From an uncultured Clostridia bacterium (GTDB lineage Bacteria; Bacillota; Clostridia; Christensenellales; CALVMC01), in contig CALVMC010000006.1 of NCBI GenBank assembly GCA_944342015.1, positions 30,216 through 94,215 on the forward strand: a stretch of 64,000 nucleotides of DNA, given 5' to 3'. Under the pieces are notes generated by a model. That model was not told where the DNA came from. It made no database searches and saw only the letters and a list, made by a program, of their open reading frames with translations. Of the stretch, positions 1 through 64,000 are shown in pieces. Position 1 is the stretch's first letter. Each line of letters starts with the position of its first letter. Made by a program: the position numbers and the translations under genes.

Positions 1-532
1 GATTTTTACTTACGACGCTGACCGTTGCCTGTTCATAGCAGCGGAATATTTTAATTGCATAGTTAAGACTTATCCCATAACTTTGCAAAAACATTACCGC
101 CTGCTGCATGGCTTTGAACTTAATGTAACAAGAGGAAATTTCCTGAGCCTTTTTTGAACTTATTCCTTTTACCGCAGTTAGTTTCTGAGGTTGGTTTTCT
201 ATGACTTTAAGAGCGTTATCGGAAAAAGCCTCCACAATATTGCTTGCCGTGACTTCTCCTACTCCTTTAAACAGACCGCTTGCAAGGTATCTTACGATAG
301 CCTCTTTTTTTGACGGTTCGACGAGTTTTACCGAACTTACCGAAAACTGTCTGCCGTAGCGGGAATTTTCGACGAAGTCTCCTTCGAGTTCGACTCCGAG
401 TCCTTCCGCAACGCTCGGAAAAACCCCTACTGCGGTAAGTAAAGTACCGTTGTAATCGAGTCCTACTACGGAATAACCGCTTTCGGCGTTTCTGAAAATA
501 ACATCCTCGATTGTTGCGGTTATCTTTACCAT
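1..532 (-). CDS. recD2: RecD2-type ATP-dependent DNA helicase, N-terminal part (runs off window)
   Basis: I translated this stretch by hand. It opens MVKITATIEDVIFRNAESGY and continues about 177 residues to the window edge without a stop. The N-terminal OB-like domain (VIFRNAESGYSVVGL, ENSRYGRQFSV) is followed by helix-hairpin-helix segments (YLASGLFKGVGEV, LTAVKGISSKKAQEI) and then FLQSYGISLNYAIKI. That order is characteristic of RecD2/YrrC, a 5'-3' superfamily 1B helicase acting in DNA repair without RecBC. The Walker motifs lie outside the window. The start codon overlaps the metK stop by one base (TAATG), so translation is probably coupled. Family assignment is from remembered motif patterns. 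Confidence 0.85.
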   Translation of the reverse strand, partial: MVKITATIEDVIFRNAESGYSVVGLDYNGTLLTAVGVFPSVAEGLGVELEGDFVENSRYGRQFSVSSVKLVEPSKKEAIVRYLASGLFKGVGEVTASNIVEAFSDNALKVIENQPQKLTAVKGISSKKAQEISSCYIKFKAMQQAVMFLQSYGISLNYAIKIFRCYEQATVSVVSKN

Positions 533-1677
533 TATTTTGCCGCCTTTAAAATTTCCTGCACTTTATCGGTGCGCTCCCACGGAAAGTCTTTACCGAAATG
601 TCCGTTTTTTGCCGTTTCGTAATAGATAGGATTTTTAAGATTTAAAGTATTTATTATATCGCTCGGTCTGAAACTGAATAAAGAGTTTACTATTTTATAA
701 AGTTTATCGTCGCTTACAGTAGCAGTACCGAAAGCGTCGATATTTATTGCTACGGGATTGGCAACTCCTATTGCGTAGGCAACGCTTATCTGACACCTTT
801 TACATATACCGCTTTTTACCAAATTTTTACAAACGTAACGAGCCATATATGCTGCGCTTCTGTCCACCTTAGAAGGGTCTTTTCCCGAAAATGCGCCGCC
901 GCCGTGCGGAGCGAAACCGCCGTAAGTATCGACTATGATTTTTCTACCGGTCATACCGCTGTCGCCCTCGGGACCTCCCACAACGAACCTTCCTGTCGGA
1001 TTGATAAAATATTTTGTATTTTGGTCTACGAGACTTTGGGGAATAACTTTATCGATAATTTCCTTTTTTAAAACCTTTCTTATCTCATCGATACCCGTTG
1101 TTTCCTTGTGCTGGGAAGAAAGAACCACGCTGTCCACTCTTACGACTCTTCCGTTTGAATACTCTGCCGTAACCTGAGCCTTGCCGTCGGGAAGAAGGAA
1201 GTCCACTATTCCCTTTTCTCTTGCTTCTTTAAGGGCATTCGTAAGCTTATGAGAGTAAACAAGGGGAAAAGGAAGAAATTCTTCGGTCTCGTCGGTAGCG
1301 TAGCCGTAAACCATTCCCTGATCGCCCGCTCCCATATCGCCGCCGTCAAAGGAACTGTCGACGCCGGCTTTTATGTCGGGGGACTGTTTGCTTATGGAAA
1401 TTTTTATTTCGCTTTCTCCCGTATTGAAGCCGGAAGAAAGACTTCCGTAGCCGATATCTTTAAGTACGGAAAGAGCGCACTTTTTTAAATCCACGCTTGC
1501 ATTCGATGTGATTTCCCCCATAATGAGAAGGAAATTTTTTGATATACATGTTTCGCATGCGACTCTTGAATTTTCGTCGACTTTAAGGTATTCGTCGAGA
1601 ATTTTATCGGAAATCTGGTCGCAGACTTTATCGGGGTGCCCTACGGTAACGCTTTCGCTTGTGTACAGTTTATTCAT
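532..1677 (-). CDS. metK: S-adenosylmethionine synthase
   Basis: MetK condenses ATP and methionine to S-adenosylmethionine in the cytoplasm. At 381 residues it has about the usual family length. Signatures are GHPDKVCDQISD near residue 14 (ATP and Mg binding), GAGDQGMVYGYA near 117 and the glycine-rich GGGAFSGKDPSKVDRSAAY near 260, followed by ARYVCKNLV. A ribosome binding site (AAGGAG) sits just before the ATG. A SAM-I riboswitch precedes the gene, so the enzyme is probably repressed by its own product. The only gene upstream on the same strand is rpoC, and I found no convincing separate metK promoter. Confidence 0.97.
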   Translation of the reverse strand: MNKLYTSESVTVGHPDKVCDQISDKILDEYLKVDENSRVACETCISKNFLLIMGEITSNASVDLKKCALSVLKDIGYGSLSSGFNTGESEIKISISKQSPDIKAGVDSSFDGGDMGAGDQGMVYGYATDETEEFLPFPLVYSHKLTNALKEAREKGIVDFLLPDGKAQVTAEYSNGRVVRVDSVVLSSQHKETTGIDEIRKVLKKEIIDKVIPQSLVDQNTKYFINPTGRFVVGGPEGDSGMTGRKIIVDTYGGFAPHGGGAFSGKDPSKVDRSAAYMARYVCKNLVKSGICKRCQISVAYAIGVANPVAINIDAFGTATVSDDKLYKIVNSLFSFRPSDIINTLNLKNPIYYETAKNGHFGKDFPWERTDKVQEILKAAK

Positions 1678-1704
1678 ATTTCTCCTTATGTAATTAAAAG
1701 TAAT

Positions 1705-1725
1705 GCCGGACGACAGACGCCCGGC
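1705..1725 (-). promoter_or_regulatory. Riboswitch expression-platform hairpin
   Basis: An 8-bp stem (CGCCCGGC and GCCGGACG on the plus strand, one G-U pair in the RNA) closes a 5-nt loop between the SAM aptamer and the metK ribosome binding site. It is the obvious candidate for the switch terminator. However, only a weak, interrupted U-tract (ATTACTTTT in the RNA sense) follows, so its mode of action is uncertain. Confidence 0.6.
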
Positions 1726-1743
1726 AAAATAAATTTTTTAGGC

Positions 1744-1840
1744 TCTATCTTTCAAAAACTTTTCGTCTTTGCGGAAATTAGCACCGTTCAAGCGGTTGCT
1801 GCGCAATCACAGGGTCCGTCCCTCCTGCGCTCTCGATAGA
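1744..1840 (-). promoter_or_regulatory. SAM-I (S-box) riboswitch aptamer
   Basis: Read on the minus strand, the segment has the S-box core in the right order. The P1 strands are TCTATC and GATAGA at the two ends. Next comes GAGAGCGCAGGAGGGAC with the kink-turn bases, then GCAACC and GGTGCTAATTTCC forming P3 and the conserved joining region, and last a P4 hairpin around GACGAAAAGT. The aptamer binds S-adenosylmethionine and lies directly upstream of metK, the classic S-box target. It starts 12 nt after the rpoC stop codon. Confidence 0.95.
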
Positions 1841-1852
1841 TTATTTATTAAA

Positions 1853-4800
1853 TTACTTTTCTTCGTCGTCGAAACCGAGCATACTCTCGATTTCGTCGAA
1901 CTTGATTTCGTCCTCTTTGCGCACGATTTCTTTTGCGTTAACCTGAGGAGTTAAATTTTTATAGGCCTTAAGTCCCGTACCTGCCGGGATAAGTTTACCT
2001 ATGATAACGTTTTCTTTAAGCCCTACAAGCTGGTCAACCTTATTCTTTATTGCAGCTTCGGTAAGAACTTTTGCCGTTTCCTGGAATGCTGCCGCCGCAA
2101 GGAAAGATTCGGTTGCAAGAGAAGCTTTCGTAATACCGAGAAGGGTTCTCTTTGCGGTAGCGGGAACTCCGCCGTTTTCGAGAACCTTATCGTTTTCGTC
2201 CTCGTATCTGAAAATATCCACCAAATCGTCGGGGAGCATTGTAGTGCTTCCCTGATTTTCGATTTTAACCTTTCTCAGCATTTGTCTTACGATAACTTCG
2301 ATATGCTTGTCGTTGATTTCGACGCCCGAAAGTCTGTATGCCGACTGAACTTCCTTGGTAAGGTAATCCTGAACTCCCTTAACCCCTCTTGTACGAAGCA
2401 TATCCTGAGGATAAATCGGACCTTTTGTAAGAGAAGAGCCGGGGGTAACCTTATCGCCCGTTTTTACCACAAGATGACTTGTGAAGGGAATATTGTAGGT
2501 TTTTTCGTCGCCGTTTTCGCCTCTTACTATAACGTCTTTTTTATTGCCTTTTTCAACGACTTCGACAGTACCGCTTATATCGGAAATAACGGCAACGCCC
2601 TTAGGTCTTCTTGCTTCGAAAAGTTCTTCGACTCTCGGAAGACCTTGCGTAATATCGTCACTTGTAGCAACGCCGCCCGTGTGGAATGTTCTCATTGTAA
2701 GCTGTGTTCCGGGCTCGCCTATCGACTGAGCGGCGATAGTGCCTACTGCTTCGCCGAGTTTGACTCTGTCTCTCGAAGCCATATCTCTGCCGTAACACTT
2801 AGCGCATACGCCGACTTTGGATTTACACGAAAGCACGCTTCTTATATACACCTCGGTAATACCTGCTTTTTCTATTTCGGAAGCCTGGTCTTCGCTTATC
2901 ATGGTATCGGCAGGAACGATAACTGCCCCTGTTTTCGGGTCGACTATATCTTTAACGGAATATCTTCCTGCGATTCTGTCTCTTAAAGGTTCGATAATAC
3001 CGTCTTTATCTCCTTTGATAGCGGAAACGAGAGTACCTTTTTTATCGCCGCAGTCTTCTTCTCTTATGATAACTTCCTGAGCGACATCGACAAGTCTTCT
3101 TGTAAGGTAACCTGAGTCTGCCGTTTTAAGAGCGGTATCGGCAAGACCTTTACGGCCGCCGTGCGAAGAAATAAAGTATTCGAGAACGGAAAGGCCTTCT
3201 CTGAACGAAGCTTTAACGGGAAGTTCGATAGTCTTACCGGTAGGATCGGACATAAGACCACGCATACCTGCAAGCTGTCTTATCTGACCCATATTACCAC
3301 GGGCGCCGGAGTCTGCCATCATCCAGATAGGATTGAGCTTGTCTGCTTCGAAACCTTCTTTAACGGCTTTTGTAACGGCGTCGGTAGCGTTTTTCCAGAT
3401 ACTTACGACATTGTTGTATCTTTCTTCGTTTGTGAGATAACCGTGTTTATACTGTTTTTCTATTTTAATAACTTCTTTTTCGGCTTCTTCGATAATCTGT
3501 TTTTTGCTTTCGGGAACCTTCATATCGAAAACGCTTGCTGTTATTGCGCCTATTGTAGAATACTTAAATCCTAAGGATTTTATTCTGTCGAGCACTTCGG
3601 AAGTTTCGGTAGAACCTTTATACTTGAAGCAAGCGTCGATAATTTTGGAAAGCTGTTTCTTTCCGACAAGGAAATCTATTTCGAGATTTAAAGCGTTTTC
3701 CTTTTTACTTCTGTCGACGAAGTGTAAATCCTGCGGAATAGCTTCGTTGAAAATAATTCTTCCGACAGTGGTTTTAAGACGCTTTGAAATTCTCTCGCCG
3801 TTTACATCTTTTGTGACTCTTACTTCTATCAAAGCTTGAAGTTCTATTTCTTTAAGCTGATAAGCCATTTTCGCTTCTTCGGGAGATTTGAATATTCTGC
3901 CTTCGCCTTTTGCCCCTTCCTTAATCATAGTAAGATAGTAAGAGCCGATAACCATATCCTGAGTAGGAGAAATGATAGGCTTACCGTCGGAAAGTTTAAG
4001 AATGTTGTTTGTCGAAAGCATTAAAAATCTTGCCTCAGCCTGAGCTTCGATTGAAAGAGGAACGTGAACTGCCATCTGGTCTCCGTCGAAGTCTGCGTTG
4101 AAGGCAGGACAAACGAGAGGATGAAGTTTAAGGGCTCTTCCGTCAACAAGCACGGGTTCGAAAGCCTGTATACCTAATCTGTGAAGAGTAGGAGCACGGT
4201 TTAAAAGAACGGGGTGGTCTTTTATGACTTCTTCGAGAATATCCCAAACCTGAGTGCGTTTTCTCTCGACGAATCTTTTTGCGCTTTTAATGTTCTGACA
4301 GTGAGCATACTCTACGAGTTTTTTCATAACGAAAGGTTTGAAAAGTTCGAGAGCCATTTCCTTAGGAAGACCGCACTGATACAGTTTAAGTTCAGGGCCG
4401 ACAACGATAACCGAACGGCCGGAATAGTCTACACGCTTACCTAAAAGATTTTGTCTGAACCTGCCCTGTTTACCCCTTAAAAGGCCCGAAAGAGATTTAA
4501 GGTCACGGCTTCCGGGACCTGCAACCGCCTTTCCTCTTCTGCCGTTATCGATAAGAGCGTCGACAGCTTCTTGAAGCATTCTCTTTTCGTTTCTTACGAT
4601 AATATCGGGTGCGTTTAAATCTATAAGTTTTTTAAGTCTGTTGTTTCTGTTTATAACCCTTCTGTAAAGGTCGTTCAAATCGCTTGTTGCGAATCTTCCG
4701 CCGTCGAGCTGAACCATAGGACGGATTTCGGGAGGAAGAACGGGAAGAACATCCAATATCATCCATTCCGGCTTATTTCCGCTCTGACGGAAAGCTTCGA

Positions 4801-5440
4801 GAACATCGAGACGCTTTGCCGCCTTAATTCTCTTTTGGTCGGAGCTTCCCGAAGCGATTTTTTTAATTTCCTCATACTCTTTGTCGAGATCTACATTTTG
4901 AAGAAGCTCTTTTATGGCTTCTGCGCCCATACCCACTCTGAAAGCCTTTGCGCCGTAGGTATCGACTGCTTCTCTGTATTCCTTATCGGAAATAACCTGT
5001 TTTTTTACAAAGTTAGTCTCGCCGGGGTCGAGAACGACATAAGAAACAAAGTATAGAACCTGTTCGACGTCCTTAGGAGGCATATCCACCATAAGGCTTA
5101 TTCTCGACGGAACCCCTCTGAAATACCATATATGAGATACGGGAGCGGCAAGTTCGATATGTCCCATTCTCTCACGCCTTACCTTGCTTCGTGTAACTTC
5201 AACGCCGCACTTATCGCAGATAACGCCTTTGTATCTGATTCTTTTATATTTACCGCAGTGACATTCCCAGTCTTTTTGTGGTCCGAAAATTCTTTCGCAA
5301 AAAAGACCGTCTCTTTCGGGTTTTTGTGTTCTGTAATTTATAGTCTCGGGCTTTGTTACCTCGCCGTACGACCATTCCCTTATTTTTTCGGGAGATGCAA
5401 TACCTATCTGAATAGAATCGAAATTATTTAGTTCGTACAT
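1853..5440 (-). CDS. rpoC: DNA-directed RNA polymerase subunit beta-prime
   Basis: The catalytic beta-prime subunit of RNA polymerase, 1,195 residues, the usual Bacillota size. The N-terminal zinc finger is visible ([10 protein letters not shown] then CDKCGVEVT). The active-site Mg loop is [12 protein letters not shown]. The second cysteine cluster ([13 protein letters not shown]) and the [20 protein letters not shown] segment near the trigger loop are intact. The C-terminus is mildly acidic. The gene begins 11 nt after rpoB, and its AGGAGGG ribosome binding site overlaps the rpoB stop, so the two subunits are cotranscribed and probably coupled. No terminator separates rpoC from the SAM riboswitch. 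Confidence 0.98.
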
Positions 5441-5451
5441 CGATTACCCTC

Positions 5452-8400
5452 CTAATCTAAATCCTCGTCGTCATCGCCGCTGTCGGTGATGGAAAGCGAA
5501 ACGGTATTTTCGTCGTCGTCATCGAAAAGTTTAAGGTCTTCGCTGATACCGTCTTCCGAGCCGAAGATTTCAAAAATGGAACCTTCTTCTCCTTTTTCTT
5601 CTTCGTCGTCGTTAAAGTTGATATCGATTTCGGTAAGGTCTTTATCCTTTTTAACAACGACATCGTTGTCACGGTCTTCGTCGATAAGGTCTTTAAGGCC
5701 GATTTCCTCCTTGCTTTCGGTAAGAACTTTTACATCGAGAGCAAGACTCTGCATTTCTTTGATAAGAACCTTAAAGGATTCCGGAATACCGGGTTCGCTT
5801 ATATTAACGCCCTTGACGATTGACTCGTAGGTTTTAACTCTGCCTACCACGTCGTCGGACTTAACGGTAAGGATTTCTTGAAGAAGATTAGCCGCACCGT
5901 AAGCTTCGAGAGCCCAGACTTCCATTTCACCGAAACGCTGACCGCCGAACTGAGCTTTACCTCCGAGAGGCTGCTGAGTAACAAGGCTGTAAGGACCTGT
6001 TGAACGGGCGTGAATTTTATCGTCGACCAAGTGAACGAGTTTAAGCATGTACATATAACCTACGGTAACCTTGTTTTCGAAAGGTTCTCCCGTTCTTCCG
6101 TCGTAAAGCTGCATTTTGCCGTTTTCGGGAAGTCCGTTTTCGATAAAGAGTTGTCTTATATCGGTTTCGTTTGCACCGTCGAAAACGGGGGTTGCGACTT
6201 TCCAACCTAAAAGTTTAGAGACAAGACCCAAATGCACTTCGAGCACCTGACCGATATTCATACGGGAAGGAACGCCTAACGGGTTTAAAACAATCTGTAA
6301 AGGTGTTCCGTCGGGAAGGAAAGGCATATCTTCTTTGGGAAGAACACGGGAAATAACGCCCTTGTTTCCGTGACGGCCCGCCATTTTATCGCCGACGGAT
6401 ATTTTTCTTTTCTGAGCGATATAAACTCTGACCAGTCTGTTTACGCTAGGGGGAAGTTCGTCTTTGTTTTCTCTTGTAAATTCCTTGACGTCTACAACTA
6501 TACCGCCTTCGCCGTGCGGAACTCTTAAAGAGGTGTCACGAACTTCTCTTGCCTTATCTCCGAAAATCGCACGGAGAAGTCTCTCTTCGGGAGTAAGTTC
6601 GGTTTCGCCCTTAGGGGTAACCTTACCTACCAGGATATCTCCGCTCGAAACTTCTGCGCCTATCATAACGATACCGTTTTCGTCGAGATTTCTGAGTACG
6701 TCGTCGCCGAGGTTAGGAATATCTCTTGTTATGATTTCTTCGCCGAGTTTTGTATCTCTTGCTTCGAGTTCGTATTCTTCTATATGGATTGAAGTAAACA
6801 CATCGTCTTTAACGAGATCCTCGCTTATGAGAATTGCGTCTTCGAAGTTATAGCCTTCCCAGGACATAAATCCTACGAGTATGTTTCTTCCGAGGGCAAG
6901 TTCGCCGCCGTCGGTTGACTGTCCGTCGGCAAGAACGTCGCCTTCTTTTACAATCTGCCCTATTTTTACGATAGGTTTCTGATTAACGCAGGTTCCCTGA
7001 TTGCTTCTTTCGAATTTTTTGAGTCTGTAAACATCCTTTTCTTTACCGGTATCCACGACTATGCTTGTATCGGAAGCCTTTACAACGGTACCCCCTCTTT
7101 TTGCGATAACCATAACGCCGCTGTCGTATGCGACCTTGTGTTCCATACCGGTTCCGATAATCGGAGCTTCCGGTCTTAAAAGAGGAACTGCCTGTCTCTG
7201 CATGTTAGAACCCATAAGAGCACGGTTAGTATCGTCGTTTTCAAGGAAGGGAATAAGAGAAGTCGCAACGGAAATAAGCTGTTTCGGCGAAACGTCCATA
7301 TAATCGACTTCGGAAGAGTTGACTTCTACGATTTCTTCCCTTCTTCTGCAAGTTACACGGTCTTCGAGAAATCTGCCGTTCTCGTCAAGCGGAACGTTAG
7401 CCTGAGCGACAACGTATCTGTCCTCTTCTTCTGCGGTAAGATATTCTACTTTATCGGTAACGATACCTTTCTGCTTATCTACCTTTCTGTAAGGGGATTC
7501 GATAAATCCGTATTCGTTTATTTTCGCATAGGTTGAAAGAGAAGTTATAAGACCGATATTCTGACCTTCCGGAGTTTCGATAGGACACATACGGCCGTAA
7601 TGGGAGTGGTGAACGTCACGCACGTCGAAGCTTGCTCTTTCTCTGTTAAGACCGCCGGGGCCGAGTGCCGAAAGTTTTCTTTTGTGAGTAAGTTCTGCAA
7701 TCGGGTTGGGCTGATCCATAAACTGTGAAAGCTGAGAAGAACCGAAGAACTCTCTTATAGCGCTTGTAATAGGTCTTATATTGATAAGACTTTGAGGACT
7801 TATTGCGCTTAAATCCTGCGCTACGCTCATTCTTTCTTTAATAACTCTTTCCAGTCTTATCATACCTATTCTGAACTGGTTTTGTAAAAGTTCCCCAACC
7901 GAACGAACCCTTCTGTTACTCAAATGGTCGATATTGTCAACCATACCGAATCCCTGAGAAAGGGAAAGGTTATAGGAAACGGAAGCGACGATATCTTCAA
8001 CCGTAACATGTTTTACGACGAGATTGTCGACATTCATTTCGATAGCTTTCAAAAGAGATTTTTTATCTGTAAACTCCTGCATTAACTTTGAAAGGAATGG
8101 AAAATAAACAAGTTCTTTTATGCCGAGGTCTTCTGCGTTGCAGTCTAAAACCTTTTCGATATCCACGGTTGCGTTACCTATCATTTTGAAAGGAATACCG
8201 GTCGGAGCTTTAACCCATACTTCGTTAAGGCCGCTGTTCTGAATTTCCCAAGCCTTTTCAAAAGTTATTTTGTCGCCTTTTTTAGCGAGAATTTCACCGG
8301 TTAAAGGACTTACTGCGTCTTCTTCGAGAACCTGACCGTTAATTCTGTCGGCAAGAGAAAGTTTGGAATTGAACTTGAATCTTCCTACCCTTGCAAGGTC

Positions 8401-9201
8401 GTATCTTCTCGGGTCGAAGAAGATATTTTTGATAAGCAAATCGACGCCTTCGACAGTCGGGACTTCGCCCGGTCTGAGTCTTTTATAGAGTTCTACTTTT
8501 GCTTCTTCGCAATTTTTAACCACATCTTTTTCTATGGTTTTTGCAATCATATTGTCGCCGCCGAAAAGAGTCATAAGCTCTTCGTCCGTTCCGAACCCTA
8601 AGGCTCTTAAAAGAACGGTAGCGGTAATTTTTCTTGTTCTGTCGACATGTACCCAGAGCAAGTTATTTGCGTCCTGCTCGAATTCAAGCCAAGCTCCTCT
8701 GTTCGGCATAACGGTGGTCTGATACCTGTAAATACCGTTTTTGTCGTACTCTTTTGCAGAGTAAACGCCGGGACTTCTTACAAGCTGGCTGACAATGACC
8801 CTTTCGGCACCGTTAATAACGAAAGAACCGCTTTCGGTCATCAAAGGAATATCACCCATAAAAACTTCCTGGTCGATAGGCTCGTTTGTTTCCTTGTTTA
8901 TAAGACGAACCTTGACTCTGAGCGGAAGAGCATAGGTAGCATCTCTGTCCTTGCACTCTTTGACATCGTACTTAGGCTCGCCCGTTAAAGTGTAATCGAG
9001 GAAATGAATTTCCATTCTTCCGCCGAAATCCTGTATCGGAGAAATCTGGTCGAGTACTTCCTTGATTCCGTACTTAAGGAAATTCTTATAAGATTCCTTT
9101 TGCACTTCGATAAAATACGGAATTTCCAGCGTCTCTTTTATTTGCGAGAAGCTGTATCTGTCAGTATTTCCGAATTTTACCTTATGAATTCTTTGAGACA
9201 T
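5452..9201 (-). CDS. rpoB: DNA-directed RNA polymerase subunit beta
   Basis: The beta subunit of RNA polymerase, 1,249 residues. The rifampicin-binding region ([23 protein letters not shown]) carries the susceptible-type residues at the classic positions. The catalytic-site segments [14 protein letters not shown] [33 protein letters not shown] and the C-terminal [19 protein letters not shown] are intact. The last 70 or so residues form an acidic tail rich in Asp and Glu that looks longer and more acidic than in Bacillus subtilis. The ribosome binding site is AAGGAG. A promoter and a leader hairpin lie upstream; the usual rplJ-rplL neighbours are absent, and carB precedes instead. Confidence 0.98.
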
Positions 9202-9263
9202 TTTGTCACTCTCCTTAAATTTATTTGAAAGGCCGATGAACCGTTTTCAATCTTTAAAAACCG

Positions 9264-9305
9264 CCCCTTACCCGCGAAAATTACCCTGCGGGACACAAAA
9301 AGGGG
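9264..9305 (-). promoter_or_regulatory. GC-rich leader hairpin in the rpoB 5' UTR
   Basis: In an otherwise AT-rich 125-nt leader, CCCCTT (9264-9269) pairs with AAGGGG (9300-9305), and inside it CCCGC (9271-9275) pairs with GCGGG (9288-9292). This is a two-tier stem between the rpoB promoter and its ribosome binding site. Its role is unknown; autogenous control of rpoBC is a possible inference. Confidence 0.6.
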
Positions 9306-9333
9306 ATATTACCACATAATAATGCAAGTATAG

Positions 9334-9362
9334 ATTATAACTTAAATTTGTAAAGGTGTAAA
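9334..9362 (-). promoter_or_regulatory. Sigma-A promoter of the rpoBC operon
   Basis: On the minus strand, TTTACA (9362-9357), a 17-bp spacer and a perfect TATAAT (9339-9334). Transcription should start near 9327, giving a leader of roughly 125 nt. Confidence 0.8.
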
Positions 9363-9423
9363 GTATTTTTAACAAATTAATAAAATTTTTTCAAATTTTA
9401 AAATTTTAAAAAAATAAACCGAA

Positions 9424-9453
9424 AAAGACTTATCCGATAAAAGATAAGTCTTT
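9424..9453 (-). terminator. Intrinsic terminator after carB
   Basis: An 11-bp perfect stem (AAAGACTTATC at 9424-9434 and GATAAGTCTTT at 9443-9453) with an 8-nt loop lies 29 nt after the carB stop. A T-rich run follows in the minus direction. It separates the carAB and rpoBC transcripts. Confidence 0.8.
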
Positions 9454-9482
9454 AAAACGAAGATAATAATTACAAAAATCAA

Positions 9483-12400
9483 TCAACCTTTTATTTTAAC
9501 CTTTCCGTTGATTTTTTCCACATCTTGAAGCGAACAAAGTTTAAGGTCCTTATCGCTTTTATTTATTTTCAAAGCATTGACGAATGCGCCTACCGTATCG
9601 AGCGAAGTGAAGCAGGTTGCGCCCTGTTCTACTCCCATACGGCGGATTTTGAAACCGTCTCTGTTTGAATTTCTTCCTTTTGTAGGAGTATTGATTATGA
9701 CTTTGACTTTACCCGATTTTATCAAATCGGAAATATCGTCCGACTCGTGCAATTTTTTAACGGTAACGGAATTTATTCCTTTATCTTTAAGAAAGGTTGA
9801 GGTTCCGCCCGTTGCGTAAATTGTAAATCCCATATCGGCAAGGCTTTTAACGAGGGGCGCCGCTTCTTCCTTGCAGTTGTCGGAAACCGAAACGAATACT
9901 CCGCCGCCCTTAACTACTTTCAGCCCGCTTGCAAACAATCCTTTAAGAAGGGCTTCGTTGTAATTTTCGGAAAGACCTAAAACTTCGCCCGTTGATTTCA
10001 TTTCGGGGCTTAAAGATATTTCGAGGTCGGGAATTTTATCGTTGCTGAATACCGGAACTTTGATTGCATATACCTTAGAAGCCTTGTGAAGTCCCGTACC
10101 GCAGCCCATGGCTTTTAATTTTTCGCCAAGGCAGCAGCGTGTCGCAAGCTGAACCATCGGAATATCGGTAACCTTACTGATATAAGGAACGGTTCTTGAA
10201 GAACGGGGATTGACTTCTATTACATAAAGATCTTCGTCTTTAAGGATATACTGAATATTGATTAATCCTATCGTACCCGTTCCGAATGCGAGTTCTTTTG
10301 TCATTTTTACGATTTTATCTATTGTTTTTTCAGAAAGACCTACGGGAGGATAAACGCTTATGCTGTCGCCGCTGTGAACTCCCGTTCTTTCTATATGTTG
10401 CATTATTCCCGGAATCAATATATCTTTACCGTCGCATATTGCGTCTACTTCGAGTTCCATACCCGAGATATACTTGTCTACAAGAACGGGGTGTTCCTGT
10501 TTATTCATACAGATAATATCCATATACTCTTCGATATCCGAACTCTTGTAGGCGATTTCCATACCCTGACCGCCTAAAACATAAGAAGGTCTTACCAAAA
10601 CGGGATAACCGAGTTCTTCTGCGGCTTTTACGGCTTCCTCTTTATTGAATACGGTGAGTCCTTTGGGGCGGGAAATATTCAGTTTTTCCAAAAGCTCGTC
10701 GAAGGCTTCCTTATCTTCTGCGTCGTTTATGGATTTAACGCTTGTTCCGAGAATTTTGAATCCGCCCTTTTCCACAGCTTCGGCAAGTTTGATTGCAGTC
10801 TGTCCGCCGAACTGAACTATTACCCCTTCGGGCTTTTCGAGTTCGAGAATGTTCCATACTTCTTCGCTTGTCAAAGGCTCGAAGTAAAGTTTGTCCGATG
10901 TATCGAAATCGGTGGAGACTGTTTCGGGGTTGTTGTTTATTATTACAGCCTGATATCCGAGTTTTTTAAGAGCCCATATACAGTGAACCGAACAATAGTC
11001 GAACTCTACTCCCTGACCTATTCTTATAGGACCGCTTCCGAGAACAACGACGGTTTTTTTGGAATGGTCGGGAATACTCTCGTTTTCCTGCTCGTATGTC
11101 GAATAGTAGTATGGACTTACCGCTTCGAATTCCGCACCGCATGTATCCACCATTTTATATACCGGCATAACATTGAACTGTTTTCTTAAATTTCTGATAT
11201 ATCTTTCGTCGGTTCCGCACCAGCCTGCAATGGCTTTATCGGAAAATCCCGTCTGTTTCAATTTTTTAAGAGTATGAGCGTCGAGACAGTCTAATTTTTC
11301 CTTTTTCACCTTTTCTTCGAGTTGAACAATATTGTTGAGTTTTGTTAAAAACCATTTATCTATCTGAGTAACTTTATTGATAAAGGAAATATCGGTTTTT
11401 CTTCTTAACGCTTCGCAAACGCAGAAAAGTCTTTCGTCGTTTTTGATTTTAAGATTTTCTTTCAAATCCTTGTCGCTCATCTCTAAAAACTTCTTGCTTT
11501 CGGTCGAGTAGTAGCCGAGTTCGAGTGACCTTAATGACTTTAAAAGAGCCGATTCGAAGTTGCTTCCTATCGACATAACTTCGCCTGTGGCTTTCATTCT
11601 CGTTCCGAGAGTTTTATTTGCCGCCGTGAATTTATCGAAAGGCCAGCGGGGAAATTTACAAACGACATAATCTATCGTAGGTTCGAAACAAGCATAAGTT
11701 TTACCCGTAACCATATTTTTAATTTCGTCAAGATGGTACCCTACCGCAACAAGAGAAGCGACTCTTGCGATAGGATATCCCGTAGCTTTGCTTGCAAGAG
11801 CGGGAAACACGGGGATTAACTTCTATAACGGCATATTTCATACTCTCGGTGTCGAGAGCAAACTGAACGTTACAGCCGCCGCAGATTTTAAGGGCGGAAA
11901 TAATATTTAAACTTGCCGTTCTGAGCATCTGATATTCTTTTTCCCTTAATGTTTGAGAAGGAGCAAGCACTATGCTGTCGCCGGTATGAATTCCTACCGG
12001 GTCGAGATTTTCCATATTACATATAGTTATAACGTTACCTGCCGAATCTCTCATTACTTCGTATTCTATTTCCTTCCAGCCTGCAACGGATTTTTCTATA
12101 AGGCACTGTCCTACACGGCTTGCTTTAAGACCGGCTTTGCAGATTTCTTCAAGTTCCTTACGGTTATCCGCCATACCTCCGCCGGTACCGCCTAAGGTAT
12201 ATGCGGGTCTTACGATAAGAGGGAATCCTGCCTTTTCGGAAAATTCCAAAGCCTCTTCGACTTTATGAACTATAACGCTCTCGATACAAGGCTCGCCTAT
12301 TTCTTCCATTGTTTTTTTGAAAAGTTCTCTGTCTTCCGATTTTTTTATGGAATCGACGGTGGTACCGAGAAGCTTTACATTATGTTCTTCTAAAAATCCG

Positions 12401-12714
12401 CTTTCTGCTATTTCGCAGGCAAGATTAAGTCCCGTTTGTCCGCCGAGAGTGGGAAGAATGCTGTCCGGTTTTTCTTTGATAATAATATTCTTTATGACTT
12501 CTACCGTAAGCGGTTCGAGATAAACTTTATCCGCCATGTTTTTATCGGTCATAATGGTTGCGGGGTTGCTGTTTACAAGGACGGTTTCTATACCTTCCTC
12601 TTTGAGAGCCTTACAAGCCTGAGTTCCCGCATAGTCGAACTCTGCCGCCTGTCCTATCGCAATAGGACCGCTTCCGATTATAAGTACCTTTTTTATGGAT
12701 TTATCTTTTGGCAT
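9483..12714 (-). pseudogene. carB: Carbamoyl-phosphate synthase large subunit, frameshifted
   Basis: CarB makes carbamoyl phosphate from bicarbonate, ammonia and ATP for pyrimidine and arginine synthesis. Two overlapping frames together make a full-length protein of about 1,075 residues. Frame 1 (12714 down to about 11800) has the first ATP-grasp half, with [19 protein letters not shown] and [12 protein letters not shown], up to [11 protein letters not shown]. Frame 2 (about 11802 to 9483) resumes exactly at [14 protein letters not shown]. It carries the oligomerization domain, the second ATP-grasp half (RPSYVLGGQGMEIAY) and the C-terminal MGS-like allosteric domain. The break removes 8 nt and one serine in a family-invariant stretch. 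It may be a true mutation or an assembly error. The ATG overlaps the carA stop (TAATG). Confidence 0.9.
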
Positions 12715-13790
12715 TACTTTTTACCCCCTTGCTTGAATTCTCTTGCAAGTCTGTTGAACTTGCCGAAAAGGTGTTCGGTGTCGTTAGGACCAGGGCTTGC
12801 TTCGGGGTGGAACTGAACGGAAAAACTTATTCCGTCGTTATAAATAATACCTTCGACGCTTCTGTCGTTCCAGTTGGTATGGGAAACCCTGCCGAATCCC
12901 TTTACGGTATTTTCGTCAACGGCATAACCGTGGTTCTGACTTGTTATGAAAACCTTACCGCTGTCAAGATCTTTTACCGGGTGGTTGGAGCCCCTGTGAC
13001 CGTATTTGAGTTTATAAGTGTCCGCACCGTGCGCAAGGGCAAGAAGCTGATGGCCTAAACATATTCCGAAAAGTGGTTTTTTGCCGACAAGCTTTTTAAT
13101 CTGTTCTATTTCGAACTCGTTGTCTTTGGGGTTACCGGGGCCGTTTGTCAGCATAATGGCGTCGGGATTGTCTTTTAAAATATCTTCGGCTTTGGTAAAG
13201 CAAGGATAAACCGTAGACTCGAATCCGTTTCTTGTTAAAGAGTCCAAAATGTTTCTTTTAAGACCGTAATCTATAACTGCGGCTTTCAGTCCGTTTTTCA
13301 AAGGCACGGTGTATTTTTTCTGAGTGGTAACCGACTGAACGGACTTTTCTATTTTATAATTCTGAACTTCGAGAAGTTGTTTGGCTGTCGGGAGCTTCTG
13401 AGAAATAATTCCCATCATAGTACCCATTTCTCTGATTTTTCTCGTTAAAGCACGGGTATCGATAGAGCGCAAAGCGACGATTTTATTTTCTTTAAGATAG
13501 CTGTCGAGAGTGTTTTCGCAGTGCCAGTTGCTCGGCGCTTCGCAGTAATCCCTTACTATAAACCCCCTTACCTTCGGGGAATCCGATTCGGTATCGTTAG
13601 AGTTTACCCCGTAATTGCCTATGAGCGGATAGGTCATATTGACAATCTGTCCTACATAGGAAGGGTCGGTAAGAAGTTCCTGATAACCTGTCATTCCGGT
13701 ATTGAAAACAACCTCGCCTATAACGTCGCCTTCATATCCGAAAGACGCACCTTCAAAAATAGTTCCGTCAGCAAGAGTTAAATAAGCCAT
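12714..13790 (-). CDS. carA: Carbamoyl-phosphate synthase small (glutaminase) subunit
   Basis: CarA hydrolyses glutamine and channels ammonia to CarB. It is 358 residues, normal length. The N-terminal domain starts [18 protein letters not shown] and includes NTGMTGYQE. The class I amidotransferase domain has the nucleophile in FGICLGHQ near residue 245 and the His and Glu of the triad in [10 protein letters not shown] near 330. The ribosome binding site is AAAGGAGG. The gene is followed by carB with a one-base overlap, so the two subunits are coupled. A promoter and a structured leader of about 140 nt lie upstream. Confidence 0.97.
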
Positions 13791-13812
13791 TTAAACCTCC
13801 TTTGTATAAATA

Positions 13813-13905
13813 AAGTCTTACACGGACTCGTAGCAAGACTTAAACAAGATATTCCGAAAACGCCCTCAAAAGGGTTTGCCGAAAAATATTTCAAATCTTA
13901 CGAGT
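13813..13905 (-). promoter_or_regulatory. Structured carA leader with a possible pseudoknot
   Basis: Close to the carA ribosome binding site, AAGTCTT (13813-13819) and AAGACTT (13835-13841) form a hairpin. Its loop contains ACTCGTA (13826-13832), which is perfectly complementary to TACGAGT at 13899-13905, upstream in the transcript. A small CCCT/AGGG hairpin (13863-13874) lies between them. The pairings could coexist as a pseudoknot or compete. I see no PyrR-site consensus and no T-box, so I do not assign a known RNA family. Confidence 0.5.
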
Positions 13906-13939
13906 ATCTCTGTACTGCGCTTAAAGATTAATTTTAAAT

Positions 13940-13968
13940 AGGATACAACATTTATCGGATTTTGTAAA
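13940..13968 (-). promoter_or_regulatory. Sigma-A promoter of carAB
   Basis: On the minus strand, TTTACA (13968-13963), a 17-bp spacer and TATCCT (13945-13940). It sits about 150 nt before the carA start, just upstream of the structured leader. Confidence 0.65.
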
Positions 13969-14231
13969 GGATATAAAAGTCATTATTGCCGATTTTTTTA
14001 TTAATTTTTATTTCGGTAAAATTCTGAAAATAACGACTCAAAGTTGAAAATCATGCTCAAAAATCCGAAATGCTTTTCGACTGATAAAGTAGAATTAAAA
14101 CCGAAAAGGAATTGAGTCCGGCGAATAAGTTCAAAACAAAAAATAACCTATTTTGAAATACACTCCAAAATTCAGACAAAATTTTAAACGCGCATTTTAT
14201 TTTAATTGTGTCGAATAAATTCGAAAAACTA
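13969..14231 (+). other. AT-rich divergent intergenic region
   Basis: This is the stretch between the carAB promoter (leftward) and the hydrolase promoter (rightward). I see no gene, strong hairpin or repeat in it. It may hold regulatory sites for either flank, but nothing is identifiable by eye. Confidence 0.5.
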
Positions 14232-14260
14232 TTGCCCTTAAATATTTATTGTGTTAAAAT
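14232..14260 (+). promoter_or_regulatory. Promoter giving a leaderless hydrolase mRNA
   Basis: TTGCCC (14232-14237), a 17-bp spacer and TAAAAT (14255-14260). The -10 box ends 6 bp before the ATG at 14267, so the expected transcription start coincides with the start codon. Confidence 0.55.
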
Positions 14261-14266
14261 AAATAT

Positions 14267-14968
14267 ATGGTAAATTTTGGCAATTTGTTTTTCGACTTCG
14301 ATATGACTCTCGCCTATCGTTTAAAAATGTGGCGGGACACGGTAAAAGAACTTCTGTCGGAAGAAAACATTAAAGCCAAAAAAACAGACTGCCCCGATTT
14401 TTTTAAAGACCGTAAATATCCGTGGGCAAGAAGCGACCTTTCTCATACGGAATTTTTTAAAGGGCTTAAATGGTGGGAGTTCGTCAAAAGATATATCGTT
14501 GAAAAGCTTTCCGAAAAATACCCTTACGAAACGGCTGAAAGAGTAGCGGAAGCTTTTCCGAAAAGGTATTGCGACATAAAATATTGGCGGGTATTCGAAG
14601 ATACCGTACCTACCCTTAAAAAGCTTAGAAAGGAAGGATATAAGCTGTTCATATTATCCAACCATGTACCGGAAGCAAGAGAAATTGCGGGAAAACTTAA
14701 ACTTGACATTTACTTTGACAAAATGATATTTTCGTCAGAGTACGAATACGAAAAGCCTAACATAAAGATATTCGAATACGCATTGAAAGAATGCGGAGCA
14801 AAAGCCGAAAATTCTCTTATGATAGGCGACAATTACGAAGCGGATATACTGGGCGCATTAAAAGCGGGAATCAAAGGGATACTCGTTCGTAAAGACAACC
14901 TGTATGATTATCCTTACTACTGCAAAGATTTCACTCTGCTTTCGGAAACGATAAAGCAAATTAAATAA
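14267..14968 (+). CDS. HAD-superfamily hydrolase (subfamily IA type)
   Basis: A 233-residue haloacid dehalogenase fold protein, probably a phosphatase. Motif I is FFDFDMTLA at residues 8-16, with the nucleophile and acid Asp. Motif II is the serine in LFILSNH near 128, motif III is the Lys in YEKPNIKIF near 165, and motif IV is MIGDNYEADILGA near 186. The middle is an alpha-helical cap of the type found in YjjG-like enzymes. The substrate cannot be told. No Shine-Dalgarno sequence precedes the ATG, and motif I lies so close to the start that a later start is excluded. No terminator follows, so it may be cotranscribed with rqcP-ispDF. Confidence 0.85.
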   Translation: MVNFGNLFFDFDMTLAYRLKMWRDTVKELLSEENIKAKKTDCPDFFKDRKYPWARSDLSHTEFFKGLKWWEFVKRYIVEKLSEKYPYETAERVAEAFPKRYCDIKYWRVFEDTVPTLKKLRKEGYKLFILSNHVPEAREIAGKLKLDIYFDKMIFSSEYEYEKPNIKIFEYALKECGAKAENSLMIGDNYEADILGALKAGIKGILVRKDNLYDYPYYCKDFTLLSETIKQIK

Positions 14969-15096
14969 TAAATATGCAAGGAAATTAAAAATCAGACTCA
15001 ATGGGCATAAAGGCTGAAAAATTCAAAGTCCTATGCTATAAATAAATCAAAGAGTGAATAAGAATTTTTTCTTTTAAGTTTATATAGCGGTATGAT

Positions 15097-15351
15097 ATGA
15101 GAATAGACAAATATTTGAAAGTAACAGGAATAATAAAAAGAAGAACGGTGGCAAACGGGGCTGCCGATAACGGAAGAGTATATCTCAACGGCAGAACGGC
15201 AAAAGCCTGCACTGCCGTAAAAGAGGGAGATATAATAGAAATAGACTTCGGCACCAAAATGCTGAAAGTTAAGGTACTGAAAACGGAAAACCTGAACCGG
15301 AAAGAAAGTTCGGCATACGAAATACTTGGAGATGAAAATGGTAAAAACTAA
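15097..15351 (+). CDS. rqcP: S4-domain RNA-binding protein RqcP (YabO/Hsp15 type)
   Basis: An 84-residue protein that is almost entirely one S4 RNA-binding domain (MRIDKYLKVTGIIKRRT, then GRVYLNGRTAKACTAVKEGD). It closely resembles B. subtilis YabO/RqcP. That protein binds stalled 50S-peptidyl-tRNA complexes and works with RqcH in C-terminal alanine tailing during ribosome quality control. The ribosome binding site is poor. Its 3' end overlaps ispDF by 14 nt, suggesting coupled translation. RqcH itself is not in the window. Confidence 0.8.
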   Translation: MRIDKYLKVTGIIKRRTVANGAADNGRVYLNGRTAKACTAVKEGDIIEIDFGTKMLKVKVLKTENLNRKESSAYEILGDENGKN

Positions 15352-16468
15352 CGTTATACTTGCTTGCGCAGGGTCGGGAAAAAGAATGGGACTCGGAATC
15401 AACAAACTGCTTTTAAGAGTGGGCGGATTAACCGTCTTTGAAAGGAGTCTTGCGCCATTTCTTTACAATGAAAACATTTCTAAAATAATTATAACATATG
15501 CGCCCTCGGACCTACCTTATATCAAATATTTTACTACCGGAAAGGAAAAAGAAATAGTACTTTCGGAAGGCGGAAAAACGAGATTCGAATCGATTAAAAA
15601 AGCAATGTTCTACATAGACGACGATGCCGATATAGTTATGGTACACGACGGCGCAAGACCTTTCGTATCGCAAAAGATAATAAATAACTGTATAAAGAAA
15701 GCAAAAGAAACGGGAGCCTGCGCGGCGGCTATCCCCGTCACCGATACGGTAAAAGTAGTCAAAGACGGAAAGATAATAAAAAGCGAGGACAGAAGCAAAT
15801 ACTATTTTGCTCAAACCCCTCAGGCATTTAAAAAGCAGGCGCTTATAGAAGCGTACAACAAAGCGGACGGAGATTTTACCGATGACAGTTCGGTTTACGA
15901 AAAATTCGTAGGGCCTGTCGATATTGTTGAAGGTGACAGCGAAAACATTAAAATCACAACTCCCGTGGACATATGCAGGTTTATTCCGAGAAATTACACC
16001 GTCGGAGTCGGTTTCGATACCCATAAACTCGTTGCCGGAAGAAAACTTATTTTAGGCGGTGTGGAAATAGAACACTATTTAGGACTCGAAGGTCACAGCG
16101 ACGCAGATGTCCTTCTTCACGCAATTATGGACAGCCTTCTTTCCGCTTGCGGCGAAAGAGATATAGGAGTACAGTTCCCGGATAACGACCCGAGGTTTAA
16201 AGATATATCGAGCATAGAGCTTTTAAAAAGAGTTTACGAAAAGGTAGCAAAGAAGAACTTTATAGTAAACAATGTTTCCGCCGTGATTCTTGCCGAAAGG
16301 CCCCGTCTTTCTCCTCATATACCTAAAATGTGCAAAAAAATTGCAGACATACTCAATATCAATGAAAGCGCAGTATGCATATCCGCAACAACCACCGAAG
16401 GTATGGGAAGCGTCGGAAGGCAAAAAGCAATAAGCGTTTCGGCAACTTGCAGCCTTATCATTTATTGA
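15338..16468 (+). CDS. ispDF: Bifunctional IspD-IspF enzyme of the MEP isoprenoid pathway
   Basis: A fusion of two MEP-pathway enzymes. Residues 1 to about 220 are IspD, which transfers CMP to methylerythritol phosphate. Its nucleotide-binding loop is ACAGSGKRMG and it also shows MVHDGARPFVS. Residues from about 222 are IspF, which forms the cyclodiphosphate. It has the metal ligands in GFDTHKL and GHSDADVLLHA and the C-terminal TTTEGMGSVGRQ. IspE is absent here. I chose the ATG at 15338 because GGAG at 15328-15331 is ideally spaced; the longer reading begins with TTG inside that site. The gene overlaps rqcP and ends before a bidirectional terminator. Confidence 0.93.
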   Translation: MVKTNVILACAGSGKRMGLGINKLLLRVGGLTVFERSLAPFLYNENISKIIITYAPSDLPYIKYFTTGKEKEIVLSEGGKTRFESIKKAMFYIDDDADIVMVHDGARPFVSQKIINNCIKKAKETGACAAAIPVTDTVKVVKDGKIIKSEDRSKYYFAQTPQAFKKQALIEAYNKADGDFTDDSSVYEKFVGPVDIVEGDSENIKITTPVDICRFIPRNYTVGVGFDTHKLVAGRKLILGGVEIEHYLGLEGHSDADVLLHAIMDSLLSACGERDIGVQFPDNDPRFKDISSIELLKRVYEKVAKKNFIVNNVSAVILAERPRLSPHIPKMCKKIADILNINESAVCISATTTEGMGSVGRQKAISVSATCSLIIY

Positions 16469-16504
16469 AATTTTACATTTTATATCGTATATTAAAACAA
16501 AATA

Positions 16505-16529
16505 AAAAACAGCTTTTAAAGCTGTTTTT
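16505..16529 (+). terminator. Bidirectional terminator between ispDF and rplQ
   Basis: A near-perfect palindrome, AAAAACAGCT (16505-16514) and AGCTGTTTTT (16520-16529), with T-rich flanks on both sides. It lies between the convergent ends of ispDF (plus) and the ribosomal supercluster (minus). Confidence 0.8.
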
Positions 16530-16558
16530 CTTTTTCTGTTAATAAATAAAGGTTTATT

Positions 16559-17065
16559 TTATACAAGTTCTACGATAGCCATTTCAGCGGCGTCGCCTCT
16601 TCTTTGACCTAATTTTATAACCCTTGTATAACCGCCGCCCTTTCCGTTTTCCTGATTACGCTTTGCGTATTTGGGAGCGTACTCTCTGAAAATCTTTTCT
16701 ATGAGCGGATGGTTGACATCCTTGTTTTCGTTACGGTATTCGCTTTTGGACTGGTCCTTACTCTTGACCGGTTTAAGGTCGACAAGACCTGCCATAAGTC
16801 TGCGTCTTGCGTTAAGTTTTTTAACGCCGTCGTTTTCAAACTTGACATTGACGGCATTTCCTTTAAGGTTGACTTTCTTTTTCGTTGCCGTAGCGACATC
16901 GTCATAGGAATTGATTGCAAGAGTAAGCATTTTTTCGGCATATCTGCCGATAGCCTTTGCTCTGTCGACGGTTGTTTCTATTCTTCCGTACCAAAGAAGT
17001 TCTGAAGCCTGATTTTTAATAATAGCCATTCTCTGGTCGGTAGGTCTGCCTAATTTTTTAGCCAT
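16559..17065 (-). CDS. rplQ: 50S ribosomal protein L17
   Basis: L17 lies near the polypeptide exit region of the large subunit. The core starts KLGRPTDQRMAIIKNQASEL and continues ETTVDRAKAIGRYAEKMLTLA. At 168 residues it is longer than the roughly 120 of B. subtilis. The extra length comes from a charged internal insert between about residues 90 and 130, before the C-terminal YTRVIKLGQRRGDAAEMAIVEL. It is the last gene of the alpha operon, 12 nt after rpoA, and is followed by the terminator shared with ispDF. Confidence 0.97.
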   Translation of the reverse strand: MAKKLGRPTDQRMAIIKNQASELLWYGRIETTVDRAKAIGRYAEKMLTLAINSYDDVATATKKKVNLKGNAVNVKFENDGVKKLNARRRLMAGLVDLKPVKSKDQSKSEYRNENKDVNHPLIEKIFREYAPKYAKRNQENGKGGGYTRVIKLGQRRGDAAEMAIVELV

Positions 17066-17077
17066 TGTTTCTTCTCC

Positions 17078-18055
17078 TTACTCGTCCTTATTGCGTAAAT
17101 TGAGTCCGAGTGCGTTAAGTTTCTGAATTACTTCGTCAAGTGATTTCCTGCCGAGATTTCTAACTTTAAGCATATCGTCTTCCGAAAGTTTAGTTAAATC
17201 TTTTACGGTATGGATAGCGGCTCTTTTAAGACAGTTATAAGAACGAACGGATAAATCCAAATCTTCGATATTTTTATCGAGAATTTTATGTTGTTTATCG
17301 TTATCGGTATTAATGATTATTTCGTAGCCGCTCATCATATCGACGAGATTAACAAATAATTTAAGGTGATCTTCCATAATTCTCGAAGCAAGGCTTACAA
17401 CCTCCTTAGGAGTGGAAGCGCCGTTTGTAGAAACTTCGAGAGTGAGCTTATCATAGTTCATACTCTGACCGACACGGGTACCCTCAACCGAATAGCTTGC
17501 GCTTTCTACGGGAGTAAAGATAGAATCGATCGGAATATAACCGATAGGCTGTTTAACCGATTTATTGTTATCGGCGGAGACATAACCTCTGCCTACACCT
17601 AAAACGATTTCCATATCGAGTTTAGCGCCTTCATCTAAATGACAGATATAAAGGTCGGGATTTTTTATTTCGACTTCGGAATCGTGTTCGATGTCTTTTG
17701 CGGTAACATCGCCCGGAGTGCTTTTTCTGATATAAACGGTTTTTGTATAATCGTTATCGGAATAGTTGACTTCGTTAAGTTCGGGCGAATTGATTTTAAG
17801 AGCAAGACTTTTAATGTTAAGAATTATTTCCGAAACATCTTCTCTTACATTCGGGATAGTGGAAAATTCGTGACTAACCCCGTTGATTTTAATGCCGAGA
17901 GCGGCAGCGCCCGGAAGAGCGGAAAGAAGGATACGCCTTAAAGCGTTACCCAAAGTTGTTCCGAAACCTCTTTCCAAAGGTTCGATAACGAATTTAGCGG
18001 ATTTGTCTTTTTCGCTTTCCTCACAGACAATTTTCGGTTTGATAATCTCTATCAT
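17078..18055 (-). CDS. rpoA: DNA-directed RNA polymerase subunit alpha
   Basis: The alpha subunit, 325 residues. It dimerises to nucleate polymerase assembly and contacts UP elements and activators. The N-terminal domain includes [20 protein letters not shown]. The C-terminal domain, after a linker near residue 235, has [14 protein letters not shown] and [12 protein letters not shown], the helix-hairpin-helix DNA-contact region. It is placed between rpsD and rplQ as in the classic alpha operon. Confidence 0.98.
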
Positions 18056-18070
18056 TTGATTCCTCCCGTC

Positions 18071-18694
18071 TTATTTGGAATAGAGCTCGACAATCATATG
18101 TTCGGCAATTGTCGGGTCGATATCTTCTCTTTCAGGCAAAGCGGTAATCGTTCCGCTGAGCTTTGCGTTGTCGAAGGTGAGCCATTTCAAAGTCGGAGTG
18201 GGTTTTGCACTTTTAAGTTCTTTGAAATTCATCTTTTCCTGTTTGTTTTCCTTAACGGCTATAATGTCGCCGACGCTGACAAGATAAGAAGGAATATTGA
18301 CTTTTTTGCCGTTTACCGTAATTAAACCGTGATTTACAATTTGTCTTGCCTGAGCACGGGAAGTTCCGAGACCTAATCTGTAAACTACGTTATCGAGTCT
18401 GCGCTCTAAGAGAACAAGCATATTGGTACCTGTAACTCCGCGCATTTTTTCAGCTTTAAGATAGTAGTTATGGAACTGTTTTTCTCCGAGGCCGTAAATT
18501 CTTTTGGTTTTTTGTTTTTCACGAAGCTGCTGACCGTAGTCTGTAATTTTTTTTCTGCTGACGCCGTGCTGACCGGGAACAGAACTTCTTTTAACTAATG
18601 CGCATTTTGCCGAATAACATCTGTCGCCTTTAAGGAAGAGTTTAGCGCCTTCCCTTCTGCACTGACGACAATCGGGACCTGTATATTTAGACAT
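18071..18694 (-). CDS. rpsD: 30S ribosomal protein S4, zinc-binding form
   Basis: S4 is a primary 16S rRNA binder and assembly initiator; in many bacteria it represses its own operon. I place the start at 18694 ([16 protein letters not shown]), directly after an AAGGAGG site; a longer open frame upstream overlaps rpsK and is not needed. The four N-terminal cysteines (CRQC, then CYSAKC) mark the zinc-binding C+ form. The S4 RNA-binding domain ([30 protein letters not shown]) follows from about residue 100. Confidence 0.97.
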
Positions 18695-18705
18695 ATATAA
18701 CCTCC

Positions 18706-19098
18706 TTACAGTCTTCTGCGTTTCGGGGGACGGCACCCGTTATGGGGTATCGGCGAAACATCTTTAATCAAAGTTACTTCGAGTTCAGCGGTTTGAAGAG
18801 CACGGATAGCGGATTCTCTGCCGTTACCGGGACCCTTAACATAGACTTCGACTGAACGGAGTCCGTATTCTTTTGCTCTTTTAGCTGCGTCTTCCGCTGC
18901 CATCTGAGCTGCAAACGGCGTACCTTTTCTGGAACCTGAAAGTTTAAGTTTTCCGGCGCTGGACCAAGAAAGAACATTGCCGAAAGTATCACTTATAGTT
19001 ACTATTGTGTTGTTGAAGGAAGAGTGAATATGTACGATACCTTTGTCAACACGCTTGGAATCTTTACGCTTTTTAGCTGTGCTTTTAGCTGCTGCCAT
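18706..19098 (-). CDS. rpsK: 30S ribosomal protein S11
   Basis: S11 sits on the platform of the small subunit near the mRNA exit. It has 130 residues with the family stretches [36 protein letters not shown] and the C-terminal [15 protein letters not shown]. The N-terminus is a short Lys-rich extension, as is common in Bacillota. It lies 10 nt after rpsM and 11 nt before rpsD. Confidence 0.98.
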
Positions 19099-19108
19099 AT
19101 TCTACCTC

Positions 19109-19480
19109 CTACTTGCTTTTTTTACGGCTGACCGTGCGCTTGGGACCTTTGCAGGTTCTTGCGTTTTGCTTAGTGCTTTGGCCACGGCAAGGAAGATGTT
19201 TTCTGTGACGAACACCCCTGTAACAGCCTATTTCATTAAGCCTTTTAATATTTAACATTACTTCTCTTTTTAAATCGCCCTCGACGGTAACGTGCTTTTC
19301 AAGGTATTCACGGATAGCCGAAATCTGCTCTTCCGTAAGGTCCTTGACTCTTGTATCGGGATTTATACCGGTAGCTTCGAGCACTTTATTCGAGGTTACT
19401 CTGCCTACACCGTAGATGTAGGTTAAACCGATTTCCACTCTTTTTTCGCGTGGTAAATCTACACCAGCTATACGAGCCAT
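19109..19480 (-). CDS. rpsM: 30S ribosomal protein S13
   Basis: S13 is in the head of the small subunit, contacts P-site tRNA and forms an inter-subunit bridge with L5. It has 123 residues: [20 protein letters not shown] at the start, the helix-turn-helix-like [15 protein letters not shown], and the basic C-terminal [19 protein letters not shown]. It is the first gene of the alpha operon proper and has its own promoter and leader. Confidence 0.98.
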
Positions 19481-19548
19481 TAAAATACCTCCGTTAGGTT
19501 TTGCGGGTTATTACCCTGTTAGTAATATATAAACACCCGATACTTGCA

Positions 19549-19574
19549 CCTGTATGAAATCGGAATGATACAGG
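19549..19574 (-). promoter_or_regulatory. Leader hairpin upstream of rpsM
   Basis: CCTGTAT (19549-19555) pairs with ATACAGG (19568-19574) around a 12-nt loop, in the middle of the rpsM 5' UTR. A second small hairpin (GGGT/ACCC, 19505-19516) lies close to the ribosome binding site. Its position matches where S4 binds in the E. coli alpha-operon leader, but I cannot show homology. Confidence 0.5.
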
Positions 19575-19611
19575 CTCAGCCGCTTCATATCCGGGAATTT
19601 AACAGAACATT

Positions 19612-19640
19612 ATTATAACACAAATAAAATTAAATAACAA
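19612..19640 (-). promoter_or_regulatory. Internal sigma-A promoter for rpsM-rpsK-rpsD-rpoA-rplQ
   Basis: On the minus strand, TTGTTA (19640-19635), a 17-bp spacer and a perfect TATAAT (19617-19612). It lies in the 189-bp gap between rpmJ and rpsM and would let the alpha operon be transcribed separately. Confidence 0.7.
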
Positions 19641-19669
19641 ACGATTTTGATATAAAATTCGTTTTGATT

Positions 19670-19786
19670 TTAACCTTGTTTTTGTTTATGGCTTTTGCTT
19701 TTAGGACATATAACCATAACATTGCCGTGTCTTTTAATGATTTTACATTTATCGCACATAGGCTTTACAGATGGTCTTACTTTCAT
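19670..19786 (-). CDS. rpmJ: 50S ribosomal protein L36, zinc-binding form
   Basis: A 38-residue protein found by reading the gap between infA and rps[21 protein letters not shown], then [16 protein letters not shown]. The CxxC pair, third Cys and His are the zinc ligands of the C+ form of L36. It follows a GGAGG-type ribosome binding site and keeps the conserved infA-rpmJ-rpsM order. Confidence 0.97.
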
Positions 19787-19844
19787 ATTTATCCTCCATT
19801 GATAGCGGTAAATCTTTAATCAAAGAAAAACCGATAATTGTAAA

Positions 19845-20066
19845 TTAGTTTTTGCTTCTCCAAACGATTCTGCCTTTGGTCAAGTCATAGGGACTCATTT
19901 CGACCGTGACATTATCGCCTTCGAGAATTTTTATATAGTTCATTCTGAGCTTGCCCGAAAGGTAAGCGAGAATGACTCTGTCGTTTGAAAGTTTTACTTT
20001 AAAGTTAGCGTTAGGCAGTACTTCCACGACTTTGCCTTCGGCTTCGATAACATCGTCTTTTGACAA
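19845..20066 (-). CDS. infA: Translation initiation factor IF-1
   Basis: A 73-residue OB-fold protein that occupies the ribosomal A site during initiation. It has the family core [35 protein letters not shown] and the C-terminal [14 protein letters not shown]. It lies 12 nt after the KOW protein gene, in the normal map-KOW-infA-rpmJ arrangement of Clostridia. Confidence 0.97.
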
Positions 20067-20078
20067 AACATTTACCTC

Positions 20079-20318
20079 CTAATCGCTGTTTAAGTATTTG
20101 TACAGCTTTTTATCCGACCCGGGTTTATCCGAAAGATAATCGGGATTGCCGTCTGATAATTTTACGACATGCTTTATATTCTTTGTTTTCGGACTTTGAA
20201 TCGAGTGGTGCTTTCCGTCGCACACGAGAATGAATTTCTCGTTAATAATATCTGCGACCATATATCTGCAACCTTTATCTCTGCCCGATTTTGAAAGAAC
20301 TATATCACCTATAATCAT
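20079..20318 (-). CDS. Small KOW-domain RNA-binding protein
   Basis: A 79-residue protein starting IIGDIVLSKSGRDKGCRYMV, which is a KOW motif as in L14e-like and L24-like proteins. Proteins of this kind are a regular feature between map and infA in Clostridia. The exact function is not established; an RNA- or ribosome-binding role is inferred from the domain and location. The C-terminus is polar. It lies 7 nt after map and 12 nt before infA. Confidence 0.75.
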   Translation of the reverse strand: MIIGDIVLSKSGRDKGCRYMVADIINEKFILVCDGKHHSIQSPKTKNIKHVVKLSDGNPDYLSDKPGSDKKLYKYLNSD

Positions 20319-20325
20319 ACGAGCC

Positions 20326-21069
20326 TCACAGTGTCAGAATTTCCGCACCGTCTTCTGTAATAAGAACGGTATTTTCGTAATGAGCGGAAGGTTTTGAATC
20401 TGCCGTAACTATTGTCCAGCCGTCGTTTAAAACATTGACTTCATAAACGCCCGCATTAATCATAGGTTCGATTGCAACCGTCATACCGGCTCTGAGTCTG
20501 AGACCTCTTCCCGGCTTACCGTAGTTAGGAATGTTGGGGTCTTCGTGAAGATTGAGTCCCACTCCGTGCCCTACAAGAGATCTGACAACTGAAAAGCCGT
20601 TATTTTCCGCATGGCTTTGAATAGCATAACCTAAATCGCCGAGTCTTACTCCGTCTTTCAATGTTTCAAAGCCTTTAAAGAAACATTCTTCGGTAACCTT
20701 GATAAGTTTTTCTTTCAAAGGGCTTATTCTACCTACCGGAAAGGTTCTTGCAGCGTCCGAGTGGAAGGAATTTTTATATGCTCCTACATCTATGCTGACT
20801 ATTTCGCCTTCCTGTAAAACTCTGTCCGAAGGGATTCCGTGCACAACCTCGTCTTCAACGGATATGCAAGCCGAAGCGGGATACCCGTTATAGCCGAGAA
20901 AGGACGGTACGGCTCCGTGTTTTTTTATAAAATCGAAAATCAGTAAATCGAGTTTTTTGGTAGTAATTCCCGGTCTGATTTCGCTTTCTATCATTTTAAG
21001 TAAATCTCTGACAATCAGGCAGGGCTCACGCATTCTTTCGATTTGCTCTGCCGTCTTAACTATCATCAT
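20326..21069 (-). CDS. map: Type I methionine aminopeptidase
   Basis: It removes the initiator Met from nascent proteins. The 247-residue enzyme has the pita-bread fold ligands in order: Asp in SIDVGAYKNSFHSDAART (two Asp), His in VGHGVGLNLHEDP, Glu in AIEPMIN and Glu in the C-terminal YENTVLITEDGAEIL. There is no N-terminal zinc-finger extension. The start ATG overlaps the adk stop (ATGA), so it is coupled to adk; a second ATG follows immediately and could also be used. Confidence 0.96.
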   Translation of the reverse strand: MMIVKTAEQIERMREPCLIVRDLLKMIESEIRPGITTKKLDLLIFDFIKKHGAVPSFLGYNGYPASACISVEDEVVHGIPSDRVLQEGEIVSIDVGAYKNSFHSDAARTFPVGRISPLKEKLIKVTEECFFKGFETLKDGVRLGDLGYAIQSHAENNGFSVVRSLVGHGVGLNLHEDPNIPNYGKPGRGLRLRAGMTVAIEPMINAGVYEVNVLNDGWTIVTADSKPSAHYENTVLITEDGAEILTL

Positions 21070-21683
21070 TTACTAAGCTCTTTTAAGATAATTTCGGAAA
21101 GTTTGTTAATTTCAGCGCTTCCGTCTACGGTGACAAGTTTGCCTTGTTTGTCATAGTAATCGATTAAAGGTTTTGTCTGCTGATTATAAACGGAAATTCT
21201 GTTTTTAACGGTTTCTTCCTTATCGTCGTCTCTCTGATAAAGTTTTGCGCCGCACTTGTCGCATATATCGGAGCTGTGAGTGGAAATATGATAACTTGCA
21301 CCGCACTGACACATTCTTCTGCCTGTTATACGGGCTGTTAAAAGAGCGGTATCGATATCGATATTTACTACTTTATCTATTGAGGCAAATTTATCGAGTT
21401 CCTGAGCCTGTACTACCGTTCTCGGGAAACCGTCGAGAAGATAACCTTTTTCGCAGTCACTCTCTTGAAGTCTGTTTTTCATAAGCCCTATAACCACTTC
21501 GTCGGGAACGAGCTTTCCGCTGTCGATATAACTTTTGGCAAGTTTACCGAGTTCGGTTTCTTCTTTGATATTTTTTCTTAATATGTCCCCTGTCGAGATA
21601 TGGGGTATTGAAAGTTTATCGCAAATTATCTCAGCCTGAGTTCCCTTACCTGCGCCGGGTGCGCCTAAAAATATAACTTTCAT
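21066..21683 (-). CDS. adk: Adenylate kinase
   Basis: It interconverts ATP, AMP and ADP. I place the start at 21683 (MKVIFLGAPGAGKGTQ) after an AAGGAG site, giving 205 residues; the longer open frame adds an unlikely 16-residue leader. The P-loop is GAPGAGKGT and the AMP site includes GYLLDGFPRT. The LID carries four cysteines, as in zinc-binding adenylate kinases. However, the first pair reads RRMCQCGASYH, with one residue between the cysteines instead of the usual two. A gap of about 380 nt separates it from secY. Confidence 0.95.
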   Translation of the reverse strand: MKVIFLGAPGAGKGTQAEIICDKLSIPHISTGDILRKNIKEETELGKLAKSYIDSGKLVPDEVVIGLMKNRLQESDCEKGYLLDGFPRTVVQAQELDKFASIDKVVNIDIDTALLTARITGRRMCQCGASYHISTHSSDICDKCGAKLYQRDDDKEETVKNRISVYNQQTKPLIDYYDKQGKLVTVDGSAEINKLSEIILKELSK

Positions 21684-22064
21684 TTTTATCTCCTTTTTAT
21701 AAATCTCTTTTGGGTTGCCCTGTTTCCGCATTTACGGAAATTTTTATGTCTATGTTCTATTAAGATTATTAATGAACATACTTGCTTTTAAAAGCTGCCT
21801 GCCCTTTACCGTATTGTTATAATTCGGTTTTTCTTTTAAATCGGCAGCCTGTCCTTTTATCTCTCGTTTTAATAGGTAATTGCAGTTACCGATATTTAAG
21901 AAATAATTAGTTTTTCAGACTTTCGTTTTTTTATTTTATTAATTTTTTACGACAGATATTAATTCATCCGAATTACCTTGGACGGCAATTTATTCAGTCT
22001 TATTTCCATCGATTATTTAATAAAACTTAACTTTATTTCAAGTAACTTGTATTCAATTAACTTT
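21684..22064 (-). other. Structured 380-bp spacer between secY and adk
   Basis: No gene is visible. On the minus strand there are several small hairpins in a row: GGTAA/TTACC, a GCTTTTAAAAGC palindrome, TATGTTC/GAACATA and TTTCCG/CGGAAA. CTGCC and GGCAG also flank part of the region and could pair at longer range. A near-direct repeat of the secY end (CTTGAAATAAA then GTTAA) occurs twice just after the secY stop. I see no strong promoter. It may be a processed or regulated leader of adk-map. Confidence 0.4.
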
Positions 22065-23381
22065 TTATTTCAAGAAACCTTTGTAATGCTTCATCATAAT
22101 CTGAGACTCTAACTGTTTGTTGAGTTCGAGAGCAACGCTGACTACGATTAGCATACCCGTTGCAGAGAAAGCATTGTAAAGAGCCGTTCCTGATTGCTGT
22201 CCTATTGCCGTAAAAATCAAGCTCGGGATAAGAGCGACAAAGGCAAGGAACAACGCTCCGAAAAGTGTGATTCTGTTATTGATTCTTCTGAGGTAATCGC
22301 TTGTAGGCTTGCCCGGTCTTATTCCCGGAATAGAGCCTGCATATTGCTGAATGTTTCTTGCGATATCGTCGGGGTTAAACTGAATCTGCGCATAGAAGTA
22401 AGAGAAGAATATGATAAGCAGAAACATAATAATCGAATAAGCCCAGGTACCCGTTCCGAGATACTGCGAATACCAGATATAGAAATCGCTGTCAGGCCAG
22501 AAGGACGCAATCATCTGCGGGAACATAAGGAAGGAAGAAGCGAATATAATCGGCATAACGCCGGAAGCGTTTACCCTTATAGGAATATTCGAGGACTGCC
22601 CTCCGTACATTTTGTTTCCTTTGACTTGTTTAGCGTAAACTACGGTAATTTTTCTTTCCGACAAGTCCACAAAAACTATTAAAGCGAATACTGCTATAAC
22701 TATAAGAATGTACCCTAAAATATACCATATAACTTCTGTATTTGTAGTAGCAGTCTGGAATGCGCTTATGAAATTTGTTCCTGCCGTTGCAATGATACCG
22801 ACAAAGATAATAATGGAAGTACCGTTAGAGATCCCGTATTCGGTAATTTTTTCGGCAATCCACATAACGCCGACCGAACCGCCCGTAAGAATAATGATAA
22901 CCATAATCATTGTAAAGACGGTACCTAAGGTCTCTCCGTTTGTGAAGACATCTCTTATTGCGCCGCTGTTATTCCATGAAATAACTATACCGATAGCCTG
23001 AACTATACCGAGAACGATAGCGACATATCTTGTAATCTGAACCATTTTTGCTCTGCCTTCTTCGCCGCCCTTTGAAAGTCTTTCGAGCGGAGGAATGACG
23101 AGAGTCAAAAGCTGCATTATAATAAAAGAGTTGATATACGGGACGATACCCAAAGCAAACAGCGTGCCGTTACTTAAAGAACCGCCTGTAATAGTCGCCA
23201 TAACGGAAAAGAAATCGAAGCCGGCATTTTCACCGCTGAAAAGGCCTTGAACGGCGTCGATGTCGAGTCCGGGAACAGGAATATAACATCCAATTCTGAA
23301 AATCACTATAAACAGAAATGTAAGAAGTATTTTTCTTCTTACGTCTCTGTCTTTAAAAGCGTTTACCAATGTATGAAACAT
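22065..23381 (-). CDS. secY: Preprotein translocase subunit SecY
   Basis: The channel subunit of the Sec translocon in the cytoplasmic membrane. It has 438 residues with ten hydrophobic segments, beginning ILLTFLFIVIFRIGCYIPVP. The plug region GLFSGENAGFDFFSVM and the conserved cytoplasmic loops (GQSSNIPIRVNASGVMP, IPGIRPGKPTSDYLRRI) are present. The start overlaps the rplO stop by one base (TGATG), the usual spc-operon coupling. Confidence 0.97.
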   Translation of the reverse strand: MFHTLVNAFKDRDVRRKILLTFLFIVIFRIGCYIPVPGLDIDAVQGLFSGENAGFDFFSVMATITGGSLSNGTLFALGIVPYINSFIIMQLLTLVIPPLERLSKGGEEGRAKMVQITRYVAIVLGIVQAIGIVISWNNSGAIRDVFTNGETLGTVFTMIMVIIILTGGSVGVMWIAEKITEYGISNGTSIIIFVGIIATAGTNFISAFQTATTNTEVIWYILGYILIVIAVFALIVFVDLSERKITVVYAKQVKGNKMYGGQSSNIPIRVNASGVMPIIFASSFLMFPQMIASFWPDSDFYIWYSQYLGTGTWAYSIIMFLLIIFFSYFYAQIQFNPDDIARNIQQYAGSIPGIRPGKPTSDYLRRINNRITLFGALFLAFVALIPSLIFTAIGQQSGTALYNAFSATGMLIVVSVALELNKQLESQIMMKHYKGFLK

Positions 23382-23824
23382 CAGAGCACCTCAGCCTTGC
23401 CGCCGGCATTTTCGATAGCTTTTGCCGCCGATTCGGAAAATTTATTTGCTTTGACGGTAAGTTTTTTAGTAAGCTTTCCGTCGCCGAGAATTTTCAAACC
23501 ATAGGGTTCGATTTTGGAAACAATACCCTTTTTGAGAAGTTTTTCCGCATTAACGACAGCACCGTCGTCGAAAGCGTTGAGTTGTTCGAGGTTTACGATA
23601 GTATACTCTTTTTTGAATATATTGGTAAAACCTCTTTTAGGAACCTTTCTGATAAGGGGCATTTGTCCGCCTTCGAAGCCGGGTCTTACTCCGCCTCCGC
23701 TTCTTGCCCATTGACCTTTGTGACCTTTACCGCTGGTTTTACCTAAGCCCGAACCGATACCTCTGCCGAGTCTTTTAGCTTTGGTTTTAGCTCCGGGAGC
23801 AGGCGCCATATTATGTAATTTCAT
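23381..23824 (-). CDS. rplO: 50S ribosomal protein L15
   Basis: L15 is a late-assembly protein buried in 23S rRNA. It has 147 residues: an extended Gly/Lys/Arg-rich N-terminus ([39 protein letters not shown]) and a globular C-terminal half. It stands between rpmD and secY as in other spc operons, with its stop overlapping the secY start. Confidence 0.97.
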
Positions 23825-23835
23825 ATAACCCTCCG

Positions 23836-24033
23836 TTAAACTTCCTCGACTTTAACCAAGTGATTAACAACGCTAATCATACCTCTTAAGGTAGCGGTAT
23901 CGTCGTGAATTTTAAATGAATTAATTTTATCGAGACCTAATGCAGCTACGGTATCCTTTTGTTTTTTAACGCAACCGATAGTGCTTTTCACGAGTGTAAC
24001 TTTAACTTTTTTGTTATCGGATTTTTTTGCCAT
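23836..24033 (-). CDS. rpmD: 50S ribosomal protein L30
   Basis: A 65-residue L30: [40 protein letters not shown] and the C-terminal [11 protein letters not shown]. It has the expected length and position between rpsE and rplO, separated by 7 and 11 nt. Confidence 0.95.
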
Positions 24034-24040
24034 AATTCAC

Positions 24041-24553
24041 TTAACCTCTTATTTCGTCGGGGGTTTTACCGCGAAGAGCGGCTATTTCCTCGATAGTTTT
24101 AAGCTGTTTAAGAGCGTCAACAGTCGCCTTAATGCTGTTGATAGGATTATTGGAACCGATAGATTTGGTTCTGATATCCTTTATACCCGAAACTTCGAGA
24201 AGACTTCTTACCGCACCGCCTGCGATAACACCGGTACCGGCGGAAGCGGGGAACATCAAGACCTTTCCTCTTCCGAAAATACCTACGACTTCATGAGGAA
24301 TACTCGTACCTGTAATCGGGAAACTGAACATATTCTTTTTAGCGGCATTGGTAGCTTTTTCGATGGATTCTGCAACTTCCGAAGCCTTACCCGTACCTAC
24401 GCCGACCTTACCGTTCTCATCGCCAACAACGACAAGGGCTGCAAATCTCATAGTTCTTCCGCCTTTTACGACTTTGGTAACTCTGTTGACTGCAACGACT
24501 TTTTTTGCTATATCGCTGTCGGTTTTCTGAGCTCTGTCATCTCTTTTAACCAT
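24041..24553 (-). CDS. rpsE: 30S ribosomal protein S5
   Basis: S5 contributes to decoding fidelity and mRNA handling. It has 170 residues. The N-terminal double-stranded RNA-binding-like domain contains [20 protein letters not shown] and [13 protein letters not shown]. The C-terminal domain has [19 protein letters not shown]. The loop between beta strands that is altered in spectinomycin-resistant mutants (VVKGGRTM) looks wild type. Confidence 0.97.
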
Positions 24554-24564
24554 AATAGTCCTCC

Positions 24565-24933
24565 TTAAAATTCCAGGCCGGCTTTACGAGCGCCTTCGGC
24601 AACTTGCTGAACTCTGCCGGTGTAAATGTAGCCGCCTCTGTCGAAAACAACTTGTTTTATACCTTTTTTAACTGCTTTTTTACCGATAAGTTCTCCTACC
24701 ATGAAAGCGGCTTCGCTTTTGGTTTTACCGGAAACTTTTTCCGAAAGAGCCTTTTCGGTAGTAGAAGCGGAAATCAATGTTTTACCGGCATTATCGTCGA
24801 TGAGCTGAGCATAGATATGAGCGTTACTTCTGTAAACGCAAAGTCTCGGCATTTCGGCGGTACCGTTAATTTTGCTTCTGATTCTTTTATGTCTGTCCTT
24901 TCTGACAAGATTTTTATCAACTTTATTAAACAT
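24565..24933 (-). CDS. rplR: 50S ribosomal protein L18
   Basis: L18 binds 5S rRNA in the central protuberance together with L5. It has 122 residues: [37 protein letters not shown] and the conserved C-terminal [20 protein letters not shown]. It lies 11 nt from both rplF and rpsE. Confidence 0.97.
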
Positions 24934-24944
24934 AATTAACTCCT

Positions 24945-25484
24945 TTATTTACCGGCCGTCTTGCCTTCTTTTCTTTCGATAACTTCGTCGTTATAACGAA
25001 TACCGTAACCGTGATAAGGTTCGGGCTTTTTAAGAGCTTTGATATTTGCGGCGCATTGACCTACTGCCGCTTTATCTATGCCCTTAACGGTAATTTCGGT
25101 TGCGCTCGGGCATGTAATGGTAATACCTGCGGGAGTTTCCATTTCGATAGGATGGGAAAAACCGAGGTTCAAAACGAGTTTCTTACCGCTCATAGCGACT
25201 TTATAACCTACGCCGTTTACAACGAGTCCTTTTTCGTAACCTTTTGTAACGCCGTTAACCATATTTTGTATCAACGCACGGTAGAGACCGTGAAGAGATT
25301 TTGCTTCTTTTGTTTCGGCTCCTCTCGTAACGTGGACTTCGTCTCCTTCGACTTTAACCGAGATGGGAGCTGTATAATTTTGTTTAAGTTCACCCAAAGG
25401 TCCTTTAACAGTGACGATACTGTCCTGAACGGTAACAGTGGTACCTGCGGGTATTTTTATTGCTAATCTACCTATTCTTGACAT
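24945..25484 (-). CDS. rplF: 50S ribosomal protein L6
   Basis: L6 lies near the factor-binding region of the large subunit. I place the start at 25484 ([17 protein letters not shown]) after AAGGAGG; the longer open frame reads back into rpsH. The protein has 179 residues with two homologous domains. The C-terminal one has [16 protein letters not shown] and the invariant [12 protein letters not shown]. Confidence 0.97.
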
Positions 25485-25494
25485 AATACCCTCC

Positions 25495-25893
25495 TTACCA
25501 GATATAAGCGAGAACTTCACCGCCGACATTTTCGGCTTTGGCTTGCTTATTTGTCATAATTCCCTTTGAAGTGGAAATTATCGCTATACCGAGTCCGTTA
25601 AGAACGGTAGGAAGTTTATCGCAATTTGCGTAAACTCTGAGACCCGGTTTACTGATTCTTTTAAGACCGTTTACAACTTTTTCGCCTTTGCTGCTGTATT
25701 TAAGTTTAATAACTATTTTACCCTGAACGCCGTCTTCCACCAGCTCTGCGCTTTCGATGTAGCCCTCGCTGACAAGGATATCGGCAATTGCCTTTTTTGT
25801 TTTAGAGGCGGGTACTTCAACTGTTTCGTGTTTTGCAGTTAGCGCATTTCTGATGCGGGTAAGCATATCTGCAATTTGGTCGGTTACTGCCAT
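25495..25893 (-). CDS. rpsH: 30S ribosomal protein S8
   Basis: S8 is a primary 16S rRNA binder and the translational repressor of the spc operon in E. coli. It has 132 residues: [20 protein letters not shown] at the N-terminus and [17 protein letters not shown] with a C-terminal GGEVLAYIW. It lies between rpsN and rplF. Confidence 0.97.
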
Positions 25894-25910
25894 AATATTT
25901 TATATCCTCC

Positions 25911-26096
25911 TTACCAGCTTGACTTCCTTACGCCGGGTATCTGCCCTTTGTAACATAATTCTCTGAAACATATTCTGCAAATGCCGTATTTTCTGAGCAC
26001 GGAATGAGGTCTTCCGCATATTTTGCATCTTGTATATGCTCTTGTAGAATATTTGGGAGCTCTTTGCTGTTTCATTATCATTGCTTTTTTAGCCAT
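25911..26096 (-). CDS. rpsN: 30S ribosomal protein S14, zinc-binding type Z
   Basis: A 61-residue S14 with two CxxC pairs (RCKICGRPH and [10 protein letters not shown]), the short zinc-binding form usual in Gram-positive bacteria. The C-terminus [11 protein letters not shown] is typical. It starts only 3 nt after rplE, with its ribosome binding site inside the end of rplE. Confidence 0.97.
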
Positions 26097-26099
26097 AAA

Positions 26100-26987
26100 T
26101 TAAGCCTCCTTTTTGACGAAGGGAAGACCTAAAAGTTTAAGAAACTCTTTTGCTTCTTCGTCGTTTTTAGCGGTAGTTACGAAGCAGATATCGAAACCTC
26201 TGATTTTTTCTATCTGGTCATAAGATATTTCCGGGAAAATAAGCTGTTCCTTGATACCGGTAGCGTAATTTCCTCTGCCGTCGAAAGACTTATCCGAAAG
26301 GCCTCTGAAATCTCTAACTCTCGGTAAAGCTATTGAAATAAACTTATCGAGAAAATCGTACATTCTTTCTCCTCTCAGCGTTACTTTCGCACCGATAACT
26401 GCGCCCTGTCTGAGTTTGAAGTTTGCGACGCTCTTTTTGGCTTTTGTCGGAATAGGTTTCTGACCTGCAATCATTTTCAATTCTTCGATAGCCATCTGAA
26501 CGCTTTTAGAATTGTCTTTTACATCGCCGAGTCCCATATTAAGAACTATCTTATCGAGCTTCGGAACCTGATTGATGTTTTTATATCCGAACTTTTTGAT
26601 AAGAGCGGGAACAACGGTATTTTTATAATGAAGCTTTAATCTGCTTTGTTCTGCGTCGCTCTTTTTTGCGGGAGCCTTCTTTTCGGCTACGGCTTTTTTG
26701 GGAGCGGCAGAAGTTTTGCTCTCGGTTTTTGCGGGAGCTTCGCTTTCAGCAGCCGCTTTTGCAGTTGTCTTGCTTGCAGCCGGCTTCTTTGCAGCCGTTG
26801 TTTTAGAAGCAGCGGTCTTTTTAACGGTTTCGCTTTTCTCGTTTACCGTTTTTGCGGAAGCACTCTTTTCGGTTGCCGTTTTTGCGACTGTTTTCTTTTC
26901 CGCAGAAGCCTTGCTTTCGGTTGTCTTTTTAGCTTTTTCTTTTTCGGTTGCAGTTTCCTTAGCAACCTGAACTTTATTTTCAGCCAC
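26100..26987 (-). CDS. rplE: 50S ribosomal protein L5 with long Lys/Ala-rich N-terminal extension
   Basis: L5 binds 5S rRNA and contacts P-site tRNA and S13. The core begins near residue 115 ([20 protein letters not shown]) and is complete, ending with [14 protein letters not shown]. In front is a low-complexity tail of about 114 residues made almost only of Lys, Ala, Thr, Glu and Ser, resembling histone H1 tails. The start is GTG, overlapping the rplX stop (TAGTG) with GGAGGT well placed. I found no ATG, GTG or TTG near the core that could give a normal-length L5, so the tail is probably translated. The neighbouring L24 has a similar C-terminal tail. Confidence 0.93.
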
Positions 26988-27532
26988 TATTCTTTACCTC
27001 CGTCTGAGGTTTTATCGGCGTCGGCCGCCGTCCTCTTTTTTACTGTGGTTTTAACTTCGGTTTTGACTTCGGTTGTATTTTCTGCTGCCGAAGTTTTCTT
27101 TTTGGGAGCGTTCTTTTTTACGGGTTCGGCGGAAGTCTCGGCTTCTTTACCGTCGGTTTTCTTTACTGCCTTTTTAGCCTTTTTAACGGCGGTTTTTGCT
27201 TTGTTTTCGGCAATAACCGAACCGCATTTTACGCATACCCTGACTTTATTTTCTTTTCCGTCGTTATTTTCGATTTTATGACCTACTCTTGTAGGTTTGC
27301 CGCAGCTTGCGCAAACGAGCATTACATTGGAAACGTCGATAGAACCTTCTCTTTTGACTATTCCGCCCTTTTGCTGAGCGTTTCTGGGCTTTGTGTGTTT
27401 TGAAACGATATTGACGCCTTCTACGACAACACGGTGCTGGTCTTTAAGAACGGCAATAACTTGTCCCGATTTACCTTTATCCTTACCGCTTATAACTTTA
27501 ACGGCGTCGCCTTTTTTAATACTGTAATTCAT
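26987..27532 (-). CDS. rplX: 50S ribosomal protein L24 with long C-terminal extension
   Basis: L24 initiates large-subunit assembly. The KOW-containing core ([38 protein letters not shown]) is followed by a zinc-ribbon-like part with CASC at residues 74-77 and CVKC at 100-103. From about residue 110 to 181 there is an unusual tail rich in Lys, Ala, Thr and Glu. Typical L24 proteins end near residue 105. The tail abuts the matching N-terminal tail of L5 across a one-base gene overlap. Confidence 0.94.
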
Positions 27533-27544
27533 TTTACTCCTCCA

Positions 27545-27913
27545 TTAAAGCACTTCGGGGGCAAGAGAAATAATCTTCATATAATCTTTTTCTCTGAGTT
27601 CCCTTGCGATAGGCCCGAAGATACGGGTTCCTCTTGGCATTTTCTGGTTATCTATAATAACTGCGGCATTATCGTCGAATCTGATATGAGAACCGTCGGG
27701 TCTTCCTATACCCTTACTTGTTCTGACGATAACCGCCTTTACGACATCGCCTTTTTTTACTACGCCGCCGGGAGAAGCGGATTTAACAGAAGCTACGATA
27801 ACATCGCCTATGTTGCCGCTTCTTCTGAAAGAACCGCCAAGCACTCTGATACACATAAGTTCCTTAGCACCGGTATTATCGGCTACATTGAGTCTTGTTT
27901 GTGGTTGTATCAT
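27545..27913 (-). CDS. rplN: 50S ribosomal protein L14
   Basis: L14 forms inter-subunit bridges. It has 122 residues: [20 protein letters not shown], the conserved [20 protein letters not shown], and the C-terminal [19 protein letters not shown]. Gaps to its neighbours are 11 and 12 nt. Confidence 0.98.
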
Positions 27914-27924
27914 TATCCTTCCTC

Positions 27925-28194
27925 CTATTTAGCCTTTTCGATAATTTCTACAAGGCGCCAGCATTTGTCTTTGCTTAAAGGTCTTGTTTCGGCTATTAAA
28001 ACTTTATCGCCGATACCGCAAGCATTCTGCTCGTCGTGAGCTTTAAGCTTTTTGGTTCTGTTGATTGTCTTCTTATATAACGGATGTCTTACCTTTTCGG
28101 CTATTGCAACCACAATGGTTTTATCCATTTTGTCGCTGACCACAAGGCCGACTCTCGTTTTTCTCAGATTTCTCTGCACATTGTTTTCTGCCAT
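27925..28194 (-). CDS. rpsQ: 30S ribosomal protein S17
   Basis: S17 is a primary 16S rRNA binder with an OB fold. It has 89 residues: [39 protein letters not shown] and [19 protein letters not shown]. It stands between rpmC and rplN as in other S10-spc clusters. Confidence 0.97.
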
Positions 28195-28205
28195 TTTCCT
28201 GCCTC

Positions 28206-28439
28206 CTACTTAGCCTTTCTGGCCGTTTTTTTGGACGGCTCTTTGGCAATATTCAACTCTCTTTGACGAATAACGGTTTTAACTCTCGCTATATCTTTTT
28301 TACACTGTGAAAGCTGATTTCCGTTAGTAAGCTGACCGGTTGCGTGTTTGAAGCGGAGATTGAAAAGTTCCTGTTTCAATGCGCCCAATTTTACCGCTAA
28401 TTCTTCGTTGTTCATTTCGAATATTTCTTTGGTTTTCAT
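28206..28439 (-). CDS. rpmC: 50S ribosomal protein L29
   Basis: L29 lies at the polypeptide exit next to L23. It has 77 residues: two helices ([35 protein letters not shown]) followed by [11 protein letters not shown] and a short basic tail. The start overlaps the rplP stop by one base (TGATG), with a GGAGGT site inside the end of rplP. Confidence 0.96.
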
Positions 28440-28888
28440 CAGACGTTACCTCCTGCGGTGTCCGCATCGAGTTTGTTTTGCTCGTCTCTGAGCATGATTT
28501 TTGTTCCTATTCCGAGTTTGTGAGAGGCAAGTCTTAAAGCTTCTCTTGCGATTTCCTCGGAAACTCCTGCCATTTCGAAAAGGACTCTGCCCGGTTTAAC
28601 AACCGCTACCCAATATTCGGGAGCGCCTTTACCGCTACCCATACGGGTTTCGGCAGGTTTTTTGGTAACCGGTTTGTGCGGGAATATGTCTATCCATACT
28701 TTACCGCCTCTTTTAGTGTATCTTGTCATAGCGATACGGGCAGCTTCTATCTGATTAGAGGTAAGCCATCCGGGTTCTGTTGCGACCAAACCTATTTCAC
28801 CGTAAGCAATAATGTTACCTTTGGTTGCACGACCTTTCATTCTGCCACGATGAACACGTCTTCTTTTAACTCTTTTAGGCATTAACAT
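28439..28888 (-). CDS. rplP: 50S ribosomal protein L16
   Basis: L16 helps position A-site tRNA in the large subunit. I place the start at 28888 ([19 protein letters not shown]), 8 nt after GGAGG, giving 149 residues and a 14-nt overlap with rpsC; the longer open frame is just rpsC read in another frame. The conserved [19 protein letters not shown] and [18 protein letters not shown] stretches are present. Confidence 0.96.
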
Positions 28889-29552
28889 TTGCATTACCTC
28901 CTTCGGCTTTCTTTTCAGCCTTAGTGAAAATTTCACCTTTGTAAATCCAAACTTTAACGCCGATGATACCGAATGTCGTAAGAGCTTCGGCAAATCCGTA
29001 ATCGATATCCGCTCTTAAAGTTTGAAGAGGAATAGAACCCTCGTGATAGTGTTCCGATCTTGCGATTTCAGCGCCGTCAAGTCTGCCGGAAACCATGGTT
29101 TTGATACCTTTTGCTCCGCCCTTCATAGCCTTGGACATTGCCTGCTTCATAGATCTTCTGAAAGAAGCTCTTTTTTCAAGCTGTGAAGCGATATTTTCCG
29201 CTACAAGCTGAGCGTCGATATCGGGTCTTTTAACCTCGTGAATATTTATGTTTACATTTTTATCTTTGCACATTGCGCTGACTTCTTTTTTGATTATTTC
29301 AACGCCTGCGCCTGCTTTTCCTATAACGACACCCGGACGAGCCGTATAAATATTAACATTGAGTTTGTTAGCGGCTCTGTCGATGGTGATTTTGGAAATA
29401 CCCGACTGATAATATTTCTTTTTAAGGAATTTTCTGATATTGTAATCTTCTATAAGATTTGCCGAAAAATCCTTTTTCGAAGCATACCATTGAGTATCCC
29501 AATCTTTTATTATGCCTACTCTTAAACCATGCGGATTAACTTTCTGTCCCAT
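28875..29552 (-). CDS. rpsC: 30S ribosomal protein S3
   Basis: S3 lines the mRNA entry channel with S4 and S5. It has 225 residues: [19 protein letters not shown] at the start, a type II KH domain around [17 protein letters not shown], and the C-terminal domain [19 protein letters not shown] with [12 protein letters not shown]. It overlaps rplP by 14 nt. Confidence 0.98.
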
Positions 29553-29562
29553 TCTGTCCTCC

Positions 29563-29952
29563 TTAGGCGTTTACCGTATCGAGTATAACGGTAATATGAC
29601 TTGTTCTTTTATTTATTCTGTGCGCTCTGCCGTGAGAAACGGGATTGATACGTTTAAGTATCGGACCCTGATCGCAGAAAGCTTCGGCTATAAATAAATC
29701 GCTTTTGCTGAGGTTCATATTGTTCTCCGCATTAGCCGCAGCCGAGTTAACCAATTTAAGCACGGGTTCGGAAGCAGCTTTCGGAGTATTTTTGAGTATA
29801 GCGACAGCGTCGGTATACTTAGCGCCTCTTATTATATCGAGGACTATTCTCACTTTATAAGGAGAAATTCTGACATATTTAGCGACAGCTTTTGGTCTTT
29901 TGTCCGCATTGGCTTTACGCTGAGCGGCTTTTTCTCTGATTCTTGTAGCCAT
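29563..29952 (-). CDS. rplV: 50S ribosomal protein L22
   Basis: L22 spans the exit tunnel, and its loop helps form the constriction near the macrolide site. It has 129 residues: [40 protein letters not shown] and the tunnel hairpin [20 protein letters not shown]. The N-terminal 20 residues are basic and slightly longer than in B. subtilis. Confidence 0.97.
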
Positions 29953-29964
29953 TTTATCCTCCTA

Positions 29965-30243
29965 TTACTTCTTGCCCGTGGTTTTTTCACCGGCGTGACC
30001 TTTAAAGGTTCTTGTGGGAGCGAACTCCCCGAGTTTATATCCTACCAAATCTTCGGTGATATAAACGGGCACATGTTTTCTTCCGTCGTGAACGGCTATT
30101 GTATGGCCGACCATTTCGGGAAATATCGTAGACGAGCGTGACCAGGTTTTAATAACCTTTTTTTCGTTCTTCTCGTTCATTTCGTTTATTTTTTTCATAA
30201 GGCTTTCTTGCACGAAAGGACCTTTTTTAACAGACCTGCTCAT
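29965..30243 (-). CDS. rpsS: 30S ribosomal protein S19
   Basis: S19 is in the small-subunit head with S13. It has 92 residues: [39 protein letters not shown] and the C-terminal [19 protein letters not shown]. It lies between rplB and rplV, with gaps of 12 and 13 nt. Confidence 0.98.
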
Positions 30244-30256
30244 TTATATCCTCCAA

Positions 30257-31084
30257 TTAATTGACACGCTTGATAATATATTTATCGGTGTTATTCTTTT
30301 TCTTTCTGGTTTTATAACCCAAAGTAGGTTTGCCCCAGGGAGAAACAGGACCTGCCATACCGACAGGAGACTTGCCTTCTCCGCCGCCGTGCGGGTGGTC
30401 GCACGGGTTCATAACGACACCCCTTACGGAAGGTCTTATACCCATATGGCGCTTTCTTCCCGCTTTACCGAGAGAGATGATTTCGTTTTCGATATTTCCG
30501 ACCTGCCCTATCGTGGCTCTGCAATTAATGAGTATGTAACGCATTTCGCCACTCGGCATTCTTATGATAGCGTACTTACCTTCTTTTGCCATAAGCTGAG
30601 CTTCGATACCGGCAGACCTTGCAATCTGACCGCCCCTTCCCGGGTTAAGTTCTATATTGTGAACCATGGTACCTACGGGAATATTTGCAAGCGGAAGACA
30701 GTTTCCTACTTTGATATCCGCATTTTCGCCGCTTGTTATTATATCGCCTTTATTAAGACCTACGGGAGCGAGAATATATCTCTTTTCGCCGTCGGCATAG
30801 TTTAATAAAGCAATATTTGCGGTACGGTTCGGATCGTATTCTATTGAAACAACCTTTGCGGGTATGTTATCCTTATTTCTTTTGAAATCTATAATTCTGT
30901 ACTTCTGTCTGTTTCCGCCGCCTATATGCCTTACGGTAATTCTGCCCTTGGCGTTTCTGCCGCCCGATTTGGACTTGGAAACGAGAAGGCTTTTACAAGG
31001 CTTGTCGGTAGTAATTTCCGAATAAGTCGAAGTCGTGTAGAAACGACGGGCAGGAGAAGTAGGTTTATATCTTTTAACAGCCAT
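30257..31084 (-). CDS. rplB: 50S ribosomal protein L2
   Basis: L2 is needed for subunit association and peptidyl-transferase activity. It has 275 residues. The stretches [20 protein letters not shown] and [18 protein letters not shown] and the conserved C-terminal [20 protein letters not shown] are present, including the His of the latter loop close to the catalytic centre. Confidence 0.98.
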
Positions 31085-31098
31085 TTTTTAATCCTCCT

Positions 31099-31389
31099 TT
31101 ATGCCAGACTCTCGAAGAACTCGATTGCCTTGCTCTCCTTAGTAAGCTGAACTACAGCTTTTTTGAAATTCGGGCGTCTGCCCTCGTATTTACCTTGTCT
31201 TTTAAGTTTGCCCTCGCAGTTTATTGTATTGACCTTAGCCACTTTTACGCCGAATATTTCTTCGACGGCGGTCTTTATCTGCGTTTTTGTTGCCGACGGA
31301 ATAACTTTGAAAGTATATCTCTTTTCGGCGATACCCGAATAACTTTTTTCCGAAAGAACGGGTTTAATAATTATATCGTAAGAATTCAT
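31099..31389 (-). CDS. rplW: 50S ribosomal protein L23
   Basis: L23 is the docking site for trigger factor and SRP at the tunnel exit. I place the start at 31389 ([17 protein letters not shown]), overlapping the rplD stop (TAATG) with AGGAGG in the last codons of rplD; the longer frame reads into rplD. The protein has 96 residues, with [20 protein letters not shown] and [20 protein letters not shown]. Confidence 0.96.
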
Positions 31390-32015
31390 TAAGCGTAGAC
31401 CTCCTGAATTTTTTTGATAGCCTCTTTTGAGATGACGCATTTTGCGTTACGCACGAGGTCGTACACATTTATGGAATCGACATTGAGAGTGGTAAGCTCT
31501 TCGATGTTTTTAGAAGCTCTTAAAACGTTTTCGTCGTCGTTTTCGAGAACGAAAAGGGTCTTTTTGTCGAAACCGAAAGCCTTTAATATTGCGGCTATAT
31601 TTTTTGTTTTAGCTTCTTCTATTGCGAATGAATCGATAACAAGGATATCTCCGTCCGCAAGTTTTTTGGAAAGTGCGCTTACCAAAGCCGCTTTTTTCAT
31701 TTTCTTATTGATTTTCTGAGAAAAGTCTCTCGGCTTGGGAGCGAAAACCACGCCGCCCTTTATCCATTGCGGAGAACGGATAGAACCTTGACGGGCTCTT
31801 CCGGTACCTTTCTGACGCCAGGGCTTTGCGCCGCCGCCTCTTACTTCGCTTCTTGTTAAAGTGGATTTTGTTCCCTGTCTTTTGTTAGCGAGCTGAGCTA
31901 CGACAACCTGATGAATGAGAGATTCGTTATATTCGCGTTCGAACACTTCGCTTTTAAGCTGCATCGAACCTACAACATTGGCGTTTTTATCATATACTTT
32001 AACTTTCATACTCAT
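31389..32015 (-). CDS. rplD: 50S ribosomal protein L4
   Basis: L4 extends a loop into the exit tunnel and represses the S10 operon in E. coli. It has 208 residues; the tunnel loop is intact ([35 protein letters not shown]). The ATG at 32015 is well spaced from GGAGG; a second ATG two codons later is possible. Confidence 0.97.
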
Positions 32016-32026
32016 TTTAAGCCTCC

Positions 32027-32656
32027 TTACGCCTTCACGGACTGCTTAACGATAAGCAAGCCGCCTTTGGCTCCGGGCACTGCGCCTTTTACGAGAAGGA
32101 GATTTCTTCCTTCGTCGATTTTGACGATTTCGAGGTTCTGAACAGTTACCTGTTCGTTACCGTACTGACCGGGCATCTTTTTATTTTTGAAAACTCTCGA
32201 AGGGTCGGAGTTTGCAGAAAGCGAACCTACTCCCCTATGATAACCTGAACCGTGAGCCATAGGTCCTCTGTGGGTGTTCCATCTCTGAATGGTTCCCGAA
32301 AAACCTCTACCCTTTGAAGTTCCGGTAATATCCACCTTGTCGCCTGCGCTGAATACCGAACATTTGATTTCCTGTCCGACTTCGTAGGCAGAGCAATCGT
32401 CGAGTTTAAGTTCTCTTAAAAATCTGCAAGGCGTAACCTTAGCCTTTTCATACTGACCTTTAACCGGTTTTGTTACATTTTTTTCCTTAACGGTGCCGAA
32501 GGCAACCTGAACGGCATCGTATCCGTCTTTATCGACGGTTTTCTTCTGAACGATAGGGCAAGGTCCGGCTTCTATAACGGTAACCGGAATCATTATGCCG
32601 TCTTCTTTGAAGATTTGGCTCATACCGAGCTTTTTTCCAATGATTGCTTTATTCAT
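32027..32656 (-). CDS. rplC: 50S ribosomal protein L3
   Basis: L3 nucleates large-subunit assembly and reaches towards the peptidyl-transferase centre. It has 209 residues: MNKAIIGKKLGMSQIFKEDG, the central extension GTSKGRGFSGTIQRWNTHRG and HGSGYHRGVGSLS, and the C-terminal VQNLEIVKIDEGRNLLLVKG. It lies 27 nt after rpsJ. Confidence 0.98.
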   Translation of the reverse strand: MNKAIIGKKLGMSQIFKEDGIMIPVTVIEAGPCPIVQKKTVDKDGYDAVQVAFGTVKEKNVTKPVKGQYEKAKVTPCRFLRELKLDDCSAYEVGQEIKCSVFSAGDKVDITGTSKGRGFSGTIQRWNTHRGPMAHGSGYHRGVGSLSANSDPSRVFKNKKMPGQYGNEQVTVQNLEIVKIDEGRNLLLVKGAVPGAKGGLLIVKQSVKA

Positions 32657-32683
32657 AAATAAAGTTCATCCTCCGCTTTTTTA

Positions 32684-32992
32684 TTACAGTTTTATTTTTA
32701 TATCCACGCCTGCGGGCAAATCGAGTTTCATTAAAGAATCGACTGTCTTCGAAGTAGGATTATAAATATCGATTAATCTTTTATGAGTTCTGAGTTCGAA
32801 CTGTTCTCTGCTGTCCTTGTCTTTGTGAGGAGCTCTGAGAATTGTTACAACTTCCTTTTCGGTAGGAAGAGGAATAGGACCGGAAACTTTGATACCGGTG
32901 CTTTTAACGGTTTCCACTATTCTTGCAGCGGAACTGTCGATTAAGTTGTGGTCGTAAGCTTTAAGCTTGATTCTGATTTTTTGACCTGCCAT
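32684..32992 (-). CDS. rpsJ: 30S ribosomal protein S10 (NusE)
   Basis: S10 is in the small-subunit head and also couples transcription and translation through NusB/NusG. It has 102 residues: [40 protein letters not shown] and the C-terminal [17 protein letters not shown]. It is the first gene of the supercluster, with a consensus promoter about 215 bp upstream. The str-operon genes that often precede it (rpsL, rpsG, fusA, tuf) are not here. Confidence 0.98.
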
Positions 32993-33106
32993 AGGTGTTC
33001 AATCCTCCTGTTTATACCCGGATAGCGGTTGACTTATGAGAGCCTGACCTATATATAAAGGACTTGCCGTTCACTCGTTCGTGTGTGTCGCTGCCCGCTT
33101 TTTAAA

Positions 33107-33122
33107 AAAGGGTTTCCCCTTT
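33107..33122 (-). promoter_or_regulatory. Terminator-like hairpin in the rpsJ leader (candidate attenuator)
   Basis: In the RNA sense, AAAGGG, a GAAA tetraloop and CCCTTT, immediately followed by three more U. It lies inside the long rpsJ 5' UTR, about 85 nt downstream of the expected start. A second stem precedes it (GTTTAA/TTAAAC with a CGG/CCG base, 33124-33151). Together they look like an attenuation leader; L4-type autogenous control is only an inference. Confidence 0.5.
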
Positions 33123-33207
33123 CCGGTCGTTTAATTATTTAAACTAGTCCGCGAAAACTATCCCGTAGGTAACCTTCCGCATCATCCTTTTTTTGTGCAG
33201 CTTTTAT

Positions 33208-33236
33208 ATTCTATAATAAAAAAAATTCCTTGTCAA
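33208..33236 (-). promoter_or_regulatory. Sigma-A promoter of the S10-spc supercluster
   Basis: On the minus strand, a perfect TTGACA (33236-33231), a 17-bp spacer and TAGAAT (33213-33208). It is among the best promoter matches in the window, as expected for ribosomal protein genes. The -35 box lies inside the terminator hairpin of the upstream gene. Confidence 0.85.
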
Positions 33237-33251
33237 ACATTTTGCAAGGAA
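33226..33251 (-). terminator. Intrinsic terminator after the acidic-protein gene
   Basis: CAAGGAA (33245-33251) and TTCCTTG (33226-33232) form a 7-bp stem. In the minus direction it is followed by eight T, a classic rho-independent terminator 60 nt after the upstream stop codon. It physically overlaps the rpsJ promoter. Confidence 0.75.
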
Positions 33252-33311
33252 ATTTTTTAATTTTTTTACGGCTTCTTGTTCGGTTTTTAACGGAAATTTT
33301 TACCTTTAATT

Positions 33312-36300
33312 TTAATTTTCCGGCTTCTTTATATTTTTCAAAGGATCGTTGTTATCATAACTCAACTGTTGATTTGCGTTTCCGTTTTCATAACTTATGT
33401 TCGATACCCCGAATGCGTTGAGCAGTCCTTCTTCGTCCGAAATTTCCTGATTAGCCGTATATAAATCGTCCCAACCGTATCCGTATGTCAGAATATTATC
33501 GACAAAAGAATGGGAATATCCGGTCGGCTGAGCTTTTGCATATCCGTTATTGTTTTCGGATTTTGTATTTAAATTATCCGCACCGGTTTTGCTTGAAATA
33601 TCGGCATTTAGAGAAATGTCGTCTTTGCGTGTTTCGCTTTCTTTAAACGAATCCGATTTTATCTCTTGAGAAATACTTTGCTTTACCGGCTCTTCTTGAA
33701 CGGTTTCTTTTATTTCCTGTTTGCTTTCAAAATTAGTTCTGTCGTCGTTATTTGCTTTTTCGTTCGTCCTGCTTGAATAATTGCGGCCGTTTCCGTATTC
33801 CGACAAAGGATTATACCGTGCTTCGTTTGTGTCGAAATTATTTTTACCTTGCTCTCTTTCCACTCTCATTGCCTGCATTTTACGCAATAATTGTTCTGCA
33901 AAAGAATCTTCACGGAGAGTTTTATCGGGCTCCTCCTCATCATCGTCGTCGAAAATGGTTTTTCCTGCGGGCTTTCTTTCCTTATCGGGTTTGTCCTTTA
34001 TTTCGTTATTAATAGATGATTTTTGATTGCCGATATCCGACGAATCGATTTTTTCATCCGAAACATTTTCGCTCTCATCCTCTTCATCGTCTTCGGTATC
34101 TTCTATACCCATTTTTCGGAACATCATTTTTGAAATCATTTCGTCGTCGCTTGCGTCTTCGATATCGGACTCGGAATTATCCGACAAGTTATTTTGTGAT
34201 AAATCGGCAAACAAATTATCTTTTTTTATTTCATTATTCTGATTTTGATTTATTATGTTTTTAAGGTATGCGCCGGGGTCAAAATCCTGTTGCTCCTGTT
34301 TAGTCTCTGACTCCGCTCCCCTCTTCTCTTCGACGGGCTTTGAGATATTGCCTGCATTTTCCGCAGTTCTTTCAAATGTTTTCGGCGTCTGCTCTCTCGG
34401 CTCTTCTTCCTTGCCTTCTTTTTGGTTTGAAGATATTAAGTTTTTCAGATACGAACTTGCGTCGAAAGGTTGACTTTCCTGTTCCTTTGAAACTTCCTTT
34501 TTGTTCTCCGCACTCTCTTCTTCCGAATTACTCTCTCTCTGTACTTCTTCTTGTTCTTCCCCTTCTTTGTCGTCGAACAGTAACTTTCTTATATCTTCTT
34601 TATTATACGACTTTATATCTTCTTCATCTTCGTCGTCAAATATCGTTCTTTTAACTTCTTCTTTCGGTTCGATATTTTCAGAATTTTGATTTTGATTTAT
34701 TACATTTTTAAGGTATGCGCCGGGGTCAAAAGGCTGCTGCTCCTGTTTAGGCTCAAACTCTCTTTTTTCGTCAACGGAATTTTCGATATCTTCTTTGTTT
34801 TCGGCATTTGAATTATCGTACACTTTTGACTCGGAAAAATTCAATTCATCGCTTTCTGAAAGGTCTTCTTTTTCAGTCTGTATATTTTCCGTATTATCTG
34901 CGTCGTCTTCGCTATCGTCGGATTCAATATCTAAGTTATCTTCTTTCTTATCAGTCACTCCCGCCTGAGTTTTTAAACCTTCTAAAAAATCCGAATACTT
35001 GCCTAAAACATTTTTATTTCCTTTCTTTTCTATCTCGGCATCTGAGGACATTGACTGTTCCTGCTCAACATCTTCATTTGATTGAGCCTTGCTCAGATTA
35101 CTTAAAAATTGATTGGTTAAATTTATATTTATAGAACGGTTTTTTATTTCTTCTTTCCCGTCGTTATAATCTTCGAAATCTTTTGGATCTTGATTTTTAT
35201 CCCTTTCCGATTTTATGTCATTTGTTTCAAAATCTTCCGATTCGACATCTTTCGATTTATCGCTTTCTTCTTCTGTTTCTTCTTGCGACTCGTCATTCTC
35301 TGCTTCTGTTTTCTTTTCCGACTCAGCATGCCCTGCTACTGTTTTCTTTTCCGTCTCAGCAATCTCTGAATTTATTTCTCTTTCTTTTTCTTCTTTTAAA
35401 TCTTCTTCCGATAAAGAATCTATTTCGGTATTTTCTTCTTTTTCTTCTGTATCTTCGTTATTTGAATACCGATTGGAAAGTACTCCGCTCTGCTTGGGTT
35501 GACTGTCGTCAATTTCAGTATCTGTATTTATTGAATTTTGTTCGGCAAGGCTTTTTTCGTTTGCTGAATTAACTTCATCGTCGCCGATATTTTCGTCCGC
35601 TAAACCGTTGGCTTTTTGAAGGTTTTCAAAATTTTCAGACTCGTTATAATCATTGTTTTCCGATTTATTCTGAAAGGCGATCCGTGTATCTTTTAAAAAA
35701 TTATTGTTGATTGAATCTTTGTCCTGATCTTCACTTTGAAATTGATAATCGTTATTTATTTCTTCGTCATCGTTTTGTAATGCCCCGCCGTTTGTTTCGG
35801 CATTTATTTCGGCAAATGAGTTTTTATCGAAAGTTTCGTTATCGTTTTCATTCCCTGCCGTATTTTCTTTTTCGTTTACATCTTTAAAAATACCTTCTTT
35901 ATTTTCGATTGTATTTTTAAAAGCGTCAACGCCGTTTTCCGAATTTTCAAAGTCGCTTTCGGAATTTTGGAAATTTCCGTCATTCGAATTGAATAAATTT
36001 TCAGAACCTTCGATATTTTCCTTTCCGTTTAAATGATTTTCATAACCTTGCCTATTTAGATTATTCGGTAAAATATCTCCGTTATTTTCCGAATTGTCAA
36101 ATAAATCCTTTTCATTATGAAAGTTTGTATCGTTATTATTTAAACCGTCATCGTTATAAGGATTCAAATTACTATTCCCGTATAAATCATTATCGTTATA
36201 AGTGTTTAAATCATCATGACCGTATGAATTATCATTTAAATCAATATTGCCGTTTGAATTGTTCGCTTGATTTTCAAAAGGGGGATTTTGTCCGTAATCG

Positions 36301-36491
36301 GAAAATTCCCGATTAATAAAATCGGATTGCTCTAAAAGACTTTCATCTTCAAAATTACTTGTGTTTTGCTGATTTACATAAAAAGACTCCCCAACCGACC
36401 CGCTGTCGGAAAAGGAGTCTTGATAACCGTTATTATCGTTATTTACTTTTAAAAATTCATCGGAATCAACGGACTCTCCGTCTTCAATCAT
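33312..36491 (-). CDS. Large acidic, disordered repeat-containing protein of unknown function
   Basis: A 1,059-residue protein I cannot assign. It is dominated by Asn, Asp, Glu, Ser and Lys, has no obvious signal peptide or membrane helix, and should be soluble and strongly acidic. Three copies of a short motif stand out, near residues 581, 668 and 730: QPFDPGAYLKNVINQNQN, QPFDASSYLKNLISSNQK and QDFDPGAYLKNIINQNQN. They are separated by acidic runs with RTIFDDEDEEDIK-type and KTIFDDDDEEE segments. The C-terminus has a more ordered patch (NILTYGYGWDDLYTANQEI). Its ATG overlaps the stop of the SPFH/zinc-ribbon gene (ATGA) with no Shine-Dalgarno site, so translation must depend on the upstream gene. 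One extra A in the A9 tract at the junction would fuse the two proteins in frame. Confidence 0.75.
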   Translation of the reverse strand: MIEDGESVDSDEFLKVNNDNNGYQDSFSDSGSVGESFYVNQQNTSNFEDESLLEQSDFINREFSDYGQNPPFENQANNSNGNIDLNDNSYGHDDLNTYNDNDLYGNSNLNPYNDDGLNNNDTNFHNEKDLFDNSENNGDILPNNLNRQGYENHLNGKENIEGSENLFNSNDGNFQNSESDFENSENGVDAFKNTIENKEGIFKDVNEKENTAGNENDNETFDKNSFAEINAETNGGALQNDDEEINNDYQFQSEDQDKDSINNNFLKDTRIAFQNKSENNDYNESENFENLQKANGLADENIGDDEVNSANEKSLAEQNSINTDTEIDDSQPKQSGVLSNRYSNNEDTEEKEENTEIDSLSEEDLKEEKEREINSEIAETEKKTVAGHAESEKKTEAENDESQEETEEESDKSKDVESEDFETNDIKSERDKNQDPKDFEDYNDGKEEIKNRSININLTNQFLSNLSKAQSNEDVEQEQSMSSDAEIEKKGNKNVLGKYSDFLEGLKTQAGVTDKKEDNLDIESDDSEDDADNTENIQTEKEDLSESDELNFSESKVYDNSNAENKEDIENSVDEKREFEPKQEQQPFDPGAYLKNVINQNQNSENIEPKEEVKRTIFDDEDEEDIKSYNKEDIRKLLFDDKEGEEQEEVQRESNSEEESAENKKEVSKEQESQPFDASSYLKNLISSNQKEGKEEEPREQTPKTFERTAENAGNISKPVEEKRGAESETKQEQQDFDPGAYLKNIINQNQNNEIKKDNLFADLSQNNLSDNSESDIEDASDDEMISKMMFRKMGIEDTEDDEEDESENVSDEKIDSSDIGNQKSSINNEIKDKPDKERKPAGKTIFDDDDEEEPDKTLREDSFAEQLLRKMQAMRVEREQGKNNFDTNEARYNPLSEYGNGRNYSSRTNEKANNDDRTNFESKQEIKETVQEEPVKQSISQEIKSDSFKESETRKDDISLNADISSKTGADNLNTKSENNNGYAKAQPTGYSHSFVDNILTYGYGWDDLYTANQEISDEEGLLNAFGVSNISYENGNANQQLSYDNNDPLKNIKKPEN
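34237..34303 (-). repeat. Direct repeat copy encoding a PFDPGAYLKN-type motif
   Basis: This stretch is nearly identical to 34684-34750: the shared core reads GGTATGCGCCGGGGTCAAAA in this copy and differs at a few bases in the other. A more diverged third copy is near 34425-34492. Repeats of this kind inside a disordered protein suggest expansion by local duplication. Confidence 0.75.
34684..34750 (-). repeat. Second direct repeat copy encoding a PFDPGAYLKN-type motif
   Basis: Partner of the copy at 34237-34303. It encodes QPFDPGAYLKNVINQNQN in the same frame, about 150 residues nearer the N-terminus. Confidence 0.75.
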
Positions 36492-38968
36492 TTTTTTTTA
36501 TCATCTTCGGAATTTTCCGCAGTTTGACCTGGGAAATTATTTTGCGAAGAATTGATATTCTGCTGTAATCTTGCCTGAATGTTATTATTCGGATTTTGAT
36601 TTGTACCGCCGCCCGTAAAGGGAACAGCGTTATCGGAAGATGGCATTTTAGGCTGTTCGTTTTGATAAATATTTTGAATATCACTTTTAAAAGCCGAACT
36701 TTGAAGGGAATTTTCCTTTGCAACGCCGTCGCTTTCAACTATAATTTTTTTCATCATTTCGATATCGTGCTGAAAGCTGTTCTTTTGTTGAGATATGTTT
36801 TCAATGTTCGTATTTGAATTATTCGTCTCGTCAACGGATTGATTTTCGTATCCGCTGTCTGAAACCGAGTTATTTTCAGTAGTTTGATTTTCAACAACCG
36901 GTTCATTCTGATTTAAAAACTGTTCTTCGTTATTTTTATTAATGCTACCTTGACTTAAAGAAATGTCTGAACTTTTTTCTTCAATTTCATTTGTGTCCGC
37001 ATTTTTTAAATCGGAATCGGAAGATTCAGAAGTATTTTCCGAAACATTATTTATAGGGTTTTGCGATACTTCTTCATTTTCGGAAGATAAATTTATATTT
37101 ACCTTTTCTTCCGAAGCGGTTTCGGCGGCAACATCGTTATCTTCCCTGTCGGTATTTTGGGAATTAGAGTTTTCAACATTTTCATTATTTACTTCGCCGT
37201 TTAAATCCGCCGTTTCATCTTTCTCATCGGAATTTACAGCTTCCGAAACAGAACCGTTTTCAACGAATTGAGCGTGATTTTCACCGTCATTCAAACTATT
37301 GCTTTCAGTCTGTAACGACTCTTCGGAAGAACTGCTCACGGATAAGCCGTTTTCATTTTCCCTTTCCGAATTATCTTTGATATTCTGAACTTGAACATTT
37401 TCGCTTTCTACGGTATCGGAAATTTTTTCATCGGAAGAAGAGTCCATGGAAGAAGAGATATTATTGTCTTTTTTAGCAGGTATTTCATTTGAAACAGAAT
37501 TAATAACCTTATTTTCATCTTGCTGAATTTGTGAAGAGTTTAAATTTTCAGCATTCGCATTATTTTCGTATACACTCTGATTTGCGTCAAAGGAAGCGTT
37601 CTGATTTATGGAATCATTCTGGTTTATGGCAGAATTCTGACTTGCAGGCATATTTGAAGAAACAGGATTATTTAAAGCGGATGCGCCGCACTCAGGACAG
37701 AATTTTGCTCCCGGTTTAAGCTCTGCGCCGCAATTGGAACAATTTTTCTTTGACTCTAAAATATCGGTAACGGTTTTTCCGCATTCCGGACAGAACTTAG
37801 CTGTACTGCTTAGTTCTGCGCCGCAACTGCTGCAAATTTTTTTTGCATTAACTTCACTACCGCAGTTAGGACAGAATCTTAAAGAAACTTTTACCATAGT
37901 ATGACACTTCGGACATTCCTTTCTTTCTTCTAATTTATTTGTCTGCTGAACACCTTTAGCTCTAAGAAAAGCGTCGTTTATAGCAAGTCCGCCACCGCTG
38001 GCTCCGCCCATCGGGGAACGAGTAAGATAAGAATTCTGATAATTATTGAAAGTCTGCTGATTTGACGGTCTCTGTTGCGCCTGAACCGATTCCGCTCTTG
38101 CAGGCTGAGACTGTTCCGATTTCGGGAATTGAACCTGTTGATTGGGATATTGAACTTGCTGATTTGAATGCGGAATTTGCTGATTCGGGTACTGTATCTG
38201 CTGATTCGGATATTGAATCTGCTGATTTGTGTTTTGAATAGAGTCTGTCTTTGTGGTTTTGACTTCGACAGGAGTTTCCTCGTAAGCTGCCAAGGTAGGC
38301 TTTTCGTCGTCTATTGTAATATTATCGAAAACAAAAGCCCTTACTTCTAAGCCCAATTCTGAAAAATCGTTTTGCAAAACAGATAAAGCGGACTCGGAAA
38401 GGGCGCTCGAATCGGAAATTGCAGCCTTTACCGAAATTTTACTTTCCGAAAAAATAGCGGGAATATTTTTTGTAATTATATCGTTTAAAGAAGCTTCCAA
38501 ATCGGAAGTTTTAAGAAGGGGTTTTGCTCCGAAAGCTTTGGCAATAAGATTGCCGGGGTTAATAACATTATAAGAAAAAGTACCGAAACATTTTATTTTA
38601 ACCACGCCGTTTTCATTATCGTTAACGGTTACGGCAGAATGAGTTACCCATTTTTGTTTTGAAAAACTATCGGTATTGAAAAAATAAACATCGCCTTCAT
38701 AGGGGGTATCGAAAGGATGTCTCCACCCTAACATTTCCGAAGTCACAGCGACTTTATCGGAATCGGAAAGTTTATGAGTACCCGGCCAAAAAACATCGGT
38801 GATCTGACCTTCCAAATAAAATAAAGCGAGTTGATTATCCTCAACGAAAACTTTTGAATTTTTAGAGATTTCCTTGTCGCCGTTAGAGATAAATCTCAAA
38901 CCGATACTGTCTGACGACTTGTCTTCCCATTCAACATGTTTACAAAACTGGTTTTTCGAAAACCCCAT
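36488..38968 (-). CDS. SPFH-domain protein with zinc ribbons and long acidic tail (YdjI-like)
   Basis: An 826-residue, four-part protein. Residues 1 to about 225 resemble the SPFH domain of B. subtilis YdjI and relatives (HVEWEDKSSDSIGLRF, QLALFYLEGQITDVFWPGTH, GDVYFFNTDSFSKQKW, FGTFSYNVINPG). Residues about 240-280 are Gln/Asn/Pro heptads of the YPNQQIQ type. Residues about 345-430 hold six CxxC pairs making three zinc ribbons (CPKCHTM with CPNCGSE, CSSCGAE with CPECGKT, CSNCGAE with CPECGAS). The remaining 400 residues are acidic and low-complexity. YdjI-type proteins are linked to membrane-stress systems; the role here is unknown. The promoter is good, the ribosome binding site is AAGGAG, and the gene is coupled to the acidic protein downstream. 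Confidence 0.8.
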   Translation of the reverse strand: MGFSKNQFCKHVEWEDKSSDSIGLRFISNGDKEISKNSKVFVEDNQLALFYLEGQITDVFWPGTHKLSDSDKVAVTSEMLGWRHPFDTPYEGDVYFFNTDSFSKQKWVTHSAVTVNDNENGVVKIKCFGTFSYNVINPGNLIAKAFGAKPLLKTSDLEASLNDIITKNIPAIFSESKISVKAAISDSSALSESALSVLQNDFSELGLEVRAFVFDNITIDDEKPTLAAYEETPVEVKTTKTDSIQNTNQQIQYPNQQIQYPNQQIPHSNQQVQYPNQQVQFPKSEQSQPARAESVQAQQRPSNQQTFNNYQNSYLTRSPMGGASGGGLAINDAFLRAKGVQQTNKLEERKECPKCHTMVKVSLRFCPNCGSEVNAKKICSSCGAELSSTAKFCPECGKTVTDILESKKNCSNCGAELKPGAKFCPECGASALNNPVSSNMPASQNSAINQNDSINQNASFDANQSVYENNANAENLNSSQIQQDENKVINSVSNEIPAKKDNNISSSMDSSSDEKISDTVESENVQVQNIKDNSERENENGLSVSSSSEESLQTESNSLNDGENHAQFVENGSVSEAVNSDEKDETADLNGEVNNENVENSNSQNTDREDNDVAAETASEEKVNINLSSENEEVSQNPINNVSENTSESSDSDLKNADTNEIEEKSSDISLSQGSINKNNEEQFLNQNEPVVENQTTENNSVSDSGYENQSVDETNNSNTNIENISQQKNSFQHDIEMMKKIIVESDGVAKENSLQSSAFKSDIQNIYQNEQPKMPSSDNAVPFTGGGTNQNPNNNIQARLQQNINSSQNNFPGQTAENSEDDKKK
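38135..38239 (-). repeat. Five tandem 21-bp units encoding YPNQQIQ-type heptads
   Basis: Five consecutive 21-bp units, each containing a CTGATT or close variant (GTTGATT) at the same phase, keep the reading frame. They encode Gln/Asn/Pro/Tyr heptapeptides between the SPFH domain and the zinc ribbons. A frame-preserving tandem array like this can change in length by slippage. Confidence 0.8.
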
Positions 38969-39038
38969 AGCGTACTCCTTAAATCGAAATATAAAATAGG
39001 AATAAGTGCAAAATAAAATTCCTAATATTAATGATATT

Positions 39039-39067
39039 ATTTTAACATAAAATATATATCATTTCAA
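39039..39067 (-). promoter_or_regulatory. Sigma-A promoter of the SPFH/acidic protein operon
   Basis: On the minus strand, TTGAAA (39067-39062), a 17-bp spacer and TAAAAT (39044-39039), about 70 nt before the ATG at 38968. Confidence 0.75.
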
Positions 39068-39122
39068 TAGATATCGGCAAAAAAATATTATTAATTTGAA
39101 TATATAAATAAAAATTTACAAT

Positions 39123-39153
39123 AAAAAAACTCCGAAAAGTTCGGAGTTTTTTT
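39123..39153 (-). terminator. Terminator after the proximal B-type surface gene
   Basis: ACTCCGAA (39129-39136) and TTCGGAGT (39140-39147) form a perfect stem with a 3-nt loop, flanked by A- and T-runs on both sides. It lies 15 nt after the stop at 39169. Confidence 0.9.
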
Positions 39154-39168
39154 ATTTAACAGCGATAA

Positions 39169-42100
39169 TTATTTATTATCTTTTCTTGCTTTGAGCTGGC
39201 GCTCGATTTCTTCTTTTGAAACGCTTCTGTCTGCCTGTTTATAAGTACCTTGTCTAAGCTCGCTTACCATATTGGAGGCTTCGAATCTCGATTTTGAAGC
39301 TTTTCGTTGAGCGACAATTTCCATAGCTTTCTTTCTTCTCTTGATATTTATTATTACAAATATCAAAATTAAAATTGTAAGAACTATCGGAATGATTATA
39401 ATGCTTAACAACATTATTAAATAAATTGTTCCTATCTGCGAAGTTACGACTATATTGAAATCATTATTTTCCAATGTTTCAAGAAATTCGGCAGTCATTG
39501 TGACAGTAAGGATTCCGTTAGCATAGTTTACATTTTCATAAGTAGTTGACAATTCTTTTGCGTCCATTCCGTTGAAACTGAAACTTTTGATTTCCTGTCC
39601 GAAAGCACCGTTGAAAGTAAATGACAAAGTGTCACCTGCTTTCCAGCTGTCGGTGTTTCCGCTTGAATTGGAAACAACCAGTTCGCCCGAAGCACTAGTT
39701 AAATCTTCAATAACTGAAATTGCTATAGGTCTTGCTTCGAAATACAGCATAACCGTTCTTGATTCTGTAAGATAGAATTCCGCTATATTAGAATCTTCCT
39801 GATTGATTTCATCTTGGGATATTCCGATAAACTGTCTGAAATCGTAATATTCTCCGGGAAGAGCAGTAACTTTAATCAAAGTAAGATAAGGCATACTTTC
39901 GATATCTTCGATATTCACGGGGTCGTCGTATTCGCCTAAAATATCGTTATAAATTCTGATTTCGAATTCGCCCAAATCGTCTCCGATATCGGCAAGGACG
40001 ACATCGATATCGAACATTGTATACAATCTGCTAGCTATTACCAGTTCGCCGTTGTCGTCGATATAATTATCTAATATATAAAGGGTTATTTCGGCATTGT
40101 TAATAGAACCGTCAGTCGAATAGTCGCTTGCGTTAAAGGGAATAAATTCGCCCATATAATAAATTCCCCATGCATTGAATCCGTAACCTGCAATTTCGCT
40201 GATTTGACCTGTTATATAATCGCCTCTTGCAGTAACATAGTCAAGTCCGGATTCGAGACCTACGGTAGCACTGTCCATAGCGCCGTCTATTTCGGTGTGA
40301 TTTTCATCGACTATAGAATATCTTATACTGTACTTGATATAATCCATTTCTATATTGACGGTTTTGTTTGAGTCTAACTGCAAGGTTAATTTCTCGTTAA
40401 TAAGCTCGGTATTTTCGCCGTTCAATGTCAAGGCAGTTATTTCGAAATGATTATTAACCCACGGAATTATCTCTATAATATATCCGACGTCGAAGGACTG
40501 ATCGAACTCACTGATAAGCCTTGATACAGTTTCGGTTGACTGCATTACATAATTTTCATCATAAATATTTATTATTACCGAACCGTAATCATTGTCCCAA
40601 TCTGCAATATTGCCGATAGTTAAAATTAAAGTTGCGTCTGACTCGAATATTATCTCAAATACAATCTTGCCGTCGGTTACATATTTATCGAGATAATCGG
40701 CGGTACAAACAATAGTTCCTAAAACAGTCGAGCCTTGCGTATCTATATCTTCGGTTTTAACATTGCCGTTTTCGGTATAACGGTATCTGTATGTAACGAA
40801 CTTATAGACGCTGTCAGGATTTATGGAAATATTCTGCGCACTGATTACGTTTCCTACCGTAACAACCGCACTTTCCGTCGCCAATGTTATATCGCCCGGC
40901 TCCGGCGTCAATATCTCGCCCGAAGTATTATATAATTTGTATTCTACCGTATATTCTATTGCCTGAACATAGATAGTAAAATTATATTTTTCGTTTGCAT
41001 TGGTATTGGTTATAGTAAGAACCATTTTTGTTTTATCGTAATTATAATTTGCGGTATTTCCTTCTATCGGAGAACCGGTTGATTCATCTACGGGTCCTTT
41101 TGCTAGCTCGTAATGCTTTGTTAATATAATAGTGTATGTTTCCTGTTTTCCCGCTTCGATACTTATCGTATTTCCGAAATCTACCGATACTCCGCTTGAA
41201 TTAATTACGGTAACATAGGACGGGAAGGTATCAGCCGATAAATTGAAAGTTACCTCATATACTTCGATAAACATAGCTTTAAAGGTAAGAGACATATTAC
41301 CGCCGGAAGATTTTGCATAGTTGTGTATGAGCTGTTGGTTGATAAAAGCTTCGAAATTCAATTTATATACCGCACTTGTCGTCCCCTGAGAACCCTCAAT
41401 AAGAACCATACTGCTCTCGCCAACGGAATCGTATTCGCCGTCTATATTCTGTAACGCAAAATATACAAACGACGAGGTCTGGCCTTCATTGTTATTCGTT
41501 ATACTGATTCCGCTTAAATTATCTATGGTAAATTTATTATTTGTAGCGCCTGCAACATTAACCGCACTGCCATTAGGAATAATTATAGTATATTCTATCG
41601 CAGAATAGGAAACATAGATATCGGCTCCGTTTCTCAATGTCATTACAGTATTCGGCGATGAAACGGGCATTTCCGTATATTTATCGCTTGCTAAATAGGA
41701 ACCGTCTTCCTGTCTTGCTTTATATAATTCGCTTACATTATAGCCGACTCTTTTTATTTCATTGATATAACTATAACCGCTGTCGTCCTGTTTGCCGTTT
41801 TTAATGTTGTTGTAAGATAAAGTATCGGAAAAATAACTTATAATACTAACTACGGTTTCGGTATTCCTTTCATCGGCATTTCTTATAATCGAGTTATCGA
41901 ATATATCGAGATCGTCGCCGATGTTATTGTAGTATATATTAATCTCTTTCATCGTTGCCACGATAAGGAAAGGCTTACCGTCGTTTACGGCAGCGTCGAT
42001 TCCCCACGGCGTGGAAGAAGTGTTTGCATTGCCGCTTCTTACATCTTCGGTAACTCCCCATCCGTTAAAATTATCGATATCTTGTAAATCGCTGTAATTT

Positions 42101-45100
42101 ACGAATAAATTATCCGTTCCCGTACCAAAATCGTAATCGCAGATATTTGTTGAAGACGGGTTGAAGTTAGATGCCGAAGTCGAGGAAAATGCAGAAGAAC
42201 CACCTATTTCGTCAAAAGCTACGGTTTGCGAAAGTTTTGTTATATAGGTATCGTGAATACTGAGTGTTTTTTTATAACTTGTAGCGTTACTGTTATTTAC
42301 TATTGCGCCGAAATAATTTGCGTGTTTTGCCGATACATTCCCTTTATAATAATTATTTTTTGCGCTTGAATCTTCACTTCCTTGAAAATAGTCGAAATCT
42401 TGGGGATTTCCGCTGAAATAATAATTTTTAATTGTTACGCTTAAATCTCGGTAAGCATTGTCAAATTCTAAATATTCTACAAACAATGAAACATCTCCTG
42501 TCCCGTTTGCCGCAATCAATTTGCTGGTTACATAAATATCTTCGAAAAGAACGGTGCCTGAAACATCATAAAGACTCTGAGCAAGAGCTGAAACAGCCCT
42601 TCCTGCTGTCGTAATTTCGATTCCAAAGTAAAGACAAGCAACTCTTTGAACGGTTAGCTCTCTCAGTCTATTGGTAATACCTAAAATTCCGCCTGCAATG
42701 GTCTGACCGGTAATTGATTCGCCCACAAAATAACAGTCGGTCATTTTAAATCTGCTGTCAATGTTCGAGGTGGAAGAAACGCCACCCACTGCACCGCCTA
42801 CATCTCTTGACGCAATAATTTTATCAACATCCACATAACAGTTATTGATATTTACAGTACCTGCCTTTGCGTAATAAATATACCCGACCAAACCTCCGAT
42901 TTGTAAAGAGTTTATGTCGCCTACTTTCTCGCAATCCACATAACAATTGCTGAGCGTTAAGGAATTGAATCTTTCGGCATGACCAATAAGTCCGCCCATC
43001 GATCTAGCCTGAATACCCGTCCCGACACTTTCAACAGAAACATTACCCGTACTGTATGAGTCAGTAATTTCGACGGTTTCAGCGTTTCTTATATAACCTA
43101 TGAGTCCGCCCGTTGTAAGCGCGCCCGCTATGTTACCTGCGTTAAAGGAATTTTTAATAGTTACCGAATAAGCTGTTCTATCGTTAAAACCTATTCCTGA
43201 GAAGAAGCCTGCCGCACTTTGACTCATACGAGTTGAAATATTACCGTAATTTGCACAGTTTTCTACATATACTCCAAGAGGCGCACCGCCTGTAAAACCG
43301 CCTGCCCACGAAGCCTGGGTTTTGATATCGCCGTAATTGATGCAGTTAACCATGCTTAAACTTGTAATGGAATTACCTTGTCCGATAAATCCTGCGACAT
43401 CGTTTGACGTACAGGAAACGGAAGCTTTATTGACACAGTCCGTAAAGCTTGCGGTCGTCCCTGTCATATATCCTATAAAGCCTCCGGCAAAGGCTTCCGC
43501 AAAAACCGTTGAAAGAACTGTAACTACTTCTGCATCATCGCTTCCCGGTCTGTAAATGTTTATTGTGGGATATTGTTTATCTTTTATTTTTTCATTTTCG
43601 TAACTGATAACTCCGGTCATCGATACCGTACCGCTCACATTACCTGCAATGCCGCCGACCTTTCTGAAATTGGCGTAAACGAAACCGCTGTTGTAAGAGC
43701 CTTCCGACCCTTCGACAAATTCAAGGTTTCCGCCTGCATTTCCGACAATTCCGCCTATGCTTCCCGAAGCACTGCTTACGGTACTGTCAGTGGTTTTGAG
43801 CTGACTGTAAACATTACCTTCGTTATAAATATAAGCTTTTATACTAAGAGAAGCCATGGAGCCAAACAAACCGCCTATATAATTTGTCCCCGCTTTACAA
43901 ATGATATCTCCTGTATTGTACATTTCGCCGGAAATTACAAAGTTTGCTTTGCTGGTTCCGCCGATAATTCCTCCGACATAACTTGTGCCGGTTACGATAT
44001 CGGCTTCGTTTGCCCAGTTGGCGCTGAGCTCTATTGTGTTGCTGCCCGTGCCTTCTATAAATCCTATTATACCACCTGCGGTTGTAGCCGATTCGCTTGT
44101 CTCGATTGTTTCGGTATTTTTATAAGCATTGTCTTCTACAAGGTCGAGAGTTCCCCTTATACAACCTGCAATAGAACCTATATCGGCACTACCTGAATGA
44201 AAAGAGGTTATTGTTCCGAAATTTCCGTAAGTTTTGGTATCTATATCGGGGTTCCCTATGGTAAGTTTAACATGACCTTTTATGTGACCGTAAAGTCCGC
44301 CTGCATATCCGCAACCCGAGATATCCATATAATTCGTGTTATTTTTTAAAGTTATAAAGAAATTATCGTATAAAGTACCCGTTCCGTCTTCCGCAAGACC
44401 GTTACCGCCGACTATGCCGCCTATATAACGATAAGCCGATTTTATAACATTGTCAGTCCCTGAGGTTCCGTTAATACAGTTTTGTACAGTAACCCCTCCC
44501 GTTACATTAAAATTATTGTAATAACCTAAAATACCTGCCACATATGCAGCTGCTGTAGAGTAAGAACTTTCTTTAAAAGCCTCTTCGTAAGAGTAGGTGC
44601 CGCCGCCCGGTTTTTTCGTTCCTACCTTGTTCATAGTAGAAGCGTTATAAACCGAGCCGAAATTAGAACAGTTTTCTATAACTAAATTATTAATAGTAGA
44701 ATGAACCGCAGCAAAAATTCCTGCCGCCCTTCCTGATAAACATGCAATTGTTCCATAGTTTTTACACCCACTAAATACTTGATTTTCTATAGTAGCATAA
44801 GATATGCCGGCTATTCCGCCTGCGTTTGATTTAGCTGAAATATTTCCGTAATTTACACTATTTTTAATTTCAGAGTCTCCGTAAAGTACTCCTACTATTC
44901 CGCCCAGATTTGAAATGTCGAACATTTTTATATCCGCATGATTAACACAGGAGTCTATAACGCTACCGCTTTGAATTATACCCATTAATCCTCCTACATC
45001 GTATTGCGGACCTGACATGATTTCCATAAAATTATGGCAATTACTAATTTCAATTTGGCTATACACATATCCAAAAAGTCCACCAACGCCGCTTCCGGAA

Positions 45101-46530
45101 GCTTGAATGCTTGCATTAGGATCGCAATAATTTTCTACTGAATTATTGTTTGAGGCCCCGCCGTTATAACCGTTTACGGCATCAGACATAATTACATATC
45201 CTCTTACCGTTCCTATTATTCCGCCTACCGAGGCGGTTCCTTGAATATTTCCTAAATTTTTAGTGTTTCCGCTTATTTGTAAACTTGTAGAACTTCCCGA
45301 AAAAATTCCAATTATACCGCCTACAGCGCCCGAATTCGATTCGATATCTGCATTATTGATATTAGTCCCGCTAAATTCGCAATTCCCTTGTAGAGATCCT
45401 ACTAAACCTCCGGTATAACCGCTACCGGATAAAATATTTCCATAAACTGTATTGTCGACAAAAGAACCGTCAAAATTAGTATCTGTTAAGCCTACAATAC
45501 CTGCTACATTTCTTAGACTTGTTGCAATTAATCCTCCTTCGAAACCAGAATTATCTATAAGTCCGCCATTTGTTGCATACCCTAAAATTCCGCCATATCC
45601 TCTACTTGCAGATGAAGTACCTCCGTTTATGTTGAAAGTAAGCCCCCTTACATTAACGCTTGCTACCGAATACCCGTATTTCTTTGCTGCTAACGCTCCT
45701 AAAAAGTTGAGATTGCTTCCTGTTCCGTTATAATATACATTATAAAAATTCAATGCTAAAACGCTCCCTTCCAATTCGTTGAACAAACCGTTATTAGAAG
45801 CAAACCCCAAATATAAATTACTTATAGTCTTAAATGTATTACCTGTCGCATTTATCGAAGATACATTATCAAATATATTATTATCTTTTAAGTATTCGTT
45901 AACTGCTCTGAGCGGATCGGTTGTATTAGAATATTTTTTTCCGCCGCTTTGCACACCTGTAGATGTAGCAAAATTTGTATATTCGCTTATTGCAGTATAG
46001 TCATAACCTGATATATTGAAATTAACTTTTGACTGATTGGATACAACATATAATTTTGAAGCAAGATTAATATCTTTTCTTATTACAAAATAAGTATCTA
46101 GAGTATTGTAACTTGCGTATGTATAATCGGAACCGCTTTTTTTAGAAGCGTTGTTAATTGCTTTTACAAGCTGATCTGCCGTATCTATATAGTAAGGCTG
46201 AGCAAAAGTTCCCGCCCTTCCCGAGTTTATATTTTCATTTGAAGGACTGTATGATGTATTTATTGAACCCTGCCAATTACCGGCATTTTTAGCTGCAGTG
46301 TAAGCATTGGAAATTGCAGAACTTACGGTTCCGTTATACTCGGTAATGCTTCCACCGTAAATCGTTCCGGTATTTTCTGTATCTATTTCCGAATAAGAAT
46401 TATTTGTTATAAAATAATTATCTTTATTTGCAAACAGTACACCTGTAAAAAGTGCAATTAAAATTGAAAGCACCAATAATATTACTGATAATTTAAATAT
46501 TTTTCTATGTGCAAAATAATTTCCTTTCAT
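39169..46530 (-). CDS. Giant B-type membrane-anchored GLUG-like beta-helix surface protein (copy 1)
   Basis: A 2,453-residue protein. A hydrophobic segment at about residues 11-33 should export it. A module opening GTFAQPYYIDTADQLV then leads into a long array of beta-helix coils. These have recurrent GGIVG/GGLVG-type turns and NCxNxGxI-type strands, as in GLUG-motif proteins, up to about residue 1450. The second part (to about 2365) is a series of beta-sandwich bacterial-repeat domains. One membrane helix (YLIMLLSIIIIPIVLTILIL, from about 2369) is followed by a 57-residue basic cytoplasmic tail starting KRRKKAMEIVAQRKAS. There is no LPXTG sorting signal. It starts 17 nt after the A-type gene with AGGAGG upstream and ends at a strong terminator. 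It is a paralogue of the gene ending at 52295. The ligand or function is unknown; adhesion or self-assembly is a guess. Confidence 0.85.
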   Translation of the reverse strand: MKGNYFAHRKIFKLSVILLVLSILIALFTGVLFANKDNYFITNNSYSEIDTENTGTIYGGSITEYNGTVSSAISNAYTAAKNAGNWQGSINTSYSPSNENINSGRAGTFAQPYYIDTADQLVKAINNASKKSGSDYTYASYNTLDTYFVIRKDINLASKLYVVSNQSKVNFNISGYDYTAISEYTNFATSTGVQSGGKKYSNTTDPLRAVNEYLKDNNIFDNVSSINATGNTFKTISNLYLGFASNNGLFNELEGSVLALNFYNVYYNGTGSNLNFLGALAAKKYGYSVASVNVRGLTFNINGGTSSASRGYGGILGYATNGGLIDNSGFEGGLIATSLRNVAGIVGLTDTNFDGSFVDNTVYGNILSGSGYTGGLVGSLQGNCEFSGTNINNADIESNSGAVGGIIGIFSGSSTSLQISGNTKNLGNIQGTASVGGIIGTVRGYVIMSDAVNGYNGGASNNNSVENYCDPNASIQASGSGVGGLFGYVYSQIEISNCHNFMEIMSGPQYDVGGLMGIIQSGSVIDSCVNHADIKMFDISNLGGIVGVLYGDSEIKNSVNYGNISAKSNAGGIAGISYATIENQVFSGCKNYGTIACLSGRAAGIFAAVHSTINNLVIENCSNFGSVYNASTMNKVGTKKPGGGTYSYEEAFKESSYSTAAAYVAGILGYYNNFNVTGGVTVQNCINGTSGTDNVIKSAYRYIGGIVGGNGLAEDGTGTLYDNFFITLKNNTNYMDISGCGYAGGLYGHIKGHVKLTIGNPDIDTKTYGNFGTITSFHSGSADIGSIAGCIRGTLDLVEDNAYKNTETIETSESATTAGGIIGFIEGTGSNTIELSANWANEADIVTGTSYVGGIIGGTSKANFVISGEMYNTGDIICKAGTNYIGGLFGSMASLSIKAYIYNEGNVYSQLKTTDSTVSSASGSIGGIVGNAGGNLEFVEGSEGSYNSGFVYANFRKVGGIAGNVSGTVSMTGVISYENEKIKDKQYPTINIYRPGSDDAEVVTVLSTVFAEAFAGGFIGYMTGTTASFTDCVNKASVSCTSNDVAGFIGQGNSITSLSMVNCINYGDIKTQASWAGGFTGGAPLGVYVENCANYGNISTRMSQSAAGFFSGIGFNDRTAYSVTIKNSFNAGNIAGALTTGGLIGYIRNAETVEITDSYSTGNVSVESVGTGIQARSMGGLIGHAERFNSLTLSNCYVDCEKVGDINSLQIGGLVGYIYYAKAGTVNINNCYVDVDKIIASRDVGGAVGGVSSTSNIDSRFKMTDCYFVGESITGQTIAGGILGITNRLRELTVQRVACLYFGIEITTAGRAVSALAQSLYDVSGTVLFEDIYVTSKLIAANGTGDVSLFVEYLEFDNAYRDLSVTIKNYYFSGNPQDFDYFQGSEDSSAKNNYYKGNVSAKHANYFGAIVNNSNATSYKKTLSIHDTYITKLSQTVAFDEIGGSSAFSSTSASNFNPSSTNICDYDFGTGTDNLFVNYSDLQDIDNFNGWGVTEDVRSGNANTSSTPWGIDAAVNDGKPFLIVATMKEINIYYNNIGDDLDIFDNSIIRNADERNTETVVSIISYFSDTLSYNNIKNGKQDDSGYSYINEIKRVGYNVSELYKARQEDGSYLASDKYTEMPVSSPNTVMTLRNGADIYVSYSAIEYTIIIPNGSAVNVAGATNNKFTIDNLSGISITNNNEGQTSSFVYFALQNIDGEYDSVGESSMVLIEGSQGTTSAVYKLNFEAFINQQLIHNYAKSSGGNMSLTFKAMFIEVYEVTFNLSADTFPSYVTVINSSGVSVDFGNTISIEAGKQETYTIILTKHYELAKGPVDESTGSPIEGNTANYNYDKTKMVLTITNTNANEKYNFTIYVQAIEYTVEYKLYNTSGEILTPEPGDITLATESAVVTVGNVISAQNISINPDSVYKFVTYRYRYTENGNVKTEDIDTQGSTVLGTIVCTADYLDKYVTDGKIVFEIIFESDATLILTIGNIADWDNDYGSVIINIYDENYVMQSTETVSRLISEFDQSFDVGYIIEIIPWVNNHFEITALTLNGENTELINEKLTLQLDSNKTVNIEMDYIKYSIRYSIVDENHTEIDGAMDSATVGLESGLDYVTARGDYITGQISEIAGYGFNAWGIYYMGEFIPFNASDYSTDGSINNAEITLYILDNYIDDNGELVIASRLYTMFDIDVVLADIGDDLGEFEIRIYNDILGEYDDPVNIEDIESMPYLTLIKVTALPGEYYDFRQFIGISQDEINQEDSNIAEFYLTESRTVMLYFEARPIAISVIEDLTSASGELVVSNSSGNTDSWKAGDTLSFTFNGAFGQEIKSFSFNGMDAKELSTTYENVNYANGILTVTMTAEFLETLENNDFNIVVTSQIGTIYLIMLLSIIIIPIVLTILILIFVIINIKRRKKAMEIVAQRKASKSRFEASNMVSELRQGTYKQADRSVSKEEIERQLKARKDNK

Positions 46531-46547
46531 AATTATCCTGCCTCCTG

Positions 46548-49500
46548 TTACCTGTTTTTAGCGTTTTTCTTCGCTTCTTTTTTGGCTTTTTTAGCAGCTT
46601 TAATATCGCTGCCTTTTATCTGAGTAACATTTTCACCTGTTTTCAGTCTGCCGACGATATTACTTTCGCCGATAAATTTCATTTTTTCTTTATTTTCTTC
46701 GAGAAGTTCTTCTTTAATCTTTTTATTCTGCTTCTGCGAAAGAACCATTAATATTACTAAAATAGCCACAAGCAAAAGAATACCTGCGCCGCCCCCTATA
46801 ACGATACCCATAACAAGAGGCGATATTTGAGTAGTAACAACGCTTGTCATTTTATTGTCGGTAAATCTGTCGAGCCATTCTGCGTCGATCGTTATGCTGA
46901 CGGTGTTGCCTGAAAATACAATGTTGTCCTGTACATTTTCAGCAAGAACATCTATGCCGTTTATAGTCCAAGTATGTATTGCATAACCGTTATTGGGCGA
47001 GAAAGTCAGAACTACGGTATCTCCTATTTTAATGTTTCTCGATTTTGCGGAAAACTCTCCGTTAACATTTTCGCCGGAAGCGTCTATTATTTCAAGGAAA
47101 TATTCCGTAGGCTTAAAAGACACGAGAATTATTCTGTCGGAACTTAATTTTACATTTACGATATTATCGTCTGCCGTTATTTCGCTTGCGGTAATTTGCC
47201 CTTTAAATTCATTAAATTCATAATATTTAGCGGGCGTTGCCACGATTTTAATAACTGTATTTGCGTTAAAGATATAAGTTTCACCGATAACCGCATTAAA
47301 CGGAGTTTCGCTGTCGCCTTCTACGATATAGCAAGCAACGGAACCTGACGAAATATCGTCGATATTAACGGTAAAGGTTCTCTGTCTGCTGTAAGTTGCG
47401 GTAATTGTTGCGATATTTTTTTCATTGAAATATTTAACGACGGCATCTTTGGTAAGAGTAAAAGATTTTATTTCATCGTAGCCGACTTCGATTTCGCTTC
47501 CGCTGTTCAAAGTTAATTTAATATTCAAAAGTTTATATTTGCTTTCAGGCGGAAGTTCTAATGTCACGATATCGCCGAGTTTTGCGATATTTGTTTTTTC
47601 GCCGTTTACGAAAATTCCGCCGTCAATTACGCCTATTGTAGAACCGCCGTCGGTTTTGGCAATATACTTAATTGTATAAGTTACATAACCGAACTGACCG
47701 AGTACAACGGTATCTTCGCTGGCTACAAAATTGAGCTGCGTTCCTATTATAGTATAAAGGGGGCCGTCTACTGAATAAGTATCGAACTTATAAGCGTCGC
47801 TTGCGATAGCGTCTATTCTGATTTTTACCCCGCTTTTAAGATATAAAGATACTGTGCTTATTATTACGGGTTTTTCGTTTTCTTCTCCGTCTCCTGTATT
47901 CTCTTCAAGTCCAGCGTAAGCGCTTTCTATATAGCCGTTACCTTCGTCAATGAATATGGTAAGGTATCCGCCCTCTGAGGAAGTTACGTTTATAAGGTAA
48001 TATTCATCGTAAACAAGATATATTACGACTTCGTTTTCGTAGCTGTAATTGTATAAGAAGTTTTCGTCGAAAGTAATAGCATCGTTTCTTAAAACATATC
48101 CGTCGCCCTGACTTAAATCGTTGCTTGTTAATGTATAATTTCCGCTTGTCCTTCTGTTTAGAATTCTGAGTTCGGAAAATCTGTATCTTTGCGTCTCGAA
48201 AATGTCTATATTTTCCGATAAGGTACCGTTTACATTGAAAGTTCCGCTTGTTAAACTTACATATTCCGAAGGGTTGCCTATGCTGTTCTGATTGGCGTCG
48301 ATTGCATATATCGTAAATGTTAAGTCCATTGCCCTGTATTTAACGGTTATGGTTATTACAGACCCTTCGTATCTTGAATCCAACGACAGCGCAAATGACT
48401 GAGCAGTGTATTTTTCCTCTTTTGCGCTGATACCTGATACTGCCGGATAATTTACCGTATATTCTTCAACCTCATAGTAACTTGCAAGGGTAGAACTTAC
48501 AGTATAATCTGTTCCTGCATACGCAGCGGAATTTCCGCCGAAATTCATTGACACGCCGTTAACCTGAACCACGCCACGGGAAACCCCATCTACTTCAAAC
48601 GATAAAGTAATTATGTTACCTGTTTTCGGAACAAGGGTTATAACTCCGTTTGAATCCCAACCTTCGGTCATTCTGCTGAAAACTTCATATAGCGATAATG
48701 TGGTTCCCGTATCTCCATAAATTACCGGCGCATAACTTCCGTCGGAAGTTAAAACATTCCAACCTGCAAAATTGAATGTATCACCGCTTACAGTGCTGTC
48801 ACCTGACGCCACTATGTTATAGTTCGAAGAACTTTCTATCGTAAATGTTCCGTCATAAATTTTAGAATCTCCGTTGTCTTCCTTTATTGTAACTTCCGCT
48901 CCGCCGCTGACATTTGTCAACGCACCGCCTATCGTTCTTGTTATACCGGCTATTTTTATAGTATAAGGCGCACCTACATAGTTTGCGTATATTACCATAT
49001 CTCTGAGTCTTTGAACGGGAATGGAATCGCCGTTGGCGTAACTTGTACCGCTCCCGTCTTCACTCAATGTCCAGTTGTTTACTTTGTAACCGTATTTTGC
49101 GTCTTCATTATATACTGTATTGCTTAATGTATAACTGCCTGTTCCGTAAAGAACAATAATAGTTTCGTTTTCTATTCCGACAGTATTATAATCGAAAGTC
49201 AATTCTATTTCATCAATAGCTCTTATGTAAGGAAGACCGTTATTGTAACCGGGAACGATTCCCCAGGTTTCATCGGAACCGAAATCGAAGCCTGCAAAAT
49301 CAGATTGATTTACAGAGCCTACCAAATTGCTTGTGCTTTCGCTTATTCCGGTAAGATTGAACTGATATGAACTTCCGTTTCCGTTTTTATTTACAATAGA
49401 ATAAGGCGTGCCCGAACTGTAATACGCATAAAAGTTAGAAACATTTAATTCCGGCTTAGCATTAGCGTTATTATAAATCAAAGCCGCAAAAGAACCTTTC

Positions 49501-51860
49501 TGACCGCTACCAGTTAAATTAACTTGACCTGAGTTATAAACATTCATTACTTTTATAACGCCGGTTTTGTGAGCGGTAGAAGAAGTAATTACGCCGAATA
49601 TGCCGCCTGCATAATTTTTTCCGTTTACCTCTCCTGCATTATAACAGCTATCCATTAATAAATAATTGTTTAAATTATTTGAGTTAAGGTCTTTTGCCCA
49701 TCCTGCAAGACCGCCTGCATTGTTGCCGGTGACGGTACCTATGTTTATACATCTTATAAAGGTACTGTTTGTGTTTAAAGAGGCGTCGTACCTGCCTGCT
49801 ATTCCGCCTGCGACAGCGCCGTCATAGCCGCTGCTGCTGGTTTTGGTTGCGCTTATTGTGCCCTGATTAAAGCAATCGGAAACGGTAACATTCGTATTTC
49901 TTCCTCCGAAATTTCCGAATATTCCGCCGACTCTGCTTGCGCCTTGAACCCTACCGTTATTATAGCATCTGCTTATATCGGTTACCGCAGCGTAGCCGAT
50001 AACCCCTCCTACTTCGTAAGAAGGCGTGCTGACCGCTCCGTTATTTTCGCATTCTATAATATAAGCGTAGAAAGATGCTCCTACAACACCGCCCATTCTT
50101 ATAACATTGGCGTTGCCGTTGCCGGTATCGGTGGTTCTTTGTGAATCATTAACCTGACCGTTATTTACACAGCCTGAAATATATTTTTTTCTTGTTACTA
50201 CGGTATCCTCGTCTATACTTCCGACAATACCTCCTATGCGAACATCGCTATCGTAATCCGCACTTTCCTGAGTAGTGCTAACCTTGCCGTTGTTTGTGCA
50301 GCCGATGACGGAAGCGGCTACTCCTTCGAGAATTTTCCCGACGATACCGCCTATTCCTGCTTTGCCTTCGACATAGACGGCGTTATTGACGCAGTTTTCA
50401 ATAGTTCCGCCTTTCATCTTCCCGACAATACCGCCTGCGACTGCGCCGGTAACATTGCCGTAATTTGCGGAATTTTCTAAATTAGTATATTCGGCAGCGC
50501 CGAAGATACCGCCCATATCGGCAGAAGAATTGTTGTTCTTTTTTACCCTTCCGTAGTTGTATAAATTTGAAGAGTTATTGTATTCGAAATGTGTAAGTCC
50601 GCTTACATAACCTGCAATGCCGCCCATATACGAAGAGTTTCCTTGAACCCAGGCATAATTTTTCAAATTGGTAAGAGCGGTAGTTACCGCACTTCCTATA
50701 ACCCCGCCGACTCTTGCGTTTTGCGGGAATGTACCTTTTATATAAGACCCTTCCTCTTCCACAGGAACATTTGCTCCCACCGTAATGTTATCGAGAGAAA
50801 CCCTGCCTGTGGCGCCGCCCATAAAAAGTCCTAAATGAACTTCGCCTGCGGTATAGGTTCCTTCTATACAACTGTTTACGATATTGACATTTTTATATTC
50901 GCCGCCGCTGACTCTTCCGAAAAGTCCCAGCATAGTATAATCGCTTGCCGCACCTGCCAAAAGGTTCGTGCTTATGGTAAGATTTGAAATAGTATGATTT
51001 TTCCCGTCAAAATAGCCGCTGAAAGGCTTTATATCGTTACCTATCGGCATCCAAGAATATGTGTTGTAAGTGATTTCCTCTTCTGTGCTGTCGTATAATG
51101 TATAACCTAAGCGGTTTGAATTAATGCTTATAGAAGAAGTATTCCATACCTGTATTTTAATATATTTAACTCCCGCAGGAACGGTATACCATGTACTGAC
51201 ATTAGTGTTGTATTTGATAGTGAATTCTTTAATACCGCTCCTTATCATTTTTTTAGAGGAATCGAAAGGAAATATGGTATAGAAATAATCGGAAGTAGAA
51301 GTCTGATACTGAGCATAGAACTGCGAATCTATTTGTTGACCTTCTCTTACTTCTAAATAATTGGTGCAGACAATATAATTGGCAGTTTTTGCGGTATAAG
51401 TCGAACCGCTTTTGTAATACCCTGAGTTTGTCAATTTAGTTTCTTTGGCTCTGGCTTTTGTGGTAAGTTTACTCATATCTATATCTGCGCCGAGCTCGAC
51501 ATATATATTAGTGTTTGAACCCGACTCGCCGTAACCTACCCTGTTAGTAAGCCATCTTAAATCGCCTGCGTCCATAATTATATACGGTTCGCGATAAGTT
51601 CCTCTTCCCTCAGGTTTTTCATCGTCCGGTATGGAAATATTGACATAAGGACGAGAATCAGTCATACTCTGAATCTGTGAAATCTTATTAGTATCCGGAC
51701 CTTTATTCGTATAATCGACAGTCCCCTCCGTATTATCTGCCGAGCCGTTTGAAAGGTATGTGTTTAAAGGAACACTGTTACCCGTTATCAAAAGGCACAA
51801 TATAGTAAAAATAATCAGAATTATTATCGATGCTGATATCAATTTATTTTTTAAATTCAT
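46548..51860 (-). CDS. Giant A-type membrane-anchored GLUG-like beta-helix surface protein (copy 1)
   Basis: A 1,770-residue protein. I use the ATG at 51860 (MNLKNKLISASIIILIIFTI), 9 nt after AAGGAG; an in-frame TTG at 51869 abuts that site and is unlikely. The N-terminal hydrophobic segment is followed by GTYREPYIIMDAGDLRWLTN. After a short insert come many GLUG-like coils (GGIVGKMKGGTIENCVNN, GGVIGYAAVTDISRCYNNGR) up to about residue 890. Bacterial-repeat beta domains follow (EFNEFKGQITASEI). Then comes one membrane helix near 1681-1707 and a 63-residue tail with a coiled-coil-like KKIKEELLEENKEKMKF and a Lys/Ala-rich end. It shares an operon with the B-type gene and has a consensus promoter. 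It is a paralogue of the truncated gene at the right edge. Confidence 0.85.
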   Translation of the reverse strand: MNLKNKLISASIIILIIFTILCLLITGNSVPLNTYLSNGSADNTEGTVDYTNKGPDTNKISQIQSMTDSRPYVNISIPDDEKPEGRGTYREPYIIMDAGDLRWLTNRVGYGESGSNTNIYVELGADIDMSKLTTKARAKETKLTNSGYYKSGSTYTAKTANYIVCTNYLEVREGQQIDSQFYAQYQTSTSDYFYTIFPFDSSKKMIRSGIKEFTIKYNTNVSTWYTVPAGVKYIKIQVWNTSSISINSNRLGYTLYDSTEEEITYNTYSWMPIGNDIKPFSGYFDGKNHTISNLTISTNLLAGAASDYTMLGLFGRVSGGEYKNVNIVNSCIEGTYTAGEVHLGLFMGGATGRVSLDNITVGANVPVEEEGSYIKGTFPQNARVGGVIGSAVTTALTNLKNYAWVQGNSSYMGGIAGYVSGLTHFEYNNSSNLYNYGRVKKNNNSSADMGGIFGAAEYTNLENSANYGNVTGAVAGGIVGKMKGGTIENCVNNAVYVEGKAGIGGIVGKILEGVAASVIGCTNNGKVSTTQESADYDSDVRIGGIVGSIDEDTVVTRKKYISGCVNNGQVNDSQRTTDTGNGNANVIRMGGVVGASFYAYIIECENNGAVSTPSYEVGGVIGYAAVTDISRCYNNGRVQGASRVGGIFGNFGGRNTNVTVSDCFNQGTISATKTSSSGYDGAVAGGIAGRYDASLNTNSTFIRCINIGTVTGNNAGGLAGWAKDLNSNNLNNYLLMDSCYNAGEVNGKNYAGGIFGVITSSTAHKTGVIKVMNVYNSGQVNLTGSGQKGSFAALIYNNANAKPELNVSNFYAYYSSGTPYSIVNKNGNGSSYQFNLTGISESTSNLVGSVNQSDFAGFDFGSDETWGIVPGYNNGLPYIRAIDEIELTFDYNTVGIENETIIVLYGTGSYTLSNTVYNEDAKYGYKVNNWTLSEDGSGTSYANGDSIPVQRLRDMVIYANYVGAPYTIKIAGITRTIGGALTNVSGGAEVTIKEDNGDSKIYDGTFTIESSSNYNIVASGDSTVSGDTFNFAGWNVLTSDGSYAPVIYGDTGTTLSLYEVFSRMTEGWDSNGVITLVPKTGNIITLSFEVDGVSRGVVQVNGVSMNFGGNSAAYAGTDYTVSSTLASYYEVEEYTVNYPAVSGISAKEEKYTAQSFALSLDSRYEGSVITITVKYRAMDLTFTIYAIDANQNSIGNPSEYVSLTSGTFNVNGTLSENIDIFETQRYRFSELRILNRRTSGNYTLTSNDLSQGDGYVLRNDAITFDENFLYNYSYENEVVIYLVYDEYYLINVTSSEGGYLTIFIDEGNGYIESAYAGLEENTGDGEENEKPVIISTVSLYLKSGVKIRIDAIASDAYKFDTYSVDGPLYTIIGTQLNFVASEDTVVLGQFGYVTYTIKYIAKTDGGSTIGVIDGGIFVNGEKTNIAKLGDIVTLELPPESKYKLLNIKLTLNSGSEIEVGYDEIKSFTLTKDAVVKYFNEKNIATITATYSRQRTFTVNIDDISSGSVACYIVEGDSETPFNAVIGETYIFNANTVIKIVATPAKYYEFNEFKGQITASEITADDNIVNVKLSSDRIILVSFKPTEYFLEIIDASGENVNGEFSAKSRNIKIGDTVVLTFSPNNGYAIHTWTINGIDVLAENVQDNIVFSGNTVSITIDAEWLDRFTDNKMTSVVTTQISPLVMGIVIGGGAGILLLVAILVILMVLSQKQNKKIKEELLEENKEKMKFIGESNIVGRLKTGENVTQIKGSDIKAAKKAKKEAKKNAKNR

Positions 51861-51889
51861 AAATAACAACTCCTTATATAGAATTGTAT

Positions 51890-51912
51890 ATAATCTTGAA
51901 AGACAAGATTAT
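51890..51912 (-). promoter_or_regulatory. Perfect inverted repeat at the 5' end of the A-B transcript
   Basis: ATAATCTTG (51890-51898) and CAAGATTAT (51904-51912) are a 9-bp perfect inverted repeat with a 5-nt centre. It begins within a few bases of the predicted transcription start and ends before the ribosome binding site. It could be a 5' stabilising stem-loop or a repressor operator. Confidence 0.7.
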
Positions 51913-51922
51913 CCATGAGTAT

Positions 51923-51951
51923 ATTATATATCTATTATAAAATAAAGTCAA
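51923..51951 (-). promoter_or_regulatory. Sigma-A promoter of the A1-B1 surface protein operon
   Basis: On the minus strand, TTGACT (51951-51946), a 17-bp spacer and a perfect TATAAT (51928-51923), about 60 nt before the A-type start codon. Confidence 0.85.
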
Positions 51952-52238
51952 TAGACATATAATAAACAAAATATTCCAAAAAATTATCACAAATTTGAGA
52001 TATATTTATTCAATAAGCTAAAATTTCTTGATAGATAATATAAATAAGAATATTAAATGATTTAATTTTGATATAAAGGTATAAATATATAATACTAAAA
52101 TTTATACTTAATATAAAGATAAATATATATAATAAAAGATTCAATTTTAATAATGAAATTTATTATTTTATAAAAGTGCGGAAACAATAACGAACAGAAA
52201 AACAGTATGAATAAATACTATATTAATAAGAAAAAAAT
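51952..52238 (-). other. Extremely AT-rich spacer between the two surface-protein cassettes
   Basis: About 290 bp that is almost entirely A and T, without any open frame worth noting. Short imperfect inverted repeats such as AATAATGAAATTTATTATT occur. It may be an UP-element-like or bending region for the A1-B1 promoter, but nothing specific is visible. Confidence 0.5.
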
Positions 52239-52264
52239 AAAGCCCGATTTGCAAATCGGGCTTT
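52239..52264 (-). terminator. Terminator after the distal B-type surface gene
   Basis: AAAGCCCGATTT (52239-52250) and AAATCGGGCTTT (52253-52264) make a 12-bp perfect stem with a 2-nt centre. It is followed by TTATTTTTTT in the minus direction, 30 nt after the stop at 52295. It separates the two cassettes transcriptionally. Confidence 0.92.
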
Positions 52265-52294
52265 AAAGTGAAATATTTTTTAAATTAAAAGCAA

Positions 52295-55200
52295 TTATTT
52301 ATTATCTTTTCTTGCTTTAAGCTGTCTTTCTATTTCCTCTTTGGAAACATTTCTGTCCGCCTGCTGATAAGTGCCTTTTTTAAGTTCGCTTACCATACTG
52401 GACGCTTCGAATCTTGACATAGAAGCTTTTCTCTGAGCAACGATTTCCATAGCTTTTTTTCTTCTCTTGACATTGATTATAACGAAAATCAATATAAGAA
52501 CGGTAAGCACGATAGGAACGATAATAATGCTGAGAAGCATAACGAGATAAACCGTACCGATTTCGGAAGAGACTGCAATCTGGAAATCTTGAAGTTTAAA
52601 GCTTTCCAAAAAGTCGATGGTCAAGGTGACGGTGAGAACTCCGTTAGCGTAAGTAATATTGTCGTAAGTGGAAGCCAATTCCTTAGCGTCAATGCCGTTT
52701 AATGAGAATGAGTCGATCTCTTGACCGAAAGAACCTTCGAAGGTAAACGATAAAGTATCGCCGGCTTTCCAAGTATCGGTACTTCCGGAAGAGCTTGAAA
52801 CAATAAGCTGACCGGAAGCATTCGAAAGGTCTTCCGTTAAAGAAGTCTCGATATTTTTAGCCCGGAATTGGAGCAGAACGGTTCTTGATTCGGTAAGAAG
52901 GAATTCTGCGACCAAAGGATTTTGAGCGTCGACTTCTTCGTTGTAGATACCTATGAACTGAATGAAGTCATAATAATCGCCGTCCACAGCGGTAATTTTG
53001 ATTCTTGAATTGAAAGGCAGAACTTCGAGTTCGGCGGCTTCGACTTCATCGAAACGATCAAATGTATCGTTATAAATTTCAACCCTGAACTGACCTAAAT
53101 TATCGCCGGTATCGGAAATAGCGAAGTTAATATTAAAGAGAGTAAACAATCTGCATACAACTATAATCTGATTATCCTCATTGATATAACTTTCCAAGGA
53201 AGCGACATCGATATTTCCGTTATTAAGGGTACCGTCGGTTGCGAAAGAGTCGGAAGAGAAAGGAATAAATATATCCCCGACCAAAACCCCCCATGAGTTA
53301 AAGGCGAAGCCTGCAATTTCACCCATAGAGCCTGTAACGATATCGCCTGTTTTAGTAATATAACTATTGCCCGATTCAAGCTGAGCGGTCATATTTTCGT
53401 TTGCGCCGTCGATTTCGTTATTGTTCTCGTCGATTACGGAATAAGAAACATAATATTTTATGTAATCCATTTCAATTTCCAACGACTGATTTCTATCGAT
53501 AATTAAAGTGATTTTTCCGTTTGACAAAGAGGTATCGGAATTGTTGAGAGACAGTCTCGTAATTTCGAAATACTGATTTGCAAAAGGAACAACTTCGATG
53601 ATATAACCGATATCGAAAGCTTCATCGAACGAACTATAAGATTGATTTAAAGTGGTCTCGCTTTGCAAAACATAATCGGAATTGTAGACATAGATTAAAA
53701 CATAACCGTAATCGTCGTCCCAATGGTCAAAATTAGAGATTGAAATGTTTACCCCGACATTAGACTCTAATAATATCTGAATGGTAATGGTCTTACTCTG
53801 ACTGTCGGCATATTTATCGAGATAATCGGAGGAGCAGATAATAGAACCCAAAGCGACGGAATTTTGGGTATCGATATTCTCATAAACCGTAGAACCGTTA
53901 ACGGTATAAGCGTACCTGTAATTCAAGAAAGTGTAAATACTGCTCGGGTTGATATAAATACTCTGACCGCCTGCAACATTACCTATTTGGACTTTTTGCG
54001 AAGGATAAGTAAGGCTTACATCTTCAAAAGAAGGTGAAATAGGATCGCCGAAAGAATTTAAGAGCTCGTAGTTAATGGTATATACGGTAGCCTTAATGCT
54101 TATTTCAAAATTATATGTCTCTCCTTCCGTGCAGTTTAAGATAGTTATAGTTTGCAGAGTACTGTTGTACAAATAACCGTTATCGGAATTTCCTTCAAGA
54201 ACCTGATTGCCGTTTGCTTTGAAATTTTCCGCATCAAACTCATAATGTTTAGCGATAGATATAGTAAAAGTTTCAGATTGCCCTTCCTGAATACTGATAA
54301 CCGATCCGAACGAGACTGCGACGCCGCTCGAATTTGTAACGGTAAGATATGAAGGGAAGGTTCCGTCGGCAAGAGTAAAGGTAACTTTGTAAACGGGAAC
54401 GAACATTGCTTTGAATGTAAGAATATTTTCCGAAGAATAACTGTATAAAATCTGCTGATTTATAAAGTCTTCGAAATATAAATTATACACTGCGTTGGTG
54501 GTTCCTGCCTCTCCCGAAATAAGAACCATTTTATCTTCGCCTATTGCGTTAAAGACAGCTGGTGCGCTTGAGGGAACTTTTAAAGCAAAGTATACAAAAG
54601 GTGCAACCGATTCGGCAGTGTTGATGTTTTCGAGATATATATCTGTCGATTTTAAATTGAAACTGTTGTTGCTTGCTCCCACAACCTTGATTTCTTCGCC
54701 GTTATCGAGAGAAATGGCATAGTTCACAAGTTCGTAATCGACATAGAATACCATATCGTCGAAAATAGTGAAAACCTTATACTCATCGTTTTTCGGTATT
54801 TCCGTATACTTGTTAGCCTCTAAGTAACTTCCGTCTGCCTCTCTTGCCTTATAAAAATCCGTTACCTCATAGCCTACTCTTTTGATTTCCTTTAAGTAAT
54901 CGTAGCCGCTGTAATCCTGAGCGCCTTCTTTTAACTGATTATAAGTAATAGTATCGGTTATATAAGTAATGACAGTGACAACGGTTTCCGTTGCGATTTC
55001 GTCACTTCCTCTTATAACGGTGTTATCGAATATATCGAGGTCGTCGCCTGCGTTGTTATAGTAAATTACTATATCTTTTCTCAAAATATCCATAAGGAAA
55101 GGTTTTCCGCCGTTTACCGAAGGATCGATACCCCAGGGGGTGAGAGCAGTATCGGCGTTTCCGCTTCTGACATCTTTGGTAATACCCCAATTTTCAAATG

Positions 55201-58200
55201 TATCTATATTCTGCAACTGTGCTTCTGTAACGAATTTATTGTCGTATTCGTCACCGAAGGAAAATTCCATCGAATTAGTGGTTTCGGGGCTGAAATTAGG
55301 AAGTCCCGTTCCGGAATTTTCAAAGACGCCGCCTACCATATTGAAAGTAGTTGTCGAAGGAATTTGTTTAATGAGAACATTGTGAACAGAAAATGTTTTC
55401 ATATAACTCGAACTTGCAACGCTGTTGTTGAATGTAGAGAACAGGTTTGTCGCCGAAGCGTTGAAATTTACCGAACCGCTGCCGTTATTGTATGAACCGC
55501 TGACATCGCCGCTGTAATAATAGTTATTTAAAAGGAAGGTAAGGTCTGCGCTGTTGTAGTTAAATTTTAAATCCCTTATAATGAATGACACCGCTCCGGA
55601 AGTTGTAACCGCATCGCTAGTTATATAAATATCGGATATATCGATTTTACCGGAAAAACCGGTTATTGCCTGTGCGATAAGTCCTATCGAATGGTTATTT
55701 CCGGTAAGTACAATACGGTCTACAAGTAAAGCTATTCTTTTAAGCGTCAGATTTTTAATAGCTCCAACATTTCCCAAGATACCGCCTACAATTCTGCTTC
55801 CCGTAATCGTCTCTCCCATAAAATAGCAGTCGGTTATGGTAAAGTTGGTTACTTTTGAATTCGAGTTTGCTCTAAGAGAACCTACGGCTGCGCCTACATC
55901 TCTTGATGTATAAATGTTCTTTATATCGGTATGACAATCGGTGATTACAAAATTTGAATTCGTTATGGTATAGTTGACATGTCCGATAAGGCCTCCTACA
56001 AACATAGAGTTTGTATTACCCACCTGCTCGCACTCAACATAACAGTTATCCACCGTCAGCGTGCCGTAAACATTTGTTACATATCCTACAAGACCGCCGA
56101 TAGACTGAGTAGTGGTTCCCGATGAAACATCTCCGTCATAGAAAACATTTCCCTTACTGTAACAGTTTATTATTTTGACATCGTTAACATTTATTATTTG
56201 TCCTGCTATACCGCCTGCGTCCTGTGCGCAGTTTACATTCCCCTCGTTAAAACAGTTCGTAATAACATCGTTTACAGTATTGTTGCCACCGATATAAGCA
56301 AACAAACCGCCTGCTTTGCTACCGCTAATAGCGGTTATATTGCCGTAATTTCCGCAATTTGTAATATCAAGTCCGGAAATATGAGAGCCTGCAAAGCCGC
56401 CTATATATCCTGTACCGGAAGTAAGGTCTGCATAGTTGAAGCAGTTATTCATAGTTAATGAAGTTGTATAAGCACTTTGTCCTATAAATCCGCCTACATC
56501 GTTAGCCGTTGAATAGCAGGTAGCGTAATTGTCGCAATTTCCAAAAACTAAAGTTTTAGTGTTTTTCCAGCCGTACCCTATAAAGCCGGATACGCAAGCT
56601 TCTCCACGAATTGTTTCTTTTACAGAAATGTTTTCGCTATTGTCCTGTGCGTCATAAATTATAAGGTCTAATGCCCCGCCGCCTGCTATTAAAGGATTTT
56701 CGTAAGAATAAACTTCGCTGAAGTATCCGTCTCCGTTCAAATTACCTATAATACCGCCTAAGTTTTTAAAGTTAGCGTAAATTATACCGCTGTTATAAGA
56801 GCCTGCGGCGCCTTCTGTAAATTCAATATCGTTTTCCATAGAGCCGATAAGTCCGCCTATACTGCCTGCTACCGTGCCGTAAGATGCGTCCGTGGTTTTA
56901 AGCTGGCTGTAAACATTCCCTTCATTATAAACTTTGGCGCTTATAGTTAATGCGCCTAAAGCTCTTCCTATAAGTCCGCCTATATAAGAAGTTCCATAGC
57001 GGCAGATAACATCTCCCGTATTATACATTTGACCGGTTATTTTTACACTGCCGCCTGTATAACCGCCTAAAATACCTCCTACATGGGTTCTGCCACCATT
57101 AATGGTTGCTTCGTTGCCCCAGTTTGCGCAAAGATCGACAGGCTCGGGATATCTTAAAGTCAAATAACCTATAATTCCGCCTACGCAGACATTTTGACTA
57201 TCAACAACGGTATCGTTTATATAATCGTTGTCACCGACAAGTTTAAGGTATCCGCCTATTTTACCTATCAAGCTACCCGTATCTGCGCTTATGTTGGCGT
57301 CGCCGCCGACGTAAGAGTAAACCTTGCCGAAGTTTCCGTATATTTCTTGATACCCTTCTTCGAAACTCGGGTTACCGATAGTAAGGTTGGTATAACCCGT
57401 AATGTATCCGTAAAGACCGCCGACAAAACCGCCCGAATGAATATCCATGTAGTTTGTATTTTTTATGAGATGGATAGTAAAGTTTGTATTTGCGGCATCT
57501 TTTCCATTACCTCCGACAATACCGCCTACATTCCTTCCGTAAACTTTAATTTTGCTTTGAGTTCCGGATGTTCCGTTGACGCAGTCTATAACATAAACTC
57601 CGCCGACTTCGTTTGTCAAATGCTTATAGTAGCCGAGTATTCCGCCCGCCTTACCGTTATCGGTGCTATATTCGGTAAGGTCATAGGCTTCTTCGTCGCT
57701 GTATACGCCGCCGTCCTCTTTTTCGGTTCCCGCCAAATTCATTGTGGGGGAAACGTAAATTGAAGCGTGGTTTTCGCATCTTTCTATTCTTATAGGATAA
57801 ATATTTGCATAAGCCGAACCGAATATTCCCGCTGCGTCATATCCTGTTGCGTAAATTGTTCCGTGGTTTACACTGTCGTAAATTTCCACGGAAATATTAT
57901 TGTAATTTGCAATACCTGCGATACCGCCCATTCTCATATTGGCTTTAATATCTCCGTAGTTTATGCAACTTTGTATTACGAAATCCGCTCTCATACAGCC
58001 GACAATTCCGCCCACGGCATTACTTTGAGCCCCGTCTGCTGTCTTATAAAGATTATTGATATCTGCGTGGTTTACGCAATTTTCAATTGTTGCGGAAGTC
58101 CCCTCGAACTCGCCGACTATACCGCCGAAACCGGTACTTTGCGCAACTCCTGCAACATTTTTTAAAACCATATAGTTATGAGAGTCAGTAATACTTAAAA

Positions 58201-59695
58201 CCGCTTCCGCTCTTCTTAAACAGCCGATAAAACCGCCTACATATATATTGCTTGCCTCTATTGCGGAATTAGGATCGTTATATTTTTCTACAAGAGTATC
58301 GTCCGCAGCGCCGCCGTTATAGCCGTTAACGCCGCCTGTTATGGTAACATTTCTTGCTGCCAAAGAACCTACATAGCCGCCTACATAACTATACCCTCTT
58401 ACCGTTCCGAGATTTTTACTGCTGCCGGTGAACGACAAAGAGCCTTGATACTGCGCTCCGACAAAGCCTCCTACTGCATTGTTGGTTGTGTTTATATCGA
58501 TATTGTTTGTGTTGCTCGATTCGAAAACAAGATTGCCCGACTCGACATATCCTACAAAACCGCCGCTTTCCTGCTGTGCGCTTATTTTGCCGTAAGTTTC
58601 GTTGGTTCCCGTAAAAGTGAGATTTGTCCCTGTATATACATAACCTACAATACCGCCTACATGTCTTATACCTGCGGCAATTATACCGCCTTCGAACCCT
58701 ACCGAGTCGAAAGTTACCGAATGACCGTCTTGCGCTCTTCCCAAAATACCGCCTATTGACCTTGAAGGATAAGAGTCGCCATAATCAAAGGTAGCGCCTT
58801 TTACATTTATTTTGGCAAGATAACAATCGCTTGTGCTTCCTCCTGCAAAAAAGCCGAAATTATCGAAAGCAATGCTATTGTTGGAATAAGCGTTATAGAT
58901 ATTTATACCTAACGCACTTGCGTTAAATAAATTGAAGAGACCGACTTCTATTGAGTTTGAATGACTTGCCGGCTCGATATATAAGTTATATATCGTTGCA
59001 AAATCGTTACCGGTTTGCTGAATATCGGAAAGGCTTTCGCCGATATTTTTGTCGTCAAGATATTTTTTAATTGCCTTGAAAGGATTTTCGGTATCGGAAT
59101 AATTGTTTCCGCCGTCGGTAAAGCCAGTGCTTGTCGCAAAATCTTCATAACCCGCAAGCGCCGTGTAATCGTAACCCGTGATATTGAATAGCGCTCTTGA
59201 CTGGTCGGAAACGGCATAGATTTTAGAACCTAAATCGATATCGTTTTTAATAATGAAGTAGGTGTCCGCAGTATTATAAGCAGCGTCTGTATAATCGGAG
59301 CCGCTTTTTGAAGAAGCGTTGTTTATAACCTTAATTAATTGTTCGGCAGTTTCGATATAGTACGGTTTTGCAAAACTGCCGTCTTGTCCTGCGTTCACCG
59401 TCTCGGAAGAAGGGTCGTAGTTAGTGTCTATCGTGCCCTGCCAACGGCCTGCAAGACTAGCGGCGTCGAACTGTTCCTGCACCGCTGTGCTTACGCTTCC
59501 GTCGTATTCCGTTATATCTGCGCCGTATATGGTAGAAACATTTTCGGAATTTGAAGTTACCTTGTTTTCCGAAACAATCAAACTTCCCGTTCCGGATACA
59601 GCCGAGCAAACGGCAACGGCAACCGCAAGGAATAAAACAAATGCGATAAATAAAATTTTAGTTATGCTTTTATTTAAATAATAATTTTTATTCAT
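52295..59695 (-). CDS. Giant B-type membrane-anchored GLUG-like beta-helix surface protein (copy 2)
   Basis: A paralogue of the B-type gene at 39169-46530, with 2,466 residues from the chosen start. I use the ATG at 59695 (MNKNYYLNKSITKILFIAFV): AAGGGG precedes it at a normal distance, and the 16-nt gap to the upstream gene mirrors the other cassette. An ATG eight codons earlier overlaps the upstream gene. The architecture is the same: signal or anchor segment with a possible cleavage site after CSA, GSFAKPYYIETAEQLIKVIN, a GLUG-like beta-helix, bacterial-repeat domains and one membrane helix. The cytoplasmic tail (AMEIVAQRKASMSRFEASS) is nearly identical to that of copy 1. The ectodomains are clearly homologous but much more diverged. 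A strong terminator follows. Confidence 0.85.
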   Translation of the reverse strand: MNKNYYLNKSITKILFIAFVLFLAVAVAVCSAVSGTGSLIVSENKVTSNSENVSTIYGADITEYDGSVSTAVQEQFDAASLAGRWQGTIDTNYDPSSETVNAGQDGSFAKPYYIETAEQLIKVINNASSKSGSDYTDAAYNTADTYFIIKNDIDLGSKIYAVSDQSRALFNITGYDYTALAGYEDFATSTGFTDGGNNYSDTENPFKAIKKYLDDKNIGESLSDIQQTGNDFATIYNLYIEPASHSNSIEVGLFNLFNASALGINIYNAYSNNSIAFDNFGFFAGGSTSDCYLAKINVKGATFDYGDSYPSRSIGGILGRAQDGHSVTFDSVGFEGGIIAAGIRHVGGIVGYVYTGTNLTFTGTNETYGKISAQQESGGFVGYVESGNLVFESSNTNNIDINTTNNAVGGFVGAQYQGSLSFTGSSKNLGTVRGYSYVGGYVGSLAARNVTITGGVNGYNGGAADDTLVEKYNDPNSAIEASNIYVGGFIGCLRRAEAVLSITDSHNYMVLKNVAGVAQSTGFGGIVGEFEGTSATIENCVNHADINNLYKTADGAQSNAVGGIVGCMRADFVIQSCINYGDIKANMRMGGIAGIANYNNISVEIYDSVNHGTIYATGYDAAGIFGSAYANIYPIRIERCENHASIYVSPTMNLAGTEKEDGGVYSDEEAYDLTEYSTDNGKAGGILGYYKHLTNEVGGVYVIDCVNGTSGTQSKIKVYGRNVGGIVGGNGKDAANTNFTIHLIKNTNYMDIHSGGFVGGLYGYITGYTNLTIGNPSFEEGYQEIYGNFGKVYSYVGGDANISADTGSLIGKIGGYLKLVGDNDYINDTVVDSQNVCVGGIIGYLTLRYPEPVDLCANWGNEATINGGRTHVGGILGGYTGGSVKITGQMYNTGDVICRYGTSYIGGLIGRALGALTISAKVYNEGNVYSQLKTTDASYGTVAGSIGGLIGSMENDIEFTEGAAGSYNSGIIYANFKNLGGIIGNLNGDGYFSEVYSYENPLIAGGGALDLIIYDAQDNSENISVKETIRGEACVSGFIGYGWKNTKTLVFGNCDNYATCYSTANDVGGFIGQSAYTTSLTMNNCFNYADLTSGTGYIGGFAGSHISGLDITNCGNYGNITAISGSKAGGLFAYIGGNNTVNDVITNCFNEGNVNCAQDAGGIAGQIINVNDVKIINCYSKGNVFYDGDVSSGTTTQSIGGLVGYVTNVYGTLTVDNCYVECEQVGNTNSMFVGGLIGHVNYTITNSNFVITDCHTDIKNIYTSRDVGAAVGSLRANSNSKVTNFTITDCYFMGETITGSRIVGGILGNVGAIKNLTLKRIALLVDRIVLTGNNHSIGLIAQAITGFSGKIDISDIYITSDAVTTSGAVSFIIRDLKFNYNSADLTFLLNNYYYSGDVSGSYNNGSGSVNFNASATNLFSTFNNSVASSSYMKTFSVHNVLIKQIPSTTTFNMVGGVFENSGTGLPNFSPETTNSMEFSFGDEYDNKFVTEAQLQNIDTFENWGITKDVRSGNADTALTPWGIDPSVNGGKPFLMDILRKDIVIYYNNAGDDLDIFDNTVIRGSDEIATETVVTVITYITDTITYNQLKEGAQDYSGYDYLKEIKRVGYEVTDFYKAREADGSYLEANKYTEIPKNDEYKVFTIFDDMVFYVDYELVNYAISLDNGEEIKVVGASNNSFNLKSTDIYLENINTAESVAPFVYFALKVPSSAPAVFNAIGEDKMVLISGEAGTTNAVYNLYFEDFINQQILYSYSSENILTFKAMFVPVYKVTFTLADGTFPSYLTVTNSSGVAVSFGSVISIQEGQSETFTISIAKHYEFDAENFKANGNQVLEGNSDNGYLYNSTLQTITILNCTEGETYNFEISIKATVYTINYELLNSFGDPISPSFEDVSLTYPSQKVQIGNVAGGQSIYINPSSIYTFLNYRYAYTVNGSTVYENIDTQNSVALGSIICSSDYLDKYADSQSKTITIQILLESNVGVNISISNFDHWDDDYGYVLIYVYNSDYVLQSETTLNQSYSSFDEAFDIGYIIEVVPFANQYFEITRLSLNNSDTSLSNGKITLIIDRNQSLEIEMDYIKYYVSYSVIDENNNEIDGANENMTAQLESGNSYITKTGDIVTGSMGEIAGFAFNSWGVLVGDIFIPFSSDSFATDGTLNNGNIDVASLESYINEDNQIIVVCRLFTLFNINFAISDTGDNLGQFRVEIYNDTFDRFDEVEAAELEVLPFNSRIKITAVDGDYYDFIQFIGIYNEEVDAQNPLVAEFLLTESRTVLLQFRAKNIETSLTEDLSNASGQLIVSSSSGSTDTWKAGDTLSFTFEGSFGQEIDSFSLNGIDAKELASTYDNITYANGVLTVTLTIDFLESFKLQDFQIAVSSEIGTVYLVMLLSIIIVPIVLTVLILIFVIINVKRRKKAMEIVAQRKASMSRFEASSMVSELKKGTYQQADRNVSKEEIERQLKARKDNK

Positions 59696-59711
59696 AATTA
59701 CCGTCCCCTTA

Positions 59712-62700
59712 CTATTCATCTTTTTTTGCGGCTTTTTTTGCAGCCTTTTTAGCCTTTTTGGCAGCTTTTATATCTTCGTCGCTGATTTGCGTAACATTTT
59801 CGCCCGCTCTCAATCTGCTTACTATATTGCTTTCGCTGACAAACTTCATTTTCTCCTTATTTTCTTCGAGAAGTTCTTCTTTGATCTTCTTGTTCTGTTT
59901 CTGAGAAAGTATCATCAGCACAATTAGAACGGCAACGAGAATAACTACTCCTAAACTTCCTCCGATAACAATACCGAGAATAAGAGGCGACAGCGTAGTT
60001 TTAACGACGCTCGTTATTGTGTTGTCGGTAAAGGTATCGAGCCAGTTTTTATCGAGAGTAATAGTTACCGTATTTCCTGAAAATACTATGTTTTCCTGTA
60101 AATCGGAAGACATGACATCTATACCGTTAACCGTCCAATCTCCGATTGCGTAGCCTGTTTTAGGCGAGAAGGTAAGAATGATTTTATCGCCTATTACCGC
60201 AGTTTTCGAATTTGCGGAAAAGTCGCCGTCAACCTTGCCTGAACCGTCCACAACTTCGATATTGAATTCGGTGGCTTTGAAAGAAGCAAGGATAATACGG
60301 TCTGCATTTAATTTAATGTTAACTATATTAGCGTTTTCGGTAAGTTCGCTTGAAGTTATCTGTCCTTTAAAACCGGTAAACTCGTAATATTTTGCAGGCG
60401 TCGCAACTATTTTTATAACGGTATTGGAGTCGAAATTATAAGTTGTGCCTAAGACAGCTTCAAAAGGTGTTTCCACATCGCCGTTAACAACATAACAATT
60501 GATACTTTCATAAGATCCGGTCTGAGAATCGGTACTGATACTGAAAAGTCTTTGTCTTACAAATGTAGCGGTAATGGTGGAAACCGATTTGCTGTCGAAA
60601 TAAGTACTTATTATTTCATTGGTCAGTTCAAAAGAATCTATTGTATCGTAATCGATAGCTGTTTCAGTGCCGTTTGAAAGAGTGACTTTTAAACTTATAA
60701 ATCTGTATTTGCTCGGGTCGGGAAGAATGAATGTTATCGTATCGCCGAGTTTTACGGTATTAGAAAGTATTCCGTTAACATAAATACCGCCGTCTATCGA
60801 ACTGATATTGGAACCGGTATCGGTTTTTGCAATATACTTCAATGTATAGGTTTTGAAGGTAAAGTTTGCCACTATTTCGGCATCTTCGCTTAACACAAAA
60901 TTTATTTGCGAACCTATTACGGTATAAAGAGGTCCTTTAACAACATTATATCCGTTGCATATATAAGCGTCGTTTGCAAAAGACTCCGCTCTCAAACTTG
61001 AATTTGCTTTTATAAATAATGATATTTCTTTTATAACCTCACCTTTTTCATCATCACTGCTTTCATCACCGTCTTTGATTTCGGCGCCGAGAAGGGCAAC
61101 TTCTACATAACCGTTACCTTCATCTGCATAGAGAAATGTATATCCGCCGTCCTGAACAGAAAATTTTATTTCGTAATATCTGTCATACACGAGATATACA
61201 ATAATCTCGTTGTTATAAGCATAGTTATACAAATTCATTTCGTCGAAAGTCAACAAACTGTTCTGGAATACATAGTTAGCATTATTTTCGTCATCACTCA
61301 TATTAAGTTCGTTTGCGCTGTAAACGAGATTTTCAGATGTTCTTCTGTTAGCTATTATCATTTCGGAAAATCTGAATCTGTCCGATTCGTAAATGTTTAT
61401 ATCGTCGGAAAACATTCCGTTTATCGCAACGGTTCCCGAAACCATGCTTGCATAATCGCTTGCGTTCCCTATGGAAGCCAAATTGGAATCTACCGCATAA
61501 ATGTTAAATATTATATCGACAGTTTTATATTTTACGGTAATTGTGATAACCGATCCTTCATAGGCGGAGGCCAAATTCAATTCAAAAGATTTTGCGGTTA
61601 TAATTTCATCTCTTGCGCTTTGGCCTACTACGCTAGGATAACTTATAGTATATTTTTCTACTTCATAATAAGATTCCACTGTCGAGTTGACAACATAATT
61701 TATTCCGGCATAAGCCGCATCGGTACTACCGAACGCCATAGTGCTTCCGTTAATCTGAATAGAACCGTGTTCTTCCCCTTCGAGTTCAAAAGCAAGGGTG
61801 ATAATACTGCCGGTTTTCGGAACCAATGTAATGACTCCGTTTGTATCCCAGCCTTCTACCATATTGTTGAAAACTTCACTGAGCGATATTGTCGTATTGT
61901 TGTTTCCGTATGCGACGGTCGAATATGTTCCGTCGGAAATTAAAACATTCCAACCGGCAAAGTTATAAGTCGTTCCGCTTACCGTACTGTCACCTGACGC
62001 TACAAGAATGTAAGAGGAAGCGTTGTCTATCGTAAATGTTCCCTGATATGTTTTTGAAGTTTCGCTTGTTTCTTCTTTCGAAACTTCGGTATCGGTGCTT
62101 GTTTCGTTAAGAGCGCCGCTGATTGTTTGAGTTATTCCTTCTATCTTTATTCTGTAAGGTGCGGCAACATAATTTGCATATATTTCTATATCCCTGAGCC
62201 TTTCTATCGGAAGTTTGCTTCCCACTCCGTATTGCGTACCGCTACCGTCGCTGCTTAAAGTCCAATAATCTACAAGATATCTGTAATTTGCCTTTTCGTT
62301 GTAATCTTCGCTGTTTACCGTGTAATTGCCGTCGCCATACAGTATTACGATTGTTTCGCTTGCAATGTTGCTCCTATTGTAGTTGAATGTCAGATTAATT
62401 TCGTCGATTGCTCTTAAATAAGGAAGTCCGTTATTATATGTGGATACCAATCCCCATGTTTCATCCGCTCCGAAATCGAAACCTGCAAAATCCGACTCGT
62501 CCACCGTACCCGATATGTTAACATTGGAATTCGTGACGGTAATTGCGCTGCTTGACGCTCCTACATTGTTCTGTGTTGTTCCATCTTCTGAATAAGCATA
62601 AAAATTGTTTACTTCGAGCAAGGGCTCGTCAGCCGTTTGAAGAGATACATTTCCTGCAAGCGTTCCTTTATTCGTGCCGAAATTCAATGTAAGCGTGCCA

Positions 62701-64000
62701 GAATTGTAAACATTTTCAACCAGCATTTTTCCTTCTTTATGTTTGCTTGACGAAATTATTGTTCCGAATATACCGCCTGCATAATTAGCACCGTTTACTG
62801 CGCCTTTGTTGTAACAGTCTTGCATTAATGTATAATTATCTATCATTTTAGCATTCAACTGCCAAGCGCTTCCTACTATTCCGCCTGCGTTATTACCGCT
62901 GACAGAACCTATGTTAACGCATCTTAAAAATGAAGAATTAGTGCTTCCCGACGCATCGTATCTGCCGGCTATTCCGCCTGCTACCGCAGAAGCATATCCT
63001 GCCCCGCTGGTGCTTATGCCGGTTGCCGTTATGTTACCTTCGTTATAACAGTCGCTTATGGTTGTGTCGAAAGTCGACCCGCCGAAATTTCCGAATATTC
63101 CGCCTACAAAATTATAGCCGGAAACTTCGCCGTTATTAAAGCATCTTGTTATTCCGGTCTTTGCCGCATATCCTATAACTCCTCCGACCTCCGCTGCGCT
63201 TAACGAATGTACATATCCGTTATTTTCGCACTCATTGACATTGGCTGAAAAAGACTGACCTACAACTCCGCCTATTCTTATGGTATTTGTCTTATACTCG
63301 TCTTTAACTTCGCCGTAGTTCTTGCAATTGGATATGGTTTTATATCTTGTCGAACTACTTTCCTGGTCTATTATTCCCACTATACCGCCTATACCTGTCG
63401 TATCCGAAGCGAGATCGGCAACTTCCGGAGAGGTTCTTACAAGTCCGTAATTCAAACATTCGCTCACCGTTACCGATTGACCGGTATGAATCCTGCCTAA
63501 AATGCCGCCTATACCGACAATTCCTTCGACATAGTCCCCGTAGTTAATACATCCCGATACCGTTCCGCTTGAAATCCTGCCTATAACGCCGCCTGCCGTA
63601 TATCCTTCTACCGAACCGTAATTTATGCAGTCCGATACTTCAACGTTCAACGCATAACCTATTACGCCGCCATTATTCGGATTGCCGCTGTTTTTCGTTA
63701 CCAATCCGTAGTTTTTTAAATATTTTATCTTGTTCGTTTCAAATTGCGTAAGGCCTTCGAACTCTCCCGAAACTCCCCCCGTAAATACAGAGTCGCTCTT
63801 TATAAGGGCATAATTTGTAAGCCTTTCTGCAAAGTAACCCTTGCCGTATCCTATAACGCCGCCAACCCTTGAATTTGAAGTAAAATTACCTACTACATAA
63901 GAGAACTCTTCACCGGCCGCACCTTGAGAGCCTACGGTTATATCGTAAAATCCGCTTCCTGCCGTACTTTGTCCCGCAAATAAGCCTACATAAACATCGG
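59712..64000 (-). CDS. Giant A-type membrane-anchored GLUG-like beta-helix surface protein (copy 2, 5' end outside window)
   Basis: A paralogue of the A-type gene at 46548-51860. The frame stays open to the window edge: upstream of 63704, where the codon is an internal TTG, it reads DVYVGLFAGQSTAG and SRVGGVIGYGKGYFAERLTN. These match the other copy around its residue 340 onward, so roughly 340 residues are missing. About 1,430 residues are present: GLUG-like coils (GGIVGIIDQESSSTRYKTIS, ECENNGYVHSL), bacterial-repeat domains, a membrane helix (LGIVIGGSLGVVILVAVLIV) and a tail almost identical to copy 1 (KKIKEELLEENKEKMKF, ESNIVSRLRAGENVTQI) ending in a Lys/Ala run. The B-type copy 2 gene follows after 16 nt. 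Confidence 0.85.
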   Translation of the reverse strand, partial: DVYVGLFAGQSTAGSGFYDITVGSQGAAGEEFSYVVGNFTSNSRVGGVIGYGKGYFAERLTNYALIKSDSVFTGGVSGEFEGLTQFETNKIKYLKNYGLVTKNSGNPNNGGVIGYALNVEVSDCINYGSVEGYTAGGVIGRISSGTVSGCINYGDYVEGIVGIGGILGRIHTGQSVTVSECLNYGLVRTSPEVADLASDTTGIGGIVGIIDQESSSTRYKTISNCKNYGEVKDEYKTNTIRIGGVVGQSFSANVNECENNGYVHSLSAAEVGGVIGYAAKTGITRCFNNGEVSGYNFVGGIFGNFGGSTFDTTISDCYNEGNITATGISTSGAGYASAVAGGIAGRYDASGSTNSSFLRCVNIGSVSGNNAGGIVGSAWQLNAKMIDNYTLMQDCYNKGAVNGANYAGGIFGTIISSSKHKEGKMLVENVYNSGTLTLNFGTNKGTLAGNVSLQTADEPLLEVNNFYAYSEDGTTQNNVGASSSAITVTNSNVNISGTVDESDFAGFDFGADETWGLVSTYNNGLPYLRAIDEINLTFNYNRSNIASETIVILYGDGNYTVNSEDYNEKANYRYLVDYWTLSSDGSGTQYGVGSKLPIERLRDIEIYANYVAAPYRIKIEGITQTISGALNETSTDTEVSKEETSETSKTYQGTFTIDNASSYILVASGDSTVSGTTYNFAGWNVLISDGTYSTVAYGNNNTTISLSEVFNNMVEGWDTNGVITLVPKTGSIITLAFELEGEEHGSIQINGSTMAFGSTDAAYAGINYVVNSTVESYYEVEKYTISYPSVVGQSARDEIITAKSFELNLASAYEGSVITITVKYKTVDIIFNIYAVDSNLASIGNASDYASMVSGTVAINGMFSDDINIYESDRFRFSEMIIANRRTSENLVYSANELNMSDDENNANYVFQNSLLTFDEMNLYNYAYNNEIIVYLVYDRYYEIKFSVQDGGYTFLYADEGNGYVEVALLGAEIKDGDESSDDEKGEVIKEISLFIKANSSLRAESFANDAYICNGYNVVKGPLYTVIGSQINFVLSEDAEIVANFTFKTYTLKYIAKTDTGSNISSIDGGIYVNGILSNTVKLGDTITFILPDPSKYRFISLKVTLSNGTETAIDYDTIDSFELTNEIISTYFDSKSVSTITATFVRQRLFSISTDSQTGSYESINCYVVNGDVETPFEAVLGTTYNFDSNTVIKIVATPAKYYEFTGFKGQITSSELTENANIVNIKLNADRIILASFKATEFNIEVVDGSGKVDGDFSANSKTAVIGDKIILTFSPKTGYAIGDWTVNGIDVMSSDLQENIVFSGNTVTITLDKNWLDTFTDNTITSVVKTTLSPLILGIVIGGSLGVVILVAVLIVLMILSQKQNKKIKEELLEENKEKMKFVSESNIVSRLRAGENVTQISDEDIKAAKKAKKAAKKAAKKDE

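What the first reader, a model, noticed from the sequence alone, without database searches (positions are those of the whole stretch)
39169..64000. Tandem duplication of a two-gene giant surface-protein operon
A2-B2-terminator is followed by promoter-A1-B1-terminator. Each A gene (about 1,770 aa) precedes a B gene (about 2,460 aa) by 16-17 nt, and A resembles A and B resembles B between copies. Fixed pairing and order suggest that A and B proteins work as a unit, perhaps a heteromeric surface fibre or adhesin, and that the unit itself was duplicated. I know of no described A-B system of this kind. It occupies about 25 kb beside the ribosomal supercluster.
Basis: partly seen in the sequence, partly recalled or inferred. 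Interest (0 to 1): 0.75.

Follow-up and report, generated by a model that had tools for sequence, protein, structure and literature searches.

The report
Paired giant surface proteins, swappable tips
An uncultured bacterium carries two tandem copies of a two-gene operon for giant, likely surface-anchored proteins; in related database sequences the first part of one of them, predicted to be its outer end, comes in two very different versions on an almost constant rest, while the short, predicted inside tails hardly change, which suggests a paired, fast-diversifying cell-surface fibre.

Summary
Two A-B units lie in tandem on the minus strand. The upstream A gene is cut by the contig end; a congener (G001) has the whole A1-B1-A2-B2 array, starting just after a 5S rRNA gene, so there are two units and no more upstream. 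A and B are distant paralogues: N-terminal helix, GLUG beta-helix (modelled in A2), stalk, one membrane helix, basic tail. (1) Tails are conserved by selection, not recent conversion (B1/B2 tail 54/61 identical, dS 1.09; ectodomain 45-50%), and match only these four proteins of the assembly. (2) B2 is dimorphic: residues 40-700 exist as two types, 44-46% identical, on a stalk 93-100% identical; one type I and one type II protein share their last 1,227 residues. (3) A1 and B1 diverge between the two genomes at the same height above the membrane, a hint of side-by-side packing; for A2/B2 there is at most a faint sign in synonymous sites and none in protein. Full-length A and B occurred in 2 of 61 genomes, both of one genus. 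A heteromer is plausible but untested; adhesion is inferred. I call it a new variant of known GLUG beta-helix surface proteins.

The parts
59712..63998 (-). A1: giant GLUG-type surface protein of unit 1, 3' part only (1,428 codons; cut at window and contig end)
   Evidence: congener copy complete, 1,768 aa
52295..59695 (-). B1: 2,466 aa giant GLUG-type surface protein of unit 1
   Evidence: ATG and 16-nt gap
46548..51860 (-). A2: 1,770 aa giant GLUG-type surface protein of unit 2 (calls that count from the TTG at 51869 give 1,773)
   Evidence: Flg_new_2, 28.4 bits, cut-off 23.6; Glug at cut-off
39169..46530 (-). B2: 2,453 aa giant GLUG-type surface protein of unit 2
51923..51951 (-). promoter-like site before A2, TTGACT-17-TATAAT; the congener's A1 has the same hexamers and spacing and a shared upstream motif
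52238..52265 (-). terminator-like hairpin with T run after B1
39120..39156 (-). terminator-like hairpin with T run after B2
49470..51047 (-). A2 GLUG region, about residues 275-800, modelled as a parallel beta-helix (block-mean pLDDT 54-96, mostly 70-96)
42679..45699 (-). B2 GLUG-like region, about residues 278-1284 (28 GGxxG-like motifs; not modelled)
44431..46413 (-). B2 residues 40-700: dimorphic N-terminal part (this genome carries type I)
60369..61718 (-). A1 variable stalk segment (about residues 1101-1550 of the congener's A1; window coordinates approximate)
53396..54298 (-). B1 variable stalk segment, residues 1800-2100
46551..46829 (-). A2 transmembrane helix and basic tail (predicted)
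39172..39459 (-). B2 transmembrane helix and 61-residue basic tail (predicted)
59715..59939 (-). A1 end of transmembrane helix and tail
52298..52522 (-). B1 end of transmembrane helix and tail

Best explanation
The locus is two tandem copies of a two-gene operon, each predicted to make a pair of giant proteins, A and B, that are likely anchored in the membrane by one C-terminal helix and would stand side by side on the cell surface as a fibre whose outer end likely binds something outside and is likely under pressure to change. Shown: the gene order, the duplication of the unit, paralogy of A and B, the class-wise conserved tails, the two allele types of B2 and their four combinations with a second variable site. 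Predicted: promoters, secretion, the GLUG beta-helix (modelled for A2), the membrane helix, tail inside. Inferred: A and B are made from one transcript and pair through stalk, membrane helix and tails rather than tips; the conserved basic tails dock to a shared cytoplasmic partner; outer modules are exchanged between strains by recombination, with phage or host antibody as the likely selecting force; the binding target is unknown.
Against: No physical interaction was tested. The height match is clear only for A1/B1: A2/B2 give pN rho -0.24, and pS rho 0.30 (1 of 21 rolls reach it, best of 12 slides at register 0). For A1/B1 it is weaker in pS (0.46; 3 of 21 rolls reach it, best slide at register 1); it is one of 12 comparisons and may only mean that one domain type tolerates change. 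B2 type II occurs with an ordinary A2 (P0003/P0012, linked only by equal contig length), so tips need not touch. The C-terminal half of B2 could not be modelled (mean pLDDT 39.8), and B's beta-helix was not modelled at all. Foldseek alone gave no match at E<=0.001. dN is below dS in every region (a few 75-codon windows have pN above pS, on small counts): relaxed constraint could explain part of the divergence. The organisms behind the database proteins are not known.
Confidence: 0.5

Rival explanations
1. A and B are independent adhesins that merely share one transcript; each acts alone and the array is simple tandem gene-family growth (A to A+B, then A-B to two units).
For: A and B are paralogues. 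Glug matches are common in the order (31 of 61 genomes), and in 10 chosen loci giant GLUG-rich genes were adjacent in 1. B2 can change its outer part without A2 changing.
Against: Fixed A-before-B order in both units and both genomes; only four classes among the 22 database homologues; class-specific conserved tails; A1/B1 height-matched divergence.
Confidence: 0.3
2. A/B form a structural coat (S-layer-like), not an adhesin; high expression and membrane anchoring matter, binding does not.
For: Near-consensus promoter-like sites, position after a ribosomal RNA operon in the congener, no sortase found, giant acidic ectodomains.
Against: The strong two-type polymorphism of B2 and segment types in A1 and B1 are more than a coat needs, although coat proteins can also vary. 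Expression level, S-layer domains and lattice were not tested.
Confidence: 0.13
3. A/B are sensors: the ectodomain senses a ligand or surface and the conserved tail signals inside.
For: Tail conservation far above the ectodomain and restriction to these four proteins of the assembly.
Against: The tails are only about 60 residues, basic, without a match over a curated cut-off; the operon as read holds only A and B.
Confidence: 0.07

Closest known systems
GLUG-motif beta-helix proteins (Pfam PF07581), with the beta-helix of Gram-positive IgA1 metalloproteases and B. ovatus BACOVA_03286 (PDB 3n6z) as nearest solved folds
   Same: GLUG repeats at the family cut-off in A2 and, with neighbours, B2; A2 modelled as a parallel beta-helix with best structural match to 3n6z and IgA1 proteases
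   Different: No HExxH in A or B; C-terminal membrane helix and tail; paired genes
Fibrillar adhesins (survey PMC8286594; passages read)
   Same: Long protein, variable part N-terminal and distal, stalk towards a C-terminal anchor
   Different: No LPXTG-like motif and no sortase found in the genus; predicted membrane helix with a conserved tail; no known adhesive family detected
Listeria-Bacteroides/InlB B-repeat proteins (Pfam Flg_new, Flg_new_2)
   Same: A2 carries Flg_new_2 above its cut-off in the stalk
   Different: No leucine-rich-repeat family detected; B1 and B2 gave no such match at E<=1
Dimorphic surface antigens, e.g. Plasmodium DBLMSP/DBLMSP2 (PMC10919680; abstract read)
   Same: Paralogous surface antigens in which one domain has two deep allele lineages on a more conserved rest
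   Different: A bacterium; type II here is no closer to the paralogue B1 (45%) than type I is (46%), so no sign that conversion from B1 made it
Chlamydial polymorphic membrane proteins (PMC10715098, PMC11166332; search listing only)
   Same: GG-repeat beta-helix surface antigens
   Different: Those are autotransporters (listing); here a predicted single membrane helix. Their gene clustering is recalled, not from a call

Membership tests
GLUG-motif beta-helix proteins (PF07581) | Glug repeats over the Pfam cut-off | tested here: met
   A2 20.5 bits (cut-off 20.5), B2 21 bits with neighbours; A1 and B1 only below the cut-off, and a whole-protein Pfam scan of A2, B1 and B2 lists no Glug
GLUG-motif beta-helix proteins (PF07581) | parallel beta-helix fold | tested here: met
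Gram-positive IgA1 metalloprotease | HExxH zinc site (motif recalled) | tested here: not met
   0 matches in the 8 window and congener sequences (A1 of the window incomplete) and in P0012, P0015
LPXTG sortase-anchored adhesin | C-terminal LPXTG-like motif and a sortase in the genome | tested here: not met
   no motif in the last 200 residues of A2, B2, B1 and the congener's A1; sortase 0 of 2 genomes in the genus (G000 is 85.6% and G001 about 95% complete)
Fibrillar adhesin | known adhesive domain at the distal end | tested here: not met
   no adhesive family among Pfam or NCBIfam matches of A2, B1, B2, P0012 (A1 not scanned; NCBIfam on A2 and B2 only); so 'works like', not 'is'
Fibrillar adhesin | demonstrated binding to a ligand | not testable with these tools
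   needs an experiment
S-layer protein | abundance and lattice on the cell | not testable with these tools
   uncultured organism; SLH and CWB2 families were not searched in the genome
Heteromeric A-B surface complex | physical A-B interaction | not tested
   no multimer prediction available; only indirect evidence

The most novel reading that the evidence does not exclude
A lineage-specific two-protein surface fibre: A and B beta-helix proteins stand in parallel, joined by stalks, membrane helices and class-specific tails that dock to a dedicated cytoplasmic partner, while strains exchange whole outer modules (up to about 1,200 residues of B2) by recombination. It would be a bacterial counterpart of dimorphic parasite surface antigens, in duplicate, with each unit varying at a different height.
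Probability: 0.3. Interest if true: 0.75.

Novelty: new variant of a known kind. Interest (0 to 1): 0.55.

Why it matters
A small-genome uncultured bacterium (congener titled 'uncultured Eubacteriales bacterium') spends about 25 kb, some 1.7% of a 1.44 Mb assembly, on these four genes, so their job probably matters. The locus gives a testable case of how a bacterium in which no sortase was found may hold giant surface proteins, of paired beta-helix fibres, and of old alternative allele types kept on a constant stalk, a pattern described for malaria antigens. The tip types would be ready markers for strain-level phage or antibody selection in metagenomes.

Tried and rejected
Rejected: IgA1 protease (no HExxH); sortase-anchored adhesin; recent gene conversion between B1 and B2 as the cause of tail identity (dS 1.09) or conversion from B1 as the source of B2 type II (45% to B1); a silent type II cassette in G000 or G001 (none found; G000 is 85.6% complete); assembly chimera as the sole cause of type II (three separate clusters, 92-94% alike, with different downstream forms); more A-B units upstream (5S rRNA stands 757 bases before A1 in the congener).

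Led nowhere: profile search of PDB sequences (only 3n6z at E 0.078); viral contigs (14 stretches matched a pattern, none encodes a relative); structure of the B2 C-terminal half (mean pLDDT 39.8, not used for a fold search). Literature searches: none of the papers listed describes this A-B pair by title or abstract start; several searches listed only a small part (15 of 139, 8 of 7,793, 10 of 3,506, 8 of 12), and subscription papers are not held, so this is no proof of absence. Of three papers opened I saw passages of two and the abstract of one.

Dropped rows: P0006 (E 9e-7), a Flg_new_2 protein that matches 44% of the query region at 27%, was left out of the A family after reading it. Results were discarded: my script took one stretch from the first to the last of several matches, in mixed frames; redone. 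The Glug listing was cut ('more matches are not listed'), so pairing outside the genus was read from 10 loci chosen for large hits, not from all 31 genomes with a match.

Against my reading: A2/B2 show no height match in protein and a weak one in synonymous sites; A2 shows no two-type pattern; dN is below dS in all regions; linkage of database proteins rests on equal contig lengths; the model of A2 rests on 8 sequences.

Full report
What is there. Reading the minus strand, the window ends with A1 (cut) - B1 - terminator - promoter - A2 - B2 - terminator. A1 runs off the window, and the contig ends at the same base (C6 is 94,215 bases; the window is C6:30216-94215). A-to-B gaps are 16 and 17 nt. 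A1/A2 are 55% and B1/B2 46% identical.

The congener. Of 61 genomes searched ('relatives', own genome included), full-length A and B occur in 2: the own genome and G001, the only other held member of the genus. Its contig C5 has the length (96,955) and the genes of CASFOZ010000005.1 ('uncultured Eubacteriales bacterium'). It carries A1-B1-A2-B2 complete in the same order and begins with a 5S rRNA gene, 757 bases before A1. So the array has two units, with none further upstream, and follows a ribosomal RNA operon there, which would explain why contigs break at this point. Upstream of A2 (both genomes) and of A1 (congener) the same promoter hexamers, spacing and an upstream GGAATA motif recur: the promoter appears to have been duplicated with the unit.

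Orthologues and paralogues. Between G000 and G001, A1 is 84.9% (1,423 residues compared), B1 86.7%, A2 92.1% and B2 94.2% identical; within G001, A1/A2 are 54.1% and B1/B2 47.9%. So the duplication is older than the split of the two genomes. Five ribosomal-cluster neighbours are 97-100% identical in protein with dS 0.05-0.28; the next two downstream genes, a Band_7/zinc-ribbon protein and a 1,059 aa protein without a family, are 85% and 70%. A and B are related to each other in the C-terminal half (probability 98.7%).

Anchoring. Sortase PF04203 was not found in either genome of the genus and was found in 14 of the 31 genomes searched. Transpeptidase PF00905 is present in 6 of 6, so a wall is expected. 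The fibrillar adhesin survey PMC8286594 (passages read) reports no known anchor in nearly half of such proteins; a membrane helix is the simple reading here.

Tails. Between B1 and B2 the tail is 54 of 61 identical with dN 0.06 and dS 1.09; the ectodomain regions have dN 0.42-0.52 with dS 2.4 or saturated. Between A1 (congener) and A2, 45 positions of helix end and tail are 37 of 45 identical with dN 0.09. Synonymous divergence speaks against recent conversion. A profile of the tails finds only these four proteins in the own assembly at E up to 10. A and B tails share a faint pattern (13 invariant columns in 6 rows, 4 of them A and 2 B). This points to a dedicated partner inside, which I could not identify.

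Distribution. In 5.8 billion proteins a search with the A2 C-terminus gave 6 hits, 5 of them A (3 A2-like, 2 A1-like) and one unrelated; two searches with B2 regions gave the same 17 proteins, 9 B2-like and 8 B1-like (in one search only the 7,989 best candidates were scored). The word-based search can miss remote relatives, and the source organisms are not named. Some A and B hits share a longest-contig length (30,802: P0003 and P0012; 14,209: P0005 and P0019), as do B1 and B2 hits (98,714 and 30,287): consistent with linkage, not proof. In 10 loci of other families chosen for large Glug-related hits, 9 hold an ORF of 500 aa or more with at least 5 GGxxG-like motifs; in 1 of 10 (L062) two such ORFs overlap in one direction, in another (L064) two lie apart with two genes between; 3 of the 9 have a C-terminal membrane helix. 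So the ingredients are common in the order, while the duplicated A-B array was seen in one genus only.

Allele structure. Mean pairwise difference among 11 B2 sequences is about 10-35% per 100 residues up to residue 1500, 2-9% over 1501-2300, 0.8% over 2301-2400 and 0 in the last 53. The cause is mainly two types over residues 40-700: type I in 8 of 11 (both genomes, P0007-P0011, P0014), type II in 3 of 11 (P0012, P0013, P0015); within type 92-97% identical, between types 44-46% (37-39% over 180-640), while 1501-2357 is 93-100% identical regardless of type. A second site, 1330-1400, has a long and a short form; all four combinations occur (I-long 3, I-short 5, II-long 1, II-short 2), as recombination would give, though a repeated indel is not excluded. 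Type II is 45% identical to B1, type I 46%: the types are about as far apart as the paralogues. A1 has two types over 1101-1550 (4 sequences) and B1 two to three over 1800-2100 (10 sequences); A2 shows none in 5.

Do A and B touch? Between G000 and G001, A1 and B1 both show their highest synonymous divergence 300-450 residues above the membrane helix and raised protein divergence over about 150-525, in homologous parts of the stalk (A1 1260-1410 corresponds to B1 1960-2104); B1 synonymous divergence is also raised down to the membrane (pS 0.38-0.43). Most of the several kilobases between the two segments are lower (pS mostly 0.02-0.33). A2 and B2 have only single high windows (pS 0.60 at the membrane in A2, 0.54 in B2). 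Along 22 windows the A1/B1 pN profiles correlate (rho 0.68; 0 of 21 rolls reach it; best of 19 slides at register 0), pS less (0.46; 3 of 21 rolls reach it; best slide at register 1). Of the other five pairs the only sign is A2/B2 in pS (0.30; 1 of 21 rolls; best slide at register 0), with pN -0.24. This was one exploratory analysis of 12 comparisons. In the three linked or presumed linked A1-B1 pairs the types do not contradict each other (P0005 has the G001 form of A1; its presumed partner P0019 is 85% like the G001 and 80% like the G000 form of B1), too few to count. B2 tips change without A2 changing in kind (A2 of G000, G001 and P0003 are 87-95% alike in all three regions compared). My reading is contact at stalk, membrane and tail, not at the tips.

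Verdict. The pair is a new variant of GLUG beta-helix surface proteins, notable for unit duplication, likely sortase-free anchoring with selected tails, and dimorphic tips. Habitat and target are unknown; the selecting force (phage, antibody) is inference.

Noticed in passing
G000:C2 around 116174 (locus L038); G001:C2 around 122888: A further GLUG protein in an open frame of 5,994 aa (5,998 in the congener) in a 1.44 Mb assembly.
   Followed up: no
L034:5104-10803 and L033:1120-4986 (G000:C4): Two more giant Flg_new proteins with GLUG-like motifs (1,899 and 1,288 aa), each with a hydrophobic segment well inside the chain and a long C-terminal part after it; they do not match the A/B tail profile.
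   Followed up: partly
window 33312-36491 (-): 1,059 aa protein without a Pfam (E<=0.01) or NCBIfam (E<=0.1) match, overlapping the end of a Band_7/zinc-ribbon gene by 4 bases; only 70% identical in the congener, dN 0.18, faster than A/B on average.
   Followed up: partly
window 1742-1842 (-): SAM riboswitch just upstream of the S-adenosylmethionine synthetase gene at 532-1677.
   Followed up: no
L062:5701-13858 (G029:C2): Two overlapping same-strand giant ORFs with GLUG-like motifs (1,443 and 1,284 aa) in another family of the order: a pair-like arrangement without C-terminal membrane helices.
   Followed up: partly
window 9483-13790 (-): Next to the carbamoyl-phosphate synthase small chain, the large chain appears cut: a 775-aa ORF with large-chain families and a 328-aa ORF upstream that overlaps it by 83 bases; a frameshift or a split gene. 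The 328-aa ORF was not scanned.
   Followed up: no
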